Positions 1-64,000 of a stretch of DNA of 64,000 nucleotides are shown here, one piece after another. Source of the DNA: Paramacrobiotus metropolitanus (lineage: Eukaryota > Tardigrada > Eutardigrada > Parachela > Macrobiotidae); assembly GCF_019649055.1 (NCBI RefSeq), contig NW_026570248.1, positions 496,001 through 560,000 on the forward strand, written 5' to 3'. The notes beneath the pieces were generated by a model, which saw nothing but the letters and a program-made list of their open reading frames with translations, ran no database searches and had not been told where the DNA came from. How positions within the stretch are numbered: position 1 is the first letter of the stretch; the number at the start of each line of letters is the position of its first letter. The position numbers were made by a program, and so were the translations under genes.

Positions 1-1149
1 AATAGCTACGGTATTCTGTTTACAGGTCATGGAAGGCGGATGTTGTCCTAACACATACTGTCATCCCGTTTTACCGGTTCTTCGTGCAGTCCACTCTACC
101 ACCTCGCTTTTTCTACGTCATTAAATTGTAACCATTATCGTTTTGCCATGTTATTTGTATGGAAATTCTGGATTTCGATGCATATATATCGGCCGTCATC
201 CGTGTCCGTATATTGGTTTCGTGCTAAATAGCCTTTTTTTAAATTTTTACGATATTTACTTTGGCGTAGGTCACATACGCTATCTATTGTAGGTAGTATG
301 CACAATACTTGTTACTTAATTATCTTTTTCTTATGTTATGGTTTTCTCCGTGTTCTTGTCGTGTTTGTTAGCAACTTAGCACAAACCTGTTGTTTGGAAT
401 ACTGTGATTACATTAACGTACTGCCGTTTTCAAATTTAATGTTCTTCTCTTCTTTATTCCTATTTATTTGTAGCATAGCACGTGCAGCCTACGGTTAGGG
501 AGGGATCTATTTGACTTGCTGTCTTTTTTAAATTCACAAACAACGACACCGGTTTCGCACCGGCCAAAAATTATAACCCATATGCTAGTAAATGCGCGAA
601 GTTCTTGCAAGGACAATGACCAAGAAATCGAGAAAAGAGATTTCTTGCAATCGAGAAATGGCCAAGATCGAGCATATCGTTGTTAGCGTTACTTAAAGAG
701 CTGTACCAACCAAGCTTGGTCCTACCAGCTAAAAAAAAGGATTAAAAAAATTGGTTAGGATTAAAAATTGCGCTTTTACTACAGATATTATTACGCTTTG
801 TAATATTAAAATACTAGTAGACCCCGCGCAAACTGCGCGGAACAAATCAGCTACAAATAATTTACGTTATATACAGGCTGCTAAGACTCAAATTATGATT
901 GAGATACTGTACTAATAGGAAGAATACGGATCATAATTACAAATTCTATATTTTAAATTCGATTATGTGTTGCAACTTGCAAGTGTACTGGTAAAATTAC
1001 CTATACTTCTACGGTAGTATGGCTGACACCGCGCAAAGTGCGCAGAGGAAATCGACTGCTGCCTGATGATAAATGCAGTTAAAATAAAAATTACCGCATT
1101 TGCTAATACAGTTAACTTCGCTGACAAAAACTAAGTTATTACCGAATTA
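1..1149. other. intergenic, no gene seen
   Basis: AT-rich sequence without a credible coding exon; the short open frames have no recognisable protein character. Two similar GC hairpin-like words occur, around 822-840 and 1029-1047 (both containing ccgcgcaaa), followed by related flanks (aaatcagct and aaatcgact), so this may be remnant dispersed repeat DNA. No RNA gene was recognised. Confidence 0.5.
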
Positions 1150-1607
1150 CCGTAATTATCGAATTTGCACCTCCCCGCATAATAAGGCACTCTCCGTAAT
1201 AAGTAAGCCCCCTCCCATAACCCGTTTGAAAAATAGCTCCTCCCCGAATTTGCCTCCCATGGGGGTGTTATTAAATGTTAAGCGCCACGAAATGATAGAT
1301 ATAAGGCCAATTGCTTCATAATAACTGCTATGATGTAATTAATAAACAGTAAACGGTCACAAAATAATTTGGTGCTATGCTTCAGAATGCTGCTCGTAAG
1401 GTTCTGAAACTGCAGACACCGGTATCTACTGCGTTCAATTTCAATGGAACAGAATGCGCAGTTGTTTGAAAAATAAACGTCCCCTTCTGAAAAATACTGT
1501 TTGAAAAATAGTACCACCCCAGAAATAACGCCTCCTCCCGAAATAAGACCCCCTACTCCAGGACGTTTGAACTTTTGCACCCCAGGGTGCAAATTCGATA
1601 ATTACGG
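1150..1607. mobile_element. MITE with 22-bp perfect terminal inverted repeats, TA-flanked
   Basis: Positions 1150-1171 (starting CCGTAATTATCGAATTTG) are the exact reverse complement of 1586-1607. Both ends are flanked by TA (1148-1149 and 1608-1609), as expected for Tc1/mariner-type TA target duplication. The 458-bp interior has no transposase and contains repeated words of the form gtttgaaaaata followed by C-rich runs (near 1219, 1465 and 1498). A TA flank is weak evidence in AT-rich DNA, so the superfamily assignment is inference; the inverted repeat itself is certain. Confidence 0.65.
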
Positions 1608-2218
1608 TAAGTGATTTTTTCCAGCGGCAAGTGGCAATCCCACACCAACTAACTACTTAATACTTAACTAACTATAAAGGTTCAATTGTTGCAGTCTTGC
1701 AGAGCTGGCTGATAAACTGTAAGAAAAAACTGCCAAACGATGTCTCACTTAATTGCTGCTCCTCCTGCTTAGCGAGCTCCGCTCGCGCAGCAGCTCCGTT
1801 TCGCCTTCTGTAAATATCAGTTTTCATTACTAATTTTAAAAATACCGTCTTTCATCGGTATAATATTAATACGAAAGCTTCTATTAAAGCTTTTATTAAA
1901 GCTTCTATTAATACGAAACTAAAGAAACAGTGTCAACAGAGAAATGATTAAGTTAAAACTACCGCAAAACACTGCCTTTTACCTAAGTATCAAGCAGCCA
2001 CCGTCATCCCGCAGCTACTTGATAATTGGTACTGCCAGGCTGCCAGCAAGATTCACGACGCATGCAGCTCTCACTTGGGACACTTCCCTAAGTTCCCCTG
2101 GGTCGTTTGTGCGTTCGGTTGTCAAAATAACTTAAATCTTTCTTGTGCCTAAATTTTTTATTATCCTTAAACCCACCGCTGTTAATATAATGTTTCTTAA
2201 AGCCATTGCAGACCAAAT
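1608..2218. other. intergenic, no gene seen
   Basis: No coding exon recognised. A short local repeat at about 1866-1915 consists of alternating attaaagctt and ttctattaa words. Confidence 0.5.
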
Positions 2219-2498
2219 TAGAGCCCCCAAACAGTATACTGTACTGCCGTATACGGCATACTGTACGGCACAACAGTACGTAACCGTAGTGAAAATTGGT
2301 ACTGTAACGGAAGTGCCGTACGTAACCGTAAGCCAAAAACACGGTTTCACAATGGGCTTGCCGTATACGGTACTGCCGTATACGGTATACCGTACGGTCA
2401 ATCCCGTTATTTCTGCCGTAACCGTACCGTAGCCGTAGGTGCCGTAAGCGAAAACCGTACGTAGCCGTACAAAAATTTGTTACTGTTTGGGGGCTCTA
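2219..2498. mobile_element. hAT-type MITE with perfect 8-bp target site duplication
   Basis: Termini 2219-2236 (TAGAGCCCCCAAACAGTA) and 2481-2498 are perfect 18-bp inverted repeats. They are flanked by identical 8-bp direct repeats gaccaaat at 2211-2218 and 2499-2506. An 8-bp duplication is characteristic of hAT transposons. The 280-bp interior has no coding capacity and is packed with self-complementary words (ccgtatacgg three times, ccgtacgg, gtacgtaaccgta), which may be subterminal transposase-binding repeats or strong secondary structure. The perfect duplication and termini suggest a fairly recent insertion. Confidence 0.85.
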
Positions 2499-3050
2499 GA
2501 CCAAATACATCAAAACAAACAAAATTTTTCGAATTTTGTTTCACGATATAACCCGCGCAAGCTCTGCAGCAAGGCAGTTACTTTAAGTCTTCGCTGATTG
2601 GTTGTGTTGGGGTTCCGTGGACTTTGTATGGTAGGGTTTTTTACAGTTTTCTCTCAAACGATGTTTGTTTTTTGAAATCCGAAAGTTGCGGGCTCATCTA
2701 CGAAATCAGCGCTATCGAATGATCCGTAAATGTTGAATATTGATCCACTCTGCGATTCTGGGGGATTTGACAGACACACTGGTCACGCCCCCTGTTAATC
2801 TTTTATTATAAAGGATGGGTGTCGTCTTCTCGAAGATCAACAGGGTTTTCGTGGTAGTAGGTGGCTGGCTGGCTGCTGATACAAAGTAATTCTAGTTTCG
2901 GTAATTTGTTGAAGGTGCATGTGAAAGAAATAATAACATACAATCCCCAATTTTGTGTAAGCGCGCTGTGGACATTAGCACGGTACAATACGAAGTGCTT
3001 GCTAGTTGCTACATACAAAGTGCCTGCTTGCTTGCTCGTATACATAGTTG
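2499..3050. other. intergenic, no gene seen
   Basis: No recognisable exon. A tttatt at 2802-2807 would read AATAAA on the minus strand, but it lies about 890 bases beyond the TRIM-NHL stop, so its use as that gene's polyadenylation signal is uncertain. Confidence 0.4.
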
Positions 3051-3089
3051 CGAGACATTACGAAAGCTAGTAGCTTTCGTAATGTCTCG
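3051..3089. repeat. 39-bp near-perfect palindrome
   Basis: Positions 3051-3069 (cgagacattacgaaagcta) and 3071-3089 are exact reverse complements separated by one base. The loop is too short for a microRNA precursor. It could be a decayed foldback, a replication-born palindrome or a dimeric protein-binding site; the sequence does not decide. Confidence 0.8.
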
Positions 3090-3691
3090 ATAGTTGTAAA
3101 GCCTGAATTTTCAACATCAGTAGTAGTCTACTTGCCGACTGCGGAGAAGTTAATTAATTATGGATTTTACCTACAGTAAGAAGGATTTAAACGAAGAAAA
3201 AAGTGCGAATAGTTGCCGGTCATTGTAATTTTTTGCAGAACGGTGCCACAACCCGCACACCATAAAGAACGTCGCAAGTAAGTACTATGTTGATGGTTCA
3301 CAGCAGTTTTAACAACAGCAATTCGATGGAGCTCACAACCAGATCTAATTCATTCGAGTAACGTATGCAGAAGCTGGATTTTGCGAGACCACATCTGAAC
3401 ACACCTAGCATACTCTAACCATAAGTTCAGCTGACGGTACTTTGTGGAGATTTTTTTGAAACCGAAGTCAATATCATATTCAAGGAATCAAGGATGCCAA
3501 TCACTTACATTTACACAACAACATTTCAGCCAAAAAGCCAAACTCCAGGAAACAAAAGCTTTCGAACTACTGTACATGCCCGCCAAATAATTTTTGGTAC
3601 CAAAGAAATACGAGAAACCAAACGCAAAACACGAAAGGAAAGCCGATAATTACATTCGTATGCAGAGAAACTGAATCATGAAATCACAAAT
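3090..3691. other. probable 3' untranslated region of the TRIM-NHL gene
   Basis: This 600-bp stretch lies directly downstream (minus-strand sense) of the TRIM-NHL stop codon. No coding pattern or clear AATAAA was recognised, so the transcript end is not placed. Confidence 0.3.
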
Positions 3692-5770
3692 CTATCCGTA
3701 GCGATATTTCAAAACAGCCCCGGGATTATTACCCACACCCATATCGCAAATCAACAACTGCTTTTCACCATCCAGAACCAATCCCGCTGGTCGTCGCAAC
3801 TTACACTCAAAACTATCAATCACAAATAATAACGTCGCCGAGCTATACTTCCATACTTCAATCACATTGCGGCGTTTTTCTGTTTTACTGGCCAGCAGCA
3901 AATCATTAGCGGAATCCAGTGCCATACTTTGGTAAATATCATCCTTGCCTCGTGTGCCCATTTGCGTCCTCATCCGTCCAGATTCATCGTAAATCTTAAT
4001 CATATTATCCGCCAGGACGATGTCCCGCGAGTCGCCGTTCTCAAAGCAGCTAATAGCTTGCAAGAGATCCAGTCGATGGCCGGCTACACCAGTGATCTTC
4101 CTCAAAAGTTTACCCGCTGCATTAAATACCAAAATCAATCCCACTCCACTGTCGGCCACAAAGATCTCTCCCTTAGAACTCACGGCAATCGAACATGGAC
4201 AATTAAAATCTGACGAGGTAAATCGATTCAAGATCCTGCCGTCCAAATCCACTTCCAGTACCTCGCGCGTTCGCCAATTGGTACAGACCAGTGTATTGTT
4301 GGGTGACAATGCCATTCCCGTGACACTCTGGCGCTCCGAATCAGGTAGTTTGATGGTGGACTTGTGTGAAAAGTCCTCCGAGATCACAGCAATTCGATCG
4401 TTTCCGCTATCTAACACATAGAGCTTACCATTTTTGGCTTTGACAATATTCACCGGCCGCGAGAGACCCACATCCGTCCCATGGAACACTGAAACCGGGT
4501 TGATGTGCTCGCTGGCCCGGCATTCAAAGGGACTGCCCTGAATGTGCCGATCGAATATCTTAACCTGGATCATGTATGTCCCAGGCACCGGGGGAGTAAA
4601 TTGGATCTCGTACGACCCATTCTCCTTATCGACCAGTGTGTGGTGAATACTGCGTCCCGTGGCATCGTTGATCACGACAACCACCGGATCCCCACCGGTC
4701 TTGCATGGTTCACCGTTGAAATCGTAGCATGTTACAACGACGTCGGTGCTCAAATGGGCTATGGCTGGAGACACCGTCGCTCTGCATAGCGATGGCAAGG
4801 TATGACTATGCTTAATTTCCCCGAAGCCCTGCAGACACAGCCGTAATTCCTGCAGGATATTGGTGTGCCCATAACGGAAAAACATGTAGGAATTTTCGCG
4901 CGGATCACAGAGCAAACCCATGCCACTCAGCATCGTGTTCAAGCCGGCAATTTTATTACCAATCGATTGCATCTCCATGTGAACCTGTGCCGCTTCACTG
5001 GGATTATCCAATTGGCACACTTGTTCAATTTTCCGCTTCTCACTTTTGAGGATCTCCAGCTGATCATGAAGGATGCCTTTCTTCTGGTCCCGCAAGGCTT
5101 CCAATGAGTTAATCAGATGACTGCGATGTTTTTCCACTAAGCTATAAATGGTCTCGAAGGATTTATCGATGGCGGCTTTGGTGGCCGTAAACGAAGCATC
5201 CACAGCACTGCTCTCATTGATGATGGCGTGCTCACCATCCTCTAACCGCTGCATACACTGCTGTGCTTTGTAGAGCATAATTTTGGACATGCGCTTCAGA
5301 GCGATCGAAAACGGCACAACCGTAGCCTCATGATGACAAACGAATTCACCGGTCTTGTTTTCCACTTGCTTCGGCAGACTACAGCGCGTACAAAATACCG
5401 CATCACACGATTCGCACAGCAGCAGTTCTTCGCCGGAATGATTAGAGCATTTCGGGATGATTTCACGGTGCTGCGAGGCCATTAGGTCGAGTAACTGGTT
5501 GACCAGGAAACTTGGTGGAAGGGCAGCGATCCCACCACGGGGTATGGAGATCGAGTTGCGGCAAATCGGGCAACGAAATGTCGGTGGATTACGAGAGGCC
5601 GCATTCTCCGCGATTCGCTCCAGACAGGTGTGGCAAATAGTATGCGAACAGGGCAACAATTTTGGCGCGTGCTCGCTGGGATCGTAGCGGTTCAAACAAG
5701 TCGTGCAGGTCAAGAAGCTGTCGCTGAAATCCTCGTAGTTAATGTTCACTGTCTCGACCAATGTTGACAT
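3692..5770 (-). CDS. TRIM-NHL E3 ubiquitin ligase, TRIM2/TRIM3/NHL-1 type
   Basis: A 692-aa protein in one uninterrupted exon. An N-terminal C3HC4 RING is formed by C22, C25, C41, H43, C46, C49, C67 and C70. A single B-box zinc finger follows (about 105-150, with CSNH, CESC, FCTRC and HH), then a helical coiled-coil (about 155-280). A filamin/ABP280 immunoglobulin-like repeat lies at about 325-425 (ending HIQGSPFECRASE), and a C-terminal beta-propeller of NHL repeats at about 430-690 (e.g. LYVLDSGNDRIAVI, IFVADSGVGLILVF). This order is that of TRIM2, TRIM3 and nematode NHL-1; TRIM71/LIN-41 has two B-boxes, so it fits less well. By family knowledge these are cytoplasmic E3 ubiquitin ligases whose propeller binds protein or RNA. 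The ATG at 5770 lies 8 bases after a 3' splice site, so the 5' UTR is probably split. Exact orthology is not resolved. Confidence 0.93.
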   Translation of the reverse strand: MSTLVETVNINYEDFSDSFLTCTTCLNRYDPSEHAPKLLPCSHTICHTCLERIAENAASRNPPTFRCPICRNSISIPRGGIAALPPSFLVNQLLDLMASQHREIIPKCSNHSGEELLLCESCDAVFCTRCSLPKQVENKTGEFVCHHEATVVPFSIALKRMSKIMLYKAQQCMQRLEDGEHAIINESSAVDASFTATKAAIDKSFETIYSLVEKHRSHLINSLEALRDQKKGILHDQLEILKSEKRKIEQVCQLDNPSEAAQVHMEMQSIGNKIAGLNTMLSGMGLLCDPRENSYMFFRYGHTNILQELRLCLQGFGEIKHSHTLPSLCRATVSPAIAHLSTDVVVTCYDFNGEPCKTGGDPVVVVINDATGRSIHHTLVDKENGSYEIQFTPPVPGTYMIQVKIFDRHIQGSPFECRASEHINPVSVFHGTDVGLSRPVNIVKAKNGKLYVLDSGNDRIAVISEDFSHKSTIKLPDSERQSVTGMALSPNNTLVCTNWRTREVLEVDLDGRILNRFTSSDFNCPCSIAVSSKGEIFVADSGVGLILVFNAAGKLLRKITGVAGHRLDLLQAISCFENGDSRDIVLADNMIKIYDESGRMRTQMGTRGKDDIYQSMALDSANDLLLASKTEKRRNVIEVWKYSSATLLFVIDSFECKLRRPAGLVLDGEKQLLICDMGVGNNPGAVLKYRYG

Positions 5771-5788
5771 TGTCGCGCCTGAAACAAA
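5771..5788 (-). promoter_or_regulatory. 3' splice site of a 5' UTR intron of the TRIM-NHL gene
   Basis: On the minus strand the sequence reads attttgtttcag then GCGCGACA then ATG, a pyrimidine-rich tract ending in AG at 5779, eight bases before the start codon. This implies at least one upstream non-coding exon and fixes the first ATG of the coding exon as the start. The upstream exon was not located. Confidence 0.6.
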
Positions 5789-8700
5789 ATCATTCCACTC
5801 ACCACTCTTTTTCTGTAAATACTCCAGCTAGACAAAGATTTTCCATTGCACAATCGAAGAAAATTAAGACCTAATCACTAACTATCCGCAAAATCACTTC
5901 GATATACGAGTAATGCAAGACGACACCAAAATACTGACAGAGCAGAAGGCTTAAAAAGATCTGTCAGTTAAAAGATAGAAAAGTAACAACCGAACTTGAT
6001 TGAAAATGACAATCACTTTTCTCTGTAAGAAAATGACTATAATTTACACGCTGCTGCAAAAACTATGCCGTGTCAGTACGGGAGCTTAAATAGCTCAAGG
6101 GCAACAGTCAATATAATAATTAATCATTCGGCGCGCTGCATGGCGTGGACCGATAAAAACACTTCCAAGTTCTACTGTTACAAAGAAATAAAACAAACAT
6201 AACATGCCGCAATGCTGTCGAAGTGTTTAATACAAGATAGAACTCGAAAGTCAAGTCGGTTCAATTATGCATAAAAACATTTCCATAGAATTTTACAGAA
6301 TTCTAGCAGCTGCGTTTCAAAAGGCAGATTAAAAGCGATATGCAAATCAATTCGCAAAGCCTACAGGCACACGGAAAACCTATAAAATTCGCATAATGAA
6401 CGGTGGTACACATTCGTACCATACCGCTTAAAATAAGGTACGGGAAATGTGAAATGTGTGCATGATACACGTACTCGTACGTTGGTATTGTATTAAAATT
6501 TGCTTTCTTCACCAGTACCTTTTGGACGGAAAAAGGCTAACATTTAAATGGACAAATATTACTGGGGCAACAAAGCAAGGCCAAAACCAAATAACACGCC
6601 AGACAAGGAAATAAGTTAATCACGACGCGGAAAACTCTTCGTAAATGTCCATCATAAGAATGTGCATAGAAAATCGTTTGAACCATATGCATCCCTTAAC
6701 TGCTGCCCACTTCCACGCCAGTAAATATTAATCACGGAAGCAATGACAGGAAGGGTGCCTCTCTGGCCATTAACTACCTGTGGCGTTATCATCAAGAACG
6801 AAAAGTGTTCTTGAAACGAGGCGCAATTATAGAGCGTAACAAGTCTAACGAGTTTAGTTCTAGATTCGCTCTCAAATCATCGCACTGGATCCACCGCAGC
6901 GCTGTGAGAAATATTTTCCACGCCCAAAATCACTCTAGAAATTCTGCCGGCACAAGGATATAATATTTGTGCAGTCAAACATACCAGTTGGAATGGCAGC
7001 TAATATATAAGAACAAGAACAGTTTTCATTTCCGTGTGTGTAGTACGGTACTGAGTACCGCAACTACAACGACGACATCTGCCCTTCCGCGTGAATAACA
7101 TAGAGTGCAAAATGGCAATTAATCACAAGCAAAGAGCAATGAAAAAGCTTTTTGTTCACGAATAAATTCACTGATGAATAAGTCTGTCATTCTGCCACTG
7201 ATCTACAAACACCATGTGCCGTTCAGTCTGCATAGAAATCATACACTGCTGTATGTACCATACAATATGAACAAGCACGTGCTCTCCGGCTTCCCAAACA
7301 GCCGTGAACAAGCAATGAGCCGGCCACAGAATCTGAAGCATCATCGCTGATCCGGAACAGGCACCCAATTGCCTATCGTTCTCATCATACTGCTCATTTC
7401 AACCAGATTTACAGCAAATGAAAGAACAGTTTGGAAAAATACCACTTAAGACTTTTTATTACAGGTGCCGTATTGAACATTCACAGGCCATGACAAAAGT
7501 AAGTTTTTCACCGCAGGCAGGCATGCGGTATATGTGCTGATGGCTAGACTCACCGTCAAGCGTGATGCGCACTTTGTGCAAATTCCGGCGGTGAACATAA
7601 ACATAACACAACAGTCGCTTTTATAGCAAAACAAATTCTTTTAAAATCCAAAATATACAAAAGCTTAAGCATAAGTGTCTTTCAGCAGACAAACTGGAAA
7701 CAGTTTTCAACCATCCTGAAAACAACGCAGGATGCTGTGGAAATGATTCTTATTAAAAATAGCTTTGTGAGCCTGGCCAAATTTCTACGCGTATGTTGAA
7801 AGATGTGAAATCTACAAGAGCATCAAGTGCATCATCATCATCTGATTTACAAAAAATGCACAAATTCGGAAAATAAGTGACCCACAAAAATAAACAGGCT
7901 ATTTAAGTTAGTACTATTTCTGGTGGTGGCGGAGTCAAAACAAACTCTTCTAAATTCACCTCTCGTCACAACGATAAACCTGAAATTGCAACTGAAAGTA
8001 ATTCTGTTAATTTTACAGAACTTTTTCATTCTATTACACAAAAAATATTCCACAAGCACAAAAACAAAATTCGACAAGTTATATCATTACCGACGTTACG
8101 CAATAACACTACATATCAAAAGCCGGCACGCGATCGTCAAACTTCATGAATGGCGGATTTGTTGCAATATCGGAGCAAACTGCCACGAGTTGTGGGGTCA
8201 AGAAAATTACGACTTCGTTAAACAGTTGATTTTCTGTGCCGAAGAGTGGAAGGGACAAACGGGAAACATACAAACGAAGAATGATGGATGAGCAGTCAAA
8301 TTCCGAACAAATTCTGAATTTGGAGCACCGTACACTTATCGAACGCGGTACAACCAAAGTGAAAATTTTCATTTACTTAGGATTGCGGTATTAGTCTATT
8401 GATGTATCGTAGATCATTTCGTACCAAAATCAACTTTACAATCTGCAGTCGTAAAGCTACATATCGTACACGCCGCGCTATCGGAATACAGATACATGCC
8501 GAAACCACTACTTAGGAATAGGCACTAAATGGGAACTGACATTTGCCGGCGGTCTGACCATAAGCAGAACTAAGAAGGATGCCGATCACCTTTTGCGATG
8601 CAGCTCTCCAGTGAGCCGAGGAAGACATCGTTTCAAGTGCTATTCTGATAAAATAAATCAAAAACACTTGAACACCTCAGAGGAACTGGCTACAGACTAT

Positions 8701-11700
8701 CCAGAAGTGATCCATCTGAAGGTTCGCCGTTTGACCTGGATACCCGCAGTTTTATTCAAACTTCAGTATCCATCATCAACTGCAGTATATTGAACCATAA
8801 GCAACATTGAGAACGCTTTCGAATGTCACATGCAAATCACTGCAAATGCGAAAAATTACTCTTATACGAGTACTCTCATTGCTCCTCGTATGATTGTATG
8901 AGTACGAACTACGGAGATTAGCGCAGATCTGAAATTAATACGTTTTGCACCTTTCGATGTTTCTTTTACGAAAAAAAAGCATTTGTGAAAGTTTAACAGA
9001 AGCTTAACAGTATATCACCACAGCCTACAAAGAGTAAGTAACAACTTTTAAGATCTAGAGCCACAAAGGAAATTGAGTTTTTCTGTTCCCAACTCCAAGT
9101 CCAAAGCGTGTATGAAAGTGGTAGACTGACAGTAATTTTATTTCCTTACATACTGCATATGCGCGATACCGCTATCTTTGAAAACGCTTTCTTAACATGC
9201 AGATCCGAAACAACATACCGGACTATAATTATATCAAGACCATCTAGAGCACGATCCCAACGTTGCAAGCACAGCTTCTGCGCGCGGACCCCGGATCACT
9301 AATAACTGCGATAAATTGTATCGTACATCGGTTCCAAAGCGAGGTTCAAGAGATCTTAACAAGTTCTTGAGATAAGAGCACCGCAATCGCGTTCCACTTA
9401 AAAAAACATGATTTTTATCAAGGAAATTCGTAAAACCACTGTTTCTTTATCATGTTGTGTGGCAAGGCGTCATTTCAACTTTAGCCAGCGTACGAGTTCT
9501 AGTACCATTAACGAAGCTCAAGCAAACTGAATTTTTTGGCTGACGGCTGACCCACACATTCTTGAATTTTACAGGAAACATGCAGGCGTTATGCAAACTA
9601 AAATCAACAGCCCTTACCAGCGACCTTACATAAAACAACAAATATTACTGGGCCAACTGCAGATTAAATAAGCCATCATAAGTGTAAACTGTAACTGGTA
9701 GCGGATGAAAAATTTCATATGAAGCACAAGCTGGAAAAATCAATACATTGGGTGCGGGGATTGGCAGGACGACAAACGAAACCACATATCACCGCCCAAA
9801 TTCTGGCACGCGTTAACATAATATGAGGATGGGTCTGATGGCTAGTAATACTAATAAATTATGTAATTGTCCTTATTATTTTTAATAGTATAACAGCTCA
9901 AGTAAACCAAAAACTTTCTTTTTAGTAAGGTCACCGAGATTTCCAGCCGGCAATGGACTGCAAACTGCATGGACATTTTCGCATAAGAATAACTGCAAAA
10001 TATACGTGTGCTAACGTCTGTCATCCAGAAGTTAAAATACTGAAGACAGCGAATCACAGAAATGTTTCAATAATTCTACCAAAGCGTAATAATCAATACT
10101 ACGTAATGAATCTGGCACAGTGGTTTAACATCTCAAATGCCCGCCGATTCTGATTCTCCAATCTAATCTAAATTAATATCTTTAACTAATTTAAAACCGA
10201 TACGAAAAGTTTATACCGCATAAGTTGTGTTTCTCGAGGCAATAAGGAATACGGATCAGAAAAAGCAGAAATAAAAGAATTACTACATAAATCCCACCTG
10301 ACCATGAACATTCACCTACCAACAAAAAACGTAACTATTTAAGTCTATTTTACACTGCTCCACATAAGCAGTGAACCATCTTAGCACGTAGCAGGTATTG
10401 AGATCCGGATGCTCCTTGACGAAGAGCCCCTTTTGTTATTTTAAACAGACTAATTTCCGCGGCCCTATTAAAGGCTACACCGCAGTAAAGTGGATCCATC
10501 CCTCTCCAGTCTCTAGCTGCCTGAGTACTGGCTTTAAATCCCCATCACGATAAAATCCTCCCTCCCACGAAAACGTCTTTTTCCACAACAAGGTCATTCA
10601 TTACATTACACATTCACTATATTAATAAGATTACCATGATATGTTATATTTTGACTACTTGTTAAATCAAGCGAGATCAGGTAAACACCAGCTTCGGATC
10701 CAAAAGGAATAAGTACCTGAGTTGGTTCGCAAATGCAACTAACAGCTCATTCCATGCCCGCTTCGCGTTCAACCGAGCGCTTTTTCCAACTTCATACTCA
10801 CAGAATATCGATCAAATTTACCAGTAGGCATACAAAATTCTGCATTTATATTTTACTCACAATTCCCTATTGACTGGTCACCTTATGGAAAGAAGGCATA
10901 CTTACGATTTGCGGTCAACAATAATCAGCGAACGCTTCTTCCTCAAAACGTTTCGACTTTACGATTCATACACTATCACAAAACCTGCGTCTCTCCACAA
11001 GCGACCAGATCACTGAAAAATGGCAAAACTATCGGCAGAGTGCATCACTGCATTACATACCTGGTATTGTGTCAGTTAAAAAGTCTGGTTCGCGGGTTCA
11101 CAGTTATCCATCGTTTCCGCAAGCGATCTTCACGATTGCAGTACTCCATGAAGTGCCATCGATCAGAACATTCAACAACTTCCTAGGGAAAGGACAGGCG
11201 GCCCAGTTTCCATTATTGTGGTTTTCAACTATGGAAAACACAAAGAAAAGTCCATAATGTCGTCCACAACTTACTGTTAGTCACGGTGACTGTTACACAG
11301 AAATAAGTTATAAGTGTATCGAAAGCTGAAACAAAGATCCGAACCATCAAACAAGCCTTAGATAATTCTGGTCTATGAGAAAAGAACTAAGCCTATATGC
11401 TCACGCTGTACTGAGATATATATGCCTTAGTCTTCTATCATCAGACAGCCACCATAAGATTATTATGAATCCTCAACAAACAACTACCATGAACAATTTT
11501 CTTCCAGAGTACTGGTTACAGTAACAACTCATAAACAACTGTCGCGTTGTTCCAGAATGCATACCCTTCCGTTGTTAAGACTGAAGAGAGTCCATATTTC
11601 GAGAGGATGAAATCGTTGACAATGACAATCTTTCGCAATTCTCCAGTCGCATCTGCAGAGACAATAGTTAGGCTCAAAATTCAGTTATGAAGATTTCAGC

Positions 11701-12876
11701 GAAGGAAATCTGTGACACACGCTTAAAAAAATCGAACTTTAAACCTTAACAAACATCAAATAACTGCACGGCAATGATGCATCACATATCTGCATCGAGC
11801 GGGCAATTTTGGGAGCGCAAAAACGTGCGACATTTTCCCTTATGGTGTGCTTTCATTCCAGTCTGTAACTTCACTTTGCAGTTTGCACCTTGTTGCTGCC
11901 TGTTACCTATATATGTATTGCCTACCGAATTCAGTGCTTCAAATTAACTAAAAAATTAAAAAAGTTCCTATAATTAACGATTAATTTAAAACAGTTAGTT
12001 AACGCTACCAGTTGCAAGTTAATAACCGCCAGCCGGTCAGCGAATTAATCAATACTCTGTACACCATTTATCCGCAAAATTTTTAAATCTAATGGACCCG
12101 TTGTTAATTAATTAATTATAATTAGACTTTTTAACACGTCGTGGTAACTTATAAGTTATGTTAGAGACTTATGCGCCCTACGCGCACTTTCTGGTTTACG
12201 CTACCAGAATGTGTTTGCATGAGTCAGCATGACCAATTAACACTAATTATAATGTTATTAATTAGTTATTAAGATTGTGCACGTAGCAGTGTCGACGATA
12301 CCCGATAGGCGTTAGCAATACTTATTAATGGATAATTATTGAGGTGTACGATCACGGCATATCGCAGTGAAATGTAAGCTTTAAAATGTGTGCACATGAG
12401 TTTGCATGAGAAATATCCAAATTGGCGACTTTGACGCTCGAATATTCTACTCTCGAGTAGCTTTTTCTAGAGCAACATTTACGAATATTTGGGGCGTGGA
12501 TACAAACGTGCAAAAGACACCTCATCGCAATATGGACCAGTTATGAGCGCTTATCTTATCTCGTGCGTTAATCAGCTTTTGCAGAATTTTCACAATTGTC
12601 AGGATTTACTAAATTTCCGGTCTATTTTGAACCGGACTAATGTGATATTTACCTGAAGTGGCACTGAAATTACAGTTTCGGCCTAACTCTGAATCTGTTC
12701 TATGATCATAACAAACCATAACGTTAAAACAAATATTAAAACAAAAAACCCCATTATCTACAGTCTACATCGTTAACTACAACCACGGGACGATTACAGT
12801 AATTTTTTCAAAAGTACCTTTAATAAGTATCATGGTACGAGTACAAACTATGCACCAGAACAAAACAAAACAGCGT
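5789..12876. other. 7-kb stretch without recognisable genes
   Basis: Both strands were read for protein-like frames bounded by splice signals and none was convincing. It may contain the TRIM-NHL promoter and a non-coding first exon, since that gene has a 3' splice site just before its ATG. No tRNA, rRNA or CRISPR-like structure was seen. Confidence 0.5.
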
Positions 12877-13290
12877 TTACAAAAGAAACACTTCCTCTAT
12901 GCTATCCTGATCGGGGATCGTACCCATTACACAAATCGCGTTTCCCCGCTGTATTTGCATAGATATTCGCTGTTTAAAAAACTCTTTCGCCCGCTTTTGG
13001 CCAGTTGAAGTCGCTATACCGTTTCCAACCGTTTCTACTAGCTTTTTAGTACCGTCTCCAAAAGGTCCGTAAATTTCGAAGGCTGCAGCAACGAAATCGT
13101 ATCTTGTTTGCATCCAAGCGTGTTTCGCTAGTTTCTTTCTTTCAGCAAGTTCGGCTGCTGCGCCGGCGTTCACGGAAGTGCGGTCGATGTACGAGGCCGC
13201 CAGCGTGTCCACGCAGGTCACATCCACTGCCAGCGGTTTTCCGCGCTTCCACGGGATGAGGGTGATCACATCCGGCCTTTTCTTATCTAT
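12877..13290 (-). pseudogene. fragment of a retroelement-type C-terminal domain (copy 1)
   Basis: The frame reads RPDVITLIPWKRGKPLAVDV and, further on, AELAERKKLAKH, ISMQIQRGNAICVMGT. From family memory, this RPD...TLIPW...D.T...AE..K..KY...QRGNA pattern occurs at the C-terminus of reverse-transcriptase-bearing mobile elements in many invertebrates. The spacing of D, D and ExK resembles a PD-(D/E)XK nuclease-like fold, which is inference. No reverse transcriptase lies upstream: the frame degrades just beyond the RPD motif into AT-rich sequence. It is a relative of the fragment at 16,703-17,116. Best read as a truncated mobile-element relic, not a host gene. Confidence 0.5.
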
Positions 13291-13489
13291 TATTTTCTTA
13301 TTAATTATTACAGTAATTAGATGCGAGTAAGGACATGCGACTGCACTGCCAATGCGTTGAGCGCGCTGGTGTTCGTTGCTACATTGGCCAAGTGCAATGC
13401 GGGTGACGGCGACAAGGCATACTACCTCCGGATGTCGAAACAGTGGAAATAGCTACTGCAGTACTTAATGGTGCAGGTGCAGCCTGATT

Positions 13490-14609
13490 TACAGCCCTGC
13501 TACGCCAAGTTCGGACAGTTACATAAAATAAATTTAAAAATAAGTTTCTTCGTCATTATGTTTTCTTTTAACACTTTTCTAGTATAACTTTTTGTTGCGG
13601 ATCTAATGATACCAAAAATAGAATCTTCCGACATGTTACTGAGCAGGTAGGCGGTGATTAAGTGGGTGGGGCTATGTTGGTTTTTAGGGTGCTTATAACT
13701 GCCCCTCTAGAAACTTCACGAACCTGAATTTTTAAGTGAACTGTTCCGGAAACTGTATATCTGCCCGAAAGGTGTTCGTTACAGTTCAACAACTCAGGTC
13801 TGCGCAATCGGTCCTCGAGGTAATCTCAAACCAAAGTTCGTCTCCCATAGACTTGTATGTTATAACCCACCCGATGAAGAACGCGGTTGCCTAGCGTACA
13901 GATGTAGATGATTTGAAGGTTGACCGTTTCCATGGGTAAAACATGGGTCAAACTACACGATTTTTATGAATCGACAGCTATCTGCCACACAGATGGGAAG
14001 ATGAAAGTGCCAGACAACTGGAAGAAAAACCTAACAAAGCAGTGTCTAAAAAATGTTATGATTGATATCATAATTCGTTGGGACTAAACGTATCGGGTTT
14101 TTTGTGGGAATGAAAAACCTGAAGTAGACGCAAAGTCATCTGTAAACCAGATTTTATCAAGATTAGACATCTACGACCGCTCACGGCTGTACGGCGAGCG
14201 CCGGGAAAAGGTTATCCAACATTTTGACGGTGCCCGCAGGAATGCTGCAAAAGGTCACGTAGTCTTGGTAGAAACAGGGCTCTGTTAGGCATCATCCGCA
14301 AGAAAATTGAATGGCAAACACCATAAAATTAACTGATTTAGACTAGAAAAGGTGTGGAATTTTTAAACGAATTGTAAAAAGGGGGATGCATCCCAGAACA
14401 GATGAGTCGAGCCGTTTTTGGAAGCTGGTCCATTCTAGTTTCAACCTCACTGTAACTCGAGGCATGCTTTCAGCGTAAAAACTTCAAATGCAAAAGTTGC
14501 TGGACACATACGCTGATCATATAAAAATGAAATGCGATTCTAATTGTTAACGGGTGACTTGTGATAATTTTTCGAGCAAAGTGTCCGAACTTGGCGTAGC
14601 AGGGCTGTA
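13490..14609. repeat. 28-bp perfect inverted repeat pair about 1.06 kb apart
   Basis: Positions 13,490-13,517 (tacagccctgctacgccaag and on) are the exact reverse complement of 14,582-14,609. The intervening sequence has no intact frame. No target duplication is visible next to either arm, so this may be two opposed fragments of one dispersed repeat and not the ends of one element. Confidence 0.6.
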
Positions 14610-15003
14610 TTTTTGGAATTTTCATTGTCTGTGAAATCATTTTTAATTTATCATCCAAGCGAAATTATTTACAGCACTTATGCAAAATCATACGATTGAC
14701 GTAGCAGGATTTGATAGCAAAGATGAAAAGAGTGACCAAAGACATCATGCAGGCATGTACAGGCTAACGGAAGTAACAGCTACCACATCCAGAGGTAATA
14801 CGCCTTGTCGCCGCGTACTAGCGGTGGTTGCGAACCACTTTATTGCACGAGCGCGAGCGCCAGTACCGCTGGGAAATGGTATTGGGATTGTGGAATTGGA
14901 AAAGCGTGACGTACGCTCTTCGTGGCTTCAGACAAATTTTATGCTCTTGACGTCGTTGACGAAGACTTATTGCAGCACCTCGCGCTTCGCGCTCGGTGCA
15001 AAT

Positions 15004-15566
15004 TAGAGTTCGCAAATCGTCAAGAATTCAGTAGCGAAACGGAAATTTTCAGCCTTTTGGAAAAACGTGACGAAACTTAACTGTTTGTAAATTTGGGAAA
15101 ATAATAACGAAACTTAGCGATTTTACCAGACCATGTAACGAAACTTGGCGATAGCGAAAAATACTTTGTTTACGAAAAAACGAAACTGAGCGAAAAATTT
15201 TAAAAGAAAAAATGCTCACTGAAACTGAGTCTAAATTTTGCTCATGTGCACTTCAAACCAGGAAAAAACTGTCGAAGCCAATAATTATGGAAAAATTAAA
15301 GAAAATAGCTTAAGTTCGCGCGAAGCGCGAAGCTGACGGACAGATTTGCTTAAAATCTGCCAGAAATTTAAAAAAAAATACGAAAAAATAGCGAAATTTT
15401 TAGTGAACGAAAGTAGCAGTAATAACTAAACGAAGCGAAAATCAAAGTTGATATAACGAAGCTTAACGAAGCTGTGTCTTTTGACCCTGAAAACATGCGC
15501 GAAGCTTGACGAACCGCTTCGTTAACTATCGTTACGCTTCGTCATTTTGACGACTTACGAACTCTA
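15004..15566. mobile_element. hAT-type MITE with perfect 8-bp target site duplication
   Basis: The left end TAGAGTTCGCAAATCGTCAA and the reverse complement of the right end (ending actcta at 15,566) match at 19 of 22 positions. Identical 8-bp repeats gtgcaaat flank the element at 14,996-15,003 and 15,567-15,574. The interior is non-coding and carries many near-copies of a cgaaacttagcga-like word in both orientations, plus cgcgaagcgcgaag. The TAGAG terminus is shared with the element at 2219-2498, although the rest of the termini differ. Superfamily assignment rests on the 8-bp duplication. Confidence 0.8.
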
Positions 15567-16116
15567 GTGCAAATTAATTCATCTGCCCTAAAAGACTCTC
15601 ATATCTATGTATATGTCATTATGTGATTCAAAAGTACAGTACTAATGGCCTTCTAATTACATAGCTCTAACACTTACTCAGAGTCACTTTCAATATCAGT
15701 TTCCAAATCAAATCAACAGCCCGATAAGTTTGAAATTTCAATGGAATTGAAGTATACAATTTTAGAGTTTTTAGAATTTAGTTACAGTACCAATTTCCGA
15801 CAAAAGACTTGAAAGAGGCACCTTGGCAAGCTTGACTGGTAGCCAGGTAGAATAAACTCAGTAAAGTGAATCGCGATTCGCGATGTATTCACTATTTTCA
15901 GTTTTCGCAGTTCACGAAAATGCCGCACAAGGTGGTTGCCACTACCAAAGGTATTATTAAATAATACCTAAATTTAGTAAATTATTAAATAATAGCTAAA
16001 TTTTAGCTAAAATTAGCTGTTAATACTATAGTCACTCAAATTGCATTGTATTATTTTCTTTTCTTGTCTAGTACTGACTGCTGTATAGCTGTAATTTACT
16101 GCTTGATTTTCCACCA

Positions 16117-16239
16117 GAGTAAAACAGTTTGTAAAAAATACGTTAGCTAAACGTTAGTTAAAGGCCAAATTCGAACATGTTCAACTTTTGGCCTTTAACT
16201 AACGTTTAGCTAACGTATTTTTTACAAACTGTTTTACTC
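16117..16239. repeat. perfect 53-bp stem hairpin
   Basis: Positions 16,117-16,169 (gagtaaaacagtttgtaaaa and on) are the exact reverse complement of 16,187-16,239. The 17-base loop contains its own palindrome, gaacatgttc. There is no mismatch in 53 pairs. It could be a compact foldback transposon or a source of double-stranded small-RNA precursor; no target duplication was found. Confidence 0.85.
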
Positions 16240-16702
16240 GGGCATGTTAGCGACTCGCAGGTATGTTACTGCGCCCGCCGGCAGGAATTTGAAACTGACC
16301 ATGAGACCGGCTCAGGGCCAAGACTACAACGTACCAAATAAGAAATATATAGATATCTGCCGAAGAACGAGGCGTGAGAAACACTCGTATGTGTCCCAAA
16401 AACCTTGCTCCGATAACAAACAGCCTTCTATTTTTGCAAGAGTTTTTTGAAAAATTTATACTGTCTCCCTTTTTTTACCGTAGTAAGAAAAGGGCTATTA
16501 TTGAAGTCATTTACGGGACCAGGAGGCCCACTACAACTTCCGGGTTAAGAAAACGCGAGGAACAAGACTATGTGTGATATAATATTAGCAGTTTGGAACA
16601 TAAAAATTGATAAAATATATCTATAGATATATAGTATATCCACTTTAATCATTCACAAAAGCTATCAATTAAACAAATGAAAAACAGTAGCATCACACAG
16701 CA

Positions 16703-17116
16703 TCAACAGACAGCAGAAACAGGCGCCCGAATCACTGAGAACATTTGATATAAATCAGCCGAAGCTGGTGCCGTTCCCAGGACGGATGCGGCGTTTCCAC
16801 GCTGGATTTCGATGCTGAACCTCTGGCGCAGATACTCAGTTGCACGTATCTCGCCTGTTTCCTGCCATATCATCTTGCCCAGTTCACTGATCAGCTGAGA
16901 GGCTTCCGGTCCGAGTGGTCCTACTGTCTCCACGCCCACTGCACGGAACAGGTAGTCCTGGGCGATGTTCTGGTACTTCGCGGTTTTCTTCCGTTCGGCC
17001 TGTGCCGCTGCTGCGCCAGCTTGGGTGGATGTTGCTGCAATATGGGAGAGGGCCATCGTGCACACACAAGTCACATCCCATGTCAGTATATTGTACTCGA
17101 GTAGTCCATGGTACAT
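16703..17116 (-). pseudogene. fragment of a retroelement-type C-terminal domain (copy 2)
   Basis: The frame contains LTWDVTCVCTMALSHIA, AAAAQAERKKTAKYQ, VGVETVGPLGPEASQLISEL and FSIEIQRGNAASVLGTAP. It shares the WDVT...AE.KK..KY...E..GP.G...QR.S..IQRGNA signature with 12,877-13,290 and is better preserved than that copy. It lacks the RPD/TLIPW portion, which is replaced by unrelated sequence at 17,100. It is a truncated relic of a reverse-transcriptase-bearing element by family memory. It reads open for about 400 bp, so a domesticated exon cannot be excluded but nothing supports it. Confidence 0.5.
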
Positions 17117-17655
17117 ACTAGTGATACTACATAGATACCGGTAGTACTGTAACTGCCTATATCGTACCTGCGTTATATCTATATTATATTTGCAAATTTA
17201 GGTACAGTAACTTTAATAGTAACAGGTACCGTGGTCCGAACTCCGAACAGGCTAATAACAGCTGCAAAGAATTTTTCCCAGATCCTTCCTTTCGTCCTAC
17301 AACTTGGAGCCGGACCGCACTCTACCTCCACCAGTGTACGAGTACTGTACCCAACTTCAACACCTTTTTTGTTTCGTCAGACGGTCATATTCAGCATTTA
17401 GCGGTTTTCTAAGTAACTTACTGCCAGATATTCTGTAGACCTGCCTGCCTGTAGTAAATTATGGTGCACGATGCGCACATTTGTACATCGTGTGGCAGCG
17501 GCAGCGCCACAGCTAGTGGCTTTCTAATAAGTAACTGTCCCTGCCGAATTATTGCCCTCGCTGCTACAGCCACTAGACAGTAGTAGTGAGACAGCTTGCT
17601 CGCATTGCGCGTTGCCACTGCCAGTTCGTAAAACTGGAGCCACATGGTTCGTTTT

Positions 17656-17821
17656 AGGCTTCGTCCCGATTTCAAAGCGAATCTCGCTATGGTACGGTTG
17701 CTCAACCGCACGAGGTGGCTGTATGCAGTGGCCACGCCTACAGATACGGTACGCGAAGCCACCTCGCGAGGTGGAGTTGCTGTATCGCAACGAGATTCGC
17801 TTCGAATTCGGGACGAGGCCT
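17656..17821. repeat. imperfect foldback element with 65-bp arms
   Basis: The arm 17,656-17,720 (starting aggcttcgtcccgatttcaa) pairs imperfectly with 17,757-17,821, roughly three quarters or more identical by eye. A related word (ttcaaagcgaatccagttgc and on) recurs at about 25,816-25,841, inside another transposon-like element. This suggests a dispersed family, not a unique structure. Confidence 0.6.
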
Positions 17822-18190
17822 TTTAGTACAGTAGTTTCACCGTGTGCTGCAACTGCAAGCAACTGATTTCAGCTCAGCGAGATCACGCTTAGTACTTTGA
17901 ATACTTTCTACTTTCCAGTCATCATCGAAGAGAGAATACTCGTGAGCTCGTTTTACTCTTTGCGATTAATCAGGCCACGGATAGCTATTTGAAAAATATG
18001 TTCTGTTTGAAGTAGATAGTTAGAACTTAATTGGAAGATAGTAGATTTGTAGTTGCTTTGAATTTGTTCCCTTTCGAATCTCGTCCCAGAAGAAGTGAAC
18101 ACCACTAGCAGCAGGCAGAAGTATACACCAGACCACAGCTGCAGTCAAAGACGACAGCGTAATAATGTGATTCGCAACTGCCAGATCAGC
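17822..18190. other. presumed promoter and 5' UTR region of the AP endonuclease gene
   Basis: No coding signal. Placed here only because a splice donor at 18,225 ends a likely first non-coding exon. No TATA box or initiator was securely identified. Confidence 0.3.
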
Positions 18191-18224
18191 AGACACCCCG
18201 TGAGTGTGTGACGCGAGTCGCGAG

Positions 18225-18336
18225 GTAAGTGAAGTCTGCAGTTTCTTCGATACTCGTATATTTCTAATTATTAATTACAAATAAGTTATTTATCCCGATA
18301 AGAATCATAAGATGATTAAGATCTCTTCTTTTTCAG
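18225..18336 (+). other. 112-bp intron in the 5' UTR of the AP endonuclease gene
   Basis: The donor cgcgag/gtaagt at 18,225 and the acceptor ctttttcag ending at 18,336 are both close to consensus and bracket a short intron upstream of the proposed start codon at 18,467. Its first base is 18,225; the exon resumes at 18,337. Confidence 0.5.
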
Positions 18337-18466
18337 TGTTTTGACACTTTTGACGAGTTTTGCTTGATTCGCCGTTTTGCACCACGGAACTGGATCACGA
18401 ATCGCGTGGAGATCCGGATGTGGTGTGGATTGTGCGAAAACCTTAAGTCTCTTCTTCTCCTTTGAC

Positions 18467-21400
18467 ATGAATCGTTCGCGTGGAGCCGTTGCGAAAAAGA
18501 AAACATCCCCTGCATTTGCTGTGCCTCAGGCTGTGGTAAGTTTTAGTGTGGGGCTTTGGCAATCAATTCTTCGATCTCCGATAGAAATTTTAAGTACCAG
18601 TTTGAATATAAAATATTTTAAATTATAAGGTACGTGGCACGCCGTTGCAGATTGAGGTTACAGGTGTACTGGAGACTTAAATTGTTACTGTAATATTTAA
18701 TACTCGTACTGTATTAAAAACATCGAAACGCATTCGCGAGTATGACTATACGAGTCGAAGGATTAAAGACTTAAAGTACTTCTTAGCTTCTACTGTACTT
18801 TTGTGTGCACACGCGGGGTTGTTGCCATTTGTATCCAGAAAATATTTTATCAGTCGCGTACAAAGTACCATGGTGGCTGTATGGAAAATATGCTATGATG
18901 ACATTGGCAAATAGGAATTATTTCATTTTGTGAAATCTCACTTGTGTTAACTGAATGTTAGGTTAAATTTTGACCCAAGAATTTAGATGTTTATGCCGTT
19001 TGAGGAAGGAACTAGGAAGTGTAATGTACAGATATAAAGCGGAGGATTTGCTACTTAGACAGCGGAACATGAAGACAGACCGTGTTAGACGTTTATCGTA
19101 CATGCTTGTTCAGCCGGAATGTCGAACCTGGGGGCCAGTGTTTTGTGCGCTCGAGTATAGTTTTCGCTGATGTTAATGCGACCGATTGTTTGATTGTGTG
19201 GAGCTGTATGAGAAAAGTTACGGTAATTATGAATAGTGAAGAATTTCGGTACAGCCTTATTATTAAACTGTGCTTATTTTACTAATTCAGAAAAATATCC
19301 GTTGTTTTCCAGTGCTTGGGAACTGGAAGAAGTCTGCCGCACACATCTTGTCTACTACGCTGTATATTTATGCAACAACAACACGTCTTCAATCTTGTCA
19401 GTTTGGTATTAGTATTACTGGGGGCATCCTGCGCGCATTTCGGAAAATGTTATCATTTCCTTTGTACATTGCTTGTTTTTTAAAATTTTTTAATATTAAT
19501 TTTAAAGAAGAGATTTTAAAATGTGATCGAGTTGCATAGTTTCTCTTGAGATTGAGATTGTTTGGATGTTGGTATGATTCCGGGTTACCACGGTTAGTTT
19601 ACCTGGGTATACCTGTGGCTGTGGGCGAACTGCAAAGAATTGGACATGTAGCAAATTGCAGTTTCTAAAGTTTTGCTGATAAGTATTGTTACGATTCTCG
19701 CCTTCGCTGATCAGGATCAGCTCGTTAATGTAAACTGCATTATTAACGCTACTGCCTCACTACTCACAAGTCAGTTCATTCAAAGTTCATACTTTACCGT
19801 TTTTTTGTTAGTGTGTTGCTTACGGTGTTTACAAATTAATAAGTGATGGCCTTTAAGTTGCATGGTGATGGACTGATGTCCCCGTAGTCTGCATTGGATT
19901 TGGAAGTCACAAGATGTTTAGTGTTTACTGTTTTAGCGTTTGCTTACAACCAGGCATCGATTTGAAGTGTTGTTAGTTGGGCATTTTCCATACAGGATTA
20001 CATAGCTAATTAATTTAATTTAATGGTTAATTTAAAGATGTTTTTGCAATTGTGTAACAGTTGTCGACCTGCGATATGTTCGACACAAGATTCTACCCCT
20101 ATATACAGTAGTTTATTAATTCTGTTGGAATTACCGTCATGTCGTACTACTGTAATATTCAGTATAAACAATTTATAATGTTACTTTTGTACTTGTAGTT
20201 GCACTGTACAGTTGCAGCAACAGATTTTGCGTGCGCTTTGCCGTTTGCGCTCATTGTCAGTCACAAAACCATTGTCAGACAAGCACTTCCACAGTATTTT
20301 CCACAGTATTAAATGGCGTTTCTTACTTGACAGAAGAACATACATATTTTGCTGTTTTGTGGCACACCTTGTGTACCGTGCTGTTTTATGGTTTTCTGTA
20401 AGGATGTACCTGAATGTTGTAGAAAGAAAGAATAACTATTGGCTACAGAAAAGTGTAAAGGATTCGCAATCGTTCCACCTGAAATATGGATAAACAGTTA
20501 TCATAAAGCAATTTTGATTTAGTCAATTATTTTAAATTGATAGCTATCCTTTACGATAATAATTATTATTGCAGATTTTTCTTTGTATGGCTGTGTTTTA
20601 TGTTAAACACTGACCATGAGGTCAGTACTGTAAATATATGAAAATCAGCAGCATTTTTCTAAAAGGATGGTTGGCAGTTGGCCGGTATTTGTGCATTACT
20701 TTGTATTGTGTTGGGTGGGATGTTTTCCCTGGTTTGGCTTGGGCTTTTCGAATTACCGAAATCATGCGACACCGATGGTCAAAGATCTGCACAATCCACA
20801 ATGGTAGGCCTATATGTGCAAGTTCGCATATGCCATTGCACCATTTAATGGGGAAGCAAACACTGCATGCGAAGAGTGAGGACAAGTCCGGACACAGCGT
20901 CAGATTCAGTCCAAACTGAATTTTCGACTTGTCCGAGACAAAGACTACCAATAGGGTAGAAAATGCGCTTGTTAATGCTGTTACCATCGTGCTGGTAGCA
21001 CGGTGCTACTACACATTGCAGCGTTTCTGTGCTGCTGTATTTAAAGGAGACATAAATCTGTATTTTTACTACAGGATTTATTTTACAAGCTATCTTGTTT
21101 TTGTTAATGTAACTTTCCCGATCTGTTGGATTTTTAAGATAGTTATTAAGTGGATCAGTTAATTTAATTAATTTAGATCAGTTGTTCTCTGTTCTTAGAC
21201 CTCCCGAGGCTGTTTTGTGCTGATTGAGTGAACTTCGATGTGATTTTATTTGTTTTTCTATAAGCGGAATGGGTATAATAAACAAGTGGATCGAACTTCG
21301 CATCCTACGTTTATTATGTACGTACGGTACTTCTTTCACTTCTAGTATGAAGCTGCAGACGCTACAGTGAAAATACTCAGTACCGGTACAAGCATCACTG

Positions 21401-24175
21401 ACTTGTGAATACTAATACTTATACAGTGCATTATACCGTAGTAATTATTGCAGTCCTAAGGCTGCATGATTCATTTTACAATAAAAATGTATATTTGAAT
21501 CTTATTTTTTGCTACGCTTCGCACGCGTTAGCTATAATTACTGTATGTTGTAACGACGACTACCGGTTTAAAATGTCAAAAAATACATGCCGGTTTCAAA
21601 TCGGCGGTTTTAGTTTCTAATGATGTTAAAGATTTTTTCTTAGATAATTACCTACTCTCTGAAACTGGAGGATTTTTGCTGTGTAGCATCAAATGAAATT
21701 ATTAAGGCACGAAGGTCATACTAAAGACATACAAACTCGTTGCCTCGCTTTGTTTCGGTGATACCGACTACGGTGATACGGAATAATCGGATACTCGTAG
21801 TACTTTACAGGTTTGTATTTCGTAAGTCGTTTGCGATATGGAGCAGTCCTTTATCTTTATTTTGCTTCTTCCTTTCAATAATTTTTGTTATGGAATACAA
21901 CTAAATTTAGTAATACTAGGTATATTATTACATTAACATTAACTGTACTGCAACATTTGCTGGTGAATAATCAACTAGCCGATATTTGTTTAAACTATGT
22001 AACTATTAATTTTTTCACGATGCGTATGTACTGACAATGAGTTAAATATGGCGCTGTCTATACATCTTGAATAAGTCTGTAAGTGGGTTAAGATTTACTA
22101 TTAGTTGGATGTTGCACGTTTTACGTTTTTCAACGAAGCGATTTCGTCGAGATTGATCATGCAAATGCTGGCGTTCCGCATTTTCGCGGCGTATGCGTCG
22201 TTGTTCGGCAGTCGTGTTTCACCATGACTTTCCATCTGCTGCGTCACGTGTAGGGCGGTATTCTGACATTACCGTGTTACACACTAAGCACACTGTTCAG
22301 CGCTTCTAATGTGCAGTGATAAGTAACATCCTGCGCTGGTGCGTTCATCTTGATTGCAAGTTGCGGCTGCCTTTAGCCTCGACGAGTAAATCGTAGCTAG
22401 GGTATTTACAGTGCATCGTTATTCTGTAGCGAAGTTTCACCACGACAACAATGATAACATGACTGCATGGAATCTGCGTTTTAATTTCGTGCCTTTAGCA
22501 CTCTGACTATGCTACTCAATTTGTCTAATCGGTGGTAACAGCGGGTTTTCGCTTTGCAGAATATTAGTGGATCTCTATCAACACCCACAGTGCCGTCTCC
22601 CTTTCAGTTTAACATGACGGCGTCAGTATTGGAACCCAATTTGGTATTTCTTAACCCAGCTGCCTCCAGCTCCACGAGTCGGAAGCGAAAAGAACCTCAG
22701 AGCGCTCAGGAATCCTCATCAATACCGTCGTCGTTTCACACACATGATTTATTGTACCAGCAGCCTCCGCCCAACAAGCGTAGCGTGCCGGATAGCGGCT
22801 TTGCATCCTTATACTCGCAGTGCGCCCTCGTAAGTGACGAGTCTCTGCATAATGGCAGTTCCCAGTCATCACCGCTGGAAACAGCCAGCACGAGCAGCGC
22901 CAGCAGTGGGACCATATTGTCAGCCAGCAGCACTGCCATAGTACCGGCTAAACCGCAGAGCAACAAATCCCTGAAATACGTCGGCGCCCAGATCACCACC
23001 ACACAAGGTGGACCACAGCGCGCCGTGCAGTTGGCCTTGGAGATGGGGGCGCGCGCCCTCGGCCTGTTCGTGCGCAGTGCCCGTCGGTGGACGGCCACCC
23101 CCTTATCGGACGATGCCGTAAGAAAATACAAGGACAAACTGATTCGCTCGTGTATTCAGGCGGATAAGGTTGTTTGCCATGGTAGTTACCTGATCAATCC
23201 CGGATCGCCCTCGCCGGATGTGCTAAACAAGTCAAGGGTATCGATGATCGACGAAATGCAGCGCTGTGAGCGGCTGGGCATAAAATATTACAACATTCAT
23301 CCAGGATCGACATGCGGGCGCATCACGGTTAACGAGTGCATAGAACGGATTGTGGATTCCCTCAACGAGGTGCTGTCGAAAACGAGCGACGTGACATTAT
23401 TGCTGGAGACCATGTGCTGTCAAGGCTACACGGTTGGCGGGAAATTATCCGAGCTGAAAGAAATCATGTCCCGCGTCCACGATAAGAATCGATTGGGCGT
23501 ATGTCTAGATACCTGCCATGTATATTCTGCTGGTAACGACATTACAAAGCGGGATGGATGGGAGAAGTATCTGAAGGAATTTGATGAGCAGATCGGATTG
23601 GATAAACTGAGAGCAGTGCATTTAAACGACAGTGAATTGCCGGTGGGATCTCATCTTGATCGCCATGCTCCGATTGGCAATGGTACGTTAAACGCAAAAT
23701 ATTTCCCAGATATGGAGCGTAGATGTTTTAAGCGCAAATTTTGTGACATTTTTTCACACGATTGCAATCGAAGTAAAATTTTTGCGAATTGTTGCAGCTG
23801 TTTTTTAAACTAAGCATGTAATAACTGATTTCGAAATTCTGTGCGTTCGTATTGATAGCACGTAATCGGCATTCGGCAGTGAAATAAACACGGTAAGGTC
23901 TTGTGAGTCGCGACCTCCTATAATAGTTGTGTAATACTTACTTTTAGTTTTATTTGAGCTAGGAGACCCTTGAGGGTGATGTGCATTGCTGATAAAGTGA
24001 TTGCAGTGCGGCTAACTGGTTTCTGTGTCTTTGGCTTGCAGGTTGGATCGGTCGAGAAGGTTTCAAGCTGATTATGAACGATTCACGACTGAACAACCTT
24101 CCAATGATATTAGAAACAACTGACACGGCATATCGTCATGAGATCGATTTATTGTATTCATATTGCCAAGACTGA
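18467..24175 (+). CDS. apn1: AP endonuclease IV (Nfo/APN1 family), three coding exons
   Basis: Coding exons: 18,467-18,535, 22,560-23,682 and 24,042-24,175, phases consistent, about 441 aa. The enzyme cuts the backbone 5' to abasic sites in base excision repair, probably in nucleus and/or mitochondria. Residues about 161-441 match E. coli Nfo along their whole length (e.g. DEMQRCERLGI, CLDTCH, HLNDSE). All nine metal ligands are present: H230, H270, E306, D340, H343, H377, D390, H392 and E422, a constant offset of 161 from the E. coli positions; E422 lies in the last exon, which validates that splice. The first 160 residues are a Ser-rich extension with a basic AKKK patch. Oddity: the usual GAHVS motif reads GAQIT. 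Exon 1 is the least certain part (0.5); it is chosen because its ATG exon ends in gtaagt in phase with the acceptor at 22,559. Confidence 0.9.
18536..22559 (+). other. 4-kb intron 1 of the AP endonuclease gene
   Basis: The sequence is bounded by GTG/gtaagt and a cgctttgcag acceptor. No other exon or conserved element was recognised inside. If the proposed first exon is wrong, part of this would instead be promoter. Confidence 0.45.
23883..23888 (+). terminator. possible intronic polyadenylation signal
   Basis: AATAAA lies 70 bases after a TAA stop (ending 23,813) reached by reading through the second donor into intron 2. Use of it would give a protein lacking the last metal ligand, E422. Confidence 0.3.
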
Positions 24176-24795
24176 CGAGATGTGTATGTTTGGCTGTCCG
24201 AATATGTGCATGGCAACTCAACAGACGACGACAACGCTTCGAATGGCATGCTGCACCACCTCGTGGAGTTGTGGAGACTGAGCATTAAAAGGGCCGGAAA
24301 ATCATACGGAATGCGCTGCGGAGAGAGCGACTGCGTTCAATCTCAGTGCAGACCGTGCACCAGACTACTGCTGAACGATGTTACTGCAAGAAGTGTTACC
24401 ATAACGACTTTGGGACAGCGAGACGTTGTTTGTTCGGGATTCGTGTTTCCGATCCTGCTTACTGACGTTTCTGTGGATAAAACTGTGAATATGAATCGGC
24501 ACCGCTTCCTTCCTTTTCCTCAATTTGGAAATCGTGATATTTCTGGATGCCGATAAGCCGCTGGGCTGTTTTGTTCTCCTAAAATGTGACGGCAACCAGC
24601 TTGGTGGCTCATTCCAGTCGGCTGCGATGTATGATCTTTACTTAGTTTGTGAGAACCACGGAAGCTTTTCTTGTTGTTTTTTCTTGTATGATCGCTAATG
24701 TTGTTCTTTTTGTGGTGACATCGATGATGACGGATAATTGAATGGAGAAAAGATAATCACGAGTCTTGATGCATATTTTTGTTACTTGATTCATT

Positions 24796-24801
24796 AATAA
24801 A
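24796..24801 (+). terminator. candidate polyadenylation signal of the AP endonuclease gene
   Basis: AATAAA about 620 bases after the stop codon at 24,173-24,175. No nearer AATAAA was seen. The sequence between is non-coding and is presumed 3' UTR. Confidence 0.4.
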
Positions 24802-25540
24802 CTCGATACTTGCTTGGTCAGGCGACTCAGGCCTTATGCGAAACTGTTGCTTTTGCGTTGCATTTGGTTTACGTATTTCGTTAATTGTAAGATAAATGAT
24901 TGCTCGTTTGTTGTTTGTTTAAACCGTACTGTACGGTTACTGTAATAATATTGTTTCGCATAGTGTTGAGTCGTTGACTGCACGCACTGATACACTTACT
25001 GTTATCGCACTTCCACTCTGTGGAAGTGTATCGTAATTAAGTTTAAACAGTAGCAAGGTGTACCTTGACCGTAGCTTCAAAATAATTTACTCTGAGAATT
25101 TGAAATTAGGGGCTTACTTGAAAAACAATTGATTGAAGATTAATTCAGCAACAAAAATATGTTCATGTACTGTTCTGTATTAGTGTTTGTTATTTACTAC
25201 TGTATGTCGTTAATTAACGTAACTACTTAAGTAATTACTGCCGGGTGCTTCGAAAATAAATCCAACCCAGCCAGCGGAATATGGCTACTGAATACTAATA
25301 TCTATATTTCGCTCTTGGTTGACTCATTTGCCTTCAGCTTCAAAACACCACCAAAACCGCTTTGACTGTTGCTGTTCTCTAATTCAAGCGGTCAGTTTCC
25401 AAAATACGAGTGAAAATGCAAACGAAGCAACTGCAACAAATAATCTACTGTTGTCAGTATTGTGCAGACTTCCTACAGTTTACAGTAAATGGCGTATGTT
25501 GTTGCGATGGCTTCGGACTGTTGTTGTACAGCGTTATTGG
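24802..25540. other. intergenic, no gene seen
   Basis: No coding pattern. A small hairpin, cacttccac/gtggaagtg, lies at about 25,009-25,030. Confidence 0.45.
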
Positions 25541-26216
25541 CAGTGATGTCCCGTTTTTTTCACGGGCTCGGTAAATCACGGGAATTTCCCGCATCCCGCA
25601 CCCGCTTTTGCTCGGAAAGCGGTGCGGGAGGCTTTCTGCTCGGATCGGGTGCGGTCGGGAATATAGCCTGATTAGTACGCCCGCCCGCTACTCGGGAAAA
25701 CACGGGATTTCTTTGAATTAAAAAATTTTTTATAGAATTTCTAGCAATTTTCGCAGCCAAAAGTGCTCAGCTTTCAGCTTCGCGCGAAAGTTGGTGTCTT
25801 AGGGTGGGTCTCTGATTCAAAGCGAATCCAGTTGCGATACAGCGATTTGATAAGCGGCGGCTAGTCTGTAGCTCCTGTGACGCAAACGTCGGTTTCGAAA
25901 GAAAATATATTTACGGCAATTGTATAAGTTATAATTACGAGCCAAGTTCAGTTTTTTTGAAAAGTAAAAGTAAGATTTATCATGCAGGTCTAGTCTTCTA
26001 GAAAATGCGTATCCATTAAACTTTTCGACGAAACTTTGTCACAAAAATTTTGTAATAGATTTGTAACAATTATTAAAATTATTGATTCATTGAAAATCGG
26101 GAATCGGAGCGGGTTGCGGGACGGTCCGAGCGCTCGGGTGCGGGAGCGGGTGCGGGAAAGTTTTTGATCGTGAAAGTGCGGTCGGGACATGAAAAACTGC
26201 AAACGGGACATCACTG
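25541..26216. mobile_element. hAT-like non-autonomous element
   Basis: The ends are 16-bp perfect inverted repeats: CAGTGATGTCCCGTTT at 25,541-25,556 and its complement at 26,201-26,216. A terminus beginning CAGTG is typical of hAT elements. The 676-bp interior has CG-rich blocks near both ends (cgggtgcggg, gcgggtgcgggaaag) and an AT-rich middle, and no transposase. A 7-bp word, ttattgg, abuts the left end (25,534-25,540) and recurs four bases beyond the right end (26,221-26,227), so the target duplication is either displaced or coincidental. Confidence 0.65.
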
Positions 26217-26594
26217 GAACTTATTGGGCTATTTTTTATCAAGGCTACTTTTTTCAAATTTATGTACAATAAACGTAAATACAATTTATGTACAAATTTA
26301 TGTCAAAAGTTTTTTGAAGGTTATCCCGAAAGCATACATCAATGAGTTGTTACATTAATTTTAATATCAGTACGATACTATACTTTTCGCGGGACTTTTA
26401 AATGAACTGTTTTTTATGTAACACTGCATTGATCGCCATAAGAAAGCAAGGTACCGTATATTCCGTAATTACTGCAAGTTTCGGGAGCAATTGCACTATA
26501 CGGATACAACTTCTGTACTACTGTTTTCATAAAGGCAATCTCACATACCGTACCAAAAACCTCCGACAGGGGCCACTGAATATCGTACTAGTAA
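26217..26594. other. intergenic sequence downstream of the nesprin gene
   Basis: AT-rich, no coding pattern. It separates the hAT-like element from the presumed nesprin polyadenylation signal. Confidence 0.4.
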
Positions 26595-26600
26595 TTTATT
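26595..26600 (-). terminator. candidate polyadenylation signal of the nesprin gene
   Basis: On the minus strand this reads AATAAA, about 255 bases after the nesprin stop codon at 26,858-26,856. It is the nearest match downstream of the KASH exon. Confidence 0.45.
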
Positions 26601-26855
26601 AATAAGTGAACTGTGTATGCAATAGTTAAGAACATCTTGACACACTAACAAAATTCCACAGTTTAGCTGCGGAACTGCAACTCTGCTAACCGGACATCAA
26701 GTGGTGATTTGGGACAAATACTTAATAAATATACTTAATAACAAAACAAAGGCACCCTTTTCAATCACCCATTTTCTTTGTCACAAACCGATAACCTTTG
26801 GATTTCACAGAGAATATGTACAAGCTTCACTATCACAAGACGCAGTGTTCAGGAC

Positions 26856-27039
26856 TCAAAATGGTGGTGTCCCTTGAAACTGCACCATCGGATTCATCGA
26901 CGAGGAGGCAAAATAGTTGTCGAAAAGGCACGAGTAGTCATCGTTGGCCATGGGAATAAGTGAAGCAAATCCAATTAGGACTAATGCTAGAGTCTGCATT
27001 GGTAGCGCTTTCCGCACAGCATTCCACACGGGATGTTGC
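26856..27039 (-). CDS. SYNE: nesprin KASH exon (transmembrane and luminal tail)
   Basis: The last coding exon, 60 residues then TGA. It reads [19 protein letters not shown], a hydrophobic segment continuing [10 protein letters not shown], then [13 protein letters not shown], and ends [12 protein letters not shown]. This is a KASH domain: the LP.Q...L.LIG.A.L.PM..DDYSC core matches vertebrate nesprins. The luminal cysteine is 23 residues before the C-terminus, the same spacing as in human nesprins, where it bonds to SUN. The usual Pro-Pro-Pro-X terminus is Thr-Pro-Pro-Phe here. The 3' splice site cttttcag at 27,040 is strong and joins in phase to the preceding exon. Confidence 0.93.
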
Positions 27040-30000
27040 CTGAAAAGTTGTCAGTCAGCACATTTCAAATTTATCGCAAACCATACATAATTTTCGCGAG
27101 TCTTACGCTGGCTGAGCGGGTAAAATGGTGAGCTGGGATGTGGAGGAAGATGTTGTGGACATAACGGTCTCGGAATTATCGCCGTCGGTGGTCGTGCGTA
27201 TTACAATGGCCTGGTGTCTCTCGAAATATTCCACTTCTCTTGCTCGCATAATGTGTTCCACTACCGATCCCTAAAATATTAGCGACGATAAAATATTTGG
27301 TATCACAGGTTCCGCACTGGAAGTAATTTAGTTTGCGTAGATAAATAGCAAAACGGAGACAACTAACAATAGCTCATAACCCTTAAAAAACCGCATGATC
27401 TATTTTAACACGTACGCTATCGATGCCGGCATGGTCCGCAAGTTCGTCTCGAAGCATGAGGAGCGTTTCAACCACCTCTTCTTCCAACTTAGCGGCAAAT
27501 TCCGGAGTTGACCGAACCATAATTTGATACGTTGCATATTTTATGTACATGGCTCTCTCCAAGACAGCTGCGAAACGAATCTGTTGTTCTTCCTGGAGAA
27601 ATAAGAAATCGATAAATTAAAATAGCCAAAACACATGCGATCTCTGCATCCGATATAACACCGTTCTAGACAACCACCTACTTCTGACTGTTCGTTTGTC
27701 CTCAAATACGTCAACTGGTCAAGCAAGTCCATCTTGAATTCCATGCGTTCCTTCTGATAGTCCTCCAGTAGTTTACGCAGGTATTTTTCACGGCGCAAAA
27801 CTTTCCTGATGTATGTCAACAAATGCATGTATAAAGCATTCAGCTGCTTGTGCTCTTCTTCGAATAATCGCAGGTCGATGTCCGGTGCGACTACTAGAAT
27901 AGCTCTGAAAAGGTCATCCAGCCGTCCAAGTTCTCCGTTGGTGCGAATTAATCGATCCAATAGGTACTGCAATTATGTGGTAAATGAATAATCTACCGTA
28001 TGTGCAGTAGTTAAAATTTTGCAGTGCAATGGGTGTATAAATCGTAACAGACGGCTCTTACAGAGCAAAAATACTAGCACTTGATTGGCTGAAGCAGCTT
28101 ACCGCAAAACGTTCGCGTTCTGTTTCCAGCACGTCTGGATCGATGTACTGCACTTCCGGATTGACAACCATATTTTTCAAAGAGCGCAGCTTTCGGATAG
28201 CAATGTCGTAACGGTAACGATAGGCAATCAGGCAAGAATGTTCTTCATGTACGGTCGTTGTGGTTGTCGCCGTTCGTGTCGATGCTTTGTTCTCGGATGA
28301 TAGAACACTGATATTGCGCGTAGGTAGCACAGGCATTTCCAAGGGTCGGACAAACGTCCCGGTGGCGGTTTCGGATAGTCTAGGCATGGAAAATTCTTCT
28401 GTAACTTCTTCGCGCATTTCATAAGTGGATGTCACAATCACAGTTTCGGATTCTTCTTCGGGGTCAAAGGAAACTGTCCGCAGGGAATCAGTAGAGCTGA
28501 ACACGTTGGAGCGCTCTGACTGGACAGTCATCGTACTGATGGTTTCGAAATCATCGGTGGAAATCGACTGAATCGTTGTCGTTACAGTACTGGTAATTGT
28601 CTGTACATTTTCTTCTTCTTCGGCATACTGCATGGAGTCCGTTTCTTGAGCATCCTGCAGCCACTTTTCGATCGTACCGGCTTCGGTTTCCAGGTATTGC
28701 CGAAGCGCTTCGGAACTTAACCGCTCTTGCGGCACCGGTGACGGAATAACGTAGGATGCTCGGCTAGATCCTCGGGAGAGAATTCTTGGTGATAAGATTT
28801 CCGTGCTGCTGTTAACATCTGCCGCCAGCATGTCAGTTGATTCTTCCTCAGCAGCAAAAATGCTAGTGCGAATACTGATTCGACTGGATGATGACACCCG
28901 CGAAAGAGTGGTCCAACCAGAAAGGTTCATTGAACTCGTAGAATCCTCCAAACTTGGAAGATGTTCTAATGGGGCGTGCAGTGTTCCTGACTCGTCCACA
29001 AGAGTGACCTCAAAAGATGGCAACGGTTGCAACGGTGATCTCTCGACAAGAACACTTTCCGGAGCCACTGTAAAGGGAACGACGGTGCCGTCTTCCGGAA
29101 AAGTGATTTTTTCGGGCACCAATGCGGTTAATGATTCGAAAAAGGTGTCCTTCGGTCCAGTTCGATGGAGGGTCTTTTTCCAGTTGAAAGAAATAGGTGC
29201 AGAATGCAGGTATTCATCTTCTGGTACAAGGATTTCAGCAGTCGATTCTGTAGGCCATATAGTAGGATAACATATTGTATAGTCACGTGCTTAATAAAGT
29301 ACAAATGGCTCTACCTTGCAAGCTGTCCGGTATGTTAAGAACATTGTGACTGATTCGAAAAGGTTCTTCTTCATCAAGTATCGAAAGATTTATGGAAGCA
29401 TCTGAGGTGCGGTCGGCAATAATCTCAGTAACAGTTTCAAAAAAAGAATCTTTCGGGCCGTTGCGATGTATGATACCGAGAGAGTGACGCACCGACGATA
29501 CCGAAAGCAGTTTGTCTCCTAAAGACAGCAGAAAAATCAATAAAAATATATTGAAATCATTTTTTAGAAACACACCAAGTAACACCTGTGCGCCAATCTT
29601 GATGCACTCATAACACACATACATATCAGGAACAGTACTCACCTAATTTCTCGTGGTCAGTTACAATCAAAGTCGACAGGTTTTGGACAGGTTGCTCTCG
29701 CCGCCCAGAAATTCGCACGGGCAAAAATCGGCCGCCAGGATAGATGATCTCGAACGCATTTGAGATCCCTACAACACAATTCGATTTTAACACATCGGCA
29801 GCAAACAGTTTTGCCCATTGCCAGCAAACACATTGGCAGCAAACATCCCACAAAACAAATAACAAAAGAAGTTCACAAATCACAAGAAAAAAGGGAACAG
29901 AAAACCAAACCTGACTCACCTATTCTGCCAGAGAATTCAGAAGTTTCGCTGTCAAAAACAGTAATCCCTTTAACGTTTGTAGACTGACCGTCAGGAATAT

Positions 30001-33000
30001 GGGAGGAAGACAACGTAGCGACAGCACCAATATAATTTCCCGGTAAAACATCCTTGCTAATAAAAAATTCGACCGTCTCGTCTTTCGGAGTTACACGGTG
30101 CTCAATGCGCTCGTCGACGGGACGCGGCGGTGTAACTGTCGGTTCAGCTGGTGTCGTTGTGACATCGTGCACGCTGATCGGCGCCACCAGTTCCGGTGCA
30201 AACCTTTCACTACCGATCAGTTCCAGTTCTTCACGGACGGCACTGATGCCCGGCTGTGTGGGTGTGACATCTGCGGGGATGAGGACAGGAGTGAATTTCT
30301 GCTGATCAACCGACTCAATGTCGAAGGTATCGCGCACAGCCTGTCGTAGGTGCTCTTCTTCCACGACAACCGTCGTCGGTGTTACAGGCACGACCGGCAC
30401 GATCTTCTCCTCTTCGACCGTCTCGTCTTTCGGAGTTACACGGTGCTCAATGCGCTCGTCGACGGGACGCGGCGGTGTAACTGTCGGTTCAGCTGGTGTC
30501 GTTGTGACATCGTGCACGCTGATCGGCGCCACCAGTTCCGGTGCAAACCTTTCACTACCGATCAGTTCCAGTTCTTCACGGACGGCACTGATGCCCGGCT
30601 GTGTGGGTGTGACATCTGCGGGGATGAGGACAGGAGTGAATTTCTGCTGATCAACCGACTCAATGTCGAAGGTATCGCGCACAGCCTGTCGTAGGTGCTC
30701 TTCTTCCACGACAACCGTCGTCGGTGTTACAGGCACGACCGGCACGATCTTCTCCTCTTCGACCGTCTCGTCTTTCGGAGTTACACGGTGCTCAATGCGC
30801 TCGTCGACGGGACGCGGCGGTGTAACTGTCGGTTCAGCTGGTGTCGTTGTGACATCGTGCACGCTGATCGGCGCCACCAGTTCCGGTGCAAACCTTTCAC
30901 TACCGATCAGTTCCAGTTCTTCACGGACGGCACTGATGCCCGGCTGTGTGGGTGTGACATCTGCGGGGATGAGGACAGGAGTGAATTTCTGCTGATCAAC
31001 CGACTCAATGTCGAAGGTATCGCGCACAGCCTGTCGTAGGTGCTCTTCTTCCACGACAACCGTCGTCGGTGTTACAGGCACGACCGGCACGATCTTCTCC
31101 TCTTCGACCGTCTCGTCTTTCGGAGTTACACGGTGCTCAATGCGCTCGTCGACGGGACGCGGCGGTGTAACTGTCGGTTCAGCTGGTGTCGTTGTGACAT
31201 CGTGCACGCTGATCGGCGCCACCAGTTCCGGTGCAAACCTTTCACTACCGATCAGTTCCAGTTCTTCACGGACGGCACTGATGCCCGGCTGTGTGGGTGT
31301 GACATCTGCGGGGATGAGGACAGGAGTGAATTTCTGCTGATCAACCGACTCAATGTCGAAGGTATCGCGCACAGCCTGTCGTAGGTGCTCTTCTTCCACG
31401 ACAACCGTCGTCGGTGTTACAGGCACGACCGGCACGATCTTCTCCTCTTCGACCGTCTCGTCTTTCGGAGTTACACGGTGCTCAATGCGCTCGTCGACGG
31501 GACGCGGCGGTGTAACTGTCGGTTCAGCTGGTGTCGTTGTGACATCGTGCACGCTGATCGGCGCCACCAGTTCCGGTGCAAACCTTTCACTACCGATCAG
31601 TTCCAGTTCTTCACGGACGGCACTGATGCCCGGCTGTGTGGGTGTGACATCTGCGGGGATGAGGACAGGAGTGAATTTCTGCTGATCAACCGACTCAATG
31701 TCGAAGGTATCGCGCACAGCCTGTCGTAGGTGCTCTTCTTCCACGACAACCGTCGTCGGTGTTACAGGCACGACCGGCACGATCTTCTCCTCTTCGACCG
31801 TCTCGTCTTTCGGAGTTACACGGTGCTCAATGCGCTCGTCGACGGGACGCGGCGGTGTAACTGTCGGTTCAGCTGGTGTCGTTGTGACATCGTGCACGCT
31901 GATCGGCGCCACCAGTTCCGGTGCAAACCTTTCACTACCGATCAGTTCCAGTTCTTCACGGACGGCACTGATGCCCGGCTGTGTGGGTGTGACATCTGCG
32001 GGATGAGGACAGGAGTGAATTTCTGCTGATCAACCGACTCAATGTCGAAGGTATCGCGCACAGCCTGTCGTAGGTGCTCTTCTTCCACGACAACCGTCGT
32101 CGGTGTTACAGGCACGACCGGCACGATCTTCTCCTCTTCGACCGTCTCGTCTTTCGGAGTTACACGGTGCTCAATGCGCTCGTCGACGGGACGCGGCGGT
32201 GTAACTGTCGGTTCAGCTGGTGTCGTTGTGACATCGTGCACGCTGATCGGCGCCACCAGTTCCGGTGCAAACCTTTCACTACCGATCAGTTCCAGTTCTT
32301 CACGGACGGCACTGATGCCCGGCTGTGTGGGTGTGACATCTGCGGGGATGAGGACAGGAGTGAATTTCTGCTGATCAACCGACTCAATGTCGAAGGTATC
32401 GCGTAGGTGCGACGTCACAGGCTGACCGTCGTAGGTGCTCTTCACGGACAACCGGTTCAGCACCACGTTCCGGTGCAAACCTTTCACTACCGATCAGTTC
32501 CAGTTCTTCACGGACGGCACTGATGCCCGGCTGTGTGGGTGTGACATCTGCGGGATGAGGACAGGAGTGAATTTCTGCTGATCAACCGACTCAATGTCGA
32601 AGGTATCGCGCACAGCCTGTCGTAGGTGCTCTTCTTCCACGACAACCGTCGTCGGTGTTACAGGCACGACCGGCACGATCTTCTCCTCTTCGACCGTCTC
32701 GTCTTTCGGAGTTACACGGTGCTCAATGCGCTCGTCGACGGGACGCGGCGGTGTAACTGTCGGTTCAGCTGGTGTCGTTGTGACATCGTGCACGCTGATC
32801 GGCGCCACCAGTTCCGGTGCAAACCTTTCACTACCGATCAGTTCCAGTTCTTCACGGACGGCACTGATGCCCGGCTGTGTGGGTGTGACATCTGCGGGGA
32901 TGAGGACAGGAGTGAATTTCTGCTGATCAACCGACTCAATGTCGAAGGTATCGCGCACAGCCTGTCGTAGGTGCTCTTCTTCCACGACAACCGTCGTCGG

Positions 33001-36000
33001 TGTTACAGGCACGACCGGCACGATCTTCTCCTCTTCGACCGTCTCGTCTTTCGGAGTTACACGGTGCTCAATGCGCTCGTCGACGGGACGCGGCGGTGTA
33101 ACTGTCGGTTCAGCTGGTGTCGTTGTGACATCGTGCACGCTGATCGGCGCCACCAGTTCCGGTGCAAACCTTTCACTACCGATCAGTTCCAGTTCTTCAC
33201 GGACGGCACTGATGCCCGGCTGTGTGGGTGTGACATCTGCGGGGATGAGGACAGGAGTGAATTTCTGCTGATCAACCGACTCAATGTCGAAGGTATCGCG
33301 CACAGCCTGTCGTAGGTGCTCTTCTTCCACGACAACCGTCGTCGGTGTTACAGGCACGACCGGCACGATCTTCTCCTCTTCGACCGTCTCGTCTTTCGGA
33401 GTTACACGGTGCTCAATGCGCTCGTCGACGGGACGCGGCGGTGTAACTGTCGGTTCAGCTGGTGTCGTTGTGACATCGTGCACGCTGATCGGCGCCACCA
33501 GTTCCGGTGCAAACCTTTCACTACCGATCAGTTCCAGTTCTTCACGGACGGCACTGATGCCCGGCTGTGTGGGTGTGACATCTGCGGGGATGAGGACAGG
33601 AGTGAATTTCTGCTGATCAACCGACTCAATGTCGAAGGTATCGCGCACAGCCTGTCGTAGGTGCTCTTCTTCCACGACAACCGTCGTCGGTGTTACAGGC
33701 ACGACCGGCACGATCTTCTCCTCTTCGACCGTCTCGTCTTTCGGAGTTACACGGTGCTCAATGCGCTCGTCGACGGGACGCGGCGGTGTAACTGTCGGTT
33801 CAGCTGGTGTCGTTGTGACATCGTGCACGCTGATCGGCGCCACCAGTTCCGGTGCAAACCTTTCACTACCGATCAGTTCCAGTTCTTCACGGACGGCACT
33901 GATGCCCGGCTGTGTGGGTGTGACATCTGCGGGGATGAGGACAGGAGTGAATTTCTGCTGATCAACCGACTCAATGTCGAAGGTATCGCGCACAGCCTGT
34001 CGTAGGTGCTCTTCTTCCACGACAACCGTCGTCGGTGTTACAGGCACGACCGGCACGATCTTCTCCTCTTCGACCGTCTCGTCTTTCGGAGTTACACGGT
34101 GCTCAATGCGCTCGTCGACGGGACGCGGCGGTGTAACTGTCGGTTCAGCTGGTGTCGTTGTGACATCGTGCACGCTGATCGGCGCCACCAGTTCCGGTGC
34201 AAACCTTTCACTACCGATCAGTTCCAGTTCTTCACGGACGGCACTGATGCCCGGCTGTGTGGTGTGACATCTGCGGGGATGAGGACAGGAGTGAATTTCT
34301 GCTGATCAACCGACTCAATGTCGAAGGTATCGCGCACAGCCTGTCGTAGGTGCTCTTCTTCCACGACAACCGTCGTCGGTGTTACAGGCACGACCGGCAC
34401 GATCTTCTCCTCTTCGACCGTCTCGTCTTTCGGAGTTACACGGTGCTCAATGCGCTCGTCGACGGGACGCGGCGGTGTAACTGTCGGTTTAGCTGGTGTC
34501 GTTGTGACATCGTGCACGCTGATCGGCGCCACCAGTTCCGGTGCAAACCTTTCACTACCGATCAGTTCCAGTTCTTCACGGACGGCACTGATGCCCGGCT
34601 GTGTGGGTGTGACATCTGCGGGATGAGGACAGGAGTGAATTTCTGCTGATCAACCGACTCAATGTCGAAGGTATCGCGCACAGCCTGTCGTAGGTGCTCT
34701 TCTTCCACGACAACCGTCGTCGGTGTTACAGGCACGACCGGCACGATCTTCTCCTCTTCGACCGTCTCGTCTTTCGGAGTTACACGGTGCTCAATGCGCT
34801 CGTCGACGGGACGCGGCGGTGTAACTGTCGGTTCAGCTGGTGTCGTTGTGACATCGTGCACGCTGATCGGCGCCACCAGTTCCGGTGCAAACCTTTCACT
34901 ACCGATCAGTTCCAGTTCTTCACGGACGGCACTGATGCCCGGCTGTGTGGGTGTGACATCTGCGGGGATGAGGACAGGAGTGAATTTCTGCTGATCAACC
35001 GACTCAATGTCGAAGGTATCGCGCACAGCCTGTCGTAGGTGCTCTTCTTCCACGACAACCGTCGTCGGTGTTACAGGCACGACCGGCACGATCTTCTCCT
35101 CTTCGACCGTCTCGTCTTTCGGAGTTACACGGTGCTCAATGCGCTCGTCGACGGGACGCGGCGGTGTAACTGTCGGTTCAGCTGGTGTCGTTGTGACATC
35201 GTGCACGCTGATCGGCGCCACCAGTTCCGGTGCAAACCTTTCACTACCGATCAGTTCCAGTTCTTCACGGACGGCACTGATGCCCGGCTGTGTGGGTGTG
35301 ACATCTGCGGGGATGAGGACAGGAGTGAATTTCTGCTGGTCAACCGACTCAATGTCGAAGGTATCGCGCACAGCCTGTCGTAGGTGCTCTTCTTCCACGA
35401 CAACCGTCGTCGGTGTCACAGGCACGACTGGCACGACTTTCTCCTCTTCGACCGTCTCGTCTTTCGGAGTAACACGGTGTTCAATGCGCTCGTCGACGGG
35501 ACGCGGTGTAACTGTCGGTTCAGCTGGTGTCGTTGTGACATCGTGCACGCTGATCGGCGCCACCAGTTCCGGTGCAAACCGTTCACTGCCGATCAGTTCC
35601 AGTTCTTCACGGACGGCACTGATGCCCGGCTGTGTTGGTGTGACTTCTGCTGGGATGAGGACAGGAGTGAATTTCTGCTGGTCAACCGACTCAATGTCGA
35701 AGGTATCGCGCACAGCCTGTCGTAGGTGCTCTTCTTCCACGACAACCGTCGTCGGTGTTACAGGCACGACCGGCACGATCTTCTCCTCTTCGACCGTCTC
35801 GTCTTTCGGAGTTACACGGTGCTCAATGCGCTCGTCGACGGGACGCGGCGGTGTAACTGTCGGTTCAGCTGGTGTCGTTGTGACATCGTGCACGCTGATC
35901 GGCGCCACCAGTTCCGGTGTAAACTCGTTCACTACCGATCAGTTCCAGTTCTTCACGGACGGCACTGATGCCCGGCTGTGTGGGTGTGACATCTGCGGGG

Positions 36001-39000
36001 ATGAGGACAGGAGTGAATTTCTGCTGATCAACCGACTCAATGTCGAAGGTATCGCGCACAGCCTGTCGTAGGTGCTCTTCTTCCACGACAACCGTCGTCG
36101 GTGTTACAGGCACGACCGGCACGATCTTCTCCTCTTCGACCGTCTCGTCTTTCGGAGTTACACGGTGCTCAATGCGCTCGTCGACGGGACGCGGCGGTGT
36201 AACTGTCGGTTCAGCTGGTGTCGTTGTGACATCGTGCACGCTGATCGGCGCCACCAGTTCCGGTGCAAACCTTTCACTACCGATCAGTTCCAGTTCTTCA
36301 CGGACGGCACTGATGCCCGGCTGTGTGGGTGTGACATCTGCGGGATGAGGACAGGAGTGAATTTCTGCTGATCAACCGACTCAATGTCGAAGGTATCGCG
36401 CACAGCCTGTCGTAGGTGTTCTTCTTCCACGACAACCGTCGTCGGTGTTACAGGCACGACCGGCACGATCTTCTCCTCTTCGACCGTCTCGTCTTTCGGA
36501 GTTACACGGTGCTCAATGCGCTCGTCGACGGGACGCGGCGGTGTAACTGTCGGTTCAGCTGGTGTCGTTGTGACATCGTGCACGCTGATCGGCGCCACCA
36601 GTTCCGGTGCAAACCTTTCACTACCGATCAGTTCCAGTTCTTCACGGACGGCACTGATGCCCGGCTGTGTGGGTGTGACATCTGCGGGGATGAGGACAGG
36701 AGTGAATTTCTGCTGATCAACCGACTCAATGTCGAAGGTATCGCGCACAGCCTGTCGTAGGTGCTCTTCTTCCACGACAACCGTCGTCGGTGTTACAGGC
36801 ACGACCGGCACGATCTTCTCCTCTTCGACCGTCTCGTCTTTCGGAGTTACACGGTGCTCAATGCGCTCGTCGACGGGACGCGGCGGTGTAACTGTCGGTT
36901 CAGCTGGTGTCGTTGTGACATCGTGCACGCTGATCGGCGCCACCAGTTCCGGTGCAAACCTTTCACTACCGATCAGTTCCAGTTCTTCACGGACGGCACT
37001 GATGCCCGGCTGTGTGGGTGTGACATCTGCGGGGATGAGGACAGGAGTGAATTTCTGCTGATCAACCGACTCAATGTCGAAGGTATCGCGCACAGCCTGT
37101 CGTAGGTGCTCTTCTTCCACGACAACCGTCGTCGGTGTTACAGGCACGACCGGCACGATCTTCTCCTCTTCGACCGTCTCGTCTTTCGGAGTTACACGGT
37201 GCTCAATGCGCTCGTCGACGGGACGCGGCGGTGTAACTGTCGGTTCAGCTGGTGTCGTTGTGACATCGTGCACGCTGATCGGCGCCACCAGTTCCGGTGC
37301 AAACCTTTCACTACCGATCAGTTCCAGTTCTTCACGGACGGCACTGATGCCCGGCTGTGTGGGTGTGACATCTGCGGGGATGAGGACAGGAGTGAATTTC
37401 TGCTGATCAACCGACTCAATGTCGAAGGTATCGCGCACAGCCTGTCGTAGGTGCTCTTCTTCCACGACAACCGTCGTCGGTGTTACAGGCACGACCGGCA
37501 CGATCTTCTCCTCTTCGACCGTCTCGTCTTTCGGAGTTACACGGTGCTCAATGCGCTCGTCGACGGGACGCGGCGGTGTAACTGTCGGTTCAGCTGGTGT
37601 CGTTGTGACATCGTGCACGCTGATCGGCGCCACCAGTTCCGGTGCAAACCTTTCACTACCGATCAGTTCCAGTTCTTCACGGACGGCACTGATGCCCGGC
37701 TGTGTGGGTGTGACATCTGCGGGGATGAGGACAGGAGTGAATTTCTGCTGATCAACCGACTCAATGTCGAAGGTATCGCGCACAGCCTGTCGTAGGTGCT
37801 CTTCTTCCACGACAACCGTCGTCGGTGTTACAGGCACGACCGGCACGATCTTCTCCTCTTCGACCGTCTCGTCTTTCGGAGTTACACGGTGCTCAATGCG
37901 CTCGTCGACGGGACGCGGCGGTGTAACTGTCGGTTCAGCTGGTGTCGTTGTGACATCGTGCACGCTGATCGGCGCCACCAGTTCCGGTGCAAACCTTTCA
38001 CTACCGATCAGTTCCAGTTCTTCACGGACGGCACTGATGCCCGGCTGTGGGTGTGACATCTGCGGGGATGAGGACAGGAGTGAATTTCTGCTGATCAACC
38101 GACTCAATGTCGAAGGTATCGCGCACAGCCTGTCGTAGGTGCTCTTCTTCCACGACAACCGTCGTCGGTGTTACAGGCACGACCGGCACGATCTTCTCCT
38201 CTTCGACCGTCTCGTCTTTCGGAGTTACACGGTGCTCAATGCGCTCGTCGACGGGACGCGGCGGTGTAACTGTCGGTTCAGCTGGTGTCGTTGTGACATC
38301 GTGCACGCTGATCGGCGCCACCAGTTCCGGTGCAAACCTTTCACTACCGATCAGTTCCAGTTCTTCACGGACGGCACTGATGCCCGGCTGTGTGGGTGTG
38401 ACATCTGCGGGGATGAGGACAGGAGTGAATTTCTGCTGATCAACCGACTCAATGTCGAAGGTATCGCGCACAGCCTGTCGTAGGTGCTCTTCTTCCACGA
38501 CAACCGTCGTCGGTGTTACAGGCACGACCGGCACGATCTTCTCCTCTTCGACCGTCTCGTCTTTCGGAGTTACACGGTGCTCAATGCGCTCGTCGACGGG
38601 ACGCGGCGGTGTAACTGTCGGTTCAGCTGGTGTCGTTGTGACATCGTGCACGCTGATCGGCGCCACCAGTTCCGGTGCAAACCTTTCACTACCGATCAGT
38701 TCCAGTTCTTCACGGACGGCACTGATGCCCGGCTGTGTGGGTGTGACATCTGCGGGGATGAGGACAGGAGTGAATTTCTGCTGATCAACCGACTCAATGT
38801 CGAAGGTATCGCGCACAGCCTGTCGTAGGTGCTCTTCTTCCACGACAACCGTCGTCGGTGTTACAGGCACGACCGGCACGATCTTCTCCTCTTCGACCGT
38901 CTCGTCTTTCGGAGTTACACGGTGCTCAATGCGCTCGTCGACGGGACGCGGCGGTGTAACTGTCGGTTCAGCTGGTGTCGTTGTGACATCGTGCACGCTG

Positions 39001-42000
39001 ATCGGCGCCACCAGTTCCGGTGCAAACCTTTCACTACCGATCAGTTCCAGTTCTTCACGGACGGCACTGATGCCCGGCTGTGTGGGTGTGACATCTGCGG
39101 GGATGAGGACAGGAGTGAATTTCTGCTGATCAACCGACTCAATGTCGAAGGTATCGCGCACAGCCTGTCGTAGGTGCTCTTCTTCCACGACAACCGTCGT
39201 CGGTGTTACAGGCACGACCGGCACGATCTTCTCCTCTTCGACCGTCTCGTCTTTCGGAGTTACACGGTGCTCAATGCGCTCGTCGACGGGACGCGGCGGT
39301 GTAACTGTCGGTTCAGCTGGTGTCGTTGTGACATCGTGCACGCTGATCGGCGCCACCAGTTCCGGTGCAAACCTTTCACTACCGATCAGTTCCAGTTCTT
39401 CACGGACGGCACTGATGCCCGGCTGTGTGGGTGTGACATCTGCGGGGATGAGGACAGGAGTGAATTTCTGCTGATCAACCGACTCAATGTCGAAGGTATC
39501 GCGCACAGCCTGTCGTAGGTGCTCTTCTTCCACGACAACCGTCGTCGGTGTTACAGGCACGACCGGCACGATCTTCTCCTCTTCGACCGTCTCGTCTTTC
39601 GGAGTTACACGGTGCTCAATGCGCTCGTCGACGGGACGCGGCGGTGTAACTGTCGGTTCAGCTGGTGTCGTTGTGACATCGTGCACGCTGATCGGCGCCA
39701 CCAGTTCCGGTGCAAACCTTTCACTACCGATCAGTTCCAGTTCTTCACGGACGGCACTGATGCCCGGCTGTGTGGGTGTGACATCTGCGGGGATGAGGAC
39801 AGGAGTGAATTTCTGCTGATCAACCGACTCAATGTCGAAGGTATCGCGCACAGCCTGTCGTAGGTGCTCTTCTTCCACGACAACCGTCGTCGGTGTTACA
39901 GGCACGACCGGCACGATCTTCTCCTCTTCGACCGTCTCGTCTTTCGGAGTTACACGGTGCTCAATGCGCTCGTCGACGGGACGCGGCGGTGTAACTGTCG
40001 GTTCAGCTGGTGTCGTTGTGACATCGTGCACGCTGATCGGCGCCACCAGTTCCGGTGCAAACCTTTCACTACCGATCAGTTCCAGTTCTTCACGGACGGC
40101 ACTGATGCCCGGCTGTGTGGGTGTGACATCTGCGGGATGAGGACAGGAGTGAATTTCTGCTGATCAACCGACTCAATGTCGAAGGTATCGCGCACAGCCT
40201 GTCGTAGGTGCTCTTCTTCCACGACAACCGTCGTCGGTGTTACAGGCACGACCGGCACGATCTTCTCCTCTTCGACCGTCTCGTCTTTCGGAGTTACACG
40301 GTGCTCAATGCGCTCGTCGACGGGACGCGGCGGTGTAACTGTCGGTTCAGCTGGTGTCGTTGTGACATCGTGCACGCTGATCGGCGCCACCAGTTCCGGT
40401 GCAAACCTTTCACTACCGATCAGTTCCAGTTCTTCACGGACGGCACTGATGCCCGGCTGTGTGGTGTGACATCTGCGGGGATGAGGACAGGAGTGAATTT
40501 CTGCTGATCAACCGACTCAATGTCGAAGGTATCGCGCACAGCCTGTCGTAGGTGCTCTTCTTCCACGACAACCGTCGTCGGTGTTACAGGCACGACCGGC
40601 ACGATCTTCTCCTCTTCGACCGTCTCGTCTTTCGGAGTTACACGGTGCTCAATGCGCTCGTCGACGGGACGCGGCGGTGTAACTGTCGGTTCAGCTGGTG
40701 TCGTTGTGACATCGTGCACGCTGATCGGCGCCACCAGTTCCGGTGCAAACCTTTCACTACCGATCAGTTCCAGTTCTTCACGGACGGCACTGATGCCCGG
40801 CTGTGTGGGTGTGACATCTGCGGGGATGAGGACAGGAGTGAATTTCTGCTGATCAACCGACTCAATGTCGAAGGTATCGCGCACAGCCTGTCGTAGGTGC
40901 TCTTCTTCCACGACAACCGTCGTCGGTGTTACAGGCACGACCGGCACGATCTTCTCCTCTTCGACCGTCTCGTCTTTCGGAGTTACACGGTGCTCAATGC
41001 GCTCGTCGACGGGACGCGGCGGTGTAACTGTCGGTTCAGCTGGTGTCGTTGTGACATCGTGCACGCTGATCGGCGCCACCAGTTCCGGTGCAAACCTTTC
41101 ACTACCGATCAGTTCCAGTTCTTCACGGACGGCACTGATGCCCGGCTGTGTGGGTGTGACATCTGCGGGATGAGGACAGGAGTGAATTTCTGCTGATCAA
41201 CCGACTCAATGTCGAAGGTATCGCGCACAGCCTGTCGTAGGTGCTCTTCTTCCACGACAACCGTCGTCGGTGTTACAGGCACGACCGGCACGATCTTCTC
41301 CTCTTCGACCGTCTCGTCTTTCGGAGTTACACGGTGCTCAATGCGCTCGTCGACGGGACGCGGCGGTGTAACTGTCGGTTCAGCTGGTGTCGTTGTGACA
41401 TCGTGCACGCTGATCGGCGCCACCAGTTCCGGTGCAAACCTTTCACTACCGATCAGTTCCAGTTCTTCACGGACGGCACTGATGCCCGGCTGTGTGGGTG
41501 TGACATCTGCGGGGATGAGGACAGGAGTGAATTTCTGCTGATCAACCGACTCAATGTCGAAGGTATCGCGCACAGCCTGTCGTAGGTGCTCTTCTTCCAC
41601 GACAACCGTCGTCGGTGTTACAGGCACGACCGGCACGATCTTCTCCTCTTCGACCGTCTCGTCTTTCGGAGTTACACGGTGCTCAATGCGCTCGTCGACG
41701 GGACGCGGCGGTGTAACTGTCGGTTCAGCTGGTGTCGTTGTGACATCGTGCACGCTGATCGGCGCCACCAGTTCCGGTGCAAACCTTTCACTACCGATCA
41801 GTTCCAGTTCTTCACGGACGGCACTGATGCCCGGCTGTGTGGGTGTGACATCTGCGGGGATGAGGACAGGAGTGAATTTCTGCTGATCAACCGACTCAAT
41901 GTCGAAGGTATCGCGCACAGCCTGTCGTAGGTGCTCTTCTTCCACGACAACCGTCGTCGGTGTTACAGGCACGACCGGCACGATCTTCTCCTCTTCGACC

Positions 42001-45000
42001 GTCTCGTCTTTCGGAGTTACACGGTGCTCAATGCGCTCGTCGACGGGACGCGGCGGTGTAACTGTCGGTTCAGCTGGTGTCGTTGTGACATCGTGCACGC
42101 TGATCGGCGCCACCAGTTCCGGTGCAAACCTTTCACTACCGATCAGTTCCAGTTCTTCACGGACGGCACTGATGCCCGGCTGTGTGGGTGTGACATCTGC
42201 GGGGATGAGGACAGGAGTGAATTTCTGCTGATCAACCGACTCAATGTCGAAGGTATCGCGCACAGCCTGTCGTAGGTGCTCTTCTTCCACGACAACCGTC
42301 GTCGGTGTTACAGGCACGACCGGCACGATCTTCTCCTCTTCGACCGTCTCGTCTTTCGGAGTTACACGGTGCTCAATGCGCTCGTCGACGGGACGCGGCG
42401 GTGTAACTGTCGGTTCAGCTGGTGTCGTTGTGACATCGTGCACGCTGATCGGCGCCACCAGTTCCGGTGCAAACCTTTCACTACCGATCAGTTCCAGTTC
42501 TTCACGGACGGCACTGATGCCCGGCTGTGTGGGTGTGACATCTGCGGGGATGAGGACAGGAGTGAATTTCTGCTGATCAACCGACTCAATGTCGAAGGTA
42601 TCGCGCACAGCCTGTCGTAGGTGCTCTTCTTCCACGACAACCGTCGTCGGTGTTACAGGCACGACCGGCACGATCTTCTCCTCTTCGACCGTCTCGTCTT
42701 TCGGAGTTACACGGTGCTCAATGCGCTCGTCGACGGGACGCGGCGGTGTAACTGTCGGTTCAGCTGGTGTCGTTGTGACATCGTGCACGCTGATCGGCGC
42801 CACCAGTTCCGGTGCAAACCTTTCACTACCGATCAGTTCCAGTTCTTCACGGACGGCACTGATGCCCGGCTGTGTGGGTGTGACATCTGCGGGGATGAGG
42901 ACAGGAGTGAATTTCTGCTGATCAACCGACTCAATGTCGAAGGTATCGCGCACAGCCTGTCGTAGGTGCTCTTCTTCCACGACAACCGTCGTCGGTGTTA
43001 CAGGCACGACCGGCACGATCTTCTCCTCTTCGACCGTCTCGTCTTTCGGAGTTACACGGTGCTCAATGCGCTCGTCGACGGGACGCGGCGGTGTAACTGT
43101 CGGTTCAGCTGGTGTCGTTGTGACATCGTGCACGCTGATCGGCGCCACCAGTTCCGGTGCAAACCTTTCACTACCGATCAGTTCCAGTTCTTCACGGACG
43201 GCACTGATGCCCGGCTGTGTGGGTGTGACATCTGCGGGGATGAGGACAGGAGTGAATTTCTGCTGATCAACCGACTCAATGTCGAAGGTATCGCGCACAG
43301 CCTGTCGTAGGTGCTCTTCTTCCACGACAACCGTCGTCGGTGTTACAGGCACGACCGGCACGATCTTCTCCTCTTCGACCGTCTCGTCTTTCGGAGTTAC
43401 ACGGTGCTCAATGCGCTCGTCGACGGGACGCGGCGGTGTAACTGTCGGTTCAGCTGGTGTCGTTGTGACATCGTGCACGCTGATCGGCGCCACCAGTTCC
43501 GGTGCAAACCTTTCACTACCGATCAGTTCCAGTTCTTCACGGACGGCACTGATGCCCGGCTGTGTGGGTGTGACATCTGCGGGGATGAGGACAGGAGTGA
43601 ATTTCTGCTGATCAACCGACTCAATGTCGAAGGTATCGCGCACAGCCTGTCGTAGGTGCTCTTCTTCCACGACAACCGTCGTCGGTGTTACAGGCACGAC
43701 CGGCACGATCTTCTCCTCTTCGACCGTCTCGTCTTTCGGAGTTACACGGTGCTCAATGCGCTCGTCGACGGGACGCGGCGGTGTAACTGTCGGTTCAGCT
43801 GGTGTCGTTGTGACATCGTGCACGCTGATCGGCGCCACCAGTTCCGGTGCAAACCTTTCACTACCGATCAGTTCCAGTTCTTCACGGACGGCACTGATGC
43901 CCGGCTGTGTGGGTGTGACATCTGCGGGGATGAGGACAGGAGTGAATTTCTGCTGATCAACCGACTCAATGTCGAAGGTATCGCGCACAGCCTGTCGTAG
44001 GTGCTCTTCTTCCACGACAACCGTCGTCGGTGTTACAGGCACGACCGGCACGATCTTCTCCTCTTCGACCGTCTCGTCTTTCGGAGTTACACGGTGCTCA
44101 ATGCGCTCGTCGACGGGACGCGGCGGTGTAACTGTCGGTTCAGCTGGTGTCGTTGTGACATCGTGCACGCTGATCGGCGCCACCAGTTCCGGTGCAAACC
44201 TTTCACTACCGATCAGTTCCAGTTCTTCACGGACGGCACTGATGCCCGGCTGTGTGGGTGTGACATCTGCGGGGATGAGGACAGGAGTGAATTTCTGCTG
44301 ATCAACCGACTCAATGTCGAAGGTATCGCGCACAGCCTGTCGTAGGTGCTCTTCTTCCACGACAACCGTCGTCGGTGTTACAGGCACGACCGGCACGATC
44401 TTCTCCTCTTCGACCGTCTCGTCTTTCGGAGTTACACGGTGCTCAATGCGCTCGTCGACGGGACGCGGCGGTGTAACTGTCGGTTCAGCTGGTGTCGTTG
44501 TGACATCGTGCACGCTGATCGGCGCCACCAGTTCCGGTGCAAACCTTTCACTACCGATCAGTTCCAGTTCTTCACGGACGGCACTGATGCCCGGCTGTGT
44601 GGGTGTGACATCTGCGGGGATGAGGACAGGAGTGAATTTCTGCTGATCAACCGACTCAATGTCGAAGGTATCGCGCACAGCCTGTCGTAGGTGCTCTTCT
44701 TCCACGACAACCGTCGTCGGTGTTACAGGCACGACCGGCACGATCTTCTCCTCTTCGACCGTCTCGTCTTTCGGAGTTACACGGTGCTCAATGCGCTCGT
44801 CGACGGGACGCGGCGGTGTAACTGTCGGTTCAGCTGGTGTCGTTGTGACATCGTGCACGCTGATCGGCGCCACCAGTTCCGGTGCAAACCTTTCACTACC
44901 GATCAGTTCCAGTTCTTCACGGACGGCACTGATGCCCGGCTGTGTGGGTGTGACATCTGCGGGGATGAGGACAGGAGTGAATTTCTGCTGATCAACCGAC

Positions 45001-48000
45001 TCAATGTCGAAGGTATCGCGCACAGCCTGTCGTAGGTGCTCTTCTTCCACGACAACCGTCGTCGGTGTTACAGGCACGACCGGCACGATCTTCTCCTCTT
45101 CGACCGTCTCGTCTTTCGGAGTTACACGGTGCTCAATGCGCTCGTCGACGGGACGCGGCGGTGTAACTGTCGGTTCAGCTGGTGTCGTTGTGACATCGTG
45201 CACGCTGATCGGCGCCACCAGTTCCGGTGCAAACCTTTCACTACCGATCAGTTCCAGTTCTTCACGGACGGCACTGATGCCCGGCTGTGTGGGTGTGACA
45301 TCTGCGGGGATGAGGACAGGAGTGAATTTCTGCTGATCAACCGACTCAATGTCGAAGGTATCGCGCACAGCCTGTCGTAGGTGCTCTTCTTCCACGACAA
45401 CCGTCGTCGGTGTTACAGGCACGACCGGCACGATCTTCTCCTCTTCGACCGTCTCGTCTTTCGGAGTTACACGGTGCTCAATGCGCTCGTCGACGGGACG
45501 CGGCGGTGTAACTGTCGGTTCAGCTGGTGTCGTTGTGACATCGTGCACGCTGATCGGCGCCACCAGTTCCGGTGCAAACCTTTCACTACCGATCAGTTCC
45601 AGTTCTTCACGGACGGCACTGATGCCCGGCTGTGTGGGTGTGACATCTGCGGGGATGAGGACAGGAGTGAATTTCTGCTGATCAACCGACTCAATGTCGA
45701 AGGTATCGCGCACAGCCTGTCGTAGGTGCTCTTCTTCCACGACAACCGTCGTCGGTGTTACAGGCACGACCGGCACGATCTTCTCCTCTTCGACCGTCTC
45801 GTCTTTCGGAGTTACACGGTGCTCAATGCGCTCGTCGACGGGACGCGGCGGTGTAACTGTCGGTTCAGCTGGTGTCGTTGTGACATCGTGCACGCTGATC
45901 GGCGCCACCAGTTCCGGTGCAAACCTTTCACTACCGATCAGTTCCAGTTCTTCACGGACGGCACTGATGCCCGGCTGTGTGGGTGTGACATCTGCGGGGA
46001 TGAGGACAGGAGTGAATTTCTGCTGATCAACCGACTCAATGTCGAAGGTATCGCGCACAGCCTGTCGTAGGTGCTCTTCTTCCACGACAACCGTCGTCGG
46101 TGTTACAGGCACGACCGGCACGATCTTCTCCTCTTCGACCGTCTCGTCTTTCGGAGTTACACGGTGCTCAATGCGCTCGTCGACGGGACGCGGCGGTGTA
46201 ACTGTCGGTTCAGCTGGTGTCGTTGTGACATCGTGCACGCTGATCGGCGCCACCAGTTCCGGTGCAAACCTTTCACTACCGATCAGTTCCAGTTCTTCAC
46301 GGACGGCACTGATGCCCGGCTGTGTGGGTGTGACATCTGCGGGGATGAGGACAGGAGTGAATTTCTGCTGATCAACCGACTCAATGTCGAAGGTATCGCG
46401 CACAGCCTGTCGTAGGTGCTCTTCTTCCACGACAACCGTCGTCGGTGTTACAGGCACGACCGGCACGATCTTCTCCTCTTCGACCGTCTCGTCTTTCGGA
46501 GTTACACGGTGCTCAATGCGCTCGTCGACGGGACGCGGCGGTGTAACTGTCGGTTCAGCTGGTGTCGTTGTGACATCGTGCACGCTGATCGGCGCCACCA
46601 GTTCCGGTGCAAACCTTTCACTACCGATCAGTTCCAGTTCTTCACGGACGGCACTGATGCCCGGCTGTGTGGGTGTGACATCTGCGGGGATGAGGACAGG
46701 AGTGAATTTCTGCTGATCAACCGACTCAATGTCGAAGGTATCGCGCACAGCCTGTCGTAGGTGCTCTTCTTCCACGACAACCGTCGTCGGTGTTACAGGC
46801 ACGACCGGCACGATCTTCTCCTCTTCGACCGTCTCGTCTTTCGGAGTTACACGGTGCTCAATGCGCTCGTCGACGGGACGCGGCGGTGTAACTGTCGGTT
46901 CAGCTGGTGTCGTTGTGACATCGTGCACGCTGATCGGCGCCACCAGTTCCGGTGCAAACCTTTCACTACCGATCAGTTCCAGTTCTTCACGGACGGCACT
47001 GATGCCCGGCTGTGTGGGTGTGACATCTGCGGGGATGAGGACAGGAGTGAATTTCTGCTGATCAACCGACTCAATGTCGAAGGTATCGCGCACAGCCTGT
47101 CGTAGGTGCTCTTCTTCCACGACAACCGTCGTCGGTGTTACAGGCACGACCGGCACGATCTTCTCCTCTTCGACCGTCTCGTCTTTCGGAGTTACACGGT
47201 GCTCAATGCGCTCGTCGACGGGACGCGGCGGTGTAACTGTCGGTTCAGCTGGTGTCGTTGTGACATCGTGCACGCTGATCGGCGCCACCAGTTCCGGTGC
47301 AAACCTTTCACTACCGATCAGTTCCAGTTCTTCACGGACGGCACTGATGCCCGGCTGTGTGGGTGTGACATCTGCGGGGATGAGGACAGGAGTGAATTTC
47401 TGCTGATCAACCGACTCAATGTCGAAGGTATCGCGCACAGCCTGTCGTAGGTGCTCTTCTTCCACGACAACCGTCGTCGGTGTTACAGGCACGACCGGCA
47501 CGATCTTCTCCTCTTCGACCGTCTCGTCTTTCGGAGTTACACGGTGCTCAATGCGCTCGTCGACGGGACGCGGCGGTGTAACTGTCGGTTCAGCTGGTGT
47601 CGTTGTGACATCGTGCACGCTGATCGGCGCCACCAGTTCCGGTGCAAACCTTTCACTACCGATCAGTTCCAGTTCTTCACGGACGGCACTGATGCCCGGC
47701 TGTGTGGGTGTGACATCTGCGGGGATGAGGACAGGAGTGAATTTCTGCTGATCAACCGACTCAATGTCGAAGGTATCGCGCACAGCCTGTCGTAGGTGCT
47801 CTTCTTCCACGACAACCGTCGTCGGTGTTACAGGCACGACCGGCACGATCTTCTCCTCTTCGACCGTCTCGTCTTTCGGAGTTACACGGTGCTCAATGCG
47901 CTCGTCGACGGGACGCGGCGGTGTAACTGTCGGTTCAGCTGGTGTCGTTGTGACATCGTGCACGCTGATCGGCGCCACCAGTTCCGGTGCAAACCTTTCA

Positions 48001-51000
48001 CTACCGATCAGTTCCAGTTCTTCACGGACGGCACTGATGCCCGGCTGTGTGGGTGTGACATCTGCGGGGATGAGGACAGGAGTGAATTTCTGCTGATCAA
48101 CCGACTCAATGTCGAAGGTATCGCGCACAGCCTGTCGTAGGTGCTCTTCTTCCACGACAACCGTCGTCGGTGTTACAGGCACGACCGGCACGATCTTCTC
48201 CTCTTCGACCGTCTCGTCTTTCGGAGTTACACGGTGCTCAATGCGCTCGTCGACGGGACGCGGCGGTGTAACTGTCGGTTCAGCTGGTGTCGTTGTGACA
48301 TCGTGCACGCTGATCGGCGCCACCAGTTCCGGTGCAAACCTTTCACTACCGATCAGTTCCAGTTCTTCACGGACGGCACTGATGCCCGGCTGTGTGGGTG
48401 TGACATCTGCGGGGATGAGGACAGGAGTGAATTTCTGCTGATCAACCGACTCAATGTCGAAGGTATCGCGCACAGCCTGTCGTAGGTGCTCTTCTTCCAC
48501 GACAACCGTCGTCGGTGTTACAGGCACGACCGGCACGATCTTCTCCTCTTCGACCGTCTCGTCTTTCGGAGTTACACGGTGCTCAATGCGCTCGTCGACG
48601 GGACGCGGCGGTGTAACTGTCGGTTCAGCTGGTGTCGTTGTGACATCGTGCACGCTGATCGGCGCCACCAGTTCCGGTGCAAACCTTTCACTACCGATCA
48701 GTTCCAGTTCTTCACGGACGGCACTGATGCCCGGCTGTGTGGGTGTGACATCTGCGGGGATGAGGACAGGAGTGAATTTCTGCTGATCAACCGACTCAAT
48801 GTCGAAGGTATCGCGCACAGCCTGTCGTAGGTGCTCTTCTTCCACGACAACCGTCGTCGGTGTTACAGGCACGACCGGCACGATCTTCTCCTCTTCGACC
48901 GTCTCGTCTTTCGGAGTTACACGGTGCTCAATGCGCTCGTCGACGGGACGCGGCGGTGTAACTGTCGGTTCAGCTGGTGTCGTTGTGACATCGTGCACGC
49001 TGATCGGCGCCACCAGTTCCGGTGCAAACCTTTCACTACCGATCAGTTCCAGTTCTTCACGGACGGCACTGATGCCCGGCTGTGTGGGTGTGACATCTGC
49101 GGGGATGAGGACAGGAGTGAATTTCTGCTGATCAACCGACTCAATGTCGAAGGTATCGCGCACAGCCTGTCGTAGGTGCTCTTCTTCCACGACAACCGTC
49201 GTCGGTGTTACAGGCACGACCGGCACGATCTTCTCCTCTTCGACCGTCTCGTCTTTCGGAGTTACACGGTGCTCAATGCGCTCGTCGACGGGACGCGGCG
49301 GTGTAACTGTCGGTTCAGCTGGTGTCGTTGTGACATCGTGCACGCTGATCGGCGCCACCAGTTCCGGTGCAAACCTTTCACTACCGATCAGTTCCAGTTC
49401 TTCACGGACGGCACTGATGCCCGGCTGTGTGGGTGTGACATCTGCGGGGATGAGGACAGGAGTGAATTTCTGCTGATCAACCGACTCAATGTCGAAGGTA
49501 TCGCGCACAGCCTGTCGTAGGTGCTCTTCTTCCACGACAACCGTCGTCGGTGTTACAGGCACGACCGGCACGATCTTCTCCTCTTCGACCGTCTCGTCTT
49601 TCGGAGTTACACGGTGCTCAATGCGCTCGTCGACGGGACGCGGCGGTGTAACTGTCGGTTCAGCTGGTGTCGTTGTGACATCGTGCACGCTGATCGGCGC
49701 CACCAGTTCCGGTGCAAACCTTTCACTACCGATCAGTTCCAGTTCTTCACGGACGGCACTGATGCCCGGCTGTGTGGGTGTGACATCTGCGGGGATGAGG
49801 ACAGGAGTGAATTTCTGCTGATCAACCGACTCAATGTCGAAGGTATCGCGCACAGCCTGTCGTAGGTGCTCTTCTTCCACGACAACCGTCGTCGGTGTTA
49901 CAGGCACGACCGGCACGATCTTCTCCTCTTCGACCGTCTCGTCTTTCGGAGTTACACGGTGCTCAATGCGCTCGTCGACGGGACGCGGCGGTGTAACTGT
50001 CGGTTCAGCTGGTGTCGTTGTGACATCGTGCACGCTGATCGGCGCCACCAGTTCCGGTGCAAACCTTTCACTACCGATCAGTTCCAGTTCTTCACGGACG
50101 GCACTGATGCCCGGCTGTGTGGGTGTGACATCTGCGGGGATGAGGACAGGAGTGAATTTCTGCTGATCAACCGACTCAATGTCGAAGGTATCGCGCACAG
50201 CCTGTCGTAGGTGCTCTTCTTCCACGACAACCGTCGTCGGTGTTACAGGCACGACCGGCACGATCTTCTCCTCTTCGACCGTCTCGTCTTTCGGAGTTAC
50301 ACGGTGCTCAATGCGCTCGTCGACGGGACGCGGCGGTGTAACTGTCGGTTCAGCTGGTGTCGTTGTGACATCGTGCACGCTGATCGGCGCCACCAGTTCC
50401 GGTGCAAACCTTTCACTACCGATCAGTTCCAGTTCTTCACGGACGGCACTGATGCCCGGCTGTGTGGGTGTGACATCTGCGGGGATGAGGACAGGAGTGA
50501 ATTTCTGCTGATCAACCGACTCAATGTCGAAGGTATCGCGCACAGCCTGTCGTAGGTGCTCTTCTTCCACGACAACCGTCGTCGGTGTTACAGGCACGAC
50601 CGGCACGATCTTCTCCTCTTCGACCGTCTCGTCTTTCGGAGTTACACGGTGCTCAATGCGCTCGTCGACGGGACGCGGCGGTGTAACTGTCGGTTCAGCT
50701 GGTGTCGTTGTGACATCGTGCACGCTGATCGGCGCCACCAGTTCCGGTGCAAACCTTTCACTACCGATCAGTTCCAGTTCTTCACGGACGGCACTGATGC
50801 CCGGCTGTGTGGGTGTGACATCTGCGGGGATGAGGACAGGAGTGAATTTCTGCTGATCAACCGACTCAATGTCGAAGGTATCGCGCACAGCCTGTCGTAG
50901 GTGCTCTTCTTCCACGACAACCGTCGTCGGTGTTACAGGCACGACCGGCACGATCTTCTCCTCTTCGACCGTCTCGTCTTTCGGAGTTACACGGTGCTCA

Positions 51001-54000
51001 ATGCGCTCGTCGACGGGACGCGGCGGTGTAACTGTCGGTTCAGCTGGTGTCGTTGTGACATCGTGCACGCTGATCGGCGCCACCAGTTCCGGTGCAAACC
51101 TTTCACTACCGATCAGTTCCAGTTCTTCACGGACGGCACTGATGCCCGGCTGTGTGGGTGTGACATCTGCGGGGATGAGGACAGGAGTGAATTTCTGCTG
51201 ATCAACCGACTCAATGTCGAAGGTATCGCGCACAGCCTGTCGTAGGTGCTCTTCTTCCACGACAACCGTCGTCGGTGTTACAGGCACGACCGGCACGATC
51301 TTCTCCTCTTCGACCGTCTCGTCTTTCGGAGTTACACGGTGCTCAATGCGCTCGTCGACGGGACGCGGCGGTGTAACTGTCGGTTCAGCTGGTGTCGTTG
51401 TGACATCGTGCACGCTGATCGGCGCCACCAGTTCCGGTGCAAACCTTTCACTACCGATCAGTTCCAGTTCTTCACGGACGGCACTGATGCCCGGCTGTGT
51501 GGGTGTGACATCTGCGGGGATGAGGACAGGAGTGAATTTCTGCTGATCAACCGACTCAATGTCGAAGGTATCGCGCACAGCCTGTCGTAGGTGCTCTTCT
51601 TCCACGACAACCGTCGTCGGTGTTACAGGCACGACCGGCACGATCTTCTCCTCTTCGACCGTCTCGTCTTTCGGAGTTACACGGTGCTCAATGCGCTCGT
51701 CGACGGGACGCGGCGGTGTAACTGTCGGTTCAGCTGGTGTCGTTGTGACATCGTGCACGCTGATCGGCGCCACCAGTTCCGGTGCAAACCTTTCACTACC
51801 GATCAGTTCCAGTTCTTCACGGACGGCACTGATGCCCGGCTGTGTGGGTGTGACATCTGCGGGATGAGGACAGGAGTGAATTTCTGCTGATCAACCGACT
51901 CAATGTCGAAGGTATCGCGCACAGCCTGTCGTAGGTGCTCTTCTTCCACGACAACCGTCGTCGGTGTTACAGGCACGACCGGCACGATCTTCTCCTCTTC
52001 GACCGTCTCGTCTTTCGGAGTTACACGGTGCTCAATGCGCTCGTCGACGGGACGCGGCGGTGTAACTGTCGGTTCAGCTGGTGTCGTTGTGACATCGTGC
52101 ACGCTGATCGGCGCCACCAGTTCCGGTGCAAACCTTTCACTACCGATCAGTTCCAGTTCTTCACGGACGGCACTGATGCCCGGCTGTGTGGGTGTGACAT
52201 CTGCGGGGATGAGGACAGGAGTGAATTTCTGCTGATCAACCGACTCAATGTCGAAGGTATCGCGCACAGCCTGTCGTAGGTGCTCTTCTTCCACGACAAC
52301 CGTCGTCGGTGTTACAGGCACGACCGGCACGATCTTCTCCTCTTCGACCGTCTCGTCTTTCGGAGTTACACGGTGCTCAATGCGCTCGTCGACGGGACGC
52401 GGCGGTGTAACTGTCGGTTCAGCTGGTGTCGTTGTGACATCGTGCACGCTGATCGGCGCCACCAGTTCCGGTGCAAACCTTTCACTACCGATCAGTTCCA
52501 GTTCTTCACGGACGGCACTGATGCCCGGCTGTGTGGGTGTGACATCTGCGGGGATGAGGACAGGAGTGAATTTCTGCTGATCAACCGACTCAATGTCGAA
52601 GGTATCGCGCACAGCCTGTCGTAGGTGCTCTTCTTCCACGACAACCGTCGTCGGTGTTACAGGCACGACCGGCACGATCTTCTCCTCTTCGACCGTCTCG
52701 TCTTTCGGAGTTACACGGTGCTCAATGCGCTCGTCGACGGGACGCGGCGGTGTAACTGTCGGTTCAGCTGGTGTCGTTGTGACATCGTGCACGCTGATCG
52801 GCGCCACCAGTTCCGGTGCAAACCTTTCACTACCGATCAGTTCCAGTTCTTCACGGACGGCACTGATGCCCGGCTGTGTGGGTGTGACATCTGCGGGATG
52901 AGGACAGGAGTGAATTTCTGCTGATCAACCGACTCAATGTCGAAGGTATCGCGCACAGCCTGTCGTAGGTGCTCTTCTTCCACGACAACCGTCGTCGGTG
53001 TTACAGGCACGACCGGCACGATCTTCTCCTCTTCGACCGTCTCGTCTTTCGGAGTTACACGGTGCTCAATGCGCTCGTCGACGGGACGCGGCGGTGTAAC
53101 TGTCGGTTCAGCTGGTGTCGTTGTGACATCGTGCACGCTGATCGGCGCCACCAGTTCCGGTGCAAACCTTTCACTACCGATCAGTTCCAGTTCTTCACGG
53201 ACGGCACTGATGCCCGGCTGTGTGGGTGTGACATCTGCGGGATGAGGACAGGAGTGAATTTCTGCTGGTCAACCGACTCAATGTCGAAGGTATCGCGCAC
53301 AGCCTGTCGTAGGTGCTCTTCTTCCACGACAACCGTCGTCGGTGTCACAGGCACGACTGGCACGACTTTCTCGTCTTCGACCGTCTCGTCTTTCGGATTC
53401 ACACGGTGTTCAATGCGCTCGTCGACGGGACGCGGTGTAACTGTCGGTTCAGCTGGTGTCGTTGTGACATCGTGCACGCTGATCGGCGCCACCAGTTCCG
53501 GTGCAAACCTTTCACTACCGATCAGTTCCAGTTCTTCACGGACGGCACTGATGCCCGGCTGTGTGGGTGTGACATCTGCGGGGATGAGGACAGGAGTCAA
53601 TTTCTGCTGATCAACCGACTCAATGTCGAAGGTATCGCGCACAGCCTGTCGTAGGTGCTCTTCTTCCACGACAACCGTCGTCGGTGTTACAGGCACGACC
53701 GGCACGATCTTCTCCTCTTCGACCGTCTCGTCTTTCGGAGTAACACGGTGTTCAATGCGCTCGTCGACGGGACGCGGTGTAACTGTCGGTTCAGCTGGTG
53801 TCGTTGTGACATCGTGCACGCTGATCGGCGCCACCAGTTCCGGTGCAAACCGTTCACTGCCGATCAGTTCCAGTTCTTCACGGACGGCACTGATGCCCGG
53901 CTGTGTTGGTGTGACTTCTGCTGGGATGAGGACAGGAGTGAATTTCTGCTGGTCAACCGACTCAATGTCGAAGGTATCGCGCACAGCCTGTCGTAGGTGC

Positions 54001-57000
54001 TCTTCTTCCACGACAACCGTCGTCGGTGTCACAGGCACGACTGGCACGACTCTTCGACCGTCTCGTCTTTCGGAGTAACACGGTGTTCAATGCGCTCGTC
54101 GACGGGACGCGGTGTAACTGTCGGTTCAGCTGGTGTCGTTGTGACATCGTGCACGCTGATCGGCGCCACCAGTTCCGGTGCAAACCGTTCACTGCCGATC
54201 AGTTCCAGTTCTTCACGGACGGCACTGATGCCCGGCTGTGTTGGTGTGACTTCTGCTGGGATGAGGACAGGAGTGAATTTCTGCTGGTCAACCGACTCAA
54301 TGTCGAAGGTATCGCGCACAGCCTGTCGTAGGTGCTCTTCTTCCACGACAACCGTCGTCGGTGTCACAGGCACGACTGGCACGACTTTCTCCTCTTCGAC
54401 CGTCTCGTCTTTCGGAGTAACACGGTGTTCAATGCGCTCGTCGACGGGACGCGGTGTAACTGTCGGTTCAGCTGGTGTCGTTGTGACATCGTGCACGCTG
54501 ATCGGCGCCACCAGTTCCGGTGCAAACCGTTCACTGCCGATCAGTTCCAGTTCTTCACGGACGGCACTGATGCCCGGCTGTGTTGGTGTGACTTCTGCTG
54601 GAATGAGGACAGGAGTGAATTTCTGCTGGTCAACTGATTGAACGTCGACGGCTTCGGCCGTAGTCTGTCTATGTACTTCTACAGCACTTTTGCTGCCTTG
54701 GTTTTAATGTCTTCAGCTAAGATTAGCGTGGTTGTTATTCGCCGTTGTTTCGGTGTTTCAATATTAAACTTATGATGCTCAGCAGTATTGCTTCTGCTTT
54801 TGATGTCGTTAAACGGAAAATTTCAGATGCGGCACTTTTTTCCCCGGGTTTCTCTTTTGTATAGATTTCGCTTGTCTTTTGGTGCAACTGTTGGGGCGAT
54901 TTTGTTGTTCCCGCGGGCTGCTCAGCGATTGTATAAGTTGAAGTAATTCTGGGGTATGCTTTTTGAAGCTCGTAGAAGTCGTCCTTTGTAACGCCTTTTG
55001 AAGCTTCTGGCGGCGGTTCAGATGGTATTCTCAGTGCCTGCAGTTTTCTGTTCCGGGAGCTTTCAACGTGAAAACGCTCCAATTTCGCTTTCCTTACACG
55101 CTGATCGATAGATATGGTATGGTGAAAATTCTGGGTCACGGTGTTCTGTGATTCTTCGCCGCTTCCGATTGAATGGTACGGTTCGCGAGCCCTTGTTTCT
55201 TTCGTTGCAGAGCTGAGCTTTTGGTATCTAGTTTCTCTTTTAACGGTCAGTGATTCGCTGATTTCGGTTTTTTCTGATCGGTAAGGTTTTACTTTTTCAG
55301 ATGACTGTCCGTGTGTTAATTGCGATATTTCCGTGTTCGAATTAAACATTTTGGTTTCCGCTGTATCGAAATGGATATCTCTTGGGGATGATCGGTGCCG
55401 CAAGATATCAAGGATAGCGGATACTTGACTTTTGACGTCCGAGTTTATCGTCTCTTCTGTCCTTATTGGTGCTTGTTGGGATGTGCTTCTGGCTGCTCTC
55501 GAACTTCCTTGTCCATGTTCGTCTTCCCGAATTACTGGAATAGAGATTACTGTTGAGAATTGAGGTTCTGTGATTTCTACTTTTTCTCTAGCGCGCGATC
55601 TTGTTTCGGGCATTGAGGATATTTCCACGGTTCGAAATGCTTCGTAGTTGGCTGCATCAATTCTGCGAGCCCTTCTCCACGGATTTTCTTCCGCATAAAA
55701 TCGGGAATTCGAGGACGCAGTGGTGACCGATTTGGTCTCGAACAAGCTGGTGATTGATCTAACAGAGCTTTTTGCTCCTATGCTGGTCAATACAGGTACA
55801 GTTTCTGGCTGCTTTTCCATTTTGTCCGGTGAACTTCTTGGCGTTTCGAAACTGGCGCTCAGGTTGCGCATTGAATGCAAAAGTTTACTGAAATACAAAC
55901 TCGCGTTAGGTTTTCAACTGTAATTATACTAGTACGTACTTTCTTCCTTATTGGGCATTCAAGTATTACGTAACGCAAGAGGGGTAGGGGGTGATTAAAT
56001 TTTTGGCTTTCCGTTACGCCTTGTTAAATGGGGTACGGCCTACGGGGTCAAAAAAGTTTTGTTAAGTGCGGGCCAACACTCCATAAAAAATTGAACACAT
56101 TAATATATTATAATTGAATTTTTATAGAGGAATGGTCGGGATTCACATTACGTATTCAGCTGGGGTTAAAAACTTTGTTATACTGGTGTTGCAAGGGGTG
56201 GGGGACGGTCAAAAATCATGAAAAATTGCGTTGGGTAATACTTGAATTGCGCCATAAAATGCAGTACGAGCATAGGTACGACTACTCTACTTCTTGTACT
56301 TTCTCGTACGTAAGGTACGAAATACGTATTGTACTACTTTAAACTTTACAGAATATTTTTTTCGAGACAATAAAAATTATTACTTAATATTATAAACTTT
56401 TACGATGCTATAACCTGTAGAATTATAAAATTACTGACACCCATTATTTTGTAGTTGTTGTTTTACACACAAACATTTGTACTGATACGGATCATATAAT
56501 ACAGTATTCTGTACTGATACGTAAATTTACAGCTTGTTATTTCGATACACAGAAGCAGCTGCGATCTATGAATGCTAGTCCCTTAATTACTTACTGTACT
56601 ACTGCAGCACCAGTGTAAATTAGTTAGAGAAAGTCTGCGTTGCACGATCGAAAATCTGCGTTGCATACGAAAAAGAAAAAAATGTTATGTTAGTTCCACT
56701 TACTCGTAGCGTTGAATTAACGTAGCTAATTTTCTCTCTTCTTCTGGTTTTGTCTCGGCAAGGATGCTCCCAGAATCCCTCGACATTGCAGTCAGGACGT
56801 CATCAATCTCCCTTTGATTTTGGTTCATCTGTTCCCGTAACTTCTGCAAAACATAACAACCTCTGAAAACTAATGGTGTGTGCCGGCCTTTAATTTATTA
56901 AATTCTGAACATGACAATGCGTATCATGATGGTTGCGATGACAGTAGAGCGCTAAATAACTACCTGGATTAGGAGAAGCATAGTGTGTTTGTCCTGGAAG

Positions 57001-60000
57001 CTTTTGGATGCAAATTGATCTTCGGAAAGCACTTGCTTTTCCAGTTCGTTTAGCGAAGACTGAAAGGACGCCACCCTGGCAAAAACCATTACTTAAAAAT
57101 TTGAGTTAAGCAGGTGGATGACGACTCCTGCTTTTAATAAATACGCAAAAGTGTAAGAAATACTAGTTTCCAAAAAACCGCTACTGTATTATTTATAGAA
57201 ACACAGATAATTACAACGGGTACTGGTACGGTGGTACTCAAGCAATTTCTGTTCCTTAAACGGTAATAACTCGTGTTAACTATAGTAGGCTGTTTAAGCA
57301 TAATGCATTTTACAATATCAAGGGTGCCATTGCGCATATGTGCGCATAATAAGGTGGGATTTGCAGGAATAGTGAAAATTTACATGATTTCAGCATCGTA
57401 CGTACTTAACGGCATATTCGCGCCATGAATTGGCACTAAGCGGTCTTCGATGAACGCTGGACCCTGTAAATGTAGAAGCGTTTATATATAAATTCAGTAC
57501 GCAAATGCTGATTTTGAAGTTGCAAATGAAATAAACTGTTCGCCGATATATTTACTTGAATACTAAACCTGTATCAGGATTTTGGTTTAACATAGTAACA
57601 ATACAAAGTAAGATCTGTCCGTACCTTCCGCGATCCGAGCCTGTGCACTATGTGCATCCGGTTGACCGTATGCTACGTCAACAGTATGTTGCTTCTCCTG
57701 CATCAGAACCACTTTCTTGAACCATTCCAAGGCTTCGCAAATCTTCTCCCATCTCTGATCAACAAAAGATGCTTTCTGCAATAATTCCGTGTGCCACCAT
57801 TGCACGTCGTTGCCATCAACAAACTGCGATAAATAATCATTCAACGCTCTCGATAAATCCGTGTATTTCCCATGCACGCCCTGATGCACCACGTGCACCC
57901 GGTATTCCTGTTCCAAGCGTTCGCGCCATTTGCTCTGCTGCTGCGTTGTGTGTTGCATGGATTGCGTCTTCCACCGCGCTATCCTCGTCTCCCATTCTTT
58001 GACCATTTCCATCTTACGAAATACTAAAAGCTTGCATTTTTCTTCCAGCCAACGTTGATGCAGGTATTTCCATGTGGATGATACCGCGTCAATTAAATTG
58101 TGCGCTTTGAATTCCTCCGACAACTCTTCATTAAGATCCATGTCATATAATAAATCGCTCACTAATCGTAATTCCGTTTTGAGCTCCTAAACAGATTGAT
58201 TAATAGGTCGATCAATTCGGTTGTACAATACCACATAAAACGATGCTTACCTCGTATTTGGCAAGTTTGAATTCGAGATCAGTCCTTCGAAAGGATGGTA
58301 TCCGCATGGACGGTTGCAGCACAGCGTCATAAATAGAATTCTCAATCTTGTCAAACTGAACGCAAATTTCCCGCTCCCTCCCATCAAGTTTACTTCAATA
58401 CGAAAGCAAATTATGAATACCTCAGCAGAAACAGCTTGTCGATACGATATACCTTGCGTAAGTGCAAGCAAGTAAGGTAAGTATACTCCGTACAGTACGG
58501 TGCGCCGACTTACTCGAACAGTGTTCGGTGCCACTGATGCTTTTCCGCAATCAGTTTAACCCATACCGCATCCATTTCCTGGAAGTTTTCTTCAGTCAAC
58601 ATCACACAGCGACCTTCCGTAAACAATTCTTTGAGACGCATGTACGAAATAGCGCGGTTTCGCAGCTCGCGTTGGTATGTCTGGTATTCCTGACAAAATA
58701 TAAAGTCGTAAGTTGCAGCGATACACGTGTGACTTGTCTATTTGCGCTGTTCACAAAGCTTAGCGTTAATGACAAATAAGTATAAAATCTATGCTGTCTT
58801 TGTGTTGTTTTCACGTCGTCCAGAGAAACGGAAAATTAAAACGTGTACTTCTGCATTTCCCTACGCATGGATGACAACAAACATCAAACTACCGCTACGT
58901 AGTTAACGGTGCAAAATGACTCACTGGACTATTGTCTCCATTTGCTGCTATTTTGTTTCACTATTCTGCATTGCTTAAAAACCTTCAAACTTCTCAATTT
59001 TCAGAAGTCAACTAAAAAACGCTTAATAAAGAACTGATGTTCAGGAAGTTAACGACAGGAAATTGGGACCACTTGGCATCTGTCAAAATTTCTTACGTTG
59101 TCCGGTGCTTGCTTGCATCGAGCTCATAATTAGGTGTGACTCATAAGTACGTGTTATTATTCTATAATCTACGTTCAGCCAGTTACTACTTACTAAAAAA
59201 TGGAGGTTGAAAATGTTGAACCGATATTCTGATTTATTTCCCTTTTTGTAAGTTTTTATATGTCACAAAATACTGAGCAACAACGCATTTTTGAAACAAT
59301 TTGCATAAAGTGGGCGTGCATTGACCAATTAAGTGAATCATGGCTCATGAGTTACATGTCCGATTCCAATGTCCGAGGAGTGTGAACGCTTTGCCACACA
59401 TGATCAATCAAACACAGCCCGAGTCACGGACTGCGAATAATTGTGAATTGTAACAGTGCCATTTTGTTAGCACGTTGGTAGACCGTAGACGTACCTCATA
59501 ATAACTGGGCGTCGGATAAATCGGAATTTCTGAACAACGCAGTGAAACGATTGTATCCAAACACCATTCTTTTAGGCGCTCGAATTCAGCTTGTTCGTTG
59601 GCTTCGCTGGCTTGCTCTTCTTGCCGCCGTTTCTCTTTGGCCTGGGGATATCTTCTGATAAATTCCGAAACATAAATCATCACACTTCTTTCGTCGGGCC
59701 GTTCGACTTCAAGGTCTGCCGACAGCAACCAACCGTTTTGTTAAATGCATTTTATTCTGTGTTGTTTCGCGGTGCACTAGGGTACGGGTACGAACAAGCA
59801 GTAGCCAATTAGGCAATTACAGTACCGGAAACGTCAAGTAGACGCGGTATTCCAAGATGGTCCTCGGCCATTCGGAAAGCAGTTTCGAGACGAATAGCGG
59901 ACGGTGCATCTCTAAACTCGCATAAGTTTATTAAATTAGAATCAAGCAGTTTTACCAATGCAAGAAAGGCCATTCCGTTTTGCCAGCTTGTCGTAAGGTT

Positions 60001-62684
60001 TGTCACAGGAATTCCATAGCGCCTACATAGTAAAATTTAAATATCATGGTTTCTTTACGGAACAATTTTCTTTCTTCTGCATACTCTTCGATTTCTTTTT
60101 TACACCACCGCAGTATTGTTGTAGCGGCACCCAAATGAAAGAATCCCTTTTGAGCGGCACGTGAGCGCGGACTACGCGGTGTTCCGGCAGACTCGGTCGA
60201 AACAGCTGATCGCCGTCCGCTCGATGTCGGTGTCGCTTCGGCACTGACAAGCGACTCATGTATGACAGGTATATCGAAATTGATCTGCAAACAATGGAAA
60301 AACCAATCACAACTCGCTAAACGCAGTGTTCAGCAATAACAAATATCAATAATGTTCCGCGAAAACCCGGTGCCGGCGTGTTACGTATACCTGGAAGTGC
60401 AAGATAATCGACCAGATGAGACCCAATATCACAACATGGTTGCCGTCTACGACATCGCTCTCGTGGATGTTGACAAGCCGTACCTGCCGGTTAAAAAGCA
60501 AATATGTCAATACGAGACTGGCAATTTTGACTGAACAAGAGTGATGTGCTTAGGCGGTGAAATACCACATCTAAACAAATTTACTTACTTGTCTGTATCG
60601 CAAGTATGACAGCGCTTTCTCAACATTCACGAGATAGTGCGCGCGACTGTATCGTCTAGCCGGTTCGCACGGCTATAATTGAAAGCAAAATTCATCAAAA
60701 GCGAGTAATAATAGCCAGTTAGGTCTTAACGTCGTAAGACGGTATCACATGAGGAAAACCTTACCAAGTGGTCTCCAGAAAGTACTTCCAGCAGCGCTAG
60801 CAGTGACTTGCCATCTCGGATGTCCGAATACAAATCGTGGACAACTCGCCGACTTGGATGCTGCAGTTTAAATGAATAATAATTCCAATAAAATTTCAAC
60901 CCGAATTCTCGATTGACCTCCTGCTTGGACAAATTTTGTTTTTACGACTATTTTCGATAGTACAATCCGGATTCAAATGACGACGAACAGATTGTTATTA
61001 ATTAATAAATGATATTATAATATCTATGCACTGTGTAAGAGTGCCGATTACGAATGTACATATGGAAATGTAAATGTACGCAACATTTAACTCTGGTGCT
61101 AAAAGCACAAGTATAAGTCTGCGTTAACTAACCGGTTAATTACCGACAAAATATATTTCGTTTACTGAAAAATATACTTCGTTTACTGCGTGTTCATAAA
61201 TGCATTCTTCAAAGACATGTAGTAATATCGTGTCAGTGTTCCGAACTTACATGTGCCAAGTGGGAGTTGATCCAGTTTGTAAAGGTACGCTTCTGGACGC
61301 GTTCCTGCTCATCTGCAAGTATCCAGAATCTCATGTTTCAGCAGCACGCGTTAAAGGCTACCCGAACACCTATAATCCATTGCGATGCAAACTGCGATGA
61401 CCGGTGGCACAACTGCCAAGTATATCACTGAACAGTGTTGCATTCTTGCAGACGCGTAAATCCATGCAGTCACCAGACAGCGCGTGCTTGTGTACAAACA
61501 CCTGCATCTACCGGTTGGTGCTCTGCCCAAAAATGATCCGCGAAATTAACAGTAGCGATCGAAAAGCTATGAGCATAAACATTTATGTGCGCAAGTCTTT
61601 CCTTACAGCCCCGTTCAAGTTTTCTTCGGTAGCCGTACGACGATTACGAGCTTGTTAAGTGTACGGTATTAAACTTAAGTCAGCAAAAAATTACCGTCCC
61701 AGTTATTGCACCGTAACCGGTTATTATCAGTGTCGACAATTAAGATAATAACTGCACAATTTTACTGATTTTAGTGCTTAATCAATCGTCACGAGTCCAT
61801 TGTCTACATCTCTCACAACTTATTCAACGTGTTCATTTGCGGAACAATGCCGCTATTTATTTTGTAGCTGTTAAATAAACAAGCGCTTTTGCTTTGAGCA
61901 GCAACTACATATATGCGGTGCCAGGCGACAAAGAAATCCAAAATAAACGTTGACCATATGTTCTTTTTTGCTTTCTACTGACAAGTTATCAGCAATTCAC
62001 GGTTAAGGCGAAGTGAAGCCCAAAGTTATTATAAGTGAGCATATATTATAGTAAGCATAGTTTCTGGAATTTTACATGCACCTGCTCAGTTTCAGAACTG
62101 CTTAAGCCGAGGCTTACTGCTGATCAGAAAACCATCAAGTTTCACTAACTTAATCATGCACTCTTACGATATGTAAGTCTAATCAAACAAAAACTGTCTG
62201 ATTAAATTAACAAACGGAATAAACGTATATATAACTGATCGTAAGTACTGTCAATTTTGATATTAACTTGTACGAAATTATAAGTACGTATCGGTTATCC
62301 TGTACTAACCAAAATGTTAATAGGCTAGTGACTTAACAACTTAACATACGAGTGATATAAGGAAAATACAGCACGCGAAAGAAAAGTCAAAAGTTTGCTA
62401 TTCTGCAATGCACATGAGTAATGCAGGATAAAAAAGACTACTTTTTAGTGCACTCGTAGCGCTGATAAGTCATATACGAAAAATTCAGCATTTTTTGCGA
62501 ATAGGGCAGTAGACTTACTTTGCAAAGATCTTATATTGCTTTTAAAATCCTCCTCTCGATAAATGGGCTCATCCCCCCAATCTGTGGAGTGCTCCCCCAC
62601 GGAAGCACCTGAGTATGATTTCGAAAGAGAAGACGAAGCCCGACCGGAAGCCAAGGAATATTCGAGATCTTCATCCGGATCCAT
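26856..62684 (-). CDS. SYNE: giant nesprin (CH-CH, huge tandem-repeat spacer, KASH)
   Basis: Whole gene model, about 10,200 aa. Coding exons on the minus strand: 62,684-62,519; 61,312-61,251; 60,860-60,765; 60,672-60,589; 60,483-60,391; 60,284-60,085; 60,022-59,826; 59,715-59,495; 58,689-58,514; 58,392-58,251; 58,186-57,625; 57,463-57,406; 57,075-56,964; 56,843-56,704; 55,887-29,920; 29,768-29,643; 29,518-29,315; 29,247-28,103; 27,966-27,682; 27,592-27,416; 27,270-27,107; 27,039-26,856. Every junction is GT-AG and in phase. N-terminal actin-binding CH domains plus a C-terminal KASH tail define nesprins, outer-nuclear-membrane proteins that bind SUN proteins and couple nuclei to actin. Vertebrate giant nesprins fill the middle with about 70 spectrin repeats; here a PVTE-rich 115-aa tandem repeat fills it. 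C. elegans ANC-1 also has long near-identical central repeats. The donor at 27,415 is less certain than the rest. The array carries apparent frame breaks described separately. Confidence 0.9.
27107..27966 (-). CDS. SYNE: nesprin C-terminal helical exons before KASH
   Basis: Three in-phase exons (27,966-27,682; 27,592-27,416; 27,270-27,107). The first two are charged and helical ([54 protein letters not shown]) and resemble degenerate spectrin repeats. The third ends in a Ser/Thr-rich stretch ([17 protein letters not shown]) that leads into the KASH exon as a juxtamembrane linker. The donor after 27,416 is chosen as gtacgt; an alternative in-phase gttttt donor lies about 24 bases further on. 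Confidence 0.75.
28103..29768 (-). CDS. SYNE: nesprin exons between the tandem array and the helical C-terminus
   Basis: Three exons (29,768-29,643; 29,518-29,315; 29,247-28,103), all with good gtgagt, gtagag or gtaagc donors and matching phases. The sequence is acidic and Ser/Thr-rich. It contains its own short repeat: [16 protein letters not shown] in the second exon and [16 protein letters not shown] in the third. The third exon is mostly low-complexity (many VTSTY, TTTIQS and SSTDSL stretches) and turns helical near its end ([16 protein letters not shown]), leading into the spectrin-like C-terminus. No named domain recognised. Confidence 0.75.
29920..55887 (-). CDS. SYNE: giant ~26-kb nesprin exon carrying the tandem array
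   Basis: It opens after ttgtatttcag at 55,888, in phase with the preceding exon, and closes at GGCAGAATAG/gtgagt (29,920). The first part (55,887-54,818) is a roughly 360-aa Ser/Thr/Arg-rich, presumably disordered segment. It is followed by a short transition and then the repeat array (54,634-30,068). The last 49 codons (about [18 protein letters not shown]) are unique. Between 54,818 and 54,688 the frame changes twice, at a T4 run and an A4 run (minus strand); adding one base to each run restores a single open frame with protein-like sequence ([14 protein letters not shown]). No consensus splice donor lies in that stretch, so missing bases are more likely than an intron. Confidence 0.75.
32387..32490 (-). 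other. shortened, scrambled repeat unit
   Basis: The distance between successive unit anchors here is 207 bp, not 345 (32,387 to 32,594). About 80 bp (32,402-32,482) contain jumbled pieces of the unit (gtcgtaggtgctcttcacgg, accggttcagcaccacgttc) that do not align end to end with any other copy, and the frame is lost. It looks like a collapsed or poorly resolved junction within the array. Confidence 0.7.
35339..35690 (-). repeat. isolated variant-class (342-bp) repeat unit inside the array
   Basis: This unit carries the full set of variant markers: ctggtcaacc, cacgactggcacgactttc, gtaacacggtgttc, gacgcggtgtaac (one codon shorter, PP to P), aaaccgttcactgcc and gtgttggtgtgacttctgct. It encodes EEEKVVPV and PAEVTP in place of EEEKIVPV and PADVTP. 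Its neighbours on both sides are the standard class. The same markers are otherwise found only at 53.3-54.6 kb. Confidence 0.9.
41109..51773 (-). repeat. 31 consecutive uninterrupted, essentially identical units
   Basis: A continuous open frame of 3,554 codons. Sequence blocks sampled four units apart (1,380 bp) are identical base for base, including third codon positions, in every block compared. This is the most homogeneous part of the array. Confidence 0.9.
53241..54634 (-). repeat. variant-class repeat units at the N-terminal edge of the array
   Basis: Four units of 342-bp type occupy the edge next to the unique N-terminal part. The unit beginning near 53,281 is a mosaic: variant markers in its first half (ctggtcaacc, cacgactttc with an extra gtcttcgac change giving DEK) and standard markers afterwards. 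A 7-bp deletion at about 54,048 breaks the frame in one unit. The next unit outward (54,635-54,660) is a strongly diverged remnant. Confidence 0.85.
54688..55887 (-). CDS. SYNE: nesprin Ser/Thr/Arg-rich linker (N-terminal part of the giant exon)
   Basis: About 400 residues with no recognisable fold: [45 protein letters not shown]-like polar stretches, [19 protein letters not shown]. The last 45 residues resemble a weakly diverged repeat unit ([18 protein letters not shown], then [20 protein letters not shown] against the unit's [20 protein letters not shown]). The array therefore probably grew from an ancestral copy at this edge. The frame is recovered only if two single bases are missing, at runs 54,817-54,820 and 54,688-54,691. 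Confidence 0.6.
55888..56703 (-). other. nesprin intron
   Basis: Bounded by GAGTAAGTGG (donor at 56,703) and ttgtatttcag (acceptor at 55,888). The interior is AT-rich and non-coding; no element with clear termini seen. Confidence 0.7.
56704..58689 (-). CDS. SYNE: nesprin helical, spectrin-like exons
   Basis: Six in-phase exons (58,689-58,514; 58,392-58,251; 58,186-57,625; 57,463-57,406; 57,075-56,964; 56,843-56,704), about 395 aa. The sequence is charged, heptad-like and rich in W, L, E and K ([75 protein letters not shown]). That is typical of spectrin-type three-helix repeats, perhaps three to four. In vertebrate giant nesprins this region is followed by dozens more; here it passes straight into the Ser/Thr-rich linker and the tandem array. 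Confidence 0.8.
58690..59494 (-). other. nesprin intron
   Basis: Bounded by TATTATGAG/gtacgt and ttttgtcag. No further exon found, and the flanking exons join in phase 0. Confidence 0.65.
59495..62684 (-). CDS. SYNE: nesprin N-terminus: tandem calponin-homology actin-binding domain
   Basis: Eight exons. The ATG at 62,684 follows an in-frame TAG; the first 55 residues are acidic and Ser-rich. CH1 (about 62-170) reads [72 protein letters not shown] and [15 protein letters not shown] Ser/Pro-rich linker (about 170-215) precedes CH2 (about 215-330), with [52 protein letters not shown] and [34 protein letters not shown] and the PCE..RR at the CH1 core match nesprins better than spectrin, plectin or filamin. 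The exon 6 donor gtatgc (60,084) gives the CH2 length of spectrin-family domains; a tempting gtaaag at 60,058 is out of phase. Confidence 0.92.
61313..62518 (-). other. nesprin intron 1 (1.2 kb)
   Basis: Donor CAAA/gtaagt at 62,518 and acceptor acttgcag at 61,313, joining so that the split codon reads Asn before [10 protein letters not shown]. No exon or element recognised within. Confidence 0.75.
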
Positions 62685-64000
62685 GATTAAATCCGCAGAC
62701 TACGGGCGGATTCTAAACATTCACACTCGTTATAGATGGTCGTTCTTTGCGCAGAACGGGACCGCTTTTCTCTTACGATTTGTTGACCAAATTTTAGAGT
62801 TTGTCAATATAGACTACGATACTATTACCGCAGACATATGGGTCCTTGTAAACGTGCATCAGGTAGAATGATCAAACAGTTGAAACACCCGACTGCATGT
62901 ACATGTATCCTCCAACAGTAATATAACAATAACGAAATCCCCGAAGGTTCCACATTTAACAAACATCAATAATTGTGTAGTTAATGAATTTTTGTCCAAA
63001 CACCGAACACTGCTGGTAATTTTACGATTATGTTGCTGCTGGCATTCTGTTGGCGAAAAGCCGGTTTTTTAGCTCGACTCAGTGTTGCGAGTGCGTACTC
63101 GCTCATGCATGTGCTTAGACGGTACGTGACGATCGAGTTCCAAACTTGCTGAGCCGTCCATATATACACAGTAAATGTTTACGGCTTACGGCTACATTCC
63201 GTTGTGTATAATTCATGCTTCGATTCAATTTGGGAAAAAATAACAATACGTTTTTGTCATTCAAAATTCATCCTAAAGGTAAGGCGGCAGAACGTACAAA
63301 TTGTTCCCATTTACAACTTTGGTTCGACTTCGATCTATACTGTGGTGCTTCGCTTTGCTACGTACTTCGGTTGCTGGTGGTTGATTGCAGAGTATTGAAT
63401 ATAAATATTCTTGTGAAAAGGAAATGTCAAGGTCCTATTTATACATGCCGCTATGCACCACCGTTAGCTTTGAGTGTGTTAGGTTGAAATTTAAATTGCC
63501 GTAGTACACATGTGTCGGCTGGGAACTTCCTTTGCACAGGAGCGGCTATGGATTTTCAATTTGCTGAGCATGGGTGTGATAGAGAAAGATGCAGGATCGG
63601 TTACGTGTTGGCACTGAACAACGGGTTTGTTGCTAGAAATAAACACTGAAAGGAGAAAAGATCACATGCATTTTACATTTCGTAATCGCGCTACTGGTAC
63701 GTATTCGTGCTCGAGTATTATTAATAGAAAATGCCAACATTGCCGACTGTTGATGATTTTAATTTAACAGCATGAGACGAGAATCGAGAACTATCTGTAC
63801 GTACATATGTACCAGTCCTTCTTTCAAACAACCTATGAAACACGCGAAATAATACGCACACGGTATAATATTAATTGATTACAGTATTACTTACTACATT
63901 TAAGTTTATTGGCTAGAGACGCCCACCCTTCTTCTGTGTACAGATATAAATTTGCCGGCTTCAATGTGTAGGTACATATTTATTTACGAAGCTCACCACT
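62685..64000. other. upstream region of the nesprin gene
   Basis: Presumed 5' UTR and promoter side of the minus-strand gene. cccgtag just upstream of the start (near 62,700) could be a 3' splice site, so the 5' UTR may be split. No recognisable coding exon, core promoter or RNA gene was found. Confidence 0.35.

Follow-up and report, generated by a model that had tools for sequence, protein, structure and literature searches.

A putative giant nesprin-group gene of the tardigrade Paramacrobiotus metropolitanus with a central array of 115-residue repeats

Gene structure and domain identity

The stretch of DNA analysed (the window, 64,000 nucleotides) contains a Paramacrobiotus metropolitanus gene, LOC129588062, that starts on the minus strand with an ATG at 62684, ends with a stop codon at 26856 and codes for tandem calponin-homology (CH) domains at one end and a KASH domain at the other (Table 1). 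The CH pair was identified at the N terminus of the protein as two stretches matching PF00307 (129.3 bits), and its sequence matches in the PDB are the actin-binding regions of spectrin, plectin and dystrophin. The KASH domain lies in the open frame 26859–27050 and matches PF10541 (score cut-off, 23) with 48.2 bits for the exon and 41.6 bits in the NCBI protein P0003, where the match ends at the C terminus. It also aligns with the nesprin-1 KASH peptides 6r15 and 4dxr (E about 0.8). SUN-domain matches were found on three contigs of the P. metropolitanus genome.

At the front end of the gene, a spliced, stop-free model with GT-AG introns joins the CH side to the exon that holds the array. P0003 (855 aa), a partial model of the C-terminal part only, starts inside the partial last unit of the array and runs into the following exons, linking the array end to KASH. 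We infer that CH, array and KASH are carried on one continuous mRNA. The domain scores and the stop-free front model agree with the CH-CH to KASH identity proposed in the sequence-only reading, and LOC129588062 probably encodes a giant CH-KASH protein of the nesprin/Msp300/ANC-1 group. That reading had also called the gene complete from CH to KASH; this stands in that both ends could be modelled, but the assembled frame is not continuous. Among the exons of the helical segment adjoining CH, a structural model of exon 11 gave no confident Foldseek match (best E 0.15). The post-array exons have relatives in P0001 and P0002, at 42 and 37%.

Table 1. Features of LOC129588062, in window coordinates
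Feature	Position	Strand	Evidence
Exon 1, start ATG	62519..62684	-	spliced model; 36% identity to the C4 paralogue across 66 columns
Tandem calponin-homology (CH) domains (exons 2-8), putative actin-binding region	59495..61312	-	PF00307; PDB matches
Exons 9-14, helical segment adjoining CH, possibly spectrin-like	56704..58689	-	
Giant central exon (~26 kb): lead-in of about 380 aa, array and short tail	29920..55887	-	
Giant exon borders: acceptor TTTCAG before 55887, donor GTGAGT from 29919		-	
Array, 71 units of 345 bp/115 aa and a partial 72nd	30068..54648	-	
Units 1-4, edge variants lacking one CCG codon	53268..54628	-	
Post-array exons, two HRxGPKD motif copies	28103..29768	-	P0003
Helical exons and short pre-KASH linker	27107..27966	-	P0003; 45-46% identity to the C4 paralogue over the helical part
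Exon with the KASH domain and stop codon (26856-26858)	26856..27039	-	PF10541

The tandem array

Tandem Repeats Finder reported a period of 345 bp, with 6.8 copies at 30068–32403 and 64.4 copies at 32461–54648, a periodicity far beyond chance. Cutting the array at the end marker of the unit gave 71 units and a partial 72nd, the count including unit 65, which is only 207 bp long. Fifty-two of the 71 units are letter-identical. The unit is rich in P, V, T and E (55.7% together; P 13.0%) and poor in K (2.6%), has a net charge of −13 and contains no C, M, N, W or Y. The copy number of about 71, the 115-aa period and the acidic composition that were read from the sequence at the outset are all borne out by these counts.

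Edge-type units occupy the first four positions of the array, and one unit of the older type (unit 56) lies inside it. Units 1–4 are probably older, because they are closer to decayed copies of the unit elsewhere in the genome; unit 1 served as the edge variant in that comparison. Such copies were found on three other contigs and, in the two inspected, lie among other tandem repeats. Stops or frame changes interrupt two of the three; the third, at 52 aa, is too short a fragment for this to be judged.

Frame-breaking indels were found inside 14 of the 71 units. Eleven of these units have lost a C from a run of Cs (CCCC in nine, CCC in two), and the other three carry a 7-bp deletion, a 2-bp deletion and a 1-bp insertion, respectively. 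Unit 65, one of the nine with a CCCC loss, has further deletions (net −138) and regains the frame at its end. A further frame shift separates the lead-in frame (55913–54738) from the first array frame (54703–54032), and the longest unbroken array frame spans 3,593 aa. The sequence-only reading made no mention of this discontinuity. We take Paramacrobiotus sp. TYO to be P. metropolitanus. For the TYO assembly, PMC8277472 lists nanopore R9.4, Canu, nanopolish and Pilon. Nanopore homopolymer errors are likely to account for the frame breaks, because the assembly is based on R9.4 reads and short reads presumably cannot be placed in the repeat.

Substitutions among the units support a coding array because those common to several units are mostly silent (10 of the 12 present in at least two units, and 13 of all 20 distinct substitutions), whereas 25.5% would be expected by chance. 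In addition, five units have in common a 3-bp indel that keeps the frame. The array is, thus, under frame-specific constraint. None of four donor patterns was present in the array, although these patterns would also miss roughly half of the donors that the gene itself uses.

Searches for spectrin repeats and homologues

The Pfam spectrin repeat (PF00435) had no match at E up to 0.001 among the best candidates from 520–560 kb of contig C28. The 796-aa front piece and P0003 gave none either (E up to 1), nor did two joined units and the lead-in exon. We therefore did not find in LOC129588062 the long central spectrin rod of a nesprin in the strict sense, and the proposal that another repeat takes the place of the rod is upheld for the pieces scanned. 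The original interpretation as a whole is supported in part.

A 230-aa query of the unit, run against 5.8 billion proteins, returned 88 candidates (proteins of about 126–402 aa), none at E up to 10, and a 718-aa query against the same number returned 1,094 candidates (about 395–1256 aa) with one match, to the same gene. Hence, no homologue of the unit was found in another species within these size windows, which would miss longer array proteins. Searches of the open-licence PMC literature yielded no tardigrade nesprin among the papers listed, no tardigrade giant tandem-repeat protein and no disordered Msp300 spectrin repeats.

A paralogue on contig C4

Contig C4 of the same genome carries another CH-KASH gene (about 2.024–2.054 Mb). 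The exon-1 start, CH domains, helical exons and KASH domain (66% identity) of the two genes align. The C4 centre, about 6,560 aa in open frames, likewise lacks a Pfam spectrin match, and an HRxGxxD-type motif recurs in it. This centre is diverged in comparison with the array: the spacing of the motif copies varies, and a tandem array was not reported there. The motif occurs 16 times (shuffle mean, 0.05), a count obtained with a pattern drawn after reading the sequences. A second motif, EHLxExV, is also enriched in C4 (11 versus a mean of 0.7); in the array unit it is unsupported (469/5000 shuffles) and placed elsewhere.

A position matrix built on 28 copies of the C4 motif picked IEHRVTPKD in the array unit, with 11 of 5000 shuffles reaching the score. 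The same matrix recovered the first of the downstream copies (6/1000 shuffles) and did not pick the second (104/1000), P0001 (178/500) or P0002 (137/500). HMMs built from 12 C4 repeats did not place the array unit above a background of 3,000 shuffled units (rank 214 among 2127 returned rows with the motif alone, and 402 among 3004 with the whole repeat), and P0001–P0003 went unrecognised where they were returned. A phmmer comparison of the unit with nine C4 pieces gave best-domain E values of 0.0008–0.002 under a strong composition bias. These comparisons suggest that the array unit and the C4 repeats may have common ancestry, with the motif weakly recognisable in the unit. A long non-spectrin centre seems to be common to both giant KASH proteins found here, and the array looks like a recent, homogenised form of it.

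Discussion

The gene architecture recalls ANC-1 of Caenorhabditis elegans, described in PMC8139857 as a CH-CH to KASH giant whose central tandem repeats are nearly identical and in which no spectrin repeats have been identified. However, the six ANC-1 repeats are 903 residues long and predicted to be largely helical (PMC8139857), whereas the tardigrade array has about 71 Pro-rich units of 115 residues with two short, weak helices predicted in each; the much greater length of the ANC-1 unit had been anticipated correctly. Drosophila Msp300 and the giant forms of vertebrate nesprin-1 and -2 also have CH-CH and KASH with helical segments beside them, but the same account gives them more than 50 spectrin-like repeats (PMC8139857), whereas here there is no Pfam spectrin match. 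No Ig domain was found in the pieces scanned. The PEVK region of titin is a long, Lys-rich, disordered segment rich in Pro, Glu and Val in an elastic giant. The array is likewise a long Pro/Glu/Val-rich segment in a giant protein but differs in its repeat, its net charge of −13 and its low lysine content (K 2.6%), where a titin-like PEVK spring is Lys-rich.

We consider it fairly probable that the protein is a flexible tether between the nucleus and actin. The CH pair would hold actin, with the KASH peptide attached to a SUN protein across the nuclear envelope. In the middle, the ~26-kb exon would supply about 8,200 residues of acidic, mostly disordered repeat, with helical segments on either side, as a negatively charged entropic tether. 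With a contour of 0.36 nm per residue, the array measures 2,968 nm; when relaxed, it may form a coil with a radius of some tens of nanometers that could be pulled out to about 3 µm before bearing load. AlphaFold2 gave three joined units a pLDDT of 44, which is weak evidence of disorder because the run used no alignment, but charge-hydropathy is marginally on the folded side. Disorder, mechanics and binding partners are predicted properties. Each unit has one HRxxPKD motif and six T-P sites, which could be docking or phosphorylation sites tuning the tether.

Alternatively, the array could be present mainly in isoforms lacking CH or KASH and serve as a cytoplasmic or organelle scaffold and no tether, as in Drosophila Msp300, whose isoforms (PMC8616381) include CH+KASH−, CH−KASH+ and other types. 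The C-terminal-only NCBI model P0003 would fit such an isoform, yet the continuous GT-AG model leads from CH into the array exon and P0003 leads out of it towards KASH, and we regard this explanation as rather unlikely. It is doubtful, but has a somewhat better chance, that the array is a multivalent docking platform or a phospho-regulated brush, similar to neurofilament sidearms, and no spring, with HRxxPKD and the six T-P sites per unit serving to bind or carry charge. The excess of [ST]P sites in the unit (6 versus a shuffle mean of 2.4, reached in 24 of 2000 shuffles) and of the HRxGxxD-type motif in the C4 centre (16 versus 0.05) argues for such a role; however, the C4 paralogue shows no such enrichment of [ST]P (107 versus 97; 42/300 shuffles), and the unit, which the 12-repeat profiles do not recognise, matches the motif modestly (11/5000).

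That the length and uniformity of the array are partly an assembly artefact, the true copy number or variation being different, would be consistent with the nanopore R9.4 and Pilon procedure listed in PMC8277472, the clustering of indels in the CCCC run and a single CCC run, and the probable unplaceability of short reads in a 24.6-kb repeat. We think this quite unlikely, as the assembly kept apart the distinct edge units 1–4 and the older-type unit 56; the copy number is nevertheless that of one assembly. The decayed copies on three other contigs, located in the two inspected among tandem repeats, could point to an untranslated satellite that inserted into the gene. This is extremely improbable given the silent bias of the unit differences, the frame-keeping indel in five units, the translation of the array end in the NCBI model and the stops or frame changes in two of the three decayed copies.

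More speculatively, the tether could reflect a wider change: tardigrades may have given up the spectrin rod, with both CH-KASH genes of this animal using thousands of residues of a motif-bearing disordered chain to connect nucleus and actin, and one of them being re-homogenised into the 71-copy array and tuned in copy number by unequal crossing-over, possibly to advantage as cells shrink and swell in drying. We put this forward as a tentative possibility. The mechanical coupling of nucleus and cytoskeleton is usually viewed through the spectrin rod. A CH-KASH protein that naturally has a flexible linker, with a contour of ~3 µm, would, together with a paralogue whose centre also lacks spectrin matches, allow a direct test of whether rod structure matters, or length and motifs alone. 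The copy number of the tandem-repeat exon can, furthermore, be compared between strains, in animals that survive extreme changes in cell volume.

Gene structure and affiliation

The array-bearing gene is real, and both of its ends could be modeled in this tardigrade of the family Macrobiotidae (window G000:C28:496001-560000; assembly total, 169,799,020 bases). The front model, built on GT-AG splice sites and frame, runs from the ATG at 62684 to 54741 and has 15 exons, the last of them partial, encoding 1,152 stop-free amino acids. Frame decided where exon 2 starts and where exons 6 and 12 end, with CH homology also guiding the choice for exon 6. The model contains two CH domains (129.3 bits) that match PDB actin-binding regions of spectrin, plectin and dystrophin. 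The other end is covered by P0003, returned by a protein search under the NCBI name 'uncharacterized protein LOC129588062, partial [Paramacrobiotus metropolitanus]'. This protein begins within the partial last array unit and continues through the downstream exons to a KASH domain (41.6 bits within P0003; 48.2 bits for the exon alone), whose tail aligns with the nesprin-1 peptides 6r15 and 4dxr (E ~0.8). SUN-domain matches are carried by three contigs of the genome. The sequence-only reading had identified the gene as a nesprin; the CH and KASH matches uphold its place in the CH-KASH group, but it is not a spectrin-rod nesprin. What is new is the nature of the gene's center and its occurrence, in other form, in a paralogue on contig C4.

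The central array

The center is an array of 71 units of a 345-bp repeat plus a partial 72nd, in agreement with the ~71 copies first read. Translated whole, it would yield ~8,245 residues (0.9 MDa), close to the ~8,200 anticipated. The unit is rich in V (16.5%), E (13.9%), P (13.0%) and T (12.2%), has a net charge of -13 and, as originally reported, lacks C, M, N, W and Y. Fifty-two of the 71 units are identical. Units 1-3 and 56 form one variant without one codon and with other differences that are mainly silent; unit 4 likewise lacks that codon and carries part of their changes.

Features of the array and its decayed copies
Feature	Location	Strand	Remarks
Giant central exon	55887 to 29920	minus	~26 kb, single exon containing the whole array
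Decayed array-unit pieces	L005:4568-5236; L006:4131-5120; L007:4812-4966		three small contigs

In all likelihood, the array is coding. Silent changes account for 13 of the 20 distinct substitutions among units and for 10 of the 12 counted in at least two units, against an expectation of 25.5% (264/1,035) for random single changes to the unit; the binomial probabilities (2e-4 and 5e-5, respectively) are only a guide, given unit-to-unit copying and an unknown mutation bias. Only the coding frame of the unit's six is open; among shuffled 345-mers, any one frame stays open in 1.4%. The donor sequences GTAAG, GTGAG and GTATG are absent from the array, a search that effectively sampled one 345-bp unit and sequences from which about half of the gene's donors differ.

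Frame-breaking indels occur in 14 of the 71 units, and putative nanopore error is their best explanation. In nine units the longest homopolymer, CCCC, is one C short (one of them, unit 65, is also shortened to 207 bp), and in two a CCC is; of the other three, one has gained 1 bp and two have lost 2 bp and 7 bp. Ahead of the array, the lead-in frame runs out at 54738 and the first array frame opens at 54703, a mismatch that two single-base losses in short A-runs could explain.

Decayed copies and array history

Decayed copies of the unit were found on contigs C214 and C322, where they have stops or frame changes, and on C368, as a 52-aa fragment. Nothing else of the gene was found in the ~10 kb around each of the three. 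Other tandem repeats occur near the C214 and C322 relics, and the relics resemble satellite-like remains left by a coding repeat. At sites that differ between the edge variant (represented by unit 1) and the main variant, the first relic matched edge, main and neither at 15, 5 and 5 sites, the second at 28, 5 and 5, and the third at 4, 1 and 1. This preference for the edge variant suggests that the main unit is derived and that its 52 identical copies arose recently. Polishing may also have masked minor differences among the copies.

The C4 paralogue and other relatives

The sole other KASH match in the genome (E <=0.001) is on C4 at 2,053,769, and a CH match on that strand lies ~28 kb upstream of it. 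The two genes align over exon 1 and share 28-73% identity in the CH regions (the low figure is from an alignment containing an intron), 32-35% in helical exons, 45-46% in the C-terminal helices and 66% in KASH. Open frames in the C4 center (811, 1222, 129, 1195, 349, 2120, 123, 251 and 361 aa) total 6,561, counted stop to stop without splicing and thus partly intron. This center had no spectrin match, and no Pfam family was found in the three of its nine pieces scanned. Basic segments (for example, KSKGIFGLFKSKKSK) and blocks like ERRTSLEFLP recur within it (G000:C4:2030850-2051193), and a 79-bp tandem repeat in seven copies lies upstream of the paralogue (G000:C4:2019033-2019590).

A motif exemplified by PRERPSAVAHRFNVPDRDI recurs in the C4 center. 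There, H[RH]x[GNT]x[SPATK]D, a pattern defined only after both genes had been read, occurs 16 times (mean 0.05, maximum 2 in 2000 shuffles). HRVTPKD is in the array unit, HRNGPKD and HRTGPKD are in the exons after the array, and HRSSPRD was read in the translated exon before it. Statistical support for a link between array unit and C4 repeats is mixed. The exon after the array is matched by two related proteins, P0001 (42%) and P0002 (37%). P0001 had no significant match to C4 (best E 0.73), and P0002 scored 113 bits to the C28 gene versus 54 bits to C4.

Proposed function

A fully translated array would have a computed contour of ~3.0 um and, by a scaling law, a coil radius of ~44 nm. Such a chain would bear little force until greatly extended and could allow micrometer shifts of the nucleus while its attachment is kept; the motifs and T-P sites may contribute docking or charge control. 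A cytoplasmic scaffold role for the array protein is a live rival to this tether, because in C. elegans ANC-1 deleting the repeats gives an intermediate anchorage defect and the CH domains are dispensable (PMC8139857).

Two further open frames lie in the window. One of 711 aa (3692-5827, minus strand) has RING, filamin and NHL matches and encodes a TRIM-NHL-like protein. The other, of 424 aa (22539-23813, plus strand), matches a xylose-isomerase-like TIM barrel (PF01261, 165 bits).
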